DNA of 64,000 nucleotides from Crossaster papposus (lineage: Eukaryota; Echinodermata; Asteroidea; Velatida; Solasteridae), in contig JBAIAA010000401.1 of assembly GCA_037893245.1 (NCBI GenBank), forward strand, positions 434,001 to 498,000. The letters run 5' to 3'. The notes beneath the pieces are model-generated. The model ran no database searches, had not been told where the DNA came from, and saw only the letters and a program-made list of their open reading frames with translations. The translations under genes and the position numbers were made by a program. Positions 1 through 64,000 of this stretch are shown here, piece by piece. Position 1 is the first letter of the stretch; each line of letters begins with the position of its first letter.

Positions 1-2120
1 TTTGTGAACTTAGTTTGCCCCTCCGTCTTCAGCTTTGTCTCTCTTTTTTTTCCTGGTATTCCTTCCATAACCATCTTTGTCACCCTTAGTTACCCATATT
101 TATATACAGTATTAGTCGGGTGACTGTGATAAAACCCAAATAGGACATTGTTACAATTTAAACCTTTTTTACCACTGACCTTAAATTACTTTGACCTCAA
201 CACCTTACCTTTGACACAATCACCAAGGCTACAACACATACATGCCACATTTGATTGAAATCTGGACTCCAAGTTTTCAAATGAAAAAGGGTTTTAAACT
301 CCGGCCCATTTTAAAAATTGACCACAGATGGCCTTAGCCTCAGAAGTTGCACTTGAAAACCACTCTCGTATAGTGAGATAACAGTATTTCATCTCCGACC
401 GAAACGAGATTGGAAATGAAAAGCAAGGCAATGACAGCCATAAATTACCGGGGTTGTATTATATATAACAGCGGTGACCAAACGGCAGCGGCCAAACTCT
501 CAATCGATCAAATAATCAAATCAGCCCTGGTCCTCAAAGAAGTTAATTGCCCACAGTAATTGTTATCTTTTATCCAAGATCCATAATAAGGCTAACAAAT
601 CCGGTACTGAGACGAATATTGCTATAGTCTGCTCACAAGCTACACGGTTCATATCCTATACTGATCAGGGTACCCCAAGACGATCGAGAACCCTTTTAAA
701 TTGTACAATTTTCGCGGATTCCGTATACATGTACTTGACTTCAATGGAGAACTACCTTGTAATTAGAACGTATAAGGTTTGCCCAGAGCGGGCCTGATCG
801 CTTTTACTATGCAAAATACGGGATCTTAGCACTGTCCTAGGACGGACCATGGCGATTACGCATGCCGGCTTTTCTGTGTCTTAGGTCACAAAAACATTGT
901 GCAGAATGACCTGAAACAAACGTGCCCCTTGTATGTTTCTCCCAGGTTAAACCCCAGTATAAGCAAGGCTTGAATAAGTTTCTGCTTAAATAGCGCTTAA
1001 ATTGGCTTCCTCCCAAAATTTGAAAACGGTTGCATCGCATTATTATATACAAACATATTTTACACATGGGTTCAATTTTACATTTATGATTGAAACGCAT
1101 CTGCCACCGACGAAAGAGGCACTTATAGCCAGTGAAGACATGCTGACATAACCGGCAGTGTTCTTGGACTCTAATAATACCCAAAAGCTTCAATTTCAAT
1201 ACGGTTTGTTTTTGGGTTTTTTGGGGTTTTTTTTTTTTTATTATTTTTCAACGACGATTGCTTGCAACAAAAGGGCTAAAAATATTAGTATCGTCTTATT
1301 GTTTAGAGAGACTTTCAAGTTTTCATCAACAAAGTTGTGCAGAATACTGTGCCGGCTTGGCGACAAGACAAACATCACATGCAAAACGTAAGCATAAAGC
1401 AAAGTAATATAACAACAGGTACGAGTATGCATTCATTATGTTTTTTAAATAGACACTTTATGAATCTATTTTTTTCAATTTTTGTGTGTTAATATCCCGA
1501 AACAGTCAGAGTCACCATGTAGGCCTAACACTACTGCCAAAAGGAACATTACTATACTGCGGGGCACTCCTTCGTGCACACAAAACCTCGCATTTTTGCG
1601 GCTGTGAGCCGTCAACCCGCTCAAGACTTCCCTGCGTATACCTCATTATAAAGACTACGCCGCATTTATGACTGGCCATATACGATGCGAGAGAACCCAC
1701 CAGGCTCTACGATATTTCATTCCCATGATATGAATTAGCACCGAAGTCCCAACATTTAGATTATACGGGCTTTCCTACAGATATGCAGCGGAAATGTATT
1801 ATTTCAACACAGACTTCCAATAAAACTCAACCTATAATTAGCTGAGTAAAGGTTTATAAAGGTCTCAATTAAACCAGAAAATCAGATCTGTAGAAAAACA
1901 CCCCCGAAAAAGAGCAATCAACGAAGACTACTGATTACACTAAGAGCACTATACGACATTTGAATGCGGAGAAACAGACCCGTTCAACCAGAAACTAAAT
2001 ATGCGAAATGATCGGGAACACTCATTTTGGGAACAAAAGCCAACGGGCGTCCGGCGGGACATCGTACAAAAGAAAGACGGCTGCCCAAGCATGCGTGCTA
2101 TAGGGTTGCCCCTACACCAG
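1..2120. other. Left flank, no recognisable feature
   Basis: I see no gene, RNA or known repeat here. Open frames of 60-120 codons exist on both strands (for example 837-1199 on the minus strand) but show no domain, no convincing start context and no splice pattern. A T-run with A interruptions lies near 1220-1250. This could be intergenic or intronic DNA; the sequence does not decide between them. Confidence 0.5.
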
Positions 2121-2165
2121 CATAATATGAAGCAGAATCAGTGTCAAAAAGATCGGACGTGTTTT

Positions 2166-2505
2166 TACAACTCGGATGCTTTCCTAATTCGGATGTATTC
2201 CTAATTCGGATGCTTTTTGCAAACTCGGATGCTTTTTTAATTCGGATGTATTCCTAATTCGGATGCTTTTTGCAAACTCGGATGCTTTTTGAATTCGGAT
2301 GCTTTTTGAATTCGGATGCTTTTCTAGTTCGGATGCTTTTTGTAATCTCGAATGCTTTTTTAATTCGAATGCTTTTCTAGCTCGGATGCTTTTTATAAAC
2401 TCGGATGCTTTCTTAATTCGGATGTTTTTCTAGTTTGAATGCTTTTTGTAAACTCGGATGCTTTTTGCAAACCGAACATATTCGCAAATCGGATGCTTTC
2501 CCAAT
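2166..2505. repeat. CGGATGC minisatellite, left arm
   Basis: An array of about 15 units of ~20-24 bp, each with the core TCGGATGCTTTTT followed by a variable linker (AATT, CTAGT, GCAAAC, GTAAAC). Linkers alternate in an irregular order. The array is mirrored in inverted orientation in the right arm at about 4965-5300. Confidence 0.9.
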
Positions 2506-2823
2506 CCGGCACTAGGGTGGCCCTGAAAGGACATCACACATCGCAGATTCTGCGATTTCGCGCATTTTGCGCGAATTTGAACGATGACAAACATGTTATC
2601 GTATATATTTATCTAAGCATATATCTGAGATGTGGAAGATTTTATTGTAGATTTCTGCACAGATTTATGTGAAGGCGAATATTTTCTGCGCAGATTTTTG
2701 AAAAGGCCCCTTATAATTTTTTATATTAGATTTCAAGTTCTGCGAAGATTTCCCAGTACGCAGATTTGTGCGATGTTGCACAGATGGGCATGCACCTACA
2801 TGTGTTCTAAAACGGACAGGCAA

Positions 2824-2944
2824 ACGTCGTGGTTCAACTTTCAAAACGTCGTACTTCAACTTTTAAAACGTCGTGGTTCAACATTCAAAACGTCGTGGTT
2901 CAACATTCAAAACGTCGTACTTCAACTTTCAAAACGTCGTGCGC
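2824..2944. repeat. 21-bp AAAACGTCGT tandem repeat
   Basis: Six units of about 21 bp with the consensus core TTCAACTTTCAAAACGTCGT; the variable bases are GG/AC before TTC and TT/AT in the linker. A shorter inverted-arm counterpart (about three units) lies at 4503-4573. Confidence 0.9.
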
Positions 2945-3267
2945 CGGCTCAAGGTAGCCGCGTATTCGGCCGGATCTCTCCGCGCGGATTCAGTCCAAAT
3001 TCACCAAAAGGCGACAAATATTTAATACATGCTGCAAAAGGTGATGCATTTTCTAAAAAGGTTTATGTCAATTTATTTAAAGAATTTTTCGAAATAAACC
3101 GTAAATATAACAATACTTTTTCAAACCCTATCAAATCATACAGCATATTAGCCACACTTGTTTAACCTTTCCTGTAATTTTGATGACAAATTACAATTAA
3201 ATTAGCTGCCTAATGAACTAAGTAATCCTACTTCGAGTTATTTTTATAGATTTGGAAATGAGAATGA

Positions 3268-3592
3268 AACATTTAAAACAAAATATACCTCACATGTTAT
3301 CAAAAACTCATACTTTTATTTCATAATCTGCAAGATAATGTTACTGGGCAAACTTAATGTGGGTATAGGCTTCAGCCGAACACTAATTAGTGCCTAATTA
3401 GCCCGTTAAATAAATCCCCTTTTCAATGCAGCATTGTAATGCTTTTTCGGCTGCGAGTATATCTGCCTCTTTAAAACAAAGTGTACATCACATGTTATTC
3501 AAACCTCATATTTGTATTTCATGATCTACGAGATCATGTTTCTGGGCACACTTAATTTTGGTATAGGCTTCAGCCGAACAGTAATTAGTGCA
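3268..3592 (+). repeat. ~198-bp tandem duplication in foldback centre
   Basis: Two diverged direct copies (about 3270-3392 and 3468-3590). Both run from a TTTAAAACAAA stretch through a CACATGTTAT block and a TTTCATRATCT block to TATAGGCTTCAGCCGAACA and TAATTAGTG. They differ by scattered substitutions, so the duplication is not recent. Confidence 0.75.
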
Positions 3593-4502
3593 CTCGCACT
3601 CGGTTGGGCTTATTTGCAATGTTCTCGGTGAATCAGTTTCGTCAATCAACAATTTCAACAATTAATTTCACCACGCCAGATTTTATGAGAACGATAACTG
3701 TTACTTTATTTAATAACACAACAGCCCTTCAACTAAGTTCTGCATTATTAAATGGATCCTAGTAGTTTGTCAGCTTAGATCGTTAGGTAAAAGACGGTTT
3801 CAGACCGTGTTCATTTTTTTTTTCTTTTTTCCACCTAATATCGCCCCATAATTCTTTGCAATATATAGCACACTTGGGTCAAATGTAAGTTTCTAAGGTC
3901 GAGTGCAAATAAGCAGATATTATTAAAACTACATAAAATGTAAACAAAGAACAAAGGTTATATGTCAAAATTAGCATATAAAAGAATCTTGGAAACTCCG
4001 TACTGCCACTCGTGCTTGAAAAAAACACTTGCCAGATAGAAAGAGTGGGGCACGGAAAGATTGTCCGTGCAGGTTTGCTTTACAGAAATGTACAATTGCA
4101 ATTCATGTGGCAAAAGGAAAAAAAAGTACAGCAATGATAAAAGCAGGTCTTGAATTTGTAAAACCACACTGTTGCTGTATTGTTTGAAATTTCTATAGGG
4201 CCTAAAGGGTTTGACAAATAACTCGAAGTAGAATTACTTCCATTAAGCAGCTTATTTAACTGTAATTTGTCATCAGAATTACATGAAATGTTAAACAAGT
4301 TTAGCTTATGTTGTATGATTTGAAATGGTTTGAAAAAGTATTATTATTTACCGTTTATTTTGAAAAATGATGTAAATAAAATGACATAAACCTTTTGGAA
4401 CATGTATTATATATTTTTCGGCTTTTGGTGAATGCATGGCTGAATCCGCGGCCAGAAATCCGGCCAAATACGCGACGTTGCCTGTCCATTTTAGAACACC
4501 GT

Positions 4503-4573
4503 AACATTCAAAACTTTCAAAACGTCGTACTTCAACTTTCAAAACGTCGTGGTTCAACTTTCAAAACGTCGTA
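4503..4573. repeat. 21-bp AAAACGTCGT repeat, right arm
   Basis: About three units of the same 21-bp repeat as at 2824-2944. They read in the same direction in both arms, unlike the rest of the arms, which are inverted. This mismatch in polarity suggests independent amplification or local inversion. Confidence 0.7.
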
Positions 4574-4964
4574 TGTGCTGACATCGCGGCAGATATGTGC
4601 ACATAAATCTGCATATAAATCTGCTGTACGTGAGTGCGACATAGCTGCGCAGAATGTGCAATGAAAATGTACATGTAGTGCCCATCCGTGCGACATCGCA
4701 CAAATTTGCGTACTAAGAAATCTGCGCAGAACTTGAAATCTCAAATAAAAATATGCGACTTTTCAAAAATCTGCCAAGAAAATATTCACCATCACATAAA
4801 TCTGTGCAGAAATCTACAATAAAATCTTCCACATCTCAGATATATGCTTAGATATATACGATAACATGTTTGTCATCGTTCAAATTCGCGCAGAATGCGC
4901 GAAATCGCAGAATCTGCGATGTGTAATGTCCTTTCAGGGCCACCCTAGTGCCGGATTGTGAAAG

Positions 4965-5300
4965 CATCCGTTTTGCGAATATGTTCAGTTTGCAAAAAGC
5001 ATCCGAGTTTACAAAAAGCATTCAAACTAGAAAAGCATCCGAATTAAAAAAGCATCCGAGTTTATAAAAAGCATCCGAGCTAGAAAAGCATTCGAATTAA
5101 AAAAGCATCCGAAATTACAAAAAGCATCCGAACTAGAAAAGCATCCGAATTAAAAAAGCATCCGAATTAAAAAAGCATCCGAGTTTACAAAAAGCATCCG
5201 AATTACGAATTCATCCGAATTAAAAAGGCATCCGAGTTTGCAAAAAGCATCCCAATTGGGAATACATCCGAATTAGGAAAGCATCCGAGTTGTAAAAACA
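4965..5300. repeat. CGGATGC minisatellite, right arm
   Basis: Inverted counterpart of the array at 2166-2505, read here as AAAAAGCATCCGA units. Unit order largely mirrors the left arm but differs in number and linkers, so the arms have drifted or slipped separately after formation. Confidence 0.88.
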
Positions 5301-5335
5301 CGTCCGATCTTTTTGACACTGATTCTGCTTCATAC

Positions 5336-5631
5336 ATATGCCCGTTATGTAACTAACTGCAATATACTATACACCTGATTCAATCGCACAGCCAATTCTG
5401 CGTAAAGATGCAATATATGAATTCAATACAAAAGTGAATTTTTAAATGCGATAAGATATATACCTCTACTGGTGATCAATGTCTTCATCTTTTTTTTGAA
5501 AATTCATTGCTGAAAACGTATGCAAACATTAAGTAGCATGAATAACATAAATTCATTTGGACACGATATTAAAACCTGCATTCCTGGCCCTAATTGTTAA
5601 ACAAGTAGGCCAGCCATTTGCATAGACTATT
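5336..5631. other. Unrecognised AT-rich stretch
   Basis: Nothing supported: no frame, no repeat and no hairpin that stands out. Confidence 0.4.
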
Positions 5632-5925
5632 GTGGTGCTCTCACATTCTATTGCCAGGCATCAGTGGAGCCACACCCAACCGTGCAAATGGTTGTCTTCA
5701 GTACGAAGACTCTATACCACTCATGGCAAGCATTCAAACCTATATGCTGGCGCACCCTGGAGACATTTTCTAAACTCTGCCGAAGCAAACGCAAAACGTG
5801 AGGTAAAACAAGAATACCTGCACTTTTATAAGAATACAATTGTCTCAGTGCACGGCTCTATAAACCAAATCGACACGTCCCTTTTCAAGAAGGGCTCCTT
5901 CAGTTTGAGCTGCGCCAACAAATAA
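5632..5925 (+). other. 97-codon open frame, unknown
   Basis: An open frame of 97 codons beginning with GTG and ending TAA. The middle (residues ~45-75) is rich in charged and aromatic residues and reads more like protein than its neighbours, but I do not recognise it. There is no ATG at the start and no clear splice acceptor in front. It lies directly upstream of a piggyBac relic in the same orientation, so it could be eroded transposon or host exon sequence, or chance. No function is proposed. Confidence 0.15.
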
Positions 5926-6208
5926 ATTAAAAAGTGGTTTGATCCTACCTCATTTCTCCATACAATTCAAGAAAGGGTCTTTAAACTAGCACAAATGTCC
6001 AAACTCGCAAACACAAGCACGATTGACTTTTACTGGGATGGCAAAACCTTCCCAGAAATGACCCCTCTTGAATCCTAGGTTGCTGCCATGCCGCGGTGTA
6101 AAACACGGCCGCGAAGACGATAACGTCCGGCCATGACGAAACCAGACTTAACACTGACAGTATCTTATCTTGCGCCCTCACTCGCCGCAGTGCAAATAGT
6201 GTGACAAA

Positions 6209-7275
6209 TTGCAAATATTGACCTATGATACAATAATGATCTACGTATTTTTCTTGAACAAAAGCATCGGGATATACACGTGTAATTGGAAACTGTACAC
6301 AGGCGCTGACAACACCCAAACTATAATAAAGGATGAAGTAAATGTAGATACCGAGCTATCAGACTGCCATCCACCAAACCTCATCCTGAGCCACACAGCG
6401 CTTTTACGCGCTTTCAACTAACAGCGCATTCGGCCAATCAGAGCCTCCGTTACAAACAGACCAAGGGCATTTCCCAAACCCTGGCTTTGGATCCGTCTCC
6501 GGCTACAGCCTATTTCTAAACCGTATAAATGAAGCCTGAAACGAAGAAAAAGCTGGGGTCCAGAAAACAGCCAAAGGCATGCGAACCAACGCGCATTTCT
6601 ATTGGTCCATTCGCTTGGACATCTGAGGTGTTCTTACAAATGTTCATCCTCCCACGCAATATGTTTAATTAATCGGAAAAATTGTAAAAATTAACGTACA
6701 GAACGTGAAAGAAAGCTTTGCTATTATATATTATACAGAATAGGAAACATAAAAGACTGAAAAGCCACGTAAACGCCAATAAAATTAGGAATGAAGGTAG
6801 AAATTGTCCTTTTACCAGGGGTGGTCGTTCATATCGTGTATTGGCCAACTAGTTTAATGACAATTCAAAAGCCCGTTAAACGCTGCATCGATGGCATCCA
6901 ATGTCCAAGCGAATGGACCAATAGAAATGCGCGTTGGTTCGCATGCCTTTGGCTGTTTTTCGAACCTCAGCTTTGTCTTCATCTAATGCTTTATTCATGA
7001 AGTTTAGCAAGGCTGAAACCGGAGACGGATCCAAAGCCAGGGTTTGGGAAATGGCCTTGGTCTGTTTGTAACGAAGGCTCTGATTGGGCGCATGAATAAA
7101 TTATTGTTGCGCTAATAACGGATCTGGCCGAATGGCCGCAGGGGTTTGAGCGCTGTTAGTAGAAAGCGCGTAAAAGCGCTGCGTGGCTCAGGATGCCAAA
7201 CCTGACAGTTGCAGGAAAAGTCGTAATTGAACTGGTCGATCCACTCAGAATAAGGGACACATCATAATCGTACAG
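6209..7275 (+). pseudogene. piggyBac (PGBD4-like) transposase fragment, interrupted
   Basis: The reading frame from 6209 contains FFLNKSIGIYTCNWKLYTGAD, which fits the piggyBac DDE-domain stretch that precedes the conserved YTG. It continues to CHPPN at 6370-6380. The coding match then stops at an inserted element (6382-7195) and resumes at 7196 with a segment reading LTVAGKVVIELVDP, which fits the next conserved part of the same domain. The upstream half of the transposase and its C-terminal zinc-binding region are absent, and further frame breaks follow near 7230. It is a dead relic. The copy at 59645-60330 is a longer relative. Confidence 0.8.
6382..7195. mobile_element. 814-bp inverted-repeat element with 8-bp target duplication
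   Basis: The ends are 34-bp terminal inverted repeats (6382-6415 and 7162-7195) starting CATCCTGAGCCAC and differing at one base. They are flanked by an exact 8-bp direct repeat, CCAAACCT, at 6374-6381 and 7196-7203. The inverted similarity extends far inward: 6426-6640 pairs with about 6895-7140, giving a foldback with a ~250-bp centre. Eight-base duplications fit hAT-type integrases, but the ends do not match a hAT consensus I can name. No coding capacity is present, so it was presumably mobilised in trans. Confidence 0.9.
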
Positions 7276-8020
7276 TATGCATGTAAACACAAAGTATGTT
7301 GAGGGCGCACTTCAATGAAATTGCTTTAAAAAACACTCAGTCACACTGAGCTCCTAATAATTGCTGTGGCAAACAAGGGGGCTCTCTTAAATGAGTGGGT
7401 GGTTAACATGAAAGAGAAGTTCTCACAATCACATATAGCTAGACGAAACTCTTTCTTAAATAAGCGAGCCTACCGACTTGCCAATCATGGAACTAATAAC
7501 TAGTTAGTTTATGATTAAGAATAACATCAAACGTTGCTATTGACATTGCTTTATTTAAGGTAGGAGACCGAGGTAAATCATAGCTGACATGTTTTTATAA
7601 GTACAAGAATATTGTTGAGATGACACGGCAAGCAGGGATTGATTAAACTTTCCCCCTCTGCCATCTATAAACTCTCCCCCGACACGACAAGCAAGCAAGG
7701 GCGAAATAAACAAATAGCAGAGAAAGTGAAGACCTCAAGGTATAAATAATGGGCGACCCTATGTAGGGGAAGGTAACATGGGATAATATATTAAGCTCAT
7801 TTGCATAGTTTTCATGCAGATAGGTAAAGTCACACAAAAAGAACATTGGTTATTGGAATCCCATTCTTTCTTAAAGTTGGTGTGTCCGTGCTTTTAGGGG
7901 CTTGCACCCTGAAAAATTGATTTTTAAATTGAATTGGTAATTTTTTAGCATGTATTTGTTATGAGCTTTTGAATAAGACATCGCACGAACAAAAAAACAA
8001 AAATTTGGAATAACAATAAC
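7276..8020. other. Unrecognised stretch
   Basis: I see no gene or repeat family here. Two minus-strand frames of 67 and 75 codons lack any feature of real coding sequence. Confidence 0.4.
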
Positions 8021-8253
8021 AAATACCTCGATGGCTTCTGCTTGGTCGAGACTCGATAACGCGGAGAGCATGTTTTTGTAGTAATGACCGGCTTTCAAGA
8101 AGAAGCGAATAAATGTCCCCTGAGTTAAATTAATGCTGGTTCAGGTGACATTTATTCACTTTTTTTTGGAAGCCGCGGTCATTACTACAAAATAATGCCC
8201 TCCACGTGATCGAGTCTCGACCAATCAGAAGCCATCAACTCTCCTAGGTATTT
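8021..8253. repeat. Inverted repeat, ~100-bp arms
   Basis: 8021-8122 pairs with 8141-8253. Landmarks in order are AAATACCT, GATGGCTTCTG, TTGGTCGAGACTCGAT, TTTTGTAGTAATGACC and the inner stem GAATAAATGTCCCCTGA, each with its complement on the other side. Mismatches are scattered and there is a short indel near the outer ends. It probably represents a small foldback (MITE-like) element. The outer limits are approximate and no target duplication was found. Confidence 0.75.
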
Positions 8254-8649
8254 ATTAACAACAAATAATTAGCCAGTTGGCAACTGGTAGTCTTGCGCAG
8301 CGCAGGGTTAAAACAAATCCTCTACAACAAGGCTAAATAGCGCCAATTTCAGACCCAATTGCAGCCACAATGCCCACAAGTAGAAACTCCAAGTCCAGGC
8401 CAAAGGTTTTGTGCCACTGCCATCAATTCCCTACTTTCCATGGCTCTAGACAGAAGATTTACACTGTCTTAAGAAGAAAACAAACTAGTAACATATACGG
8501 GAAACCACTGTAAACAGGAGGGGGATGTAAGAGGTTAAAATGAATACAATGCATGAGGAACCTTTTTCAAAATTTCTCCAAATATTTATTCTTATCTTAC
8601 ATGTAATGTGTAGTTTAACTGTCTTTTCATCTTCATTAATCTTGTGTCA

Positions 8650-8694
8650 AAGGGGATCCCTACTTGACAAGCTTTGCTCTTGAGGGATCCCCTT
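8650..8694. repeat. Hairpin with 12-bp perfect stem
   Basis: AAGGGGATCCCT at 8650-8661 and its exact complement at 8683-8694 enclose a 21-nt loop that can pair a little further. It could be a small structured element. I see nothing around it that would make it a microRNA or terminator. Confidence 0.6.
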
Positions 8695-8811
8695 CCACAT
8701 CTATACAATTAAACATGTGTATAATTAATTCGTAAATTTAAAAACAAATTGTACAGATATCCTGCATTCTATTGTTATTTTGATGAAATGTGGTACAAAT
8801 GTTAAAGAGTG

Positions 8812-9086
8812 GATGAATGAATGAAAGCTTTATTTTAATGTGATCAGCATATACAACATACACAAATAAGTTACAAAAAATAACAGTGTATATGCAGTGT
8901 ATTGGGATTTATACATTTATACGATTTATACACCACCGTATATAATTGCAAATATTTGTTGGAACCGATTGGTTAATGAAATGAAACGAAACAATGAAAC
9001 GCCTGCAAACAGCATTATTCATGTGTTCAAAGTTCAAGATTTCGAGTATATTTACTTTATGATTATTGATCAACCATTGTATGCCT
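8812..9086 (-). repeat. LINE/SINE-like 3' tail, copy 1
   Basis: The segment ends, read on the minus strand, with AATAAAGCTTTCATTCATTC, the short-repeat tail typical of CR1/L2-type retroelements and their SINEs. The body (about 8840-9075) is closely similar to 60392-60605. Over the shared part the minus strand reads IQWLINNHKVNILEILNFEH in copy 1 and a near-identical frame in copy 2. Family assignment rests only on the tail, so it is tentative. Confidence 0.5.
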
Positions 9087-9136
9087 TGACGAAGACGACA
9101 TTGTTGGCTGTGACGCGCTGTTTTTCCCCATTCCTC

Positions 9137-9148
9137 GGCGCCATTTTG
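9137..9148 (-). promoter_or_regulatory. YY1-like site, possible promoter element
   Basis: GGCGCCATTTTG is the complement of a good YY1 core (AAAATGGCG). It is followed within 80 bp by two GTAAGT splice-donor-like hexamers (9172 and 9214). This would suit the 5' end of a transcript, but no coding exon follows in the window, so it may be chance. Confidence 0.15.
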
Positions 9149-9239
9149 TGAATACATGTACAGTGGGTACACGTAAGTTCCTGATTTGCTCGTAGTCGAC
9201 AAGCTACCGGTTGGTAAGTTACAGACTTTTATGTCGGAG

Positions 9240-10690
9240 TTTGGGTACGTTTTTTTAAGCCCCGGGGTGGGGCCTAATGTTGGTCACCAATGAGCAATTT
9301 TACCTTCTAACCAGGGCATGGCCCTATAACCCTCCTTTTTTTTAAATTTTGGATAGTTCGTGCCTTTTAGACCGTCAATTACCGTTGTACGCAAACCCAG
9401 CCAGTCAGCACTTGCGAGTGTTCATGCGATCAGCGGTGCTTGCGTCCCATCCAATGAACTACCGGGACTGTACCTTATAGCTTATTGTTATTCATAATAT
9501 AAGGCCTGGCATACGATCTACATTATTATTCTACATGCCCTCCTCCCGCTGGTGCTAAATCGCCAGATGTGTACAGTAGCGTTTGTAATGACTCCCCGCT
9601 TCTATTGTTACAAGGTACAATGGGATACGTTACGTGGCGGAAATTTCAATGGTACCTTGTATTTTCAACATGGGGGTTGTCAGGATCAAACCATTTCAAA
9701 TGCAGAGAACACCAACGCCTGCTAGTTGCTTTAGCCAAGTAATAATAACCAAGCACTAGGGGTGTTTCTCAGTGATGTCCCTTGTACTTCAGTTATTACA
9801 GTCAGTGTGGTAACATTGTACGGTAAAATGGAAACTTTGGGCAATATTTTCAGACAATTTCCAATATATTTTTGCATATTAAATGTAGGATACACCATTT
9901 GCAGATATCAAAAATATTTAGTACCGAATTATTAACCCTCGGCTGCACCAACTAAAAATTTTTTCAGAGGTGCACAACGGGGATCCATCGGTAGGCATTT
10001 TATGTTGGGGGGTAAATAACTGTGTTGGGGGGGCCCAAATCTTGTTCTAATGGTTTGAACAGATGGATATAAGGACCCTGGACACACATATCAAAGATTT
10101 AAACATTCTGGCTATTTTATGTATTTTTTTAAGGACATCCATTGCAAGCATGTAAACATTGAAATCAGTATTGCGCAATACAGACATGAAACAGCAATAG
10201 GATACACACTGTACAAATAACAACGACCAACAGCTCTAACTACCCCCCAGGGGATGTCTGGGTCACGATTGATAACAGCTGTGTTTGTTATCTACCCCAA
10301 GGCCGCTCAAAGAGATGTCAGAGACTTTTTTTGACAGCGGCTATACACAATGGGATCAGATTTCGATTTGTTTGCACAACTCTATGGCTTTTGGCCAAAA
10401 CCATTATTTTGAAGGGATGTTTCACCCCCTGAATGACCTCCTGGGTTAGAATTTTTTCCCAGTCCATTCAGCAGGGTCTAGGGATAGATGAAAAAAAAGG
10501 ACAGCTCCATTGACTGAAAAAAAAATATATATAAACAAACACATAGTTTGTGTCCACCCTTTGGAGGCTGGTCGCTTGACTGAGGGTTAAGAAATATCTT
10601 ACTCATTTAAAAGTAAATAATGATTCTGGGCATCCAGCAAAATTATTGACGTAAATATTCTGTAATTATTCCGTAAAAATAATTTATAAA
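9240..10690. other. Unrecognised stretch
   Basis: No frame, known repeat or RNA recognised. G-runs and C-runs near 10005-10040 and 10230-10260 are the only notable composition changes. Confidence 0.4.
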
Positions 10691-10696
10691 GACAAA

Positions 10697-10727
10697 TTTG
10701 CGATCGCCGGACGCCTGCGATCGCAAA
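10697..10727. repeat. GCGATCGC hairpin
   Basis: TTTGCGATCGC at 10697-10707 pairs perfectly with GCGATCGCAAA at 10717-10727 around a 9-nt loop. It is unusually GC-rich for the surroundings, and its function is unknown. Confidence 0.6.
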
Positions 10728-11489
10728 AAACGAAGTTAACATAGGAATAACTGCCCGACGCCAGTTTAAAACGAACGCCGTTTTTCGTGGTTTTCTCGGC
10801 ATCAATGGTTGTAAAACTTCGAACAGGTCAGTTTAGTTAAAAATACAACACCCCAAATCTACCCATTCACGATAATTCGAGGAATTACCAATGATGTATC
10901 CTACCTTTAAACAATAATGTTACATTTTCTGTGTTATGTTTTACAATAGAGTGGGGTTTGAGCCAAAAAACAGTTTTGTACAGTAAAAAAAACCGTTTAG
11001 ACACAAGAAAACTACAAATAAAAATAGGGTTTGTTTTAAATGTAGAATTAGGGTAACTTTGGCCACCACAATATATTATGAATAAAGCTAAAACGTCGAT
11101 TTGATCCCTCAAACACCCCAGAATTTCCTGAATAGATGCTAAAATTGTCGATTGCCCTCTACAAACACAATGAGTTGAATAAAGTTTCCGAAAGCGTATG
11201 TTTTATACAAATTGAAAGAAATTCAGGGTTGGGGCAACTTGGTCAGATCGTTTGGGGGAAAACATTTATAAAATATCGCATAAAAATCAAGTTTGATGTT
11301 ATTTTTAAACTCTTTCTTAATCATTTTCATAAATAAAAACCCCAAATGTCACAAAATACAAATAAAACCATCAACAAAAAAGTATTGGCATGTTGTGGAC
11401 AACGTTACCCAGCATTACCGAGACCACTACAATTTATTGTGAGACTGTATTACAAACCCGAGCCCAATCTAATGCATTTTTTGGTTATT
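10728..11489. other. Unrecognised stretch before the array
   Basis: Nothing supported. Open frames up to 76 codons have no features. The last bases before the array read GGTTATT, which would suit insertion between two T residues. Confidence 0.4.
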
Positions 11490-11860
11490 GGCTTTTTCGC
11501 AATTTTGCGAAAAAGCCTTTGTTTTTGTTCTGATTTTTTTTTTCTTCTTCTTCTTTTTTCTCTTTTAGTAACCTAAACCCCATAGACTTTGTGCACGTTT
11601 TTTTGCACAAGTACTTTTACCAGAAAACAAAGTCGTATTTCCATAAAACTTAACCCAGGTGAAGACCCTATAGTGAACTCGTGTCTCGCAGAAATACGTC
11701 ATGGTGACGTCATCAGGGGTCACGTGACGTCATCTTAAAGGTGTAATTGATTTAATCTTTGAAATTCAATAACAAATTAACCCCAAAAGACCGAAACTAA
11801 ATTTTTGTGGCAATAGATAGAATAATCCAGGATCTTAATTTTATCTCGTGTGCGTGAAAT

Positions 11861-11893
11861 CACGTGACCCTTCCTTCCGGTCTAAACCGGAAG
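11861..11893. promoter_or_regulatory. E-box plus inverted ETS pair (representative)
   Basis: CACGTG at 11861-11866 is followed by CTTCCGGT (11874-11881) and its inverted partner ACCGGAAG (11886-11893). The pair forms an 8-bp stem with a 4-base loop, so it is both a double ETS site and a small hairpin. The block recurs two or more times per A unit. B units keep the E-box but lack the ETS pair. Confidence 0.5.
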
Positions 11894-11984
11894 TGCCTCA
11901 TAATTTGAAAGTGAAAAATGATATGAACTTACTTTCAACGATGTTAGTGTCTGGCTACAATGTATTTTTCAAAAAAAATATTGG

Positions 11985-11992
11985 TGACGTCA
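11985..11992. promoter_or_regulatory. CRE palindrome TGACGTCA (representative)
   Basis: A perfect CREB/ATF palindrome. TGACGTCA recurs several times per unit in both A and B types, often doubled within 20 bases (for example 52270-52277 and 52290-52297). It is the most conserved motif shared by all subfamilies. Confidence 0.5.
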
Positions 11993-12002
11993 TAACATGT
12001 TA

Positions 12003-12021
12003 TAGCGCCCTCTAGCGGCAG
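12003..12021 (-). promoter_or_regulatory. CTCF-like site (representative of the A units)
   Basis: Read on the minus strand the 19 bases are CTGCCGCTAGAGGGCGCTA. Against the CTCF core CCASYAGRKGGCR the only mismatch is G in place of A at the third core base. The motif recurs at the same place in A-type modules across the array, for example 13038, 14460, 17112, 20984, 27776, 30214, 33264, 39599, 42040, 57460 and 58496 (starts approximate). Variants such as GCGTC or GTGGC occur in the last module of a unit. Binding is untested. Confidence 0.45.
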
Positions 12022-13520
12022 TTTGAAAAATTGTTAAAATGAATAATCTGTTGATGTGTGTGGCGAAGTTTGCTGAAATCACTTTATAACCGGTGTATTT
12101 AATCAGCTTCATGCTAGGAACAAGTTGACGGGAAGAAAAAATTATGACGTCACCAGACCTAAAGTTGAAAATGAAAAGACTCGTTTTCCTTTGAAAATTC
12201 CTAAAAAATTAAACCTGACAGATACAATCTTGATTTTTGCTCTAAAGGTTAATGTAAAAGTAGTTCTCGAACTTCCCTGTGTTTTGGGGCAAAAAACGAA
12301 CTTGAACATACCCTGCGGCACCCTTGAAATGTAATCGTTTTGGCCTAGGTGCAAAAAGCATTGACCCCTTACGTGTGCATGGCACCCGTATAATATACAT
12401 GCTAGTACATGTACGTATACACTGATAGTGTATTATGTATTGAGCGAATGTATCACCACTGACATCGTTGGTGCAAGCACATGTACGCTCACCCAAGAGG
12501 ACACTAGCCGCCAACCTGTGAAACAGGATGACGTCATCAAATTGCCCATGGGGAAGGGCGCCGCGTACGACAGGTAGTTAAACACGCTTTCGGCTACGCA
12601 GAATCCAACCCCGTAGACTTTGTAAACGTTGCTTGCACAATTCAAAGCACTTTTAACGGAAAAACAAAGTCGTATTCCCATAAACTTGACCCAGGTGAAG
12701 ACCCAATAGTGAACTGGTGTCTCGCAGACAGACGTCATGATGACGTCATCAGGAGTCACGTGACGTCATCTTAAAGGTTCAATTGATTTTATCTTTGAAA
12801 ATCAATAAAACATCAACCGCAATTGACCGAAACTTGAATTTTGTGGCAATTAATAGAATAATCCAGGATCTTCATTTTATCTCGTGTGCGTGAAATTACG
12901 TGACCCTTCCTTCCGGTCAAAACCGGAAGTGCCTTATAATTTGAAAGTGAAAAATGATATGAACTTACTTTTAACGATGTTATTGTCTGGCTAGAATAAA
13001 CTATTCAAAAAAATTCGGGCGACGTCATAACATGTTATAGCGCCCTCTAGCGGCAGGTTGAAAATGGTTAAAATGATTAATCTGTTGATGTGTGTTGCGA
13101 AGTTTGCTGAAATAACTTTATAACTGGTGTATATAATCAGCTTCATGCTTAGACCATATTGGGAAGGAGAAATATTTATGACGTCACCAAACCGGAAGTT
13201 ACAATAAAAAATCCTTTAAACTGTAAAAAGTCGCTTAAAAATCAACCGCTATAGATATATCCAGATTTTTGCTTCAAATAGCAAAGTTAAGACTGATCTC
13301 GAGTTTCTGTTAATTACGTCACAATGACGTCATCAAGTGTCAGATTACAAGCAACCAAATATTTCTAAATTTAATCTTTGAAAATCAATATAAAATCAAC
13401 TGTAAGAGATCTGATTTAGATTTTTAGGATAATTGATAGATTAATCCATGGTCTTCATAATTTGTATTACATGCAAAAAGACCTGACACTTCCTTCCGGT
13501 CCAAACCGGAAGTTCCTTAT

Positions 13521-13590
13521 GAGCGCCATGAGCGCCGTTTTACGGCGGATACCGGCGCTATATAAGTCTTCTATGTATGTATGTATGTAT
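13521..13590 (+). repeat. Small retroelement-tail-like insertion
   Basis: Compared with other A units, where AAGTGCCTTATAATTTAAAAG is continuous, this copy has about 70 extra bases. They are rich in GAGCGCC/GGCGC, then GCGCTATATAAG, then a (TATG)n run. GCGCTATATAA followed by a short repeat resembles the 3' end of some invertebrate SINE/LINE copies. The same insertion is in unit 2 at 15978-16047, so it predates their duplication. Confidence 0.5.
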
Positions 13591-14003
13591 AATTTAAAAG
13601 TAAAAAACGATGTGAACTTACTTTCAACGATGTTAGGAGCTGGCTAGGTTGTAAGTAACAAAAATGTTAACAGTGACTTCATAAAATGTTAAAGCGCCCT
13701 CTAGCGTCATGTTGACAAATGTTACGTCATGTTACCATTATGTTTGAATTATTACGTTTTTAGACGTTGAAGGCATATCTCAGCAAAGGATCGTGTTAAC
13801 ATAACACCTCATTGTGTGTTGTTAGGTGATAGATAGTTGCACAAAAAGTTCAGAAACGTGTGACGTCATCGTTTTAATCAGTTGGAATTTATTTTAATCT
13901 GTTTAAATTAACTTAAATTCGTTTTTTTGGAAAAAAAATACTCTAAAAAAATGCGAAACCGAAAAAGCCCTATGTTCTGTTCCTTGAACAGACGTAGTTC
14001 TAG

Positions 14004-16491
14004 TCTTTTGTTTTTTTTCTTTTAGTAACCTAAACTCCATAGACTTTGTACACGTTTTTTTGCACAAGTACTTTTACCAGAAAACAAAGTCGTATTTCCA
14101 TAAAACTTAACCCAGGTGAAGACCCTATAGTAATCTCGTGCCTAGCCGACATACGACATGGTGACGTCATCAGGGGTCACGTGACGCCATCTTAAAGGTG
14201 CAATTGATTTAATCTTTGAAAATCAATAACAAATCAACCGCAAAAGACCGAAACTAAATTTTTGTGGCAATAGATAGAATAATCCAGGATCTTAATTTTA
14301 TCTCGTGTGCGTGAAATCACGTGACCCTTCCTTCCGGTCTAAACCGGAAGTGCCTCATAATTTGAAAGTGAAAAATGATATGAACTTACTTTCAACGATG
14401 TTAGTGTCTGGCTACAATGTATTTTTCAAAAAAAATATTGGTGACGTCATAACATGTTATAGCGCCCTCTAGCGGCAGTTTGAAAAATTGTTAAAATGAA
14501 TAATCTGTTGATGTGTGTGGCGAAGTTTGCTGAAATCACTTTATAACCGGTGTATTTAATCAGCTTCATGCTAGGAACAAGTTGACGGGAAGAAAAAATT
14601 ATGACGTCACCAGACCTAAAGTTGAAAATGAAAAGACTCGTTTTCCTTTGAAAATTCCTAAAAAATTAAACCTGACAGATACAATCTTGATTTTTGCTCT
14701 AAAGGTTAATGTAAAAGTAGTTCTCGAACTTCCCTGTGTTTTGGGGCAAAAAACGAACTTGAACATACCCTGCGGCACCCTTGAAATGTAATCGTTTTGG
14801 CCTAGGTGCAAAAAGCATTGACCCCTTACGTGTGCATGGCACCCGTATAATATACATGCTAGTACATGTACGTATACACTGATAGTGTATTATGTATTGA
14901 GCGAATGTATCACCACTGACATCGTTGGTGCAAGCACATGTACGCTCACCCAAGAGGACACTAGCCGCCAACCTGTGAAACAGGATGACGTCATCAAATT
15001 GCCCATGGGGAAGGGCGCCGCGTACGACAGGTAGTTAAACACGCTTTCGGCTACGCAGAATCCAACCCCGTAGACTTTGTAAACGTTGCTTGCACAATTC
15101 AAAGCACTTTTAACGGAAAAACAAAGTCGTATTCCCATAAACTTGACCCAGGTGAAGACCCAATAGTGAACTGGTGTCTCGCAGACAGACGTCATGATGA
15201 CGTCATCAGGAGTCACGTGACGTCATCTTAAAGGTTCAATTGATTTTATCTTTGAAAATCAATAAAACATCAACCGCAATTGACCGAAACTTGAATTTTG
15301 TGGCAATTAATAGAATAATCCAGGATCTTCATTTTATCTCGTGTGCGTGAAATTACGTGACCCTTCCTTCCGGTCAAAACCGGAAGTGCCTTATAATTTG
15401 AAAGTGAAAAATGATATGAACTTACTTTTAACGATGTTATTGTCTGGCTAGAATAAACTATTCAAAAAAATTCGGGCGACGTCATAACATGTTATAGCGC
15501 CCTCTAGCGGCAGGTTGAAAATGGTTAAAATGATTAATCTGTTGATGTGTGTTGCGAAGTTTGCTGAAATAACTTTATAACTGGTGTATATAATCAGCTT
15601 CATGCTTAGACCATATTGGGAAGGAGAAATATTTATGACGTCACCAAACCGGAAGTTACAATAAAAAATCCTTTAAACTGTAAAAAGTCGCTTAAAAATC
15701 AACCGCTATAGATATATCCAGATTTTTGCTTCAAATAGCAAAGTTAAGACTGATCTCGAGTTTCTGTTAATTACGTCACAATGACGTCATCAAGTGTCAG
15801 ATTACAAGCAACCAAATATTTCTAAATTTAATCTTTGAAAATCAATATAAAATCAACTGTAAGAGATCTGATTTAGATTTTTAGGATAATTGATAGATTA
15901 ATCCATGGTCTTCATAATTTGTATTACATGCAAAAAGACCTGACACTTCCTTCCGGTCCAAACCGGAAGTTCCTTATGAGCGCCATGAGCGCCGTTTTAC
16001 GGCGGATACCGGCGCTATATAAGTCTTCTATGTATGTATGTATGTATAATTTAAAAGTAAAAAACGATGTGAACTTACTTTCAACGATGTTAGGAGCTGG
16101 CTAGGTTGTAAGTAACAAAAATGTTAACAGTGACTTCATAAAATGTTAAAGCGCCCTCTAGCGTCATGTTGACAAATGTTACGTCATGTTACCATTATGT
16201 TTGAATTATTACGTTTTTCGACCTTTAAGTCATATCTCAGCAACGGAACGTGCTAACATAACATACGTTTGTATTGTTAGGTGATAGATAGTTGCACAAA
16301 AGTTCACAAACGTGTGACGTCATCGTTTTAATCAGTTTGGATTCATTTTAATCTGTTTAAATTAACTTAAATTCGTTTTCGATGATTTTAAATTATTTTG
16401 ATGGTATAAAAGTTCAATTTTTGAAAAATTTAATCTAAAAAATTGCGAAAGCGAAAAAGCCCTATGTTCTGTTCCTCGAACAGACGTAGTT
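14004..16491 (+). mobile_element. Array unit 2 (type A, duplicate of unit 1)
   Basis: It lacks the 5' hairpin and begins directly with the pyrimidine run. 14246-16215 repeats 11789-13758 at an offset of 2457 bp with no difference noticed. The 3' stem-loop is at 16468-16487, but CTAG is missing: the next 5' hairpin starts at 16492 directly after GTAGT. This looks like a junction deletion of about six bases. Confidence 0.8.
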
Positions 16492-19077
16492 GGCTTTTTC
16501 GCAAATTTGCGAAAAGGCCTTTGTTTTTGTTCTGATTTTTTTTTTCTTTTTGGCTTTTTCGCAATTTTGCGAAAAAGCCTTTGTTTTTGTTCTGATTTTT
16601 TTTTTGGCTTTTTCGCAATTTTGCGAAAAAGCCTTTGTTTTTGTTCTGATTTTTTTTTTTCTTCTTTTTTTCTTTTAGTAACCTAAACCCCATAGACTTT
16701 GTGCACGTTTTTTTGCACAAGTACTTTTACCAGAAAACAAAGTCGTATTTCCATAAAACTTAACCCAGGTGAACCCCCTATATTGAACTCGTGTCTCGCA
16801 GAAATACGTCATGGTGACGTCATCAGGGGTCACGTGACGTCATCTTAAAGGTGTAATTGATTTAATCTTTGAAATTCAATAACAAATCAACCGCAAAAGA
16901 CCGAAACTTAATTTTTGTGGCAACAGATAGAATAATCCAGGATCTTAATTTTATCTCGTGTGCGTGAAATCACGTGACCCTTCCTTCCGGTCTAAACCGG
17001 AAGTGCCTCATAATTTGAAAGTGAAAAATGATATGAACTTACTTTCAACGATGTTAGTGTCTGGCTACAATGTATTTTTCAAAAAAAATATTGGTGACGT
17101 CATAACATGTTATAGCGCCCTCTAGCGGCAGTTTGAAAAATTGTTAAAATGAATAATCTGTTGATGTGTGTGGCGAAGTTTGCTGAAATCACTTTATAAC
17201 CGGTGTATTTAATCAGCTTCATGCTAGGAACAAGTTGACGGGAAGAAAAAATTATGACGTCACCAGACCGGAAGTTAGAATGAAAAGACTCCTTTTCCTT
17301 TGAAAATTCCTAAAAAATTAAACCTGACAGATACAATCTTGATTTTTGTTCTAAAGTTTAATGTAAAAGTAGTTCTCGAACTTCCCTGTGTTTTGGGGCA
17401 AAAAACAAACTTGAACATACCCTGCGGCACCCTTGAAATGTAATCGTTTTGGCCTAGGTGCAAAAAGCATTGACCCCTTACGTGTGCATGGCACACGTAT
17501 AATAGGGGTGTATATGCCTGTATATGTACGTACGTATACACTGATAGTGTACTATTCATTGAGCGAATGTATCACTACTGACATCGTACGTGCATGCAAA
17601 TGTACGCTCACCCAAGAGGACACTAGCCGACAACCAGCGAAACAAAATGACGTCATCAAATTGCCTATGGGGAAGGGCGCTGTGTGCGACAGGTAGGTAA
17701 ACACGCTCTCGGCTACGCATAATTCAATCCCATAGACTTTGTAAACGTTGTTTGCACAATTACAAGCACTTTTAACAAAAAACAAAGTCGTATTTCCATA
17801 AAACTTAACCCAGGTGAAGACCCTATAGTAAACTCGTGTCTGGCAGACCTACATCATGGTTACGTCATCAGGGGTCACGTCACGTCATCTTAAAAGTGAA
17901 ATTGATTTAATCTTTAAACATCAATAACAAATCAACCACAAAAGACCGAAACTTGATTTGTGTGGCAATAGATAGAACAATCCAGAATCTTCATTTTATC
18001 TCGTGTGCGTAAAATCACGTGACCCTTCCTTCCGGTCCAAACCGGAAGTGCCTCATAATTTAAAAGTGAAAAATGATATGAACTTACTTTCAACGATGTT
18101 AGTGTCTGGCTAGAATAAACTTTTCAAAAAAAAAATCGGCGACGTCATAACATGTTATAGCGCCCTCTAGCGGCAGGTTGGAAAATGGTTAAAATGCAGA
18201 ATCTGTTGTGTGTGGCGAAGTTTGCTGAAACCACTTTATAACCGGTGTATATAATCAGCTGCATGCTTAGACCATATTGGGAAGGAGAAATATTTATGAC
18301 GTCACCAAACCAGAAGTTACAATGAAAAATCTTTTAAACCTTAAACAATCGCTTTAAAATCAACCGCTATAGATATAATCCAGATTTTTGCATCAGATAG
18401 CAAATTAAAGACAGCTCTCGAGCTTTCTGTTAATTACGTCACGATGACGTCATCAAATGTCAGATTACAAGCAACCAAATATTTCTAGATTTAATCTTTG
18501 AAAATCAATATAAAATAAACTGTAAGAGATCTGATTCAGATTTTTAAGGGAATTGGTCTTCATAATTTGTATTACATGCAAAAAAACCTGACCCTTCCTT
18601 CCGGTCCAAACCGGAAGTGCATTATAGTTTAAAAGTGGAAAACGATGTGAACTTACTTTCAACGATGTTAGGCGCTGGCTAGGTAGTAAGTAACAAACAA
18701 GTTAACGGTGACTTTTTAAAAATGTTATAGCGCACTCTAGCGGCATGTTGACAAATGTTACATCATATTACGATTATATTTAAATTATTACATTTTTCGA
18801 ACTTTAAGCCATATCTCAGCAACGGAACGTGCTAACATAACACATACGTTTGTATTGTTAGGTGATAGATAGTTGCACAAAAAGTTCACAAACGTGTGAC
18901 GTCATCGTTTTAATCAGTTTGGATTCATTTTAATCTGTTTAAATTAACTTAAATTCGTTTTCGTTGATTTTAAATTATTTTGATGGTATAAAAGGTCAAT
19001 TTTTGACAAATTTAATCTAAAAAATTGCGAAAGCGAAAAAGCCCTATGTTCTGTTCCTCGAACAGACGTAGTTCTAG
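16492..19077 (+). mobile_element. Array unit 3 (type A, three stacked 5' hairpins)
   Basis: Three 5' hairpin modules stand in a row: 16492-16519, 16552-16579 and 16606-16633. Each is followed by TTTGTTTTTGTTCTGA and T-runs. The body follows the unit 1 plan but is diverged. CTAG is at 19074-19077. Confidence 0.8.
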
Positions 19078-20532
19078 TTTTTTTTGGCTTTTTCGCAATT
19101 TTGCGAAAAAGCCTTTGTTTTTGTTCTGATTTTTTTTTTTCTTTCTTTTTTTTCTTTTAGTAACCTAAACTCCATAGACTTTGTACACGTTTTTTTGCAC
19201 AAGTACTTTTACCAGAGAACAAAGTCGTATTTCCATAAAACTTAACCCAAGTGAAGACCCCATAGTAAGCTCGTGCCTAGCCGACATACGTCACGGTGAG
19301 GTCATCAGGGGTCACGTGACGTCATATTAAAGGTGTAATTGATTTAATCTTTGAAATTCAATAACAAATCAACCGCAAAAGACCGAAACTTAATTTTTGT
19401 GGCAATAGATAGAATAATCCAGGATCTTGATTTTATCTCGCGTGCGTGAAATCACGTGACCCTTCCTTCCGGTCTAAACCGGAAGTGCCTCATAATTTGA
19501 AAGTGAAAAATGATATGAACTTACTTTCAACGATGTTAGTGTCTGGCTACAATGTATTTTTCCAAAAAAATATTGGTGACGTCATAACATGTTATAGCGC
19601 CCTCTAGCGGCAGGTTGAAAATGGTTAAAATGATTAATCTGTTGATGTGTGTTGCGAAGTTTGGTGAAATAACTTTATAACTGGTGTATATAATCAGCTT
19701 CATGCTTAGACCATATTGGGAAGGAGAAATATTTTTGACAACACCAAACCGGAAGTTACAATGAAAAGACCTTTAAACCTTAAAAAAATGCTTAAAAATC
19801 AACCGCGATAGATATAATCTAGATTCTTGCTTCAAATAGCAAAGTTAATACAGCTCTCGAGCTTTCTGTTAATTACGTCCAGATGACGTCATCAAGTGTC
19901 AGATTACAAGCAACCAAATATGTCTAGATTTAATCTTTGAAAATTGATATAAAATCAACTGTAAGAGATCTGATTTAGATTTTTAAGAGAATTGATAGAT
20001 TAATCCATGGTCTTCATAATTTGTATTACATGCAAGAAGACCTGACCATTCCTTCCGGTTTAAACCGGAAGTGCCTTATAGTTTAAAAGTGGAAAACGAT
20101 GTGAACTTATTTTCAACGATGTTAGGCGCTGGCTAGGTTGTAAGTAACAACAAAGTTAACGGTAAATTCATAAAATGTTATAGTGCCCTCTAGCGGCATG
20201 TTGGCAAATGTTACGTCATATTACAATTATATTTGAATTATTACGTGTTTAGACCTTTAAGCCATATCTCAGCAACGAAACGTGCTAACATAACAACTTT
20301 TTGTATTGTTAGGGGATAGATAGTTGCACAAAAAGTTCACAAACGTGTGACGTCATCGTTTTAATCAGTTTGAATTAATTTTAATCTGTTTAAATTAACT
20401 TAAATTCGTTTCCAATGATTTTAAATTGTTTTGATGGTATAAAAGTTCATTTTTTGAAAAATTTAATAAAAAAAAAAAAATGCGAATTCGAAAAAGCCCT
20501 ATGTTCTGTTCCTCGAACAGACGTAGTTCTAG
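19078..20532 (+). mobile_element. Array unit 4 (type A, short)
   Basis: 5' hairpin at 19086-19113 and CTAG at 20529-20532. At 1455 bp it lacks the ~400-bp block (present in unit 1 at about 12241-12660) and one internal module, so it is an internal deletion form. Confidence 0.8.
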
Positions 20533-23318
20533 TTTTCTTTTCTTTTAGTAACCTAAACCCCATAGACTTTGTACACGTTTTTTCTGCCCGTCACTTTTAA
20601 TCGAAAACAAAGTCGTATTTACATAAAACTTAACCCAGGTGAAGACCCCATAGTGAACTCGTGTCTCGCAGAAATACGTCATGGTGACGTCATCAGGGGT
20701 CACGTGACGTCATCTTAAAGGTGTTATTGATTTAATCTTTGAAATTCAATAACAAATCAACCGCAAAAGACCGAAACTTAATGTTTGTGGCAATAGATAG
20801 AATAATCCAGGATCTTGATTTTATCTCGCGTGCGTGAAATCACGTGACCCTTCCTTCCGGTCTAAACCGGAAGTGCCTCATAATTTGAAAGTGAAAAATG
20901 ATATGAACTTACTTTCAACGATGTTAGTGTCTGGCTAAAATATATTTTTCCAAAAAAAATTGGTGACGTCATAACATGTTATAGCGCCCTCTAGCGGCAG
21001 TTTGAATAATGGTTAAAATGAATAATCTGTTGATGTGTGTGGCGAAGTTTGCTGAAATCACTTTATAACCGGTGTATTTAATCAGCTTCATGCTAGGAAC
21101 AAGTTGACGGGAAGAAAAAATTATGACGTCACCAGACCGGAAGTTAGAATGAAAAGACTCTTTTTCCTTTGAAAATTCCTAAAAAATTAAACTTGACAGA
21201 TACAATCTTGATTTTTGCTCTAAAGGTTAATGTAAAAGTAGTTCTCGAACTTCCCTGTGTTTTGGGGCAAAAAACGAACTTGAACATACCCTGCGGCACC
21301 CTTGAAATGTAATCGTTTTGGCCTAGGTGCAAAAAGCATTGACCCCTTACTTGTGCATGGCACACGTATAATATACATGCTAGTACATGTACGTATACAA
21401 CACTGATAGTGCATTATGTATTGAGCGAATGTATCACCACTGACATCGTTCGTGCAAGCACATGTACGCTCACCCAAGAGGACACTAGCCGCCAACCTGT
21501 GAAACAGGATGACGTCATCAAATTGCCCATGGGGAAGGGCGCCGCGTACGACAGGTAGGTACCGTACACACGCTTTCGGCTATGCAGAATCCAATATCCC
21601 ATAGACTTTGTAAACGTTGTTTGCACAATTCTGAATTCCAAGCAATTTTAACGGAAAACAAAGTCGTATTGCCATAAAACTTGACCCAGGTGAAGACCCT
21701 ATAGTGAACTCCAGTCTCGCCGACAGACGCCATGATGAAGACGTCATTAGGGTCACGTGACGTTATCTTAAAGGCGCAATAGATTTAATCTTTAAAAATC
21801 AATAACAGATCAACCACAAAAACCCTGAACTCTAATTTTGTGGCAATAGATAGAATAATCTAGGATCATCATTTTATCTCGTGTGCGTGAAATCACGTGA
21901 CCTTTCCTTCCGGTCAAAACCGGAAGTGCCTTAGACTTTGTAAACGTTGCTTGCACAATTCCAAGCACTCTTAACGGAAAACAAAGTCGTATTCCCATTA
22001 AACTTGACCCAGGTGGAGACCCTATAGTGAACTCCAGTCTCGCCGATAGACGCCATAATGAAGACTTCATCGGGGTCACGTGACGTCATAAAATAAAAAT
22101 AATTAAAGGTGTAATTGATTTAATCTTTGAAAATCAATAAAATATCAACCGCAAAAGACCGAAACTTGAATTTTGTGGCAATAGATAGAATGACCCAGGA
22201 TCTTCATTTCATCTCGCGTGCGTGAAGTCACGTGACCCTTCCTTCCGGTCCAAACCGGAAGTGCCTTATAATTTAAAACTGGAAAATGATATGAACTTAC
22301 TTTCAACGATGTTAGTGTCTGGCTAGAATAAACTTTTCAAAAAAATTACCGGCGACGTCATAACACGTTATAGCGCCCTCTAGCGGCAGGTTGAAAAATT
22401 GTTAAAATGCATAATTTGTTGATGTGTGTGGCAAAGTTTGCTGAAATAACTTTATAACCGGTGTATATAATCAGCTTCATGCTTAGACCACATTGGGAAG
22501 GAGAAATATTTATGACGTCACCAAACCGGAAGTTACAATACAAAATCCTTTAAACTTTAAAAAGTCGCTTAAAAATCAACCGCTATAGATATAATCCAGA
22601 TTTTTGCTTCAGATAGCAAAGTTAAGACTGATCTCGAGTTTCTGTTAATTACGTCACAATGACGTCATCAAGTGTCAGATTACAAGCAACCAAATATTTC
22701 TAAATTTATTCTTTGAAAATCAATATAAAATCAACTATGAGAGATCTGATTTAGATTTTAAAGGAAATTGATAGATTAATCATGGTCTTCATAATTTGTA
22801 TTACATGCAAAAAGACCTGACACTTCCTTCCGGTCCAAACCGGAAGTGCCTTATAATTTGAAAGTTGAAAATGATATGAATTTACTTTCAACGATGATAG
22901 TCTCTAGGTAGCCTGCACTCTACAAACAAAGTTACCGGTGACGTCATAAATTGTTATAACGCCCTCTAGTGACAGGTTGAAAAATGTTTAAAATGAATAA
23001 TCAGTTCATTTTCGTTGCGAAGTTTGCTCAAATCGCTTTATAATTGGTATTTATAATCAGCATCTTGTTAGGAACAAGTTGGCGGATAAAAACAAAATAA
23101 TATGACGTCACTAGACCGGAAATTACAATTAAAAAACCTTTAAACATTTCTGAAAATTAAGTGCGAGAGATATAATCCAATTAATAATTTAAAATTTGCA
23201 GTTTTGAAAAAATTAAAGTAAAGAAATTTATTAAATGAAATCATAAATGTAATGAACAATACAACAAATAAATGCGAAAAAGCCATATGCTCTGTTCCTT
23301 GAACAGACATATCTCTAG
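20533..23318 (+). mobile_element. Array unit 5 (type A, variant 3' end)
   Basis: It has no 5' hairpin. The 3' end is the variant GCGAAAAAGCCATATGCTCT with stem-loop then CTAG at 23315-23318. The stretch 21414-22160 is nearly identical to unit 17 on both sides of the insertion there, and supplies that insertion's empty site at 21738-21750. Confidence 0.8.
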
Positions 23319-24485
23319 TTGGCTTTTCCGCAAACAGCGGAAAAGCCTTTCTTTTTGTGTTCATTTTTTTTCTTTCTTCTTCTTTTTGTCGCCTAAATCC
23401 CATAGACTTTGTACACGTTTTTTCTGCGTGCCACTTTTGCTATTAATCTTGGCCATACATCATTCAAATTAAGCATAGTCATAGTCCTTATAGCAGAGAT
23501 GTGTCCCGAAGAGTAACGTCATGGTGACGTCATCGACTAATTTATTATAGATTTTTGAATATTTAATTTCTCCCATAGACTTTGTGCACAAAAATTAAGA
23601 AAACATTGTCGATTTTCAAAGGGCATTTTCGACTGTTTGCCAGTAATTCATTTATATCACTCTTTGTCCAAGCAAAGACCCTAATTCAAACAACATTGTG
23701 TAATGATGACGTCATGATGACGTCATGAGGTGTTTATTTATAGGCAATTAAATTGTGACACTTTTGATATTTAAAAATGCATAAGAAATCAACCGTACGC
23801 GCCCGCAGCATTCTGTTGCCGGCAAGTGGTAGAGTAGGTTGAGGTCTTTATTTCATTCAGTGTGCGTGAAATCACGTGACCCTTGCTTCCGGTCGAAAAA
23901 GGCCAAAACCGGAAGTGGCTTATTATTTGAAAGTGGTAATAGATATGAACTTGCTTTCAACGGTGTTGGCCTCTTGGCTAATAGTATTCTTGAAATCATC
24001 TACCAATGACGTCATTTTATTTTCTAGCGCCCTCTAGCAACAGGTTGAAAATTTTCAAAAATGTATTTTGAATAGATGTTTGTGGCGAAGTTTGTCGGAA
24101 TCGCCTAAATATTGGTGTGTATGATGACCTTGACCAACTTAAGATGTGTGCGAAGTTTTAGGCGCATGACGTCATCAGACCGGAAGTTCTGTTGAAAAGA
24201 CCTTTCCTTTTTCAAAAATTGCTGACACATATCAATCCGTACAGATATAATCTTGAATTGTCCATTAAATTATAGCGTAAACATTTGCCTCAACAGTCTC
24301 AAGTTCCCAGCTTTTCAAAATTTTCACACAATTGACGCGGCGTCGCGAAAAAAAATGCCCTTGCGCAAGTTGCGGCAGAGAGCTTTAAAACATGCCAGGA
24401 CTTCCACATGTGTAGCACGTACACGTGGCTTTGAAACGTCGTACAGTGTACATTACGTCCCTTCATTCTCGCCAAAAGAGGGCAG

Positions 24486-24790
24486 TACATAACTTTAACG
24501 GTTGTATTAGCTGTGCAAGGCCAGGCAACGTAAAACGAGCGGGCAGCATCTTATTACATGTAACACTTTTACGGGATCAAAAGGATAGCGCGTTACAAAA
24601 CAAAATAACGGCCCACCATTCGCCAATCAGTAACTTTAACGATTGTACGGGCGCACAGGCTAAGCTGTGCAAGGCCTCGTAAGCCTGAACTGAACACTTT
24701 TACGGGATCAAAATAAGGACAGCGCGTCACCCAACAAATATAGCCTCACACCGTGAAAAGTGAATGGCGCCCCCATTCGCCAATCAGTAG
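24486..24790 (+). repeat. ~170-bp diverged tandem duplication
   Basis: Two copies share, in order, AACTTTAACG, AGCTGTGCAAGGCC, CACTTTTACGGGATCAAAA, ACAGCGCGT or ATAGCGCGT, and ATTCGCCAATCAGTA. They lie in the unrelated interior of unit 6. GCCAATCAG is a CCAAT-box-like element repeated in both. Confidence 0.65.
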
Positions 24791-27190
24791 ATTTTTGTTC
24801 TGCGTTATAGGTGCCGGGGAAGGGCAAACAGACAGATGCCGTTTTTTTCTTAGTATACATGTAGATGTCATAATGGGACCCAGTGCATCATCTTAAAGGT
24901 GTACACTCTGGAAGTCCTAAATCTATATATGTATAACAACAACAGCACATACAATAATAATGCATTCAAAACAAAAACATCACCTCAATTAAAAAAAAAA
25001 TAATGCAGAAAATCAAATCTCAAAGCCGTTGCACAAACATTTTTTGTTAAAGGAAATGACTGCACTAATTTATGTTATTGAAACTTCACACAATCATATT
25101 ATTTATTCAAATGAGTACGTGCTCAGATAATTAGTCTCATTACACTCCACCCCCGTGGTCACCCTGCCTTTGCTTCGCTTGCCGGGACCTGTTTACAGTG
25201 TGCAAGGCCTAGCTGGACAGGGTCAAGTCGATTGTGCCCACCCCAACATCCACCCTACGCTGCTTCGGTGGGGTAGCGAATTTTCTTTTCCCAAACTACA
25301 TCCAGTAATATAGGGTTTTTGAGTGCCCTCTATGATACTTTTATTTTTGGACCGTGAGGCTATGGTTCTAAATTTTCAATATCCGTATTTATCCATTTTT
25401 TCCATTAAATTTTAGGCTTTGGAGGATTTTCTTGTTTTTAAGGGAAATAGAGTCCCGAATTTCATTAGGGTCAAATTAATTTCTTTTGTTCTTATTTTGT
25501 ATTTTGTCTCTTTTGTTTTCAAAGAGAAGACAGTGAAGTCCAAAACGTCATAGTTTAAAGCCCAAAACGTTGTACGTAAACCCCCATTCGCGATGTAGTT
25601 CGGGAAAATAAATTGCCCCTGTGACTCAAAAAAGAACGTTTAACCTCAAAGTAAGGAATTTAGAAAATAAAGAGTGCATTAGAATATTGTCATCGTGAGC
25701 AATAATCACAACCATAATTCCAAATTTAATCGTGTAGCTTGATCTTAAATTACTATTATCTTCAAAAATTGCTTTACAAATATCAGTTTTTCCAAGTTCC
25801 TGTTTTTAAATATGTTACCGTTTAGCTGTTATTTACTCTAAGTAATTTACTGTCACAAAATTTTACAAGATACAATCACATAACCTATCATCACAAACAC
25901 AAATTTCACCAAAACCATTTCTTTTCATCCTGTCAGTTGAAAGACACCCCCCCCCCCCGCAACAACAAAAACCCACTAATCAACACAATAGAATATTGTA
26001 AGTAATCCGTGTTACTCAACCAAAATACTCCATTTACAAGTGAAACAAAAACTACAAATTTAATTGATCATCCTGACACACTCTTTACAAATTAGCTCCA
26101 AACATTAAGGTTCACTTTTTCTTCACTTTCTGAACAGATTTCAACTGTTTTGTCATTATTTACAGTAAACCCACATTATACTATTTAACTCCACATTACT
26201 TTACAACATTAACGAATTTCCCCAAATCATTTCCTTTTATTATTGAAAGCCATCGGATCAGGATGTGCCCCCTCCCAAGAAAAGAAATATCTACTTAGTC
26301 AACACAGCATAAGACAAAATTGCAATTAATCACTTTAACTCAACCTAATTTTAGTAGTAACACCAAAACTCCAAATGTAATTAATCATGTAACAAATCTT
26401 AACATATTTCCGTTATCTCCAGATATATGTCTTCCTCTTTTAATTATTCTTCTTGTTTTAACATAGTTTGAACTGTTTTGCCATAATTATTCACTTTATT
26501 GTAAATGCCATCATTTACACTTTAAACTATAATCACAGCAAAAATTCCAAAAAATGATTTATATTCATCATGCTGTAATTTCAAATGCTTTTTTTTGTTT
26601 GTTATATTCTATCCTGTAATTGTCAATAAAAACTTCCTTTTTGACAAAAACAAAAATTGCTTGCTGTTTGCCGTCTCTTTCTATTCCAAATTCCATACAC
26701 TTTACACCAGAATTTCATTCTCACCTTCATGGCACGTCGATTTAAAAGAAGACTATTGCCACAAAACTTTCCATAGATCAACCCCCATAGTTTTACATAC
26801 ATGTATAATTATCATCTTATATAAAATTATCATGACCAGCTTTTGTCTTAAGAACTATCAATTGCCATATAACATCGTACTATCAGCAGATGAGTTCATA
26901 TATGGTGCAACATCTTTCATGGCCACCCATGAACTCTACATCACTGAAAATATGAGCATTTGTTCGTACACCACATTAATAGACGAAAATAGGATAAGTT
27001 GAACACTATGCCAATTAAACTTTGGAATACTGCTTTAAGATACATGCTTTACTTTTATGAACTGCAATGTTTATTCAAAAATCTTTTCTAGACATAATTG
27101 TACAAAAATGTGAGAAATTCTAAATTCGAAAGTATTTTGAACTGACTGGACATATACACACAAAAGCATGAACTCATTAAATTATCATAA
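24791..27190. other. Interior of unit 6 without recognisable gene
   Basis: AT-rich sequence with short C-runs (near 25950). A 135-codon plus-strand frame (26595-27002) is the longest here. Its product would be rich in F, I, Y and C with no motif, and it sits in an AT-rich context where such frames are expected by chance now and then. No repeat family recognised. Confidence 0.4.
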
Positions 27191-27248
27191 TTATTATGCG
27201 GAAAAGCCCTGTGTTCTGTTGCAAACAGACATAGATCTCTAGTTCTAG

Positions 27249-29749
27249 TTGGCTTTTTCGCAAATTTTGCGAAAAAGCCTTTGTTTCTGTTCTGATTTTT
27301 TTTTTTCTTCTTCTTCTTCTTTTTTCTTTTCTTTTAGTAACCTAAACCCCATAGACTTTGTACACGTTTTTTCTGCCCGTCACTTTTAATAGAAAACAAA
27401 GTCGTATTTACATAAAACTTAACCCAGGTGAAGACCCTATAGTGAACTCGTGTCTCGCAGAAATACGTCATGGTGACGTCATCAGGGGTCACGTGACGTC
27501 ATCTTAAAGGTGTAATTGATTTAATCTTTGAAATTCAATAACAAATCAACCGCAAAAGACCGAAACTAAATTTTTGTGGCAATAGATAGAATAATCCAGG
27601 ATCTTAATTTTATCTCGTGTGCGTGAAATCACGTGACCCTTCCTTCCGGTCTAAACCGGAAGTGCCTCATAATTTAAAAGTGAAAAATGATATGAACTTA
27701 CTTTCAACGATGTTAGTGTCTGGCTACAATGTATTTTTCAAAAAAAATATTGGTGACGTCATAACATGTTATAGCGCCCTCTAGCGGCAGTTTGAAAAAT
27801 TGTTAAAATGAATAATCTGTTGATGTGTGTGGCGAAGTTTGCTGAAATCACTTTATAACCGGTGTATTTAATCAGCTTCATGCTAGGAACAAGTTGACGG
27901 GAAGAAAAAATTATGACGTCACCAGACCGGAAGTTAGAATGAAAAGACTCCTTTTCCTTTGAAAATTCCTAAACAATTAAACCTGACAGATACAATCTTG
28001 ATTTTTGCTCTAAAGGTTAATGTAAAAGTAGTTCTCGAACTTCCCTGTGTTTTGGGGCAAAAAACGAACTTGAACATACCCTGCGGCACCCTTGAAATGT
28101 AATCGTTTTGGCCTAGGCGCATAAAGCATTGACCCCTTATATGTGCCTGGCACACGTATAATAGGGGTGTACATGCTTGTATATGTACGTACGTATACAC
28201 TGATAGTGTACTATGCATTGAGCGAATGTATCACTACTGACATCGTACGTGCATGCAAATGTACGCTCACCCAAGAGGACACTAGCCGCCAACAAGCGAA
28301 ACAGGATGACGTCATCAAATTGCCTATGGGGAAGGGCGCCGTGTGCGACAGGTAGGTAAACAGGCTCTCGGCTACGCAGAATCCAATCCCATAGACTTTG
28401 TGAACGTTGTTTGCACAATTCCCAGCACTTTTAACGAAAAACAAAGTCGTATTTCCATAAAACTTAACCCAGATGAAGACCCTATAGTAAACTCGTGTCT
28501 CGCAGACATACGTCATGGTTACGTCGTCAGGGGTCACGTGACGTCATCTTAAAGGTGCAATTGATTTAATCTTTAAAAATAAATAACAAATCAACCACAA
28601 AAGACCGAAACTTGATTTTTGTGGCAATAGATATAATAATCCAGAATCTTCATTTTATCTCGTGTGCTTAAAATCACGTGACCCTTCCTTCCGGTCCAAA
28701 CCGGAAGTGCCTCATAATTTGAAAGTGAAAATGATATGAACTTACTTTCAACGATGTTAGTGTCTGGCTAGAATAAACTTTTCCAAAAAAATCAGGCGAC
28801 GTCATAATATGTTATAGCGCCCTCTAGCGGCAGGTTGAAAAATGGTTAAAATGAATAATCTGTTGATGTGTGTGGCGAATTTTGCTGAAACCACTTTATA
28901 ACCGGTGTATATAATCAGCTTCATGCTTAGACCATATTGGGAAGGAGAAATATTTATGACGTCACCAAACCGGAAGTTACAATGAAAAATCCTTTAAACC
29001 TTAAACAATCGCTTACAAATCAACCACTATAGATATAATCCAGATTTTTGCATCAGATAGCAAAGTAAAGACAGCTCTCGAGCTTTCTGTTAATTACGTC
29101 ACGATGACGTCATCAAATGTCAGATTACAAGCAACCAAATATTTCTAGATTTAATCTTTGAAAATCAATATAAAATCAACTGTAAGAGATCTGATTCAGA
29201 TTTTTAAGGGAATTGATAGATTAATCCATGGTCTTCATAATTTGTATTACATGCAAAAAAACCTGACCCTTCCTTCCGGTCTAAACCAGCAGTGCATTAT
29301 AATTTAAAAGTGGAAAACGATGGGAACTTACTTTCAACGATGTTAGGCGCTGGCTAGGTTGTAAGTAACAAACAAGTTAACGGTGACTTCTTAAAATGTT
29401 ATAGCGCCCTCTAGCGGCTTGTTGACAAATGTTACATCATATTACGATTACATTTGAATTATTACGTTTTTCGACCTTTAAGTCATATCTCAGCAACGGA
29501 ACGTGCTAACATAACATACGTTTGTATTGTTAGGTGATAGATAGTTGCACAAAAAGTTCACAAACGTGTGACGTCATCGTTTTAATCAGTTTGGATTCAT
29601 TTTAATCTGTTTAAATTAACTTAAATTAGTTTTCGATGATTTTAAATTATTTTGATGGTATACAAGTTCAATTTTTGAAAAATTTAATCTATAAAATTGC
29701 GAAAGCGAAAAAGCCCTATGTTCTGTTCCTCGAACAGACGTAGTTCTAG
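27249..29749 (+). mobile_element. Array unit 7 (type A)
   Basis: 5' hairpin 27251-27279, CTT microsatellite, full A body including the ~400-bp block at about 28012-28430, CTAG 29746-29749. One ETS pair is damaged: at 29281 the right half reads ACCAGCAG instead of ACCGGAAG. Confidence 0.8.
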
Positions 29750-32615
29750 TTTCTTCTTCTTTCTTTTTTTCTTTTAGTAACCTAAACCCCATAGACTTTG
29801 TACACGTTTTTTCTGCCCGTCACTTTTAATCGAAAACAAAGTCGTATTTACATAAAACTTAACCCAGGTGAAGACCCCATAGTGAACTCGTGTCTCGCAG
29901 AAATACGTCATGGTGACGTCATCAGGGGTCACGTGACGTCATCTTAAAGGTGTAATTGATTTAATCTTTGAAATTCAATAACAAATCAACCGCAAAAGAC
30001 CGAAACTTAATTTTTGTGGCAATAGATAGAATAATGCAGGATCTTAATTTTATCTCGTGTGCGTGAAATCACGTGACCCTTCCTTCCGGTCTAAACCGGA
30101 AGTGCCTCATAATTTGAAAGTGAAACATGATATGAACTTACTTTTAACGATGTTAGTGTCTGGCTACAATGTATTTTTCAAAAAAAATATTGGTGACGTC
30201 ATAACATGTTATAGCGCCCTCTAGCGGCAGTTTGAAAAATTGATAAAATGAATAATCTGTTGATGTGTGTGGCGAAGTTTGCTGAAATCACTTTATAACC
30301 GGTGTATTGAATCAGCTTCGTGCTAGGAACAAGTTGACGGGAAGAAAAAATTATGACGTCACCAGACCGGAAGTTAGAATGAAAAGACTCCTTTTCCTTT
30401 GAAAATTCCAAACAAATTAAACCTGACAGATACAATCTTGATTTTTGCTCTAAAGGTTAATGTAAAAGTAGTTCTCGAACTTCCCTGTATTTTGGGGCAA
30501 AAAACGAACTTGAACATACCCTGCGGCACCCTTGAAATGTAATCGTTTTGGCCTAGGTGCAAAAAGCATTGACCCCTTACGTGTGCATGGCACACGTATA
30601 ATATACATGCTAGTACATGTACGTATACACTGATAGTGTATTATGCATTGAGCGAATGTATCACCACTGACATCGTTCGTGCAAGCACATGTACGCTCAC
30701 CCAAGCGGACACTAGCCGCCAACCTGTGAAACAAGATGACGTCATCAAATTGCCCATGGGGAAGGGCGCCGCGTACGACAGGTAGGTAAACACGCTTTCG
30801 GCTACGCAGAATCCAACCCCGTAGACTTTGTAAACGTTGCTTGCACAATTCAGAGCACTTTTAACGGAAAATCAAAGTCGTATTCCCATAAACTTGACCC
30901 AGGTGAAGACCCAATAGTGAACTCCAGTCTCGCCGACAGACACCACGAGAAAGACGTCATCAGGGCCACGTGACCTTATCTTAAAGGTGCAGTTGATTTA
31001 ATCTTTGAAAATCAATAAAACATCAACCGCAAAAGACCGAAACTTGAATTTTGTGGCAATTAATAGAAAAAATCCAGGATCTTCATTTTATCTCGTGTGC
31101 GTGAAATCACGTGACCCTTCTTTCCGGTCTAAACCGGAAGTGCCTCATAATTTGAAAGTGAAAAATGATATGAACTTACTTTCAACGAGGTTAGTGTCTG
31201 GCTACAATGTATTTTTCAAAAAAAAATATTGGTGACGTCATAACATGTTATAGCGCCCTCTAGCGGCAGTTTGAAAAATTGTTAAAATGAATAATCTGTT
31301 GATGTGTGTTGCAAAGTTTGCTGAAATAACGTTATAACTGGTGTATATAATCAGCTTCATGCTTAGAGCATATTGGGAAGGAGAAATATTTATGACGTCA
31401 CCAAACCGGAAGTTACAATAACAAAATCCTTTAAACTTTAAAAAGTCGCTTAAAAATGAACCGCTATAGATATAATCGAGATTTTTGCTTCAAATAGCAA
31501 AGTTAAGACTGATCTCGAGTTTCTGTTAATTACGTCACAATGACGTCATCAAGTGTCAGATTACAAGCAACCAAATATTTCTAAATTTAATCTTTGAAAA
31601 TCAATATAAAATCAACTGTAAGAGATCTGATTTAGATTTTTAAGGAAATTGATAGATTAATCCATGGTCTTCATAATTTGTATTACATGCAAAAAGACCT
31701 GACACTTCCTTCCGGTTCAAACCGGAAGTGCCTTATAATTTAAAAGTGGAAAACGATGCTAACTTACTTTCAACGATGTTAGGCGCTGGCTAGGTTGTAA
31801 GTAACAACAAAGTTAACAGTGACTTCATAAAATGTTAAAGCGCCCTCTGGCGTCATGTTGACAAATGTTACGTCATATTACGATTATATTTGAATTATTA
31901 CGTTTTTAGACGTTGAAGGCATATCTCAGCAACGGATCGTGTTAACATAACACCTCATTTTGTGTTGTTAGGTGATAGATAGTTGCACAAAAAGTTCACA
32001 AACGTGTGACGTCATCGTTTTAATCAGTTTTAATTCACTAGTCAAAAGTACCCGTGGGTGTAATATATGACCGGAAGAAGGGAAGTTGGGGATGGGGTGA
32101 CGTACCCGTACCCGTAAGTTTGGGCGAGATCGGACCAAGGACTTGGGAGGAGTAGCGAAAAACGAACATTTGACCTTTGACCCCAGTGACCTTGACATAT
32201 GACCGGAAGAAGGGAAGTTGGGGATGGGGTGACGTACCCGTACCCGTAAGTTTGGGCGAGATCGGACCAAGGACTTGGGAGGAGTAGCGAAAAACGAACA
32301 TTTGACCTTTGACCCCAGTGACCTTGACCTTTCCAAAAATGAACCCCTCAAGGGCAATTCTGGGGTGAACTTACATCCACCCACCAAGTTTGGGCGAGAT
32401 CGGACCAAGGACTTGGAAGGAGTAGCGAAACAAACAGACAAACGTTGCTCGAATTATAGTATGATTTTACTCTGTTTAAATTAACTTAAATTAGTTTTGA
32501 ATGATTTTAAATTGTTTTGATGGTTTAAAAGTTCAATTTTTGAAATATTTAATAAAAAAAAATTGTGAATGCGAAAAAGCCCTATGTTCTGTTCCTCGAA
32601 CAGACGTAGTTCTAG
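29750..32615 (+). mobile_element. Array unit 8 (type A, interrupted)
   Basis: No 5' hairpin; starts with a TTCTTCTTC pyrimidine run. Full A body; CTAG 32612-32615. It is interrupted near its 3' end by the insert at 32038-32464. Its 3' kilobase is closest to that of unit 23. Confidence 0.8.
32038..32464. mobile_element. 427-bp insert with 132-bp tandem repeat
   Basis: Unit 23 (59260-59290) reads continuously where this sequence interrupts unit 8, which defines the insert to within a few bases. Inside are two near-identical 132-bp copies (from 32069 and 32201) and a third partial, each with AGTTTGGGCGAGATCGGACC. It also carries TGACCTTTGACC, a direct-repeat-1 nuclear-receptor-type site, twice. 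No clear target duplication. The family is unknown to me; the phrase AGATCGGACCAAGG is common near the ends of invertebrate retroelement copies. Confidence 0.65.
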
Positions 32616-34491
32616 TTGGCTTTTTCGCAAGTGCGAAAAAGCCTTTGTTTTTGTTCTGATTTTTTTTTTTTTTTGGCATTTTCGCTAAAAAGCGAAAAAG
32701 CCTTTGTTTTTCTTCTGTTTGTTTTATTTGGCTTTTTCGCTTTCAGCGAAAAAGCCTTTCTTTTTCTTCTGTTTGTTTTTTTTCTTCTTCTTCTTCTTCT
32801 TCTTCTTCTTCTTCATCTTCTTCTTCTTGTGCCATAAATCGCATAGACTTTGTACACGTTCATTCTGGCGGTCACTTTTGTCATTAAACAGACTTCAATG
32901 TCATTGAAACTTTGCACATACTCAGAACTCATACTGAGCTAGTGCCTAAAACTCGGATGTCATCATGACGTCATCACGTGACATGTGACGTCATCTTAAA
33001 GTTTTAATAATTTAATCTTTGAAAATCAATACAAAATCAACCGCGAATGACCGTAACTTGAAGTTTGTGGGAATCGATAACATAATTAAAGATCTTCATT
33101 TTATCTCGTGTGCGTAAAATCACGTGACCCTTCCTTCCGGTCCAAACCGGAAGTGGCTTATAATTTGAAAGTGGAAAATAATATGAACTTACTTTCAACG
33201 ATGTTAGTCTCTGGCTAGGTAGTGCCTTTCAACAAAATTGTCGGTGACGTCATAAAATGTTACAGCGCCCTCTAGCGGCAGGTTGAAAACTGTTAAAAAT
33301 GAATAATCAGTTGATGTGTGTGGCGAAGTTTGCCCAAATCACTTTATATCTGGTGTGTATAATCGGCTTCATGTTAGGAACAAGTTGGCGGAGAGAAAAA
33401 AATATGACGTCACTAGACCGGAAGTTACAATGAAAAGACCTTTAAACCTTAAATAATTGCTGAAAAATCAACCACGATAGATATAATTATTATTTTTGCT
33501 TTAAATAGACAAGTTCAGACAGCTCTCAAGCTTTATGTTAATGACGTCACGATGACGTCATCAAGTATCAGATTACAAGCAACTAACGATTTCTAGATTT
33601 AATCTTTAAAAATCAATATAAAATCAACTGTAAGAGATCTGATTTAGATTTTAACGGGAATTGATAGAATAATCCAGGGTCTTCATATTTCGTATTACAT
33701 GCAAAAAGACCTGACCCTTACTTCCGGTCCAAACCGGAAGTGCCTTATAATTTGAAAATTGAAAATGATATGAACTTACTTTCAACGATGATAGTCTCTG
33801 GCTAGGCTGCTCTCTACACAAAAGTTAACGGTGACGTCATAAATTGTTATAGCGCCCTCTAGCGGCAGATTGAAAATGTGTAAAATAAATAATCAGTTGA
33901 TGTGTGTGGCGAAGTTTGCTCAAATAACTTTATAACTGGTATATAAAATTATCTTCATGTTAGGAACAGGTTGTGGGAAAGAAAAAATTATGACGTCACC
34001 CCAGACCGGAAGTTAAAATGAAAAGACCTTTAAACCTTACATAATTGGTAAAAAATCAACTGCGATAGATATAATCCAGATTTTTGCTTCAAATAGCAAA
34101 GTTAAGACAGCTCCTGAGCGTTCTATTAATGAGGTCACGATGACGTCATCCAGTATCAGATTACAAGCAACCAATGATTACTGGATTTAATCTTCAAAAA
34201 TCAATATAAAATCAACTGAAATAGATCCGATTTTGATTTTTACGGTAATTGATAGAATAATCCAGGGTCTTCATATTTCGTATACCATGCAAAATAATTT
34301 GACCCTTCCTTCCGGTCCAAACCGGAAGTGCCTAAAAATCAACCACGAGAGGTATAATCAATTACTTTCTTTTTCAATTTTCATTTTGTATACGATGAAA
34401 ATTAAATGAAAAGAATCATAAATGTAATGAACAATGAACAAAAAATGCGAAAAAGCCATATGCTCTGTTCACAGAACAGACATATTTCTAG
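32616..34491 (+). mobile_element. Array unit 9 (type A, three stacked hairpins)
   Basis: 5' hairpins at 32618-32643, 32675-32702 and 32730-32756 differ from each other in the loop (CAAGTG, CTAAAAAG, CTTTCAG), then a long CTT run to 32827. Variant 3' end GCGAAAAAGCCATATGCTCT; CTAG 34488-34491. CTCF-like sites near 33264 and 33851. Confidence 0.8.
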
Positions 34492-34593
34492 TTAGCTGTT
34501 TCGGCACTTCAGCCGAAACAGCTATTGTAATCGTTAAGATTTTTTTTTAGCTGTTTCGGTTTTCCACCGAACCAGCTTTTGTTTTCGTTAAAG

Positions 34594-34624
<31 letters not shown>

Positions 34625-34723
34625 TAGCTGTTTCGGTTTTTCACCGAAACAGCTTTTGTTTTCGTTAAAGTTTTTTTTTTAGCTGTTTCGGTTTTCCACC
34701 GAAACAGCTTTTGTTTTCGTTAA

Positions 34724-34780
<57 letters not shown>

Positions 34781-35636
34781 CCACTTTCAGTGTTTTTACC
34801 CATAGGATTTACACACGTTTGTTCTGCCAATACACTTTGGCACTTTGCTAAATCCAATCGACTTGAGACTTGGTATACACTTAGACCTCCACCCACAGAT
34901 GGTCCTAGAAGAAATTTGGCTCGATTGCGTCATTCAAGGTCACGTGACGTCACGTTAAAGGTTTAATTTTCCCCATAGGTTTTGTACACGTTTTTCTTCA
35001 GACTATTGACTTTGGCACTTCGGTAAATCCGACCGACTTGAAACTTGGCATACACTTAGAATACCACCCCCAGATGTTTCTGAAATAAATATGGCACGAT
35101 TGCGTCATTCAAGGTCACGTGACGTGAAGTTAAAGGTGCAATTTTTTTCCCCATAGGGTTTGTACACGTTTTTCTTTAGACTATTGACTTTGACACTTTC
35201 GTGAATTTTATCGACTTCAGACTTAGCACATAACTCGACCACCATCACCAGGAGGGCCAAGGGAAAAATCGTAATAATGACGTCATCGTGGGTCATGTGA
35301 CGTCACATTAAAGGTTTAGTTTTAAGGACCCTCTATCTCTAGAAGTACATGTCCGATTGGGGTCAAACTTGGTATGCAAGTATTCCAGGATGTGTTACAG
35401 ACGAAAATTAAGATGACATCATGATGACATCATCGGGTATCATGTGACGTCACATTAAAGGTTCAATTTTTCTCCATAGGATTTGTACATGTTTTTTTCA
35501 ACTAATTTATCTTTTGCACTTGTGTAAATCCAATCGACTTCAGACTTGGCACACACATAGACCTATAGCACACATATTGAAAGTAACGTTAGACAGTCGA
35601 AACAGCTCTGTGTTTGTCCACAAACACATGTCTAGT
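34492..35636 (+). mobile_element. Array unit 10 (type B, four stacked hairpins)
   Basis: The first B unit. Hairpins at 34494-34523, 34549-34577, 34626-34654 and 34681-34709 are separated by T-runs. The second has CGAACC where the others have CGAAAC, breaking one pair. The body is a chain of ~150-180-bp modules, each with a GTACACGTTTTT block and a TCACGTGACGTCA or CATGTGACGTCA block. 3' stem TGTGTTTGT/ACAAACACA, CTAG 35633-35636. Confidence 0.8.
34726..34780 (+). repeat. 55-nt T homopolymer
   Basis: An uninterrupted T-run separates the last B hairpin from the body of unit 10. Runs of this length are prone to slippage and to assembly error, so the exact length is unreliable. Confidence 0.9.
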
Positions 35637-36367
35637 TTCTTTTTTTCTTTTTTTTCCACTTTCAGTGTTTTTACCCATAGGATTTACACACGTTTGTTCT
35701 GCCAATACACTTTGGCACTTTGGTAAATCCAATCGACTTGAGACTTGGTATACACTTAGACCTCCACCCACAGATGGTCCTAGAAGAAATTTGGCTCGAT
35801 TGCGTCATTCAAGGTCACGTGACGTCACGTTAAAGGTTTAATTTTCCCCATAGGGTTTGTACACGTTTTTCTTTAGACTATTGACTTTGGCACTTCGGTA
35901 AATCCGACCGACTTGAAATTTGGCATACACTTAGAATACCACCCCCAGATGTTTCTGAAAGAAATTCGGCACGATTGCGTCATTCAAGGTCACGTGACGT
36001 CACATTAAAGGTTCACATTTTACTCCCATTGGTTTTGTACACGTTTTTCTTTAGACTGTTGACTTTGACACTTTAGTAAATCCGATCGACTTGAGACTTG
36101 GCACACACTTAGACCACCATCAACAGACGGCCCTAGAAGAAATTCGGCACGATTACGTCATTCGAGGTCACGGGGCGTCACGTTAAAGTTTCAATTTTTG
36201 TCCCATAGGTTTTGTACACGTTTTTCTTTAGACTATTGCCTTTGACACTTTAGTAAATCTGATCGACTTGAGACTTTAGTAAATCTGATCGACACACAAA
36301 AGACCATCACACACATATTGAAAAACACTCGAAACAGCTCTGTGTTTGTCCACAAACACATGTCTAG
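35637..36367 (+). mobile_element. Array unit 11 (type B, no 5' hairpin)
   Basis: A short B unit with four ~170-bp modules. CTAG at 36364-36367 after the standard B stem-loop. A local duplication, GAGACTTxxxAAATCTGATCGA, occurs at 36255-36300. Confidence 0.8.
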
Positions 36368-36953
36368 TTTTTTTTTTTTTTTTTTCCACTTTCAGTGTTT
36401 TTACCCATAGGATTTACACACGTTTGTTCTGCCAATACACTTTGGCACTTTGCTAAATCCAATCGACTTGAGACTTGGTATACACTTAGACCTCCACCCA
36501 CAGATGGTCCTTGAAGAAATTTGGCTCGATTGCGTCATTCAAGGTCACGTGACGTCACGTTAAAGGTTTAATTTTCCCCATAGGTTTTGTACACGTTTTT
36601 CTTCAGACTATTGACTTTGGCACTTCGGTAAATCCGACCGACTTGAAACTTGGCATACACTTAGAATACCACCCCCAGATGTTTCTGAAATAAATATGGC
36701 ACGATTGCGTCATTCAAGGTCACGTGACGTGAAGTTAAAGGTGCAATTTTTTTCCCCATAGGGTTTGTACACGTTTTTCTTTAGACTATTGACTTTGACA
36801 CTTTCGTGAATTTTATCGACTTCAGACTTAGCACATAACTCGACCACCATCACCAGGAGGGCCAAGGAAAAAATCGTAATAATGACGTCATCGTGGGTCA
36901 TGTGACGTCACATTAAAGGTTTAGTTTTAAGGACCCTCTATCTCTAGTTTTTC
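36368..36953 (+). mobile_element. Array unit 12 (type B, ends at an internal CTAG)
   Basis: This unit repeats 34781-35342 at an offset of about 1605 bp with only a few changes. It then stops within CCCTCTATCTCTAG, a sequence that lies inside unit 10, and runs straight into the next pyrimidine run. There is no 3' stem-loop. The break at a chance CTAG suggests that termination or insertion used a cryptic end. Confidence 0.7.
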
Positions 36954-38126
36954 CTTTTTTTTTTTTCCACTTTCAGTGTTTTTACCCATAGGATTTACAC
37001 ACGTTTGTTCTGCCAATACACTTTGGCACTTTGGTGATTACAATCGACTTGAGACTTGGTGTACACTTAGACCTCCACCCACAGATGGTCCTAGAAGAAA
37101 TTTGGCTCGATTGCGTGATTCAAGGTCACGTGACGTCACTTTAAAGGTTTAATTTTCCCCATAGGTTTTGTACACGTTTTTCTTCAGACTATTGACTTTG
37201 GCACTTCGGTAAATCCGACCGACTTGAAACTTGGCATACACTTAGAACACCACCCACAAATGATATTGGAAGAAATTCGGCACGATTGCGTCTTTCAAGG
37301 TCACGTGACGTCACGTTAAATGTGCAAATTATTCCCCCATAGGTTTTGTACACGTTTTTCTTCAGACTATTTAATTTGACAGTTTGGTGAATCCGATTGA
37401 CTTGAAACTTAGCACAGACCTCGACCACCATGCTTAGGAGGGCCAAGAACAAAATAATCAATATGACGTCATCGCGGGTCATGTAACGTCACATTAAAGG
37501 TGTAGTTTTTAAGACCCTCTAACTCTAAAAGTACAAGTCCGGTTGGGGTCAAACTTGGTTTGCAAGTATTCGAGGATGTGTTATAGACGAAAATTAAGAT
37601 GACGTAATTATGACATCATCGGGTGTCATGTGACGTCACATTAAAGGTTCAGTTTTCTCCATAGGTTTTGTACACGTTTTTCTTCAGACTATTGAATTTG
37701 ACAATTTGGTAAATCCGATCGACTTCAGACTTAGCACACACCTCGACCACCATACCCAGGAGGGCCAAGGGGAAAAATTGTCAGGATAACGTCATCGTGG
37801 GTCATGTGACGTCACATTAAAGGGGCAGATTTTAGGACCCTCTATCTCTGGAAGTACATGTCTGATTGGGGCTAAACTTGGTATGCAAGTATTCCAGAAT
37901 GTGTTATAGACGAAAATTAAGATGACATCATGATGACATCATCGGGTGTCATGTGACGTCACATTAAAGGTGCAGTTTTTCCCATAGGATTTGTACACGT
38001 ATTTTTCAACTTATATATCTTGGGAAAATTGGCAAATCCAATCGATTTTAGACTTGGCACACACATAATGAAAGTCATCTTAGACATCCGAAACAGCTCT
38101 GTGTTTGTCCACAAACACATGTCTAG
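36954..38126 (+). mobile_element. Array unit 13 (type B)
   Basis: Starts with a T-run, has B modules in alternating long and short form, and ends with the B stem-loop and CTAG 38123-38126. Its last part (AACTTATATATCTTGGGAAAATT) is shared with units 14 and 21. Confidence 0.8.
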
Positions 38127-38129
38127 TTT

Positions 38130-38167
<38 letters not shown>

Positions 38168-39147
38168 TCTTCAGACACTTTTCCATAGAGTTTGTGCACG
38201 TTTTTTCTTCTACCAATACACTTTGGCACTTTGAAAAATTCGATGAACTTGAGACTTGGCACACAGTTGAACCATCACCCAAGGATGATCCTAAAACAAA
38301 TTCGTCGCGATTACGTAATTCCTGGTCACGTGACGTCACGTTAAAGCTTCAATTTTCCCCCATAGGTTTTGTACACGTTTTTCTTCAGACTATTGAATTT
38401 GACTCTTTCGTAAATCTGATTGACTTGAAACTTAGCACAGACCTCGACCACCATCCTTAGGAGGGCCAAGAAAACAATTATCAAGATGACGTCATCGCGG
38501 GTCATGTGACGCCACATTAAAGGTGTAGTTTTTAAGACCCTCTAACTCTGAAAGTACAAGTCCGGTTGGGGTCAAATTTGGTTTGCAAGTATTCGAGGAT
38601 GTGTTATAGACGAAAATTAAGATGACGTAATTATGACATCATCGGGTGTCATGTGACGTCACATTAAAGGTTCAATTTTCTCCATAGGTTTTGTACACGT
38701 TTTTCTTCATAATATTGAATTTGACACTTCTGTCAATTCGATCGACTTGAGACTTAGCACAGACCTCGACCACCATCCTTAGGAGGGTCAAGAACAAAAT
38801 AATCAAGATGACGTCATCGGGGGTCATGTGACGTCCCATTAAAGGTGTAGTTTTTAAGACCGTCTAACTCTGAAAGTACAAGTCCGGTTGGGGTCAAACT
38901 TGGTTTGCAAGTATTCCAGAATGTGTAATAGACGAAAATTAAGATGACATCATGATGACATCATCGGGTGTCATGTGACGTCACTTTAAAGGTGCAGTTT
39001 TCCCCATAGCATTTGTACACGTATTTTTCAACTTATATATCTTGGGAAAATTGACAAATCCAATCGATTTCAGACTTGGCACACACATAATGAAAGTTAT
39101 CTTAGACATCCGAAACAGCTCTGTGTTTGTCCACAAACACATGTCTA
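38127..39147 (+). mobile_element. Array unit 14 (type B)
   Basis: Begins with a T-run of about 35 bases and ends at CTAG 39144-39147. The sequence across its 3' boundary into unit 15 is repeated almost exactly at the boundary of units 21 and 22. Confidence 0.8.
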
Positions 39148-41586
39148 GTTCTTCTTCTTGTTCTTGTCCCATAAATCGCATAGACTTTGTACACGTTTCT
39201 TCTGGAGGTCACTTTTGTCATTAAACATACTTCAATTTCATTAAAACTTTGCACATACTCAGAACTCATACTGAGCTAGTGCCTAAAACTCGGATGTCAT
39301 CATGACGTCATCACGTGACACGTGACGTCATCTTACAGTTTTAATAATTTAATCTTTAAAAATCAATACAAAATCAACCGCGAATGACCGTAACTTGAAG
39401 TTTGTGGGAATCGATATAATAATTAAAGGTCTTCATTTTATCTCGTGTGCGTGAAATCACGTGACCTTTCCTTCCGGTCTAAACCGGAAGTGCCTTATAA
39501 TTTAAAAGTGAAAAATGATTTGAACTTACTTTCAACGATGTTAGTGTCTGGCTACAATGTATTTTTCAAAAAAAATATTGGTGACGTCATAACATGTTAT
39601 AGCGCCCTCTAGCGGCAGTTTGAAAAAATGTTAAAATGAATAATCTGTTGATGTGTGTGGCGAAGTTTGCTGAAATCACTTTATAACCGGTGTATTTAAT
39701 CAGCTTCATGCTAGGAACAAGTCGACGGAAAAAAAAAATTATGACGTCACCAGACCGGAAGTTAGAATGAAAAGACTTCTTTTCCTTTGAAAATTCCTAA
39801 AAAATTAAACTTGACAGATACAATCTTGATTTTTGCTCTAAAGGTTAGTGTAAAGGTAGTTCTCGAACTTCCCTGTGTTTTGGGGCAAAAAACGAACTTG
39901 AACATACCCTGCGGCACCCTTGAAATGTAATCGTTTTGGCCTAGGTGCAGAAAGCATTGACCCCTTACGTGTGCATGGCACACGTATAATATACATGCTA
40001 GTACATGTACGTATACACTGATAGTGCATTATGTATTGAGCGAATGTATCACCACTGACATCGTTCGTGCAAGCACATGTACGCTCACCCAAGAGGACAC
40101 TAGCCGCCAACCTGTGAAACAGGATGACGTCATCAAATTGCCTATGGGGAAGGGCGCCGCGTACGACAGGTAGGTAAACACGCTTTCGGCTACGCAGAAT
40201 CCAACCCCGTAGACTTTGTAAACGTTGCTTGCACAATTCAAAGCACTTTTAACGGAAAAACAAAGTCGTATTCCCATAAACTTGACCCAGGTGAAGACCC
40301 AATAGTGAACTCCAGTCTGGCCGACAGACACCACGAGGAAGACGTCATCAGGGCCACGTGAACTTATCTTAAAGGTGTAATTGATTTAATCTTTGAAAAT
40401 CAATATAACATCAACCGCAAAAGACCGAAACTTGAATTTTGTGGCAATTAATAGAATAATCCAGGATCTTCATTTTATCTCGTGTGCGTGAAATCACGTG
40501 ACCTTTCCTTCCGGTCTAAACCGGAAGTGCCTTATAATTTAAAAGTGAAAAATGATTTGAACTTACTTTCAACGATGTTAGTGTCTGGCTACAATGTATT
40601 TTTCAAAAAAAATTATCGGCGACGTCATAACATGTTAAAGCGCCCCCTAGCGGCAGGTTGAAAAATGGTTAAAATTAATAATCGGTTGATGTGTGTGGCG
40701 AAGTTTGCTGAAATAACTTTATAACCGGTGTATATAATCATCTTCATGCTAAAAACATATGGATAAGGAGAAATATTGATGACGTCACCAAACCGGAAGT
40801 TACAACGAAAAGACCTTTAAACCTTTAAAAATCGCTGAAAAATTAACCGCGATAGATATAATTCTTTGTTTGCTTTAAATAGACAAGTTCAGACAGCTCT
40901 CAAGATTTATGTTAATTACGTCACGATGACGTCATCAAGTATCAGATTACAAGCAACTGATGATTTCTAGATTTATTCTTTAAAAATCAATATAAAATCA
41001 ACCGTAAGAGATCTGATTTAGATTTTAACGGGAATTGATAGAATAATCCAGGGTCTTCATATTTCGTATTACATGCAAAATGACTTGACCCTTCCTTCCG
41101 GTCCAAACCGGAAGTGCCTTATAATTTGAAAGTTGAAAATGATATGAACTTACTTTCAACGATGATAGTCTCTGGCTAGGCTGCTCTCTACACAAAAGTT
41201 ACCGGTGACGTCATAAATGTTGTTATGGCGCCCTATAGTGGCAGGTTGACAAATGTTTAAAATGAATAATCAGTTGATGTGTATGGCGAAGTTTGCTTAA
41301 ATCGCTTTATAACTGGTATTTATAATCAGCATCTTGTTAGAAATAAGTTGGCAAAGGGAAACGAATATGACGTCACTAGACCGGAAGTTACAATGAAAAG
41401 ACCTTTAAACGTTTAAACATTGCCTAAAATAAACCGCGAGATTTAATCCAATTAATGTTTTTCAATTGTCATTTATGAAAATAGAATGCTAAGGAAATTT
41501 AACAAACAAAATCATAAATGTAACGAACAATGACAAAAATTGCGAAAAAGCCATATGCTCTGTTCATAGAACAGACATATCTCTAG
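39148..41586 (+). mobile_element. Array unit 15 (type A, variant 3' end)
   Basis: Begins CTTCTTCTTGTTCTTG, no hairpin. Full A body with the ~400-bp block at 39830-40240. Variant 3' end with stem-loop and CTAG 41583-41586. The CTCF-like site near 40630 reads GCGCCCCCTAGCGGCAG, slightly closer to the CTCF consensus than in other units. Confidence 0.8.
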
Positions 41587-42727
41587 TTTTTCTTTTTTTT
41601 TCTTTTAGTAACCTAAACTCCATAGACTTTGTACACGTTTTTTCTGCCCGTCACTTTTAATAGAAAACAAAGTCGTATCCAAACAAAACTTTACCCACGT
41701 GAAGACCCAATAGAGAGGTCGTGCCTAGCAGACAAACGTAATGATGACGTCACCAGGGGTCACGTGACGTCATATTAAAGGTGCAATTGATTTAATCTCT
41801 GAAAATCAATAACAAATCAACCGCAAAAGCCTGAAACTTGAATTTTGTGGCAATTGATAGAATAATCCAGGATCTTCATTTTATCTCGCGTGCGTGAAAT
41901 CACGTGACCCTTCCTTCCGGTCCAAGCCGGAAGTGCCTTATAATTTAAAAGTGAAAAATGATATTAACTTACTTTCAACGTTGTTAGTGTCTAGCTAGAA
42001 TAAACTTTTCACAAAATCATCGGCGACGTCATAACACGTTATAGCGCCCTCTAGCGGCAGGTTGAAAAATGAATAAAACGAATAATCTGTTGATGTGTGT
42101 GGCGAAGTTTGCTGAAATCACTTTATAACCGGTGTATATAATCAGCTTCATGTTACGAACAAGTTGGCGGAGAGAAAAAAAATATGACGTCACTAGACCG
42201 GAAGTTACAATGAAAAGACCTTTAAACCTTAAATAAATGCTGAAAAATCAACCGCGATAGATATAATCCAGATTTTGGCTTCAAATAGCAAAGTTAAGAC
42301 AGCTCTCAAGCTACGATGTTAGGCGCTGGCTATGTTGTAAGTAACAACAAAGTTAACAGTGACTTCATAAAATGTTAAAGCGTCCTCTAGTGGCATGTTG
42401 ACAAATGTTACGTCATATTACAATTATATTTGAACTATTACGTTTTTAGACCTTGAAACCATATCTCAGCAACGGATCGTGTTAACATAACACCTCATTT
42501 TGTATTGTTAGGTGATAGATAGTTGCACAAAAAATTCACAAACGTGTGACGTCATCGTTTTAATCAGTTTGAATTCATTTTAATATGTTTAAATTAACTT
42601 AAATTCGTTTTCAATGATGTTAAATTGTTTTGATGGTATAAAAGTTCCATTTTTGAAAAATGTAATCAAAAAAATTGCGAATACGAAAAAGCCCTATGTT
42701 CTGTTCCTCGAACAGACGTAGTTCTAG
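41587..42727 (+). mobile_element. Array unit 16 (type A, internal deletion)
   Basis: 1141 bp. An internal deletion joins AGCTCTCAAGCT directly to ACGATGTTAGGCGC near 42312, removing the module that normally lies between. CTAG at 42724-42727. Confidence 0.8.
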
Positions 42728-44125
42728 TTTTTTTTTATTTTTAGTAACCTAAACCCCATAGACTTTGTACACGTTTTTCCTGCACGTCACTTTTAGTAGA
42801 AAACAAAGTCGTATTTCCATAAAACTTAACCCAAGTGAAGACCCTATAGTGAGCTCGGTCCTAACAGACATACGTCATGGTGAGGTCATCAGGGGTCACG
42901 TGACGTCATCTTAAAGGTGCAATTGATTTAATCTTCGAAAATCAATAACAAATCAACCGCAAAAGACCGAAACTTGATTTTTGTGGCAATAGATAGAATA
43001 ATTAAGAATCTTCATTTTATCTCGTGTGCGTGAAATCACGTGACCCTTCCTTCCGGTCCAAACCGGAAGTGCCTTATAATTTAAAAGTGAAAAATGATAT
43101 GAACTTACTTTCAACGATGTTAGTGTCTGGCTAGATTGTATTTAACAAAACAAATATCGGCGACGCCATAACATGTTATAGCGCCCTCTAGCGGCAAGTT
43201 GAAAAATGGTTAAAATGAATAATCTGTTGATGTGTGTGGCGAAGTTTGCGGAAATCACGTGATAACCAGTGTATTTAATCAGCTTCATGCTAGGAACAAG
43301 TAGACGAGAAGAAAAAATTATGACGTCACCAGACCGGAAGTTAGAATGAAAAGACTCCTTTTCCTTTGAAAATTCCTAAAAAATTAAACCTGACAGATAC
43401 AATCTTGATTTTTGCCCTAAAGGTTAATGTAAAAGTAGTTCTCGAACTTCCCTGTGTTTTGGGGCAAAACACGAACTTGAACATACCCTGCGGCACCCTT
43501 GAAATGTAATCGTTTTGGCCTAGGTGCAAAAAGCATTGACCCCTTACGTGTGCATGGCACACGTATAATATACATGCTAGTACATGTACGTATACACTGA
43601 TAGTGCATTATGTATTGAGCGAATGTATCACCACTGACATCGTTCGTGCAAGCACATGTACGCTCACCCAAGAGGACACTAGCCGCCAACCTGTGAAACA
43701 GGATGACGTCATCAAATTGCCCATGGGGAAGGGCGCCGCGTACGACAGGTAGGTACCGTACACACGCTTTCGGCTATGCAGAATCCAATATCCCATAGAC
43801 TTTGTAAACGTTGTTTGCACAATTCTGAATTCCAAGCAATTTTAACGGAAAACAAAGTCGTATTGCCATAAAACTTGACCCAGGTGAAGACCCTATAGTG
43901 AACTCCAGTCTCGCCGACAGACGCCATGATGAAGACGTCATTACCCAGCCAGCAAGCCCAAGTGGGCCCCATGTGGGTTGTGGTTGGGTTTGATGGGCTT
44001 AGGTGGGCTTGGGCTTGAAATGGGCTGCCCACATGGGTCCTGTGTGGGGCGACGGTGGGTTTTCAGTGGGCGTGGGCATCAAATGGGCACGATGTATGGG
44101 TCCAGTGTGGGGATTTGGTAGGCTA

Positions 44126-44860
44126 AGTGGGCCGTTTATAAACTGGGTTTTGATAGGGCTGGCCCAAGTGGGCCCTGTGTGGGATATAGGTGGACCCGGT
44201 GGGCTGTATTGTTAGTGGGTTTTGAGAGGGCTGTCCCATGTGGGCCCTGTGGGGGGCTATAGGTGGGCCCGGTGGGCTGTATTGTATGTGGGCTTTGGAG
44301 GGCTGGCCCAAGTGGGTCCTGTATGGGATATAGGTGGGCCCGGTGGGCTGTATTGTACATGGGCTTTGGGAGGGCTGTCCCAAATGGGCTCTGGGTGGGA
44401 TATAGGTGGGCCCGATGGGCTGTATTGTACGTGGGCTTTGGAAGGGCTGGCCCAAGTGGGCCCTATGTGGGATATAGGTGGGCCCGATGGGCTGTATTGT
44501 ACGTGGGCTTTGGAAGGGCTGGCCCAAGTGGGCCCTGTGTGGGATATAGGTGGGCCTGGTGGGCTGTATTATAAGTGGGCTTTGGGAGGGCTGGCCTAAG
44601 TGGGTCCTGTCTGGGATATAGGTGGGCCCGGTGGGCTGTATTGTACATGGGCTTTGGGAGGGCTGGCCCAAGTGGGCCCTGTGTGGGATATAGTTGGGCC
44701 CGGTGGGCTGTTGTAAGTGGGCTTTGAAAGGGCTGGCCCAAGTGGGACCTCTGTGGGATATAGGTGGGCCAGGTGGGCTCTATTGTAAATGGGTTTCAAG
44801 AGGGCTGGCCAACAAGTGGGCTATGTGTGGTATATAGGTGGGCGAGGTGGGCTGTACAAC
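44126..44860 (+). repeat. ~90-bp GTGGGC minisatellite
   Basis: About eight units of roughly 80-95 bp built on GGCTGGCCCAAGTGGGCC, GGGATATAGGTGGGC and GGGCTGTATTGTA. Because the unit length is often a multiple of three, long open frames with a repeated WARWAVLY-type product arise on both strands. I regard these as artefacts. Confidence 0.9.
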
Positions 44861-45203
44861 ACTGATGGCCGATGGCAGTTTGCCTAAAGGTCACATTCTT
44901 GCCCGCCGATTTGCCCTTAATAATAAGGTACCAGTTTTGTGGCAGTGACCTCGCATACCACAGAAAAACCGTTACTGCTGTGTGACTCGACTGTGAGCCA
45001 CATTTGAATTTTGGAGACGGATCGAGCAGGTACCTCGCACATCGTTTTACATGAAAACAACTGGTTATTCGTGGATATAAATGCAGTTTGCCTGTCAACA
45101 TACAACTAAAGTTTATTCCTGTAACGCAAGCCTTTGCTGAATGACTGTAGCTTTCTTTGAAAGGAATTTTAAGTTACGTGCAGACAAACATTCTGTTTAA
45201 CTG

Positions 45204-45209
45204 GTAAGT
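45204..45209 (+). other. Possible splice donor
   Basis: CTG followed by GTAAGT, a near-consensus donor in the unique centre of the 3187-bp element. It would pair with the acceptor at 45661-45662, giving an intron of about 460 bp. Confidence 0.25.
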
Positions 45210-45662
45210 TCATTGTTATTCAAATCTTATGCCCAATTTTCCACTTGTAACGTTTTACGACACGGTTTAGATTACTTGAAATTTTACACTGCTGTATGGC
45301 TTTTTGTGAGTGTTGATCTGTGAGTCAACCTATTCATTAATTTTGTTTCCATGCAACAAACGGCTATATTTTGGCATCATTTGGCCAATTTCAAATTCGC
45401 TCGGGCGTAAAAAAAAATTGTAAATGGGAATATAAAGAAGAGACAACCATCTTTGTGGATTGCAACTCCGGTCAGCAATTTTGAACTTAATCATGCTGAC
45501 TGTTTTTATTTTAAAGTTCTTGTTGGCCTACATTTGGGACATTTCGTGACTGAAAACATTGAAAGCTAAAATGCTGGATGAGTCTTCAAAATGCATACGT
45601 CTTTCAGACCGTATTTGCTTTTTCTTGGTTTTGTTTATTTGTTTATTTATTTTATGTTTTAG

Positions 45663-45793
45663 GAGCCACCAAGAAGAACAGTCAAACCGATACTGAGGAA
45701 TCGAAGCGCACAGGCTGGCTAGCGACAAGGTTGGACCATGGACATGACAGAGATGAGACAGCGGATCAGCGAGCACACTTGAAGACGAAGTAA
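45663..45793 (+). CDS. Possible terminal exon inside the 3187-bp element
   Basis: A pyrimidine-rich tract ending TTTTAG (45661-45662) is followed by a 43-codon open stretch rich in K, R, D, E and T (from GATKKNSQTDTEESKR on) that ends TAA at 45791-45793. A polyadenylation signal AATAAA stands at 45930-45935. The composition contrasts with the F-rich, AT-rich frame upstream of the acceptor, as expected at an intron-exon border. I do not recognise the product. It may be a captured host exon, part of an element gene, or chance. Confidence 0.25.
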
Positions 45794-45929
45794 TCAAGAA
45801 ACAAGCTGCCGCAATTAAGTTAGTCACTGAGCAAAACAAATAAGGAAATAATTGTTAAACTGTTTCGGTTACATGTTTAGGAAGTATACTTGTTGATAGT
45901 TTTAATCATGTTAATATCTACAGTGGTAA

Positions 45930-45935
45930 AATAAA
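45930..45935 (+). terminator. AATAAA polyadenylation signal candidate
   Basis: AATAAA 137 bases after the stop of the possible exon, followed by a T-rich stretch. It is suggestive only in combination with the splice signals upstream. Confidence 0.25.
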
Positions 45936-46723
45936 GACTATTTCATTCATCGTGCATTTGTAAATTTTGGCAAACCACATTTCATGGCGTTTTAACCTGC
46001 CTGTCAAATTATATTTCCCAGGTACTTAACGATTATTTCATCCGAGTTATTTCAAAGACGAGTGGCTTGGCCGTGATGCAATAGACTTAAATCCAGATGT
46101 AGTATATTTAGTATTTTTACCAATTTACCCATCACAAAGATTCCCACAGCTAATTGTGCTACACTATAATATAAAGCTCTGTACACATGGACATAATGTT
46201 TAGTCGGACTCATTTATAGTTTAGATATTTTTTTCAGAGAAATAAAAAAGGTGTTTATTAGGTCCTGTTTGGGGAAACAGTATATCCTAGAAATATCCAT
46301 CAAAGAAACCATTCTATGATCATAATCTGCATAGCTTGGATTAACTAAACCGTATTTTGTAAAAGAGACATATTGTTAGTAAACCCAGTTCTCTTATGGC
46401 ATCGAGTTGGCCGTGCATTTGACTCACAAATCATGTTTTAAAATAATATAAATTATTAAAAAGTTCCAAATAATTATTACCATTGCGAATTCTGGTTATT
46501 AAAGTACGTTTTGACAAAACACACGTACAACTGTTTGTCACTGGTTTTGCATGCTTTCTTCTATTCCCACGACCTGAATTTGCTATAGTATATCCGGTCC
46601 GTAATATCCCACAATAAACCGATTTTATAGTGTGGGTGCTCCTAATTTAATTTAATTGAAATGAATCGAATTAAATTGAATAATGATCGAGCCCATGCTA
46701 ACTTGTGTACAAGACATTTTGCC

Positions 46724-47118
46724 AACTTATAACCCGGTTAAAGCACAGAATGAGCCCACACAGGACCCACATAGGACCCGCATGAATTTATGTGGGCTTG
46801 CCCATTTGGGGCCCAACTGGCGCCGGCGGACAAATCTCTGTGGGCCCCAACTGGGCAGCCCACATGGGACCCATGAGGGAGCCCATTTGGAGCCCACTTG
46901 GGCCCCATGTGGGGCCCACTTATACCCCGGTTAAAGCTCAGAAGGGACCCACACAGGACCCACATGGGACCCACACGGGGCCCACATGAATTTATGTGGG
47001 CTTGCCCATTTGGGGCCCAAGTGGCGCCGGCGGACAAATCTCTGTGGGCCCCAACTGGGCAGCCCACATGGGACCCATGAGGGAGCCCATTTGGGCCCCA
47101 TGTGGGGCCCACTAGGGA
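46724..47118 (+). repeat. Direct repeat of GGGCCC-rich block
   Basis: Two copies (about 46727-46918 and 46922-47113) each start TATACCCCGGTTAAAG or TATAACCCGGTTAAAG, pass through CATGAATTTATGTGGGCTTG and GGCGCCGGCGGACAAATC, and end in GTGGGGCCCACT. The second copy directly adjoins the right end of the element. Confidence 0.85.
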
Positions 47119-48690
47119 ATGTTGACTGGGTAGGGTCACGTGACGTTATCTTAAAGGCGCAATAGATTTAATCTTTAAAAATCAATAACAGATCAACCAC
47201 AAAAACCCTGAACTCTAATTTTGTGGCAATAGATAGAATAATCTAGGATCATCATTTTATCTCGTGTGCGTGAAATCACGTGACCTTTCCTTCCGGTCAA
47301 AACCGGAAGTGCCTTAGACTTTGTAAACGTTGCTTGCACAATTCCAAGCACTCTTAACGGAAAACAAAGTCGTATTCCCATTAAACTTGACCCAGGTGGA
47401 GACCCTATAGTGAACTCCAGTCTCGCCGATAGACGCCATAATGAAGACTTCATCGGGGTCACGTGACGTCATAAAATAAAAATAATTAAAGGTGTAATTG
47501 ATTTAATCTTTGAAAATCAATAAAATATCAACCGCAAAAGACCGAAACTTGAATTTTGTGGCAATGTATAGAATAATCCAGGATCTTCATTTTATCTCGT
47601 GTGCGTGAAATCACGTGACCCTTCCTTCTGGTCCAAACCGGAAGTGCCTTATAATTTAAAAGTGAAAAATGATATGAACTTACTGTTAACGATGTTAGTG
47701 TCTGGCTAGAATGTATTTAAAAAAACAAACACCGGCGACATCAGAACACGTTATAGCGCCATCTAGCGGCAGGTTGGAAAATTGTTAAAATGAATAATCT
47801 GTTGATGTTTGTGTCGAAGTTTGCTGAAACCACTTTATAACTGGTGTATATAATCAGCTTCATGCTAAGACCATATTGGGAAGGGGAAATATTTATGACG
47901 TCACCAAACAGGAAGTTACAATGAAAAATCCTTTAAACCTTTAAAAATCGCTTAAAAATCAACCGGGATAGATATAATCCAGATTTTTGCTTCAAATAGC
48001 AAAGTTAAGACAGCTCTCGAGCTTTCTGTTAATTACGTCACGATGACGTCATCAAGTGTCAAATTACAATCAACCAAATATTTATAGATATAATCTTTGA
48101 AAATCAATATAAAATCAACTGTAAGAGATCTGATTTAGAATTTTAGGGGAATTGATAGACTAATCCATGGTCTTCATAATTTGTGTTGGATGCAAAAAGA
48201 CCCGACCCTTCCTTCCGGTCCAAACCGGAAGTGCCTTATAATTTAAAAATGGAAAACGATGTGAACTTACTTTCAACGATGTTAGGCGCTGGCTAGGTTG
48301 TAAATAACAACAAAGTCAACGGTGACTTCATTAAATGTGATAGCGTCCTCTATCGGCATGTTGACAAATGTTACATCATATTACGATTATATTTAAATTA
48401 TTACGTTTTAAGACCTTTAAGCCATATCTCAGCAACGGAACGTGCTAACATAACACATCTGTTTGTATTGTTAGGTGATGGATAGTTGCACAAATAGTTC
48501 ACAAACGTGTGACGTCATCGTTTTAATCTGTTTGAATTCATTTTAATCTGTTTAAATTAACTTAAATTTGTTTTCAATGATTTTAAATTGTTTTGATGGT
48601 ATAAAAGTTCAATTTTTGAAAAATGTAATCTAAAAAATTGCGAATGCGAAAAAGCCCTATGTTCTGTTCCTCGAACAGACGTAGTTCTAG

Positions 48691-50145
48691 TTTTTTTGGC
48701 TTTTTCGCTAAAAAGCGAAAAGGCCTTTGTTTTTCTTCTGTTTGTTTTTTTAGCTGTTTCGGCACTTCAGCCGAAACAGCTATTGTATTCGTTCTGATTT
48801 TTTTTTTTTTTTTTTTTTTTTTTCTCCTTCAGACTCTTTTCCATAGGGTTTGTACACGTTTTTTGTTCTGGCATAGCACTTTGGCACTTTGGTAAATCGG
48901 ATCGACTTGAGACTTGGCATACACTTAGACCACCACCCACAGATGATCCTAGAAGAAATTTGTCACGATTACGTCATTCGTGGTCACGTGACGTCACGTT
49001 AAAGGTGCAATTTTTCCCCATAGGATTTGTACACGTTTTTCTTCAGAATATTGAATTTGACACTTCGGTGAATCCGATCGACTTGAGACTTAAGACACAC
49101 CTCGACTACCATCCCCAGAGGGGCCAGAAGAAAAATCGTCACGATGACGTCATCGTGGGTCATTTGACGTCACATTAAAGGTGCAGTTTATAAGACCCTC
49201 TATCTCTGGAAGTAAAGGTCTGATTGGGGTCAAACTTGGTATGCAAGTATTCCAGGATGTGTTATAGACGAAAATTAAGATGACGTCATGACGACGTCAT
49301 CATGGGCCATGTGACGTCACATTAAAGGTTCAGTTTTCCCTATAGGTTTTGTACACGTTTTTCGTCAGACTATTGAATTTGACACTTTGGTAAATCCAAT
49401 CGACTCGAGACTTAGTACACGCCTCGACCACCATCTCTATGAGGGCCACAAGGATAATCGTCATGATGACGTCATCGTGGGTCAGGTGACGTCACTTTAA
49501 AGGTGTAGTTTTTAAGACCCTCTATCTCTGGAAGTAAAGGTCTGATTGGTGTCAAACTTGGTATGCAAGTATTCCAGGATGTGTTATAGACGGAAATTAA
49601 GATGACGTCATGACGACGTCATCGTGGGCCATGTGACGTCACGTTAAAGGTGCAGTTTTTCCCATAGGATTTGTACACGTTTTTCGTCAGACTATTGAAT
49701 TTGACACTTTGGTAAATCCAATCGACTCGAGACTTAGTACACACCTCGACCACCATCTCTATGAGGGCCACAAGGATAATCGTCATGATGACGTCATCGT
49801 GGGTCAGGTGACGTCACTTTAAAGGTGTAGTGTTTAAGACCCTCTATCTCTGGAAGTAAAGGTCTGATTGGGGTCAAACTTGGTATGCAAGTATTCCAGG
49901 ATGTGTTATAGACGGAAATTAAGATGACGTCATGACGACGTCATCGTGGGCCATGTGACGTCACGTTAAAGGTGCAGTTTTTCCCATAGGATTTGTACAC
50001 GTTTTTTGCAACCAAGATATATTTGGCACTTTGGTAAATCCGATCGACTTCAGATTTGGTACACACATAGACCACCACTCACATATTCAAAGTCATTTTT
50101 AGACAAGCGAAACAGCTCTGTGTTTGTCCACAAACACATTTCTAG
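48691..50145 (+). mobile_element. Array unit 18 (hybrid start A then B; type B body)
   Basis: An A-type hairpin (48698-48725) is followed 26 bases later by a B-type hairpin (48752-48781); body and 3' end are B type, CTAG 50142-50145. This is a direct record of two subfamilies inserted or recombined at the same junction. Confidence 0.8.
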
Positions 50146-51609
50146 TTAGCTGTTTCGGCAATTCAGCCGAAACAGCTATTGTTTTCGTTAAAGTTTTTTT
50201 TTTTTTTTTTTTTCTTTTTAGCTGTTTCGGCAATTCAGCCGAAACAGCTATTGTAATCGTTAAAGTTTTTTTTTTTCTTTTTTCTTTTTTTTTTTTTTTT
50301 TTTTTTTTTTCCTCAGTTTCAGACTTTTCTCCATATAGTTTGTACACAGTTTTCTTCAGCCAATACACTTTGACACTTTGGTAAATCCGATCGACTTTAG
50401 ACTTGGCATACATTTAGACAACCACCCAAGGACGGTCCTAGAAGAAATTCGTCGCGATTACGTCATTCATGATCACGTGACGTCACGTTAAAGGTGTAAT
50501 TTTCCCCCATAGGTTTTGTACACGTTTTTCTTCAGACTATTGACTTTTACACTTTGGTAAATCTGACCGACTTGAAACTTGGTATACACTTAGAACACCA
50601 CCCACATATGGCCCTTGAAGCAATTAGGCACGATTGCGTCATTCAAGGTCACGTGACGTGACGTTAAAGGTGTAATTTTTTTTCCCATAGGGTTTGTACA
50701 CGTTTTTCTTCAGACTATTGACTTTGACACTTTCGTAAATCCGATCGACTTGAGACTTGGCATACACTTAGACCAGCATCCCTAGGAGGGCAAGGAGAAA
50801 AATCGTCACGATGACGTCATCTCGGGTCATGTGACGTCATATTAAAGGTTCATTTTTTAAGACCTTATATCTCTGAAAGTACAGGCTCGATTGGGGTCAA
50901 ACTTGGTATACAGGTATTCCGGGATGTGTTATAGACGAAAATTAAGGTGACATCATGATGACGTCATCGTGGGTCATGTGACGTCACATTAAAGGTTCAG
51001 TTTTTAAGACCTTATATCTCTGAAAGTACAGGCTCGATTGGGGTCAAACTTGGTATACAGGTATTTCGGGATGTGTTATAGACGAAAATTAAGGTGACAT
51101 CATGATGACGTCATCGTGGATCATGTGACGTCACATTAAAGGTTCAGTTTTTAAGACCTTATATCTCTGAAAGTACAGGCCCGATTGGGGTCAAACTTGG
51201 TATACAGGTATTCCGGGATGTGTTATAGACGAAAATTAAGGTGACATCATGATGACGTCATCGTGGGTCATGTGACGTCACATTAAAGGTTCAGTTTTTA
51301 AGACCTTATATCTCTGAAAGTACAGGCCCGATTGGTGTCAAACTTGGTATACAGGTATTCCGGGACGTGTAATAGACGAAAATAAAGGTGACGCCATGAT
51401 GACGTCATCGGGTGTCATGTGATGTTAAATTAAAGGTGTAGTTTCCCCCCTAGGATTTGCACACGTTTTTTTCAACCAATATATATTTGGCACTTTGGTA
51501 AATCCGATCGACTTCAGACTTGGTACACACATAGACGACCACCCACATAATTCAAAGTCATTTTAGACACGCGAAACAGCTCTGTGTTTGTCCACAAACA
51601 CATTTCTAG
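50146..51609 (+). mobile_element. Array unit 19 (type B, two hairpins)
   Basis: Hairpins at 50148-50177 and 50220-50249, then T- and C-interrupted runs. In the body one ~148-bp module (TTTTTAAGACCTTATATCTC ... GACGTCACATTAAAGG) is repeated four times in a row from 50850 to about 51435. CTAG 51606-51609. Confidence 0.8.
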
Positions 51610-52949
51610 TTTTTTTTTTTTTTCCTCTGTTTCAGACTCCTCTCCATAGGTTTTGTACACGTTTTTTCTTCAGCCAATACACTTTGGCACTTTGGTAAAT
51701 CCGATCGACTTGAGACTTGGCATACATTTAGACAACCACCCAAGGACGGTCCTAGAAGAAATTCGTCGCGATTACGTCATTCGTGGTCACGTGACGTCAC
51801 GTTAAAGGTGCAATTTTTCCCCATAGGATTTGTACACGTTTTTCTTCAGACTATTGAATTTGACACTTCTGTAAATTCGATCGACTTGAGACTTAGCACA
51901 GACCTCGACCACCATCCTTAGGAGGGCCAAGAAAAAAATAATCAAGATGACGTCATCGCGGGTCATGTGACGTCACATTAAAGGTGTAGTTTTTAAGACC
52001 CTCTAACTCTGAAAGTACAAGTCCGGTTGGGGTCAAACTTGGTTTGCAAGTATTCGAGGATGTGTTATAGACGAAAATTAAGATGACGTAATTATGACAT
52101 CATCGGGTGTCATGTGACGTCACATTAAAGGTTCAATTCTCTCCATAGGTTTTGTACACGTTTTTCTTCAAAATATTGAATTTGACACTTCTGTAAATTC
52201 GATCGACTTGAGACTTAGCACAGACCTCGACCACCATCCTTAGGAGGGCCAAGAAAAAAATAATCAAGATGACGTCATCGCGGGTCATGTGACGTCACAT
52301 TAAAGGTGTAGTTTTTAAGACCCTCTAACTCTGAAAGTACAAGTCCGGTTGGGGTCAAACTTGGTTTGCAAGTATTCGAGGATGTGTTATAGACGAAAAT
52401 TAAGATGCCGTAATTATGACATCATCGGGTGTCATGTGACGTCACATTAAAGGTTCAATTTTCTCCATAGGTTTTGTACACGTTTTTCTTCAAAATATTG
52501 AATTTTACACTTCTGTCAATTCGATCGACTTGAGACTTAGCACAGACCTCGACCACCATCCCCAGGATGGCCAAGGGGAACTTCGTCAGGATGACGTCAT
52601 CGTTGGACATGTGACGTCACATTAAAGGTTCAGTTGATAAGACCCTCTATCTCTAGAAGTACAGGTCCGATTGGGGTCATACTTGGTATGCAAGTAATCG
52701 AGTATGTGTTATAGACGAAAATTAAGATGAAGTAATTATGACGTCATCATGGGTCACGGAACGTCATATTAAAGGTGTAGTTTTCCCCAAAGGATTTGTA
52801 CACGGTTTTTTTTCAACCAATATATCTTTGGCACTTGGGTAAATCAGATTGACTTCAGCTTTGCGACACACTTAGACCACCACCCACTTATTACAAAACA
52901 AATTAGACATCCGAAACAGCTCTGTGTTTGTCCACAAACACATTTCTAG
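51610..52949 (+). mobile_element. Array unit 20 (type B)
   Basis: No hairpin. Alternating long (~173 bp) and short (~148 bp) modules. Its first ~500 bp is nearly identical to the start of unit 21 (offset about 1341). CTAG 52946-52949. Confidence 0.8.
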
Positions 52950-54598
52950 TTTCTTTTTTTTTTTTTTCCTCTGTTTCAGACTCCTCTCCATAGGTTTTGT
53001 ACACGTTTTTTCTTCAGCCAATACACTTTGGCACTTTGGTAAATCCGATCGACTTGAGACTTGGCATACATTTAGACAACCACCCAAGGACGGTCCTAGA
53101 AGAAATTCGTCGCGATTACATCATTCGTGGTCACGTGACGTCACGTTAAAGGTGCAATTTTTCCCCATAGGATTTGTACACGTTTTTCTTCAGACTATTG
53201 AATTTGACACTTCTGTAAATTCGATCGACTTGAGACTTAGCACAGACCTCGACCACCATCCTTAGGAGGGCCAAGAAAAAAATAATCAAGATGACGTCAT
53301 CGCGGGTCATGTGACGTCACATTAAAGGTGTAGTTTTTAAGACCCTCTAACTCTGAAAGTACAAGTCCGGTTGGGGTCAAACTTGGTTTGCAAGTATTCG
53401 AGGATGTGTTATAGACGAAAATTAAGATGACGTAATTATGACATCATCGGGTGTCATGTGACGTCACATTAAAGGTTCAATTTTCTCCATAGGTTTTGTA
53501 CACGTTTTTCTTCAGACTATTGAATTTGACACTTCTGTAAATTCGATCGACTTGAGACTCAGCACAGACCTCGACCACCATCCTTAGGAGGGCCAAGAAA
53601 AAAATAATCAAGATGACGTCATCGCGGGTCATGTGACGTCACATTAAAGGTGTAGTTTTTAAGACCCTCTAACTCTGAAAGTACAAGTCCGGTTGGGGTC
53701 AAACTTGGTTTGCAAGTATTCGAGGATGTGTTATAGACGAAAATTAAGATGACGTAATTATGACATCATCGGGTGTCATGTGACGTCACATTAAAGGTTC
53801 AATTTTCTCCATAGGTTTTGTACACGTTTTTCTTCAAAATATTGAATTTTACACTTCTGTCAATTCGATCGACTTGAGACTTAGCACAGACCTCGACCAC
53901 CATCCTTAGGAGGGCCAAGAAAATAATAATCAAGATGACGTCATCGCGGGTCATGTGACGTCACATTAAAGGTGTAGTTTTTTAAGACCCTCTAACTCTG
54001 AAAGTACAAGTCCGGTTGGGGTCAAACTTGGTTTGCAAGTATTCGAGGATGTGTTATAGACGAAAATTAAGATGACGTAATTATGACATCATCGGGTGTC
54101 ATGTGACGTCACATTAAAGGTTCAATTTTCCCCATTGGTTTTGTACACGTTTTTCTTCAGACTATTGAATTTGACAATTTGGTAAATTCGATCGACTTGA
54201 GACTTAGCACAGACCTCGACCACCATCCTTAGGAGGGCCAAGAAAAAAATATTCAAGATGACGTCATCGCGGATCATGTGACGTCACATTAAAGGTGTAG
54301 TTTTTAAGACCCTCTAACTCTGAAAGTACAAGTCCGGTTGGGGTCAAACTTGGTTTGCAAGTATTCGAGGGTGTGTTATAGACGAAAATTAAGATGACAT
54401 CATGATGACATCATCGGGTGTCATGTGACGTCACATTAAAGGTGTAGTTTTTCCCATAGGATTTGTACACGTATTTTTCAACTTATATATCTTGGGAAAA
54501 TTGGCAAATCCAATCGATTTCAGACTTGGCACACACATAATGAAAGTCATCTTAGACATCCGAAACAGCTCTGTGTTTGTCCACAAACACATGTCTAG
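52950..54598 (+). mobile_element. Array unit 21 (type B)
   Basis: As unit 20 with more copies of the long/short module pair, most of them nearly identical. CTAG 54595-54598 after the B stem-loop. Confidence 0.8.
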
Positions 54599-57005
54599 TT
54601 TCTTCTTCTTGTTCTTGTCCCATAAATCGCATAGACTTTGTACACGTTTCTTCTGGAGGTCACTTTTGTCATTAAACATACTTCAATTTCATTGAAACTT
54701 TGCACATACTCAGAACTCATACTGAGCTAGTGCCTAAAACTCGGATGTCATCATGACGTCATCACGTGACACGTGACGTCATCTTAAAGTTTTAATAATT
54801 TAATCTTTGAAAATCTATACAAAATCAACCGCGAAAGACCGTAACTAGATGTTTGTGGGAATCGATAGAATAATTAAGGATCTTCATTTTATCTCGTGTG
54901 CGTAAAATCACGTGACCCTTCCTTCCGGTCCAAACCGGAAGTGGCTTATAATTTGAAAGTGGAAAATGATTTGAACTTACTTTCAACGATGTTAGTCTCT
55001 AGCTAGGCTGCGCTCTCCAAAAAAGTGACCGGTGACGTCATAAATTGTTTTAGCGCCCTCTAGCGGCAGGTTGAAAAATGTTTAAAATGAATAATCAGTT
55101 GATGTGTGTGGCGAAGTTTGTTCAAATCACTTTATAACTGATGTATATAATCAGCTTCATGATAGGAACAGGTTGACGGAAAGAAAAAAATATGACGTCA
55201 CCAGACCGGAAGTTATAATGAAATTACCTCTTTTCCTTTAAAAATACCTAAAAAATTAACCCAGACAGATATAATCTTGTTTTTTGCTCTAAAGGTTAAT
55301 GTAAAAGTACTTCTCAAACTTTCCTGTGTTTTGTAGCAAAAGGCGAACTTGGACATACCCTGAGACACCCTTGAAATGTCATGTTTTATGTCCTTGATTG
55401 CACGGCGCCAGTATACGTGTACATTGTATTGAGCGTACTTGCACGTACGATGTCAGTACGCTCCATACATTGTACAATAGAGAAGGGAAGGAGGGACACT
55501 GGTATCCATTTGTACGGTGACATGTGAAACACGAGAGTCATCAACATAGGCCACGAGGAAGGGCGCCGCTTATGGCAGGTAGGTAAACGTGCCTTCGGCA
55601 ACGCAGAACTACGCGTGAATTATACATGTACCATATAATAGATGTACGCGAACTTTTGCACAAGTACTTTTAACAGAAAACAAATTGGTATTCTCATCAA
55701 ACTTAACCTCCGTAAATACTCTATAGTGCACTCGTGCCTTGCGGACAGGCGTCGTGATGACGTCACCATGGGTCACGTGACGTCGTCTTAAACGTGCAAT
55801 AGATTTAATGTTTGAAAATTAATAAAAAAATCAACCGCGTATGATCGGAACTTGAAGTTTGTGGGAATTGATATAATATTAAATCCACGATCTTCATTTT
55901 ATCTCGTGTGCGTGAAATCCCGTGACCCTTCCTTCCGGTCGAAACCGGAAGTGGCTTATAATTTAAAAGTGGACCATAATGTGAACTTAGTTTCAACGAT
56001 GTTAGTCTCTGGCTAGTAGTGCTTTTCACAAAAAATACCGGTAACGCCATAACATGTTACAGCGCCCTCTAGCGGCAGTTTGAAAACTGTTAACAATGAA
56101 TAACCAGTTGATTTGTTTTGCGAAGTTTGCTCAAATCACTGTATAACTGGTTTATATAATCAACATCTTGTTAGGAACAAGTTGGCGAAGACAAAAAAAT
56201 ATGACGTCACTAGACCGAAAGTTACAATGAAAAGACCTTTAAACCCTAAATAATTGCTGACAAATCAACCGCGATAGATATAATTCTTTTTTTGCTTTAA
56301 ATAGACAAGTTCAGACAGCTCTCGAGCTGTATGTTAATGACGTCACGATGACGTCATCAAGTATTAGATTGCAAGCAACTAATGATTTGTAGATTTAATC
56401 TTTGAAAATCAATATCAAATCAAATGTAACAGATCTGATTTAGATTTTAACGGGAATTGATAGAATAATCCAGGGTCTTCATATTCGTATTACATGCAAA
56501 ATGACTTGACCCTTCCTTCCGGTCCAAACCGGAAGTGCCTTATAATTTGAAAGTTAAAAATGATATGAATTTACTTTCAACGATGATAGTCTCTAGGTAG
56601 CCTGCACCTACAAACAAAGTTACCGGTGACGTCATAAATTGTTATAACGCCCTCTAGTGGCAGGTTGAAAAAAATTTTAAATGAATAATCAGTTTGTTTT
56701 CGTGGCGAAGTTTGCTCAAATCGCTTTATAATTGGTATTTATAATCAGCATCTTGTTAGGAAAAAGTTGGCGGATAAAAACAAAATAATATGACGTCACT
56801 AGACCGGAAATTACAATTAAAAAACCTTTAAACATTTCTGAAAATTAACCGCGAGAGATATAATCCAATTAATAATTTAAAATTTGCAGTTTTGAAAAAA
56901 TTAAATAAAGACATTTATTAAATGAAATCATAAATGTAATGAACAATACAAAAAAAAAATGCGAAAAAGCCATATGCTCTGTTCCTTGAACAGACATATC
57001 TCTAG
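54599..57005 (+). mobile_element. Array unit 22 (type A, variant 3' end, most diverged)
   Basis: Begins TTCTTCTTGTTCTTG like unit 15. The ~400-bp block (about 55280-55620) is strongly diverged here. The 3' third matches unit 5. CTAG 57002-57005. Confidence 0.8.
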
Positions 57006-59429
57006 TTTTTCTTTTCTTTTAGTAACCTAAACCCCATAGACTTTGTACACGTTTTTTTCTGCCCGTCACTTTTAATCGAAAACAAAGTCGTATTTACATA
57101 AAACTTAACCCAGGTGAAGACCCCATAGTGAACTCGTGTCTCGCAGAAATACGTCATGGTGACGTCATCAGGGGTCACGTGACGTCATCTTAAAGGTGTA
57201 ATTGATTTAATCTTTGAAAATCAATAACAAATCAACCGCAAAAGACCGAAACTTAATTTTTGTGGCAATAGATAGAATAATCCAGGATCTTGATTTTATC
57301 TCGCGTGCGTGAAATCACGTGACCCTTCCTTCCGGTCTAAACCGGAAGTGCCTCATAATTTGAAAGTGAAAAATGATATGAACTTACTTTCAACGATGTT
57401 AGTGTCTGGCTACAATGTATTTTTCCAAAAAAAATTGGTGACGTCATAACATGTTATAGCGCCCTCTAGCGGCAGTTTGAATAATGGTTAAAATGAATAA
57501 TCTGTTGATGTGTGTGGCGAAGTTTGCTGAAATCACTTTATAACCGGTGTATTTAATCAGCTTCATGCTAGGAACAAGTTGACGGGAAGAAACAATTATG
57601 ACGTCACCAGACCGGAAGTTAGAATGAAAAGACTCTTTTTCCTTTGAAAATTCCTAAAAAATTAAACTTGACAGATACAATCTTGATTTTTGCTCTAAAG
57701 GTTAATGTAAAAGTAGTTCTCAAACTTCCCTGTGTTTTGGGGCAAAAAACGAACTTGAACATACCCTGCGGCACCCTTGAAATGTAATCGTTTTGGCCTA
57801 GGTGCAAAAAGCATTGACCCCTTACGTGTGCGTGCCACACGTATAATATACATGCTAGTACATGTACGTATACACCGATAGTGCATTATGTATTGAGCGA
57901 ATGTATCACCACTGACATCGTTCGTGCAAGCACATTTACGCTCACCCAAGATGACACTAGCCGCCAACCTGTGAAACAGGATGACGTCATCAAGTTGCCC
58001 ATGAGGAAGGGCGCCGCGTACGACAGGTAGGTAAACACGCTTTCGGCTACGCAGAATCCAACCCCGTAGACTTTGTAAACGTTGCTTGCACAATTCAAAG
58101 CACTTTTAACGGAAAAACAAAGTCGTATTTCCATAAACTCGACCCAGGTGAAACCCCAATAGTGAACTCCAGTCTCGCCGACAGACACCACGAGGAAGAC
58201 GTCATCAGGCCCACGTGACCTTATCTTAAAGGTGCAATTGATTTAATCTTGGAAAATCAATAAAACATCAACCGCAAAAGACCGAAACTTGAATTTTGTG
58301 GCAATTAATCGAATAATCCAGGATCTTCATTTTATCTCCCGTGCGTGAAATCACGTGACCTTTCCTTCCGGTCAAAACCGGAAGTGCCTTATAATTTGAA
58401 TGTGAAAAATGATATGAACTTACTTTCAACGATGTTAGTGTCTGGCTAGAATAAACTATTCAAAACAATTCCGGCGACGTCATAACATGTTATAGCGCCC
58501 TCTAGCGGCAGGTTGAAAATTGTTAAAATGATTAATCTGTTGATGTGTGTTGCACAGTTTGCTGAAATAACTTTATAACTGGTGTATATAATCAGCTTCA
58601 TGCTTAGAGCATATTGGGAAGGAGAAATATTTATGACGTCACCAAACCGGAAGTTACAATAAAAAAATCCTTTAAACTTTAAAAAGTCGCTTAAAAATCA
58701 ACCGCTATAGATATAATCCAGATGTTTGCTTCAAATAGCAAAGTTAAGACTGATCTCGAGTTTCTGTTAATTACGTCACAATGACGTCACCAAGTGTCAG
58801 ATTACAAGCAACCAAATATTTATAAATTTAATCTTTGAAAATCAATATAAAATCAACTGTAAGAGATCTGATTTAGATTTTTAAGGAAATTGATAGATTA
58901 ATCCATGGTCTTCATAATTTGTATTACATGCAAAAAGACTTGACACTTCCTTCCGGTCCAAACCGGAAGTGCCTTATAATTTAAAAGTGGAAAACGATGC
59001 TAACTTACTTTCAACGATGTTAGGCGCTGGCTAGGTTGTAAGTAACAAAACAGTTAACAGTGACTTCATAAAATGTTAAAGCGCCCTCTAGCGTCATGTT
59101 GACAAATGTTACGTCATATTACGATTATATTTGAATTATTACGTTTTTAGACGTTGAAGGCATATCTCAGCAACGGATCGTGTTAACATAACACCTCATT
59201 TTGTGTTGTTAGGTGATAGATAGTTGCACACAAAGTTCACAAACGTGTGACGTCATCGTTTTAATCAGTTTTAAATCATTTTACTCTGTTTAAATTAACT
59301 TAAATTAGTTTTCAATGATTTTAAATTGTTTTGATGGTTTAAAAGTTCAATTTTTAAAATATTTAATAAAAAAAAATTGTGAATGCGAAAAAGCCCTATG
59401 TTCTGTTCCTCGAACAGACGTAGTTCTAG
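57006..59429 (+). mobile_element. Array unit 23 (type A, last unit)
   Basis: Starts with a pyrimidine run nearly identical to that of unit 5, has a full A body, and ends with stem TCTGTTC (59402-59408) and GAACAGA (59412-59418), then CTAG 59426-59429. After it comes TTAGCGCC, so GGTTAT|TTAGCGCC or similar would be the original uninserted site. Confidence 0.8.
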
Positions 59430-59644
59430 TTAGCGCCTGTGTTTGTCCCCAGGTATCAATTACACTAACGGGCTCACCCAAATTGGAGTCACTTTACCAC
59501 ATATATTGTTATGCCAAGGAAAGCTACAGTTACGTAGGCCTAATGCGTTGGAGTTAAAAAGTGGACCTCCTCCCCGGGTCGAACCTCAAAAACTGAGGTT
59601 CCAAAAAATGCATTAGATTGGGCTCGGTTCTGTAATGTGTGCAG
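59430..59644. other. Junction between array and piggyBac relic
   Basis: About 215 bases with no recognised repeat. It may include the upstream, more decayed part of the piggyBac relic, as the coding match becomes clear only at 59645. Confidence 0.4.
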
Positions 59645-60330
59645 TTCACTGGAAATGTTGGTTCCACCGGCGACTTTGCCACACTGTCGGCAGTAGAGAT
59701 CTTCAAGCTGTATTTTTGTTAACTCGTGTGGGATATGCTCGTCGACGAGACTAATCGCTATGCGCAGCAAACATTTATGGACTCAAATCCTGAACAACAG
59801 TTTTCCTGGTACCCAACCAAGTAACCAACGTTCCCGAAATGATGACACTTGTATCACTTATTATTGATATGGGCATAAACAAATCTTCTTAATACAGGAT
59901 GATTTTGAAAAATCCATTTTATCTGTCGGTAATGTCGAGAAATCGTTTTAGTTCAATTCTTCGGTTTCTCCACATCTCCAATAACAAAATACCTCGTAAA
60001 TCTTCGGCTAAACGGGACAAATTTTCCAAAGTTCGGCCCTTGATAGAAGTCATTATCCCGAAGTTCCTCAACCTGTGTACGCAGAATCTGTCTCCAGACG
60101 AGAGTATGTTGAAATTCAAGGAACGCTTAAGTTTTGTCCAGTAGGCCCCCAAAACCAATAAAACGTGGTATTGAAGCATTTTCCTTGAACAAAAGCAATC
60201 GGGATATACACGTGTAATTAGAAACTGTACACAGGCGCTAACAACACCCAAACTGTAATACAGTAGATGTAGATTTCGAGCCATCAGACTGCCATCCACC
60301 AAACCTAACAGTTGCAGGAAAAGTCGCAAT
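59645..60330 (+). pseudogene. piggyBac (PGBD4-like) transposase relic, frameshifted
   Basis: Successive pieces of the piggyBac DDE transposase appear in order on the plus strand. First is FTGNVGSTGDF with following EIFKLYF (59645 on), then WDMLVDETNRYAQQ (from about 59728), then SLIIDMGI (about 59856-59879), then MSRNRFSSILRFLHISNN (about 59932-59985), KVRPLIE, SPDESMLKFKERLSFVQ (about 60092-60142), and finally remnants around the YTG region near 60220. In-frame stops at about 59718 and 59821 and several frame changes mean it cannot make protein. SPDESM fits the first catalytic aspartate region. The N-terminal region and the C-terminal cysteine motif are missing. Confidence 0.88.
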
Positions 60331-60346
60331 AAAAGCATTATTAAAT

Positions 60347-60409
60347 GTGTATGTTGTATGTGCTGTTCACATTAAAATGTTCAATGTGAACAGCACATAC
60401 AACATACAC
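60347..60409. repeat. Perfect 27-bp stem hairpin
   Basis: 27 bases at 60347-60373 are the exact complement of 60383-60409, with a 9-nt loop. It lies at the junction between the piggyBac relic and the LINE/SINE-like tail. The right arm belongs to that tail (compare 8838-8862, ATACAACATACAC); the left arm is an inverted extra copy. This resembles a template-switch or snap-back event. Confidence 0.85.
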
Positions 60410-60610
60410 AAATAATTTACAAAAAGAACAGGGTTGTTGCAGTGTATTGTGATTTGTATATGTATGCGATTTACACACCACCGTATATAATTGCAAAGAT
60501 TGCTTGGAATCGATTGTTTAATATTAATGACACGCCTGCAAACAGCATTATTTATGTGTTCAAAGTTCAAGATTTTGAGTATATTTACTTTATGATTATT
60601 GATTAACCAT
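60392..60610 (-). repeat. LINE/SINE-like 3' tail, copy 2
   Basis: Homologous to 8838-9070. Shared blocks include CACCGTATATAATTGCAAA, CCTGCAAACAGCATTATT and ATTTACTTTATGATTATTGAT. It lacks the CATTCATTC tail of copy 1, which is replaced by the hairpin at 60347-60409. Confidence 0.6.
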
Positions 60611-60666
60611 GTATGGCAAGCCAAAGCGGAATTATTTCAAAACCGTATTTTTTTGCCAACACCCTA

Positions 60667-60990
60667 AATTTCATGCAAGACTAACTCGTTTGTTCGTGCA
60701 AAACCCAATATTTCGTGCAAGACCCCCAACAAAATCGTCCAAGACTTAGTTTATCGTGCAAGACCAACATTTTCCTGCAAGACCAACATTTTTCTGCAAG
60801 ACCACACTTTTCCTGCAAGACCCAATTTCATATGCAAGACCCAAATTGTTATGTAAGACCCAATTTGTCCTGCAAGACCCAATTTTACATGCAAGACCCA
60901 GATTTTCATGCAAGACCCAATTGTTCGTGCAAGACCCAATTTTACATGCAAGACCAAAATTGTGTGCAACACAAATTGTCATGCAAGATG
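60667..60990 (+). repeat. ~20-bp TGCAAGACCCAA minisatellite
   Basis: About 15 units with core TGCAAGACCCAATTTT and variable last bases (TCA, TCG, ACA). The array ends just before a GGTGGCCCTGA element end at 61009, the same arrangement as the CGGATGC array before 2515. Confidence 0.9.
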
Positions 60991-61008
60991 CACGTGACCT
61001 ATTGTGTA

Positions 61009-61040
61009 TGGTGGCCCTGAAGGGACATCGCACATTTCTG
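61009..61040 (+). mobile_element. Solo GGTGGCCCTGA element end
   Basis: TA, then TGGTGGCCCTGAAGGGACAT and CGCACATTTCTGCG. This matches the ends at 2515 and 61756, but no inverted partner follows within the next 700 bp other than the separate 354-bp element. Likely a truncated copy. Confidence 0.5.
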
Positions 61041-61740
61041 CGTAGATTTGTTTCAATCGAACGTGTTTAGCATTCGAATGTCGAATAAGAAGCTGGTAGT
61101 ATGTGTTGAACATCAAACGAGGAAAGCAGCTTCGTACAGTAACGTTCCGATGTTGACCTTTTCCATCCGTTACCACTCAAAATCATTCATTTCAAATGCA
61201 GAATACTACGCAACTATGGACACATATTCAAATAAAAATAACCACCAGGTAGATACATTTCCATTCTTAAATGTTTTCTGTTCTGTTCAACTTGTATTGT
61301 ATTATTAACTTAACAAAATACATAAAACAAATATATATTATATAATTGTTATTATTCAATCTGCACAAACCTTTCAAGAATTTGCAATTTAGATACAAAC
61401 TTTTGCAAAGTATTAGTAGCAATGGCTCCCCCCCCCCCCCCCACACACACATAATTGAATCTAACTAAATACTAAAGTGTAGGCACCTGTGCTTAAATCT
61501 ACAGTTAAAAATAAATTTCAAATAATGCAACAATTCAATATTGTATCAAAAACAATAGATTGACATTACACAATTATGTTTAAACGCACATGAGCATGGC
61601 TTTCCCACCAGTTTCCAAATTAAATCCATTTATTTCAACTTGTTTACAATCAAACAAAATATGCTTCATTGCCTAGGACAAATTTGAACAAAAAGAGGGA
61701 GAATCATCATTCACAATTTTCATTCAGTCTAACATTCGTC
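61041..61740. other. Unrecognised stretch
   Basis: No gene seen. A C-run followed by CA repeats occurs at 61427-61451. Confidence 0.4.
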
Positions 61741-61755
61741 ATTAACCCTAACCTA

Positions 61756-62109
61756 TGGTGGCCCTGAGGGGACTACGCAGATCGTGAATATTGACGTCAA
61801 TATTCACGACAAATTTCACGACTTTTCTCAAAGTCGTGAATATTGACGTCAATATTTGCGACTTTGAGGAAAGTCGTGAATTTTGTCGCGAATATTGACG
61901 TCAATATTCGCGACTTTCAGAGAAAGTCGTGAAATTTGACGCGAATATCGACGTCAAATTTGACGTCAATATTCGCGACTTTGGGGGAAAGTCGTGAATA
62001 TTGATGTCAATATTGACGTCAATTTTCGCGACTTTGAGAAAAGTCGTGAAATTTGTCGTGAATATTGACGTCAATATTCACGATCTGCGTAGTCCCTTCA
62101 GGGCCACCA
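61756..62109. mobile_element. 354-bp palindromic element, TA target duplication
   Basis: Inverted ends TGGTGGCCCTGAGGGGACTA and its complement (one mismatch, GAGG against GAAG), flanked by TA at 61754-61755 and 62110-62111. The interior is almost entirely made of palindromic units GAATATTGACGTCAATATTC spaced by AAAGTCG or its complement, about seven copies. No coding capacity. Given its self-complementarity it could form a long hairpin or cruciform. Confidence 0.85.
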
Positions 62110-62111
62110 TA

Positions 62112-62560
62112 CTTACCATCCAAATCCTCTTTGCAAAATGCAGGATTTTGCAGGATCATTGAGGGACTTGGAAGTTGATGAATCGGGGGACTTTGCAGGG
62201 TTGGTGCGTTTGGGGTTTTTGTGACTGGAGGGTAAAGCAGGATCCAGGTCATAAGGCCTAAACTAATGATTTTGCAGGATTGGGGTTACTTTGGTATTTA
62301 TCTAAATGAGGATTTTGGGGGAATTAGGTTATTTGTTAAGAGGACAGGAAACGTTAGCGTACCAAGAGTCATGTGTGCATACCATTGTTGTAATACTGCA
62401 CTTAGCAGAGTTTGTTTCATGTTTGGGTGCTTATAGCTCAATGGTAAACCCACTGCAAGATTTTGCAGGCTTCAGGTTACATGGAGTTTTAACAGTTTGG
62501 ATTTGCAGGATTTTGCAGGATTTAGGTTATGTGTAAAACAAATGTGGTAGGGAGTTAGGG
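62112..62560. repeat. Dispersed TTTGCAGGATTT motif cluster
   Basis: The phrase TTTTGCAGGATT and relatives (GACTTTGCAGGGTT, GATTTTGCAGGCTT) occur at least six times over 62140-62525 in otherwise unique sequence. It may be a decayed minisatellite. Confidence 0.5.
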
Positions 62561-62960
62561 TTAAAGAATTCATCATAATGAAAACTAGCGCGCATCTGCT
62601 CGCCCGGAAACGTCCACAGAGGCTTTAACACGTAAATCATCATGTTTTTAGCACGTTTTTTCCCACTAAAACACATGTATCTTTAGAACGGGTAATCGCC
62701 GCAAAAAGGGGTGAACAGATTCTCAAAGTTCATTATTCTAGCTTCATGATCATGTATGTTTTACTAAGTAAAGTCACAAAACCAGTGATAATTTTTCTTT
62801 TAAACTTGGGCATTCCATGCAATAATTGTCTATGGAGAGAACAGAAATTTGACCCTATATTTGCTACCCGCTTTGTTTATCCGGACGTGACCAGATAAAT
62901 CGACGTCATGTCGCAAAGGGGTGAACGGTTTTGGAAAGAAGATGAAATTCCCCGTCCACT
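62561..62960. other. Unrecognised stretch
   Basis: Nothing supported beyond short frames. Composition is less AT-rich than most of the window. Confidence 0.4.
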
Positions 62961-62978
62961 TGTATAAGATCCATGGTG

Positions 62979-63097
62979 ATTGGTCAGAAATCCAGTGATC
63001 ATTTTTTTCTTCGAAGTTTTCTTCCAATAAACACAATTGTTACAAAGGTCACCCGGTATGTGGCCACGTGACCTAAAGCCCGCGTTGTGTTGCGCAA
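62979..63097. promoter_or_regulatory. Possible promoter elements
   Basis: ATTGG (62979-62983, an inverted CCAAT box within GATTGGTCAG), CACGTG (63065-63070) and TTGCGCAA (63090-63097, a C/EBP-type palindrome) lie within 120 bp, ahead of a possible first exon ending at 63353. This region is outside the array, so the E-box is not array-derived. Confidence 0.25.
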
Positions 63098-63239
63098 CAA
63101 TTGACCTTATTCTTGCTTGCTGGTGAATGTTGGTGTCCAAGCTGAGCATTATCTGCTGATAAGTACCCTCGTTTTACCACCATATCGACTGTCGTTATTT
63201 CTCAGGTATCTTGTGTTCATTTGGAATAATGTAAACGTG

Positions 63240-63353
63240 ACCAGAGTGATTTTAACAAAGGAGAAGAATCTATTTGAGAGATTTTTTTTTTAGATCGTCA
63301 TCGTCTGAATTCTGAGACATCGCGCGATTTTGGACTGTTCCACTAGCAACCAG
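63240..63353 (+). other. Possible untranslated first exon
   Basis: The stretch up to CAACCAG is followed by GTACGT (63354-63359), a fair donor. A possible acceptor lies at 63924-63925. The start is not defined by any signal. No coding frame is claimed. Confidence 0.2.
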
Positions 63354-63699
63354 GTACGTATGTATGCCAATGCTGATTGAACTGCCAACGCATGAGAATG
63401 TGCGTGCATATAATTCAGGTTTTTGTTGTCAAAATAAGCTCGGATATTAAACAAACATGGCGTTTTAATTTACATACAGTCAACTGAAAAGCCCTGTACA
63501 AATGTTGAATTAGGACCTAAGTAATTTCTTGTTTAAAGTTCATGTTTGCAGAACTGAGTTGAAAACTGGTATATAGAGTACATGCATCTGTGCATATGGC
63601 GGTGTTTTCCATATTTTATTTCCAAATTGTTTCCAACTTTAGTTTTAGATTAGGCGTTATGGGCCTAAAAAATGAAATTAATTAAAATTAAGTAACCAA

Positions 63700-63800
63700 C
63701 TTTTTTTTCACTGAGTCAAGTCGAGTCGAGTGACCCAAGTCTTCATTTCCATACAAGTCCATGCAAGTCAAGACAAGTCAAGACAAGTCGAAACTAATTT
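63700..63800 (+). repeat. CAAGTC/GAGTC short repeat
   Basis: A run of AAGTCRAG and CAAGTCAAGA units (for example AGTCAAGACAAGTCAAGACA), imperfect, of a type common in animal introns. Confidence 0.7.
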
Positions 63801-63925
63801 CAATAAAATCGGATTCAAGATTAATTTAGTCTAGTCACCAATTTGAGTCAACAACACTGATAAATTTCCTACACAGGTGTGATGATTTTGTTCATGATTT
63901 TTTCATTTTTTTTTCCTTTTTCAAG

Positions 63926-64000
63926 GTGACTTGTATTGCAGACCGGCCAACTGAACAAGGTGCCAACGTAGAGTTGACTAGAAGGCATTGGCAGAAGGAC
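63926..64000 (+). CDS. Possible exon running off the window
   Basis: A tract of T and C ending CAAG (63924-63925) is followed by 25 codons open to the end of the window, including RPTEQGANVELTRRHW; the two other frames have stops within 30 bases. GC content rises sharply over the upstream intron-like DNA. This is the best candidate for a host exon, but 75 bases is too little to identify it. Confidence 0.3.
   Translation, partial: MTCIADRPTEQGANVELTRRHWQKD

Follow-up and report, generated by a model that had tools for sequence, protein, structure and literature searches.

How a block of repeated units amounting to 48 kb, all facing the same way, comes to stand at one place is the question raised by a 64,000-nt stretch of Crossaster papposus contig JBAIAA010000401.1 (positions 434,001–498,000 of the forward strand; hereafter the window, with positions counted from its first letter). 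The usual explanation for arrays of Helitrons and Helentrons is that the terminator was bypassed or that rolling-circle concatemers formed. Here we argue, at a probability we would put at roughly 80%, that the block grew largely through the same-orientation insertion of kin into the T-tracts behind 5′ hairpins, the units being non-autonomous Helentrons of the HINE type.

Organization of the array

Recounting reproduced the 48-kb, 23-unit array described in an earlier note made from the same DNA, the units (U1–U23) occupying positions 11488–59429. Closure by CTAG followed by T is found in 22 of the 23, the lone exception being U2, whose terminus reads GTAG followed by TT at 16489. A perfect stem-loop lies shortly 5′ of the CTAG in 21 of the 22 CTAG-closed units; the other, U12, closes at an internal CTAG (36944–36947) without a stem-loop, and the earlier figure of 21 of 23 units with CTAG-T after a stem-loop was right. 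The same source held that nothing in the array is inverted, and among the 2000 window self-BLAST matches listed there is indeed no inverted copy of a unit within it, the 22 inverted matches all lying outside. The mixture of end types that it had noticed resolves into two main families, A (subTIR GCGAAAAAGCC) and B (subTIR CGAAACAGCT), plus U6, which has a matched end variant of its own. At left ends the 5′ hairpins are stacked one to four in a row, in 14 of the 23 units the body is not directly preceded by a 5′ hairpin, and bodies (23) outnumber hairpins (18) in the window. Two foreign insertions lie within the 48 kb, at 43944–47130 and at about 32037–32460, and an Rfam scan of the window returned nothing at gathering score. 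The features used below are as follows.

11488..59429, plus strand: whole array, 23 units U1–U23, all in one orientation
11490..11517, plus strand: outermost 5′ hairpin of the block, class A1, which together with the 3′ terminus at 59429 marks the limits of the 48-kb insertion
14004..16489, plus strand: U2, a hairpinless tandem duplicate with 96.7% identity to U1; truncated terminus GTAG
16490..27242, plus strand: block within the U2 terminus; left scar GTAG then TT, right scar TTCTAG at 27243–27248
16492..16634, plus strand: three-hairpin A1 5′ pile, 5′ of U3
23319..27242, plus strand: U6, end class A3; 5′ GGCTTTTCCGC, 3′ GCGGAAAAGCC
32618..32757, plus strand: hairpin pile A1-A2-A2, closed in the bracket reading by U16, U15 and U9
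34494..34710, plus strand: four-hairpin B pile, 5′ of U10
36368..36947, plus strand: U12, which copies 580 bp of U10 with 2 mismatches and stops at an internal TATCTCTAG
43944..47130, no strand assigned: later foreign insertion in U17, with TA duplicated and inverted ends resembling CCCAGYCARCA; the uninterrupted sequence is seen in U5 at 21740
48698..48726, plus strand: orphan A2 hairpin, paired in the bracket reading with the hairpinless A2 body of U22 (54599) across four B units
54599..57005, plus strand: U22, a hairpinless A2 body directly 3′ of a B end
59382..59429, plus strand: rightmost 3′ end (subTIR, stem-loop, CTAG, then the T of the surrounding repeat)

When the two scars in U2 (16489 and 27243) are joined, GTAGTTCTAG followed directly by TTGGC is regenerated.

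Identity of the units

In the excerpted account of HINE-Mo, from a mite, a palindromic subTIR lies a few nt in from the 5′ terminus and the 3′ subTIR lies 38–60 nt from the 3′ end (PMC4067079). The array has the same anatomy, which can be read off directly: the 5′ hairpin sits 2 nt behind the junction, the distance from the 3′ end to the start of its subTIR is 45 nt in A and 39 nt in B, a 3′ palindrome is present at 21 of the 23 ends, and the longest stop-to-stop frame is 218 aa, in keeping with the lack of coding capacity of HINEs. Insertions of A elements into B elements lie between T runs at all four loci read, as expected of elements with TT or T-rich targets and no duplication. SubTIR placement, 3′ palindrome, non-coding character, T-rich targets and absence of target duplication are thus shared with HINE/DINE-1 as far as that excerpt describes them (PMC4067079). 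With Cg_HINE of the Pacific oyster the units share, in the portion of PMC7492417 consulted, a 5′ subTIR with a complementary IR, a simple-sequence tract behind it, central repeats and TT sites, whereas Cg_HINE appears there as dispersed elements with central tandem repeats and not as whole-element arrays.

The earlier note held that the assignment would fall if isolated copies never ended at CTAG, and this did not happen: L055 is a lone copy in the stretch read, with array-type ends (hairpin, T-tract, body, CTAG) and T-rich host sequence on both sides. For the 48-kb block as a whole there is also an empty site: 38 of the 42 genome matches listed for its joined flanks run through the join, and the one uninterrupted repeat copy fetched (L074) aligns across it without gap or duplication, reading TA where the joined flanks have TT. 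Because of the HINE anatomy, L055 and the uninterrupted repeat copies matching the joined flanks, we regard assignment of the units to the rolling-circle (Helentron/Helitron2-type) elements as well supported; together with genomic genes for a Helentron-type Rep and endonuclease (see below), this upholds their earlier description as non-autonomous members of that group. Two other assignments were rejected. Canonical Helitrons (Helitron1) have 5′-TC, 3′-CTRR, insertion between A and T and no inverted repeats, but here TTGGC/TTAGC 5′ hairpins have a 3′ inverted counterpart, the junctions lie between two Ts and only the 3′ CTAG fits CTRR. Satellite DNA, in the sense of homogenised tandem monomers, does not describe units that span 580–5963 bp, have two end families and in 16 of 23 cases have their closest relative at a non-adjacent position.

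Recurrence in the genome

The pattern GCGAAAAAGCCN{28,32}CTAGT has 1303 + 1108 matches genome-wide (2411) and its reversed control none. Large clusters had been thought unusual, but they are not rare in this genome: 61 of the 100 A-type ends listed (of 2411 matches) are clustered, and neighbouring pairs among them number 34 on the same strand and none on opposite strands within 3 kb (42 and one within 5 kb). End positions in an array on another contig (C3) are periodic, apparently more so than in the window array. Hairpin–hairpin junctions were found by pattern at 98 (hA→hB) and 303 (hB→hA) places, and a further pattern count gave 902.

Pairing of hairpins and bodies

Typed hairpins and bodies in the array pair mostly bracket-wise. 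In the window and eight further loci a hairpin directly 5′ of a body is of the same class in 24 of 24 cases and 21 displaced bodies fit the stack, with three class conflicts and seven bodies meeting an empty stack; the end patterns of this parse were tuned to the U2 and U12 exceptions, ends play no part in the stack, and the 'eA' tokens at 35568 (window) and 1479 (L062) are loose-pattern matches inside B units. The nine pairs observed in the window were reached by 109 and 297 of 20000 shuffles, and one of the nine (hairpin 16492 with U8) is ruled out by the scar at 16489/27243. Two loci parse as hA2(hA2(hB bB)bA2)bA2 (L066) and hA2(hB bB)bA2 (L067). Among six loci taken in list order, one (L064) has the predicted closure of its outer hairpin within 6 kb, and L061 shows a class conflict.

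Genome-wide, at hA→hB junctions (49 of the 98 places covered) a same-strand partner lies within 12 kb downstream at 26 of the 49 places listed versus 6 upstream, the start being unclassable in 3 of the 100 B-end→A-body matches listed. Body class is concordant at 25 of these 26 places, which represent 23 distinct partners (expected 0.59, p 2.5e-5; like the other pairing p-values this is optimistic, since independence does not hold for sites that lie in duplicated stretches). At hB→hA junctions (99 of the 303 places covered) an A end followed by a bare B body lies within 8 kb downstream at 33 of the 99 places listed and upstream at seven, opposite-strand partners within 8 kb numbering one downstream and none upstream; about 3 of the 100 hB→hA matches listed have no B-like tail, and two places on C233 in the pairing test lack upstream coverage. 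Sites partnerless within 12 kb number 23 of 49 (hA→hB) and 62 of 99 (hB→hA) among the places listed. Of the 37 hB→hA distances within 12 kb at these places, 13 fall at 2480–2535 bp, the length of one complete A element, and each of the four such loci that were read holds a single complete A1 element (2478–2508 bp) within the B T-tract. The A elements lying between a B hairpin and a B body are thus seen directly, as is the class agreement of the split halves.

Growth of the block

We propose that the block began as a HINE-type insertion into another repeat and later grew from inside. Every element has a T-rich tract on its own strand, just behind the 5′ hairpin; given the Helentron preference for insertion between two Ts, this tract would offer a landing strip to kin of any end class, and because newcomers would land in a T-tract on that strand they would always take the same orientation. 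Each newcomer would part the hairpin of the older element from its body, leaving a hairpin pile on the left and, after the newcomer's CTAG, a hairpinless body on the right; the brackets would then give the order of events inside the array. Superimposed on this nesting, units have been duplicated in tandem, end-bypass has produced dimers, and termination has occasionally come early, at an internal CTAG. Tandem insertion at the 3′ edge was also considered and rejected, as it yields no hairpin piles. Of the tandem array seen in the earlier note, a contribution from tandem duplication stands, and from end-bypass too, but the hairpin piles and hairpinless bodies indicate that the array seems largely nested and not simply tandem.

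In the published account of Helitron clusters, Rep overruns the 3′ terminator and produces head-to-tail multimers from one 5′ end; the excerpt on HINE-Mo describes its clusters as possible products of such bypass, and contains nothing like T-tract nesting with class-matched halves (PMC4067079). One-hairpin-two-body dimers of this kind recur here (U1–U2, U4–U5, U7–U8, L054), but bypass alone gives no hairpin piles, no mixed A/B array and no class-matched halves at one-element distance, and we consider it improbable as the main route. Satellite-like growth, in which hairpins and bodies would become duplicated as T-tracts exchange unequally or slip against each other, with no nesting, would suit the near-identity of U1 and U2 and the periodic ends of the C3 array; against it are the non-adjacent best relatives, the agreement of A2 hairpin and A2 body across B units and the distance peak at one complete foreign element, none of which it predicts. 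It appears less probable still, and in its pure form we reject it, as it gives no class-matched halves. That an assembly artefact strung together dispersed copies is very unlikely indeed, the closest relatives of most units differing by several percent, the same architecture occurring on many contigs and the block flanks matching an uninterrupted repeat.

A precedent is FoHeli Helitron2 of Fusarium, for which self-insertion was already proposed as the source of multiple 5′ termini and which shares asymmetric inverted ends with the array; FoHeli composites have few copies and a single 3′ terminus, whereas the array has many 3′ ends and split halves that can be matched (PMC5148889). In plant centromeres, truncated Helitrons in tandem (Xiong et al. 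2016, via the portion of PMC12628747 consulted) likewise form long arrays, but these have multiple 5′ ends and one 3′ end and are ascribed to rolling-circle amplification, whereas in the present array there are more 3′ ends than 5′ hairpins. Because the end classes serve as labels, insertion can be told apart from duplication, and the labels indicate T-tract nesting as a major route, which also accounts for the single orientation; the hundreds of hairpin–hairpin junctions are material for a genome-wide test, and bracket order could date insertions at one locus. A bolder and rather doubtful extension is that the 5′ T-tract has been selected as a platform on which the element's own kin can land: they would split the element yet spare its outermost hairpin and 3′ terminus, so that the growing composite would still be a legal Helentron, transposable or transducible whole, and its brackets could be read as a record of the order in which members of a rolling-circle family inserted.

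Autonomous partner

A Helentron-type Rep is encoded at seven of seven loci in the same genome (L045–L051), and a C-terminal endonuclease is present in both of two proteins. A Rep/Hel/endonuclease Helentron protein probably mobilises the units by rolling-circle replication. The earlier note had suggested looking for a Rep/helicase gene flanked by the array's ends; this was not found in the few copies examined, no A- or B-like terminus appearing in one copy's 5′ portion (L051, L052) or the 3′ regions of three near-identical copies (L057–L059, L068, L069). When the Rep places were compared by eye with the A-end and junction places listed, no same-strand neighbour was noticed. L068 and L069 contain a stretch of A unit in reverse orientation, 5.5 kb into the loci.

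Array structure and end families

The window (G000:C401:434001-498000, in an assembly of 1.02 Gb and 1841 contigs) carries an array of 23 counted units (U1–U23). CTAG followed by T closes 22 of the 23, and in 21 of those 22 a stem-loop lies immediately before it, in agreement with the 21 of 23 given in an earlier note; that note's statement that nothing in the array is inverted also stands, no inverted copy being present inside the array among the 2000 self-BLAST matches listed for the window. Where it inferred a mix of three end types, two families, A and B, dominate, and U6 has a pair of its own.

Array and end types
11488-59429, + strand: array of 23 units
Family A: 5' hairpin GGCTTTTTCGC..GCGAAAAAGCC; 3' end GCGAAAAAGCC-stem-loop-CTAG
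Family B: 5' AGCTGTTTCGG..CCGAAACAGCT; 3' end CGAAACAGCT-stem-loop-CTAG
U6: own matched 5'/3' pair GGCTTTTCCGC / GCGGAAAAGCC

Family A comprises two classes, A1 and A2, distinguished by the hairpin tail and the start of the body. The 5' and 3' subterminal inverted repeats (subTIRs) change together, and this suggests that they are functionally paired. U6 includes about 2.8 kb (24400-27180) without a strong match to other units (best unit match 522 bp, 68%), which is possibly captured sequence. The longest stop-to-stop frame of the array is 218 aa.

Insertion site and an isolated copy

The 48-kb block belongs with the Helentrons as a rolling-circle insertion. Measured from the unit end, the 3' subTIR begins at 45 nt in A and at 39 nt in B, distances that fit the definition of mite HINEs (non-autonomous Helentrons) in the portion of PMC4067079 consulted. 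Both flanks of the block were joined and searched against the same genome; of the 42 matches listed 38 extend across the join, two come from the flanks of the array itself and two cover only a 36-bp inverted repeat. This repeat (94%) flanks the array at 11449-11484 and 59601-59636 and is part of the host repeat, uninterrupted copies of which are present elsewhere in the genome. The one uninterrupted copy fetched aligns without gaps at the join, so that neither duplication nor loss is visible at the insertion site; its sequence there is GGTTA-TA-AGCGCC, against GGTTA-TT-AGCGCC in the joined flanks. On contig C1038 (L055, L029) an A1 copy stands alone: T-rich host sequence leads into TTGGCTTTTTCGC, the copy closes with CTAG, and T-rich host follows; no second A or B end was found in about 3.8 kb upstream or 1.5 kb downstream.

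Proposed nested brackets within the array

The array has 18 hairpins against 23 units. Nine hairpins directly precede a body, with matching class in 9/9; nine are piled up, and 14 bodies have no hairpin of their own. In the mechanism proposed here, a newcomer would land in the T-tract between an older element's hairpin and body, so that the older hairpin ends up ahead of it and the older body follows the newcomer's CTAG, as a bracket. The clearest case is an A2 hairpin at 48698, followed by four B units and then the bare A2 body of U22 at 54599. Read as a stack, 9/9 orphan hairpins pair with an orphan body of the same class, a result reached in 109 of 20000 shuffles of hairpin class and 297 of 20000 of body class. 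U2 ends at GTAG, and a stray TTCTAG lies at 27243-27248; joined, they restore a canonical terminus, and 16490-27242 is therefore a later block inside the end of U2. This independent scar contradicts one of the nine pairs (hairpin 16492 with U8), and for that reason the pairing statistic is only suggestive in favouring nesting.

Genome-wide test of nesting

Pattern matches in the genome
Hairpin followed by hairpin: A→B 98; B→A 303; A→A 902
End followed by a body that lacks a hairpin: B end→A body 191; A end→B body 360

Reversed-pattern controls gave 0 for all five. Nesting predicts similar counts of split hairpins and bare bodies, and these are of the same order of magnitude (98 vs 191; 303 vs 360), with bare bodies in excess both times. 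Junctions were paired using the first 100 listed places per pattern, restricted to the stretch common to both lists. For A→B hairpin junctions (n=49, one without class) a same-strand B-end→A-body junction lies within 12 kb downstream in 26 and upstream in 6, and the A1/A2 class agrees with that of the downstream partner in 25/26 (0.59 expected; p 2.5e-5, junction p-values being optimistic because the sites are partly dependent on each other). For B→A junctions (n=99) the counterpart lies within 8 kb downstream in 33 and upstream in 7, while on the opposite strand there is 1 downstream and 0 upstream. Among B→A distances within 12 kb, 13/37 are 2480-2535 bp, the length of one complete A element, and four places selected for this distance all read B hairpin and T-tract, complete A1 element (2478-2508 bp), T-tract and B body. 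Two A→B loci, selected for short distance, read hA2(hA2(hB bB)bA2)bA2 and hA2(hB bB)bA2 (h, hairpin; b, body).

Contribution of duplication or bypass, and signs of exchange

Other results tell against nesting. Six loci were picked in the order of the list while the partner list was still unseen (the first three A2 and first three A1) and read for 6 kb downstream; within that stretch the outer hairpin is closed as predicted in one (L064) and not in five, and L061 shows a class conflict. Over the window and eight loci, adjacent hairpin/body pairs are consistent in 24/24, and displaced bodies are consistent in 21, conflict in 3 and meet an empty stack in 7. Because bodies exceed hairpins and dimers of one hairpin with two bodies recur (U1-U2, U4-U5, U7-U8, L054), duplication or end-bypass contributes to array growth. 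U12 copies 580 bp of U10 with 2 mismatches and stops at an internal TATCTCTAG, which resembles the de novo 3' ends of Helraiser in the part of PMC4778049 consulted. End positions are periodic, as expected of unequal exchange, in an A-type array of contig C3 (G000:C3:1910181-1926110); the spacings (1377/1407/1794, 1377/1408/1471, 1378/1407) are like those of a higher-order satellite. In contrast, 16/23 window units have their best relative in a unit other than a neighbour.

Occurrence and published accounts

The array had been thought unusual, but such clusters are common in this genome: among the first 100 listed A ends 61 are clustered (gap up to 10 kb; largest cluster 10 ends), and 34/34 neighbouring A ends within 3 kb share orientation. 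Thirty A1 ends, the best matches of one query and not a random sample, are followed by a bare body (17), a hairpin (8) or no unit (5, two of which resemble each other). There is published precedent for HINEs, for targeting of T-rich sequence, for tandem clusters and for self-insertion. In the portions consulted, PMC5148889 proposes self-insertion as the origin of multiple 5' termini in Fusarium, bypass is proposed as a source of clusters (PMC4067079), plant rolling-circle arrays with many 5' ends and one 3' end are recounted (PMC12628747) and oyster HINEs are treated (PMC7492417). Among the titles and abstract openings listed, mostly outside the subscription literature, none describes arrays in which units nest in the 5' T-tract of others and leave halves of matching class.

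Helentron proteins in the genome

Of 273 Rep candidates 150 were scored and listed. By the signatures in the part of PMC4067079 consulted, Helentron-type Rep (RGSPHxH) occurs at 7/7 loci (L045-L051) and Helitron-type Rep (RGLPHxH) at 12/14 (L031-L044), the other two being without a motif match. The endonuclease domain is C-terminal in 2/2 copies tested. Among the best 120 of 1001 relatives of one Helentron protein the top one is 69% identical, and the best with a named source, from abalone, scallop, acorn worm and sea urchin, are 58-62% identical. A marine invertebrate is the likely source of the genome. Many Helentron frames of about 3100-3470 aa are open (L051 2763-9998; C130, C215, C388 and C694 of G000), with PHD, herpes-tegument-like, OTU protease, DUF6570 and Rep domains. 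Three Helentron copies are identical on the 3' side over at least 3.8 kb, which suggests recent activity or large duplications.

Motifs and foreign insertions

Within 11488-59429, exact CRE-like TGACGTCA occurs 177 times (0.9 in 20 dinucleotide shuffles), CACGTG 66 times (9.2) and GCGCCCTCTAGCGG 23 times on the + strand and 0 on the − strand (0). GCGCCCTCTAGCGG looks like a CTCF site, and CCGGAAGT like an ETS site; the CREs occur in A units, in several distinct contexts. With such sites packed densely and in one direction, the array could act as an insulator or enhancer platform.

Insertions and repeats
43944-47130: foreign insertion with a duplicated TA, its inverted ends CCCAGYCARCA-like; uninterrupted paralogue in U5; contains 9.9 copies of a 72-bp tandem repeat at 44144-44856
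32037-32460: insertion in U8 that includes a perfect tandem duplication of 132 bp; similar uninterrupted sequence in U23
2126-2803 and 4671-5334: inverted 0.68-kb repeat pair, 93% identical, with 17-bp tandem units
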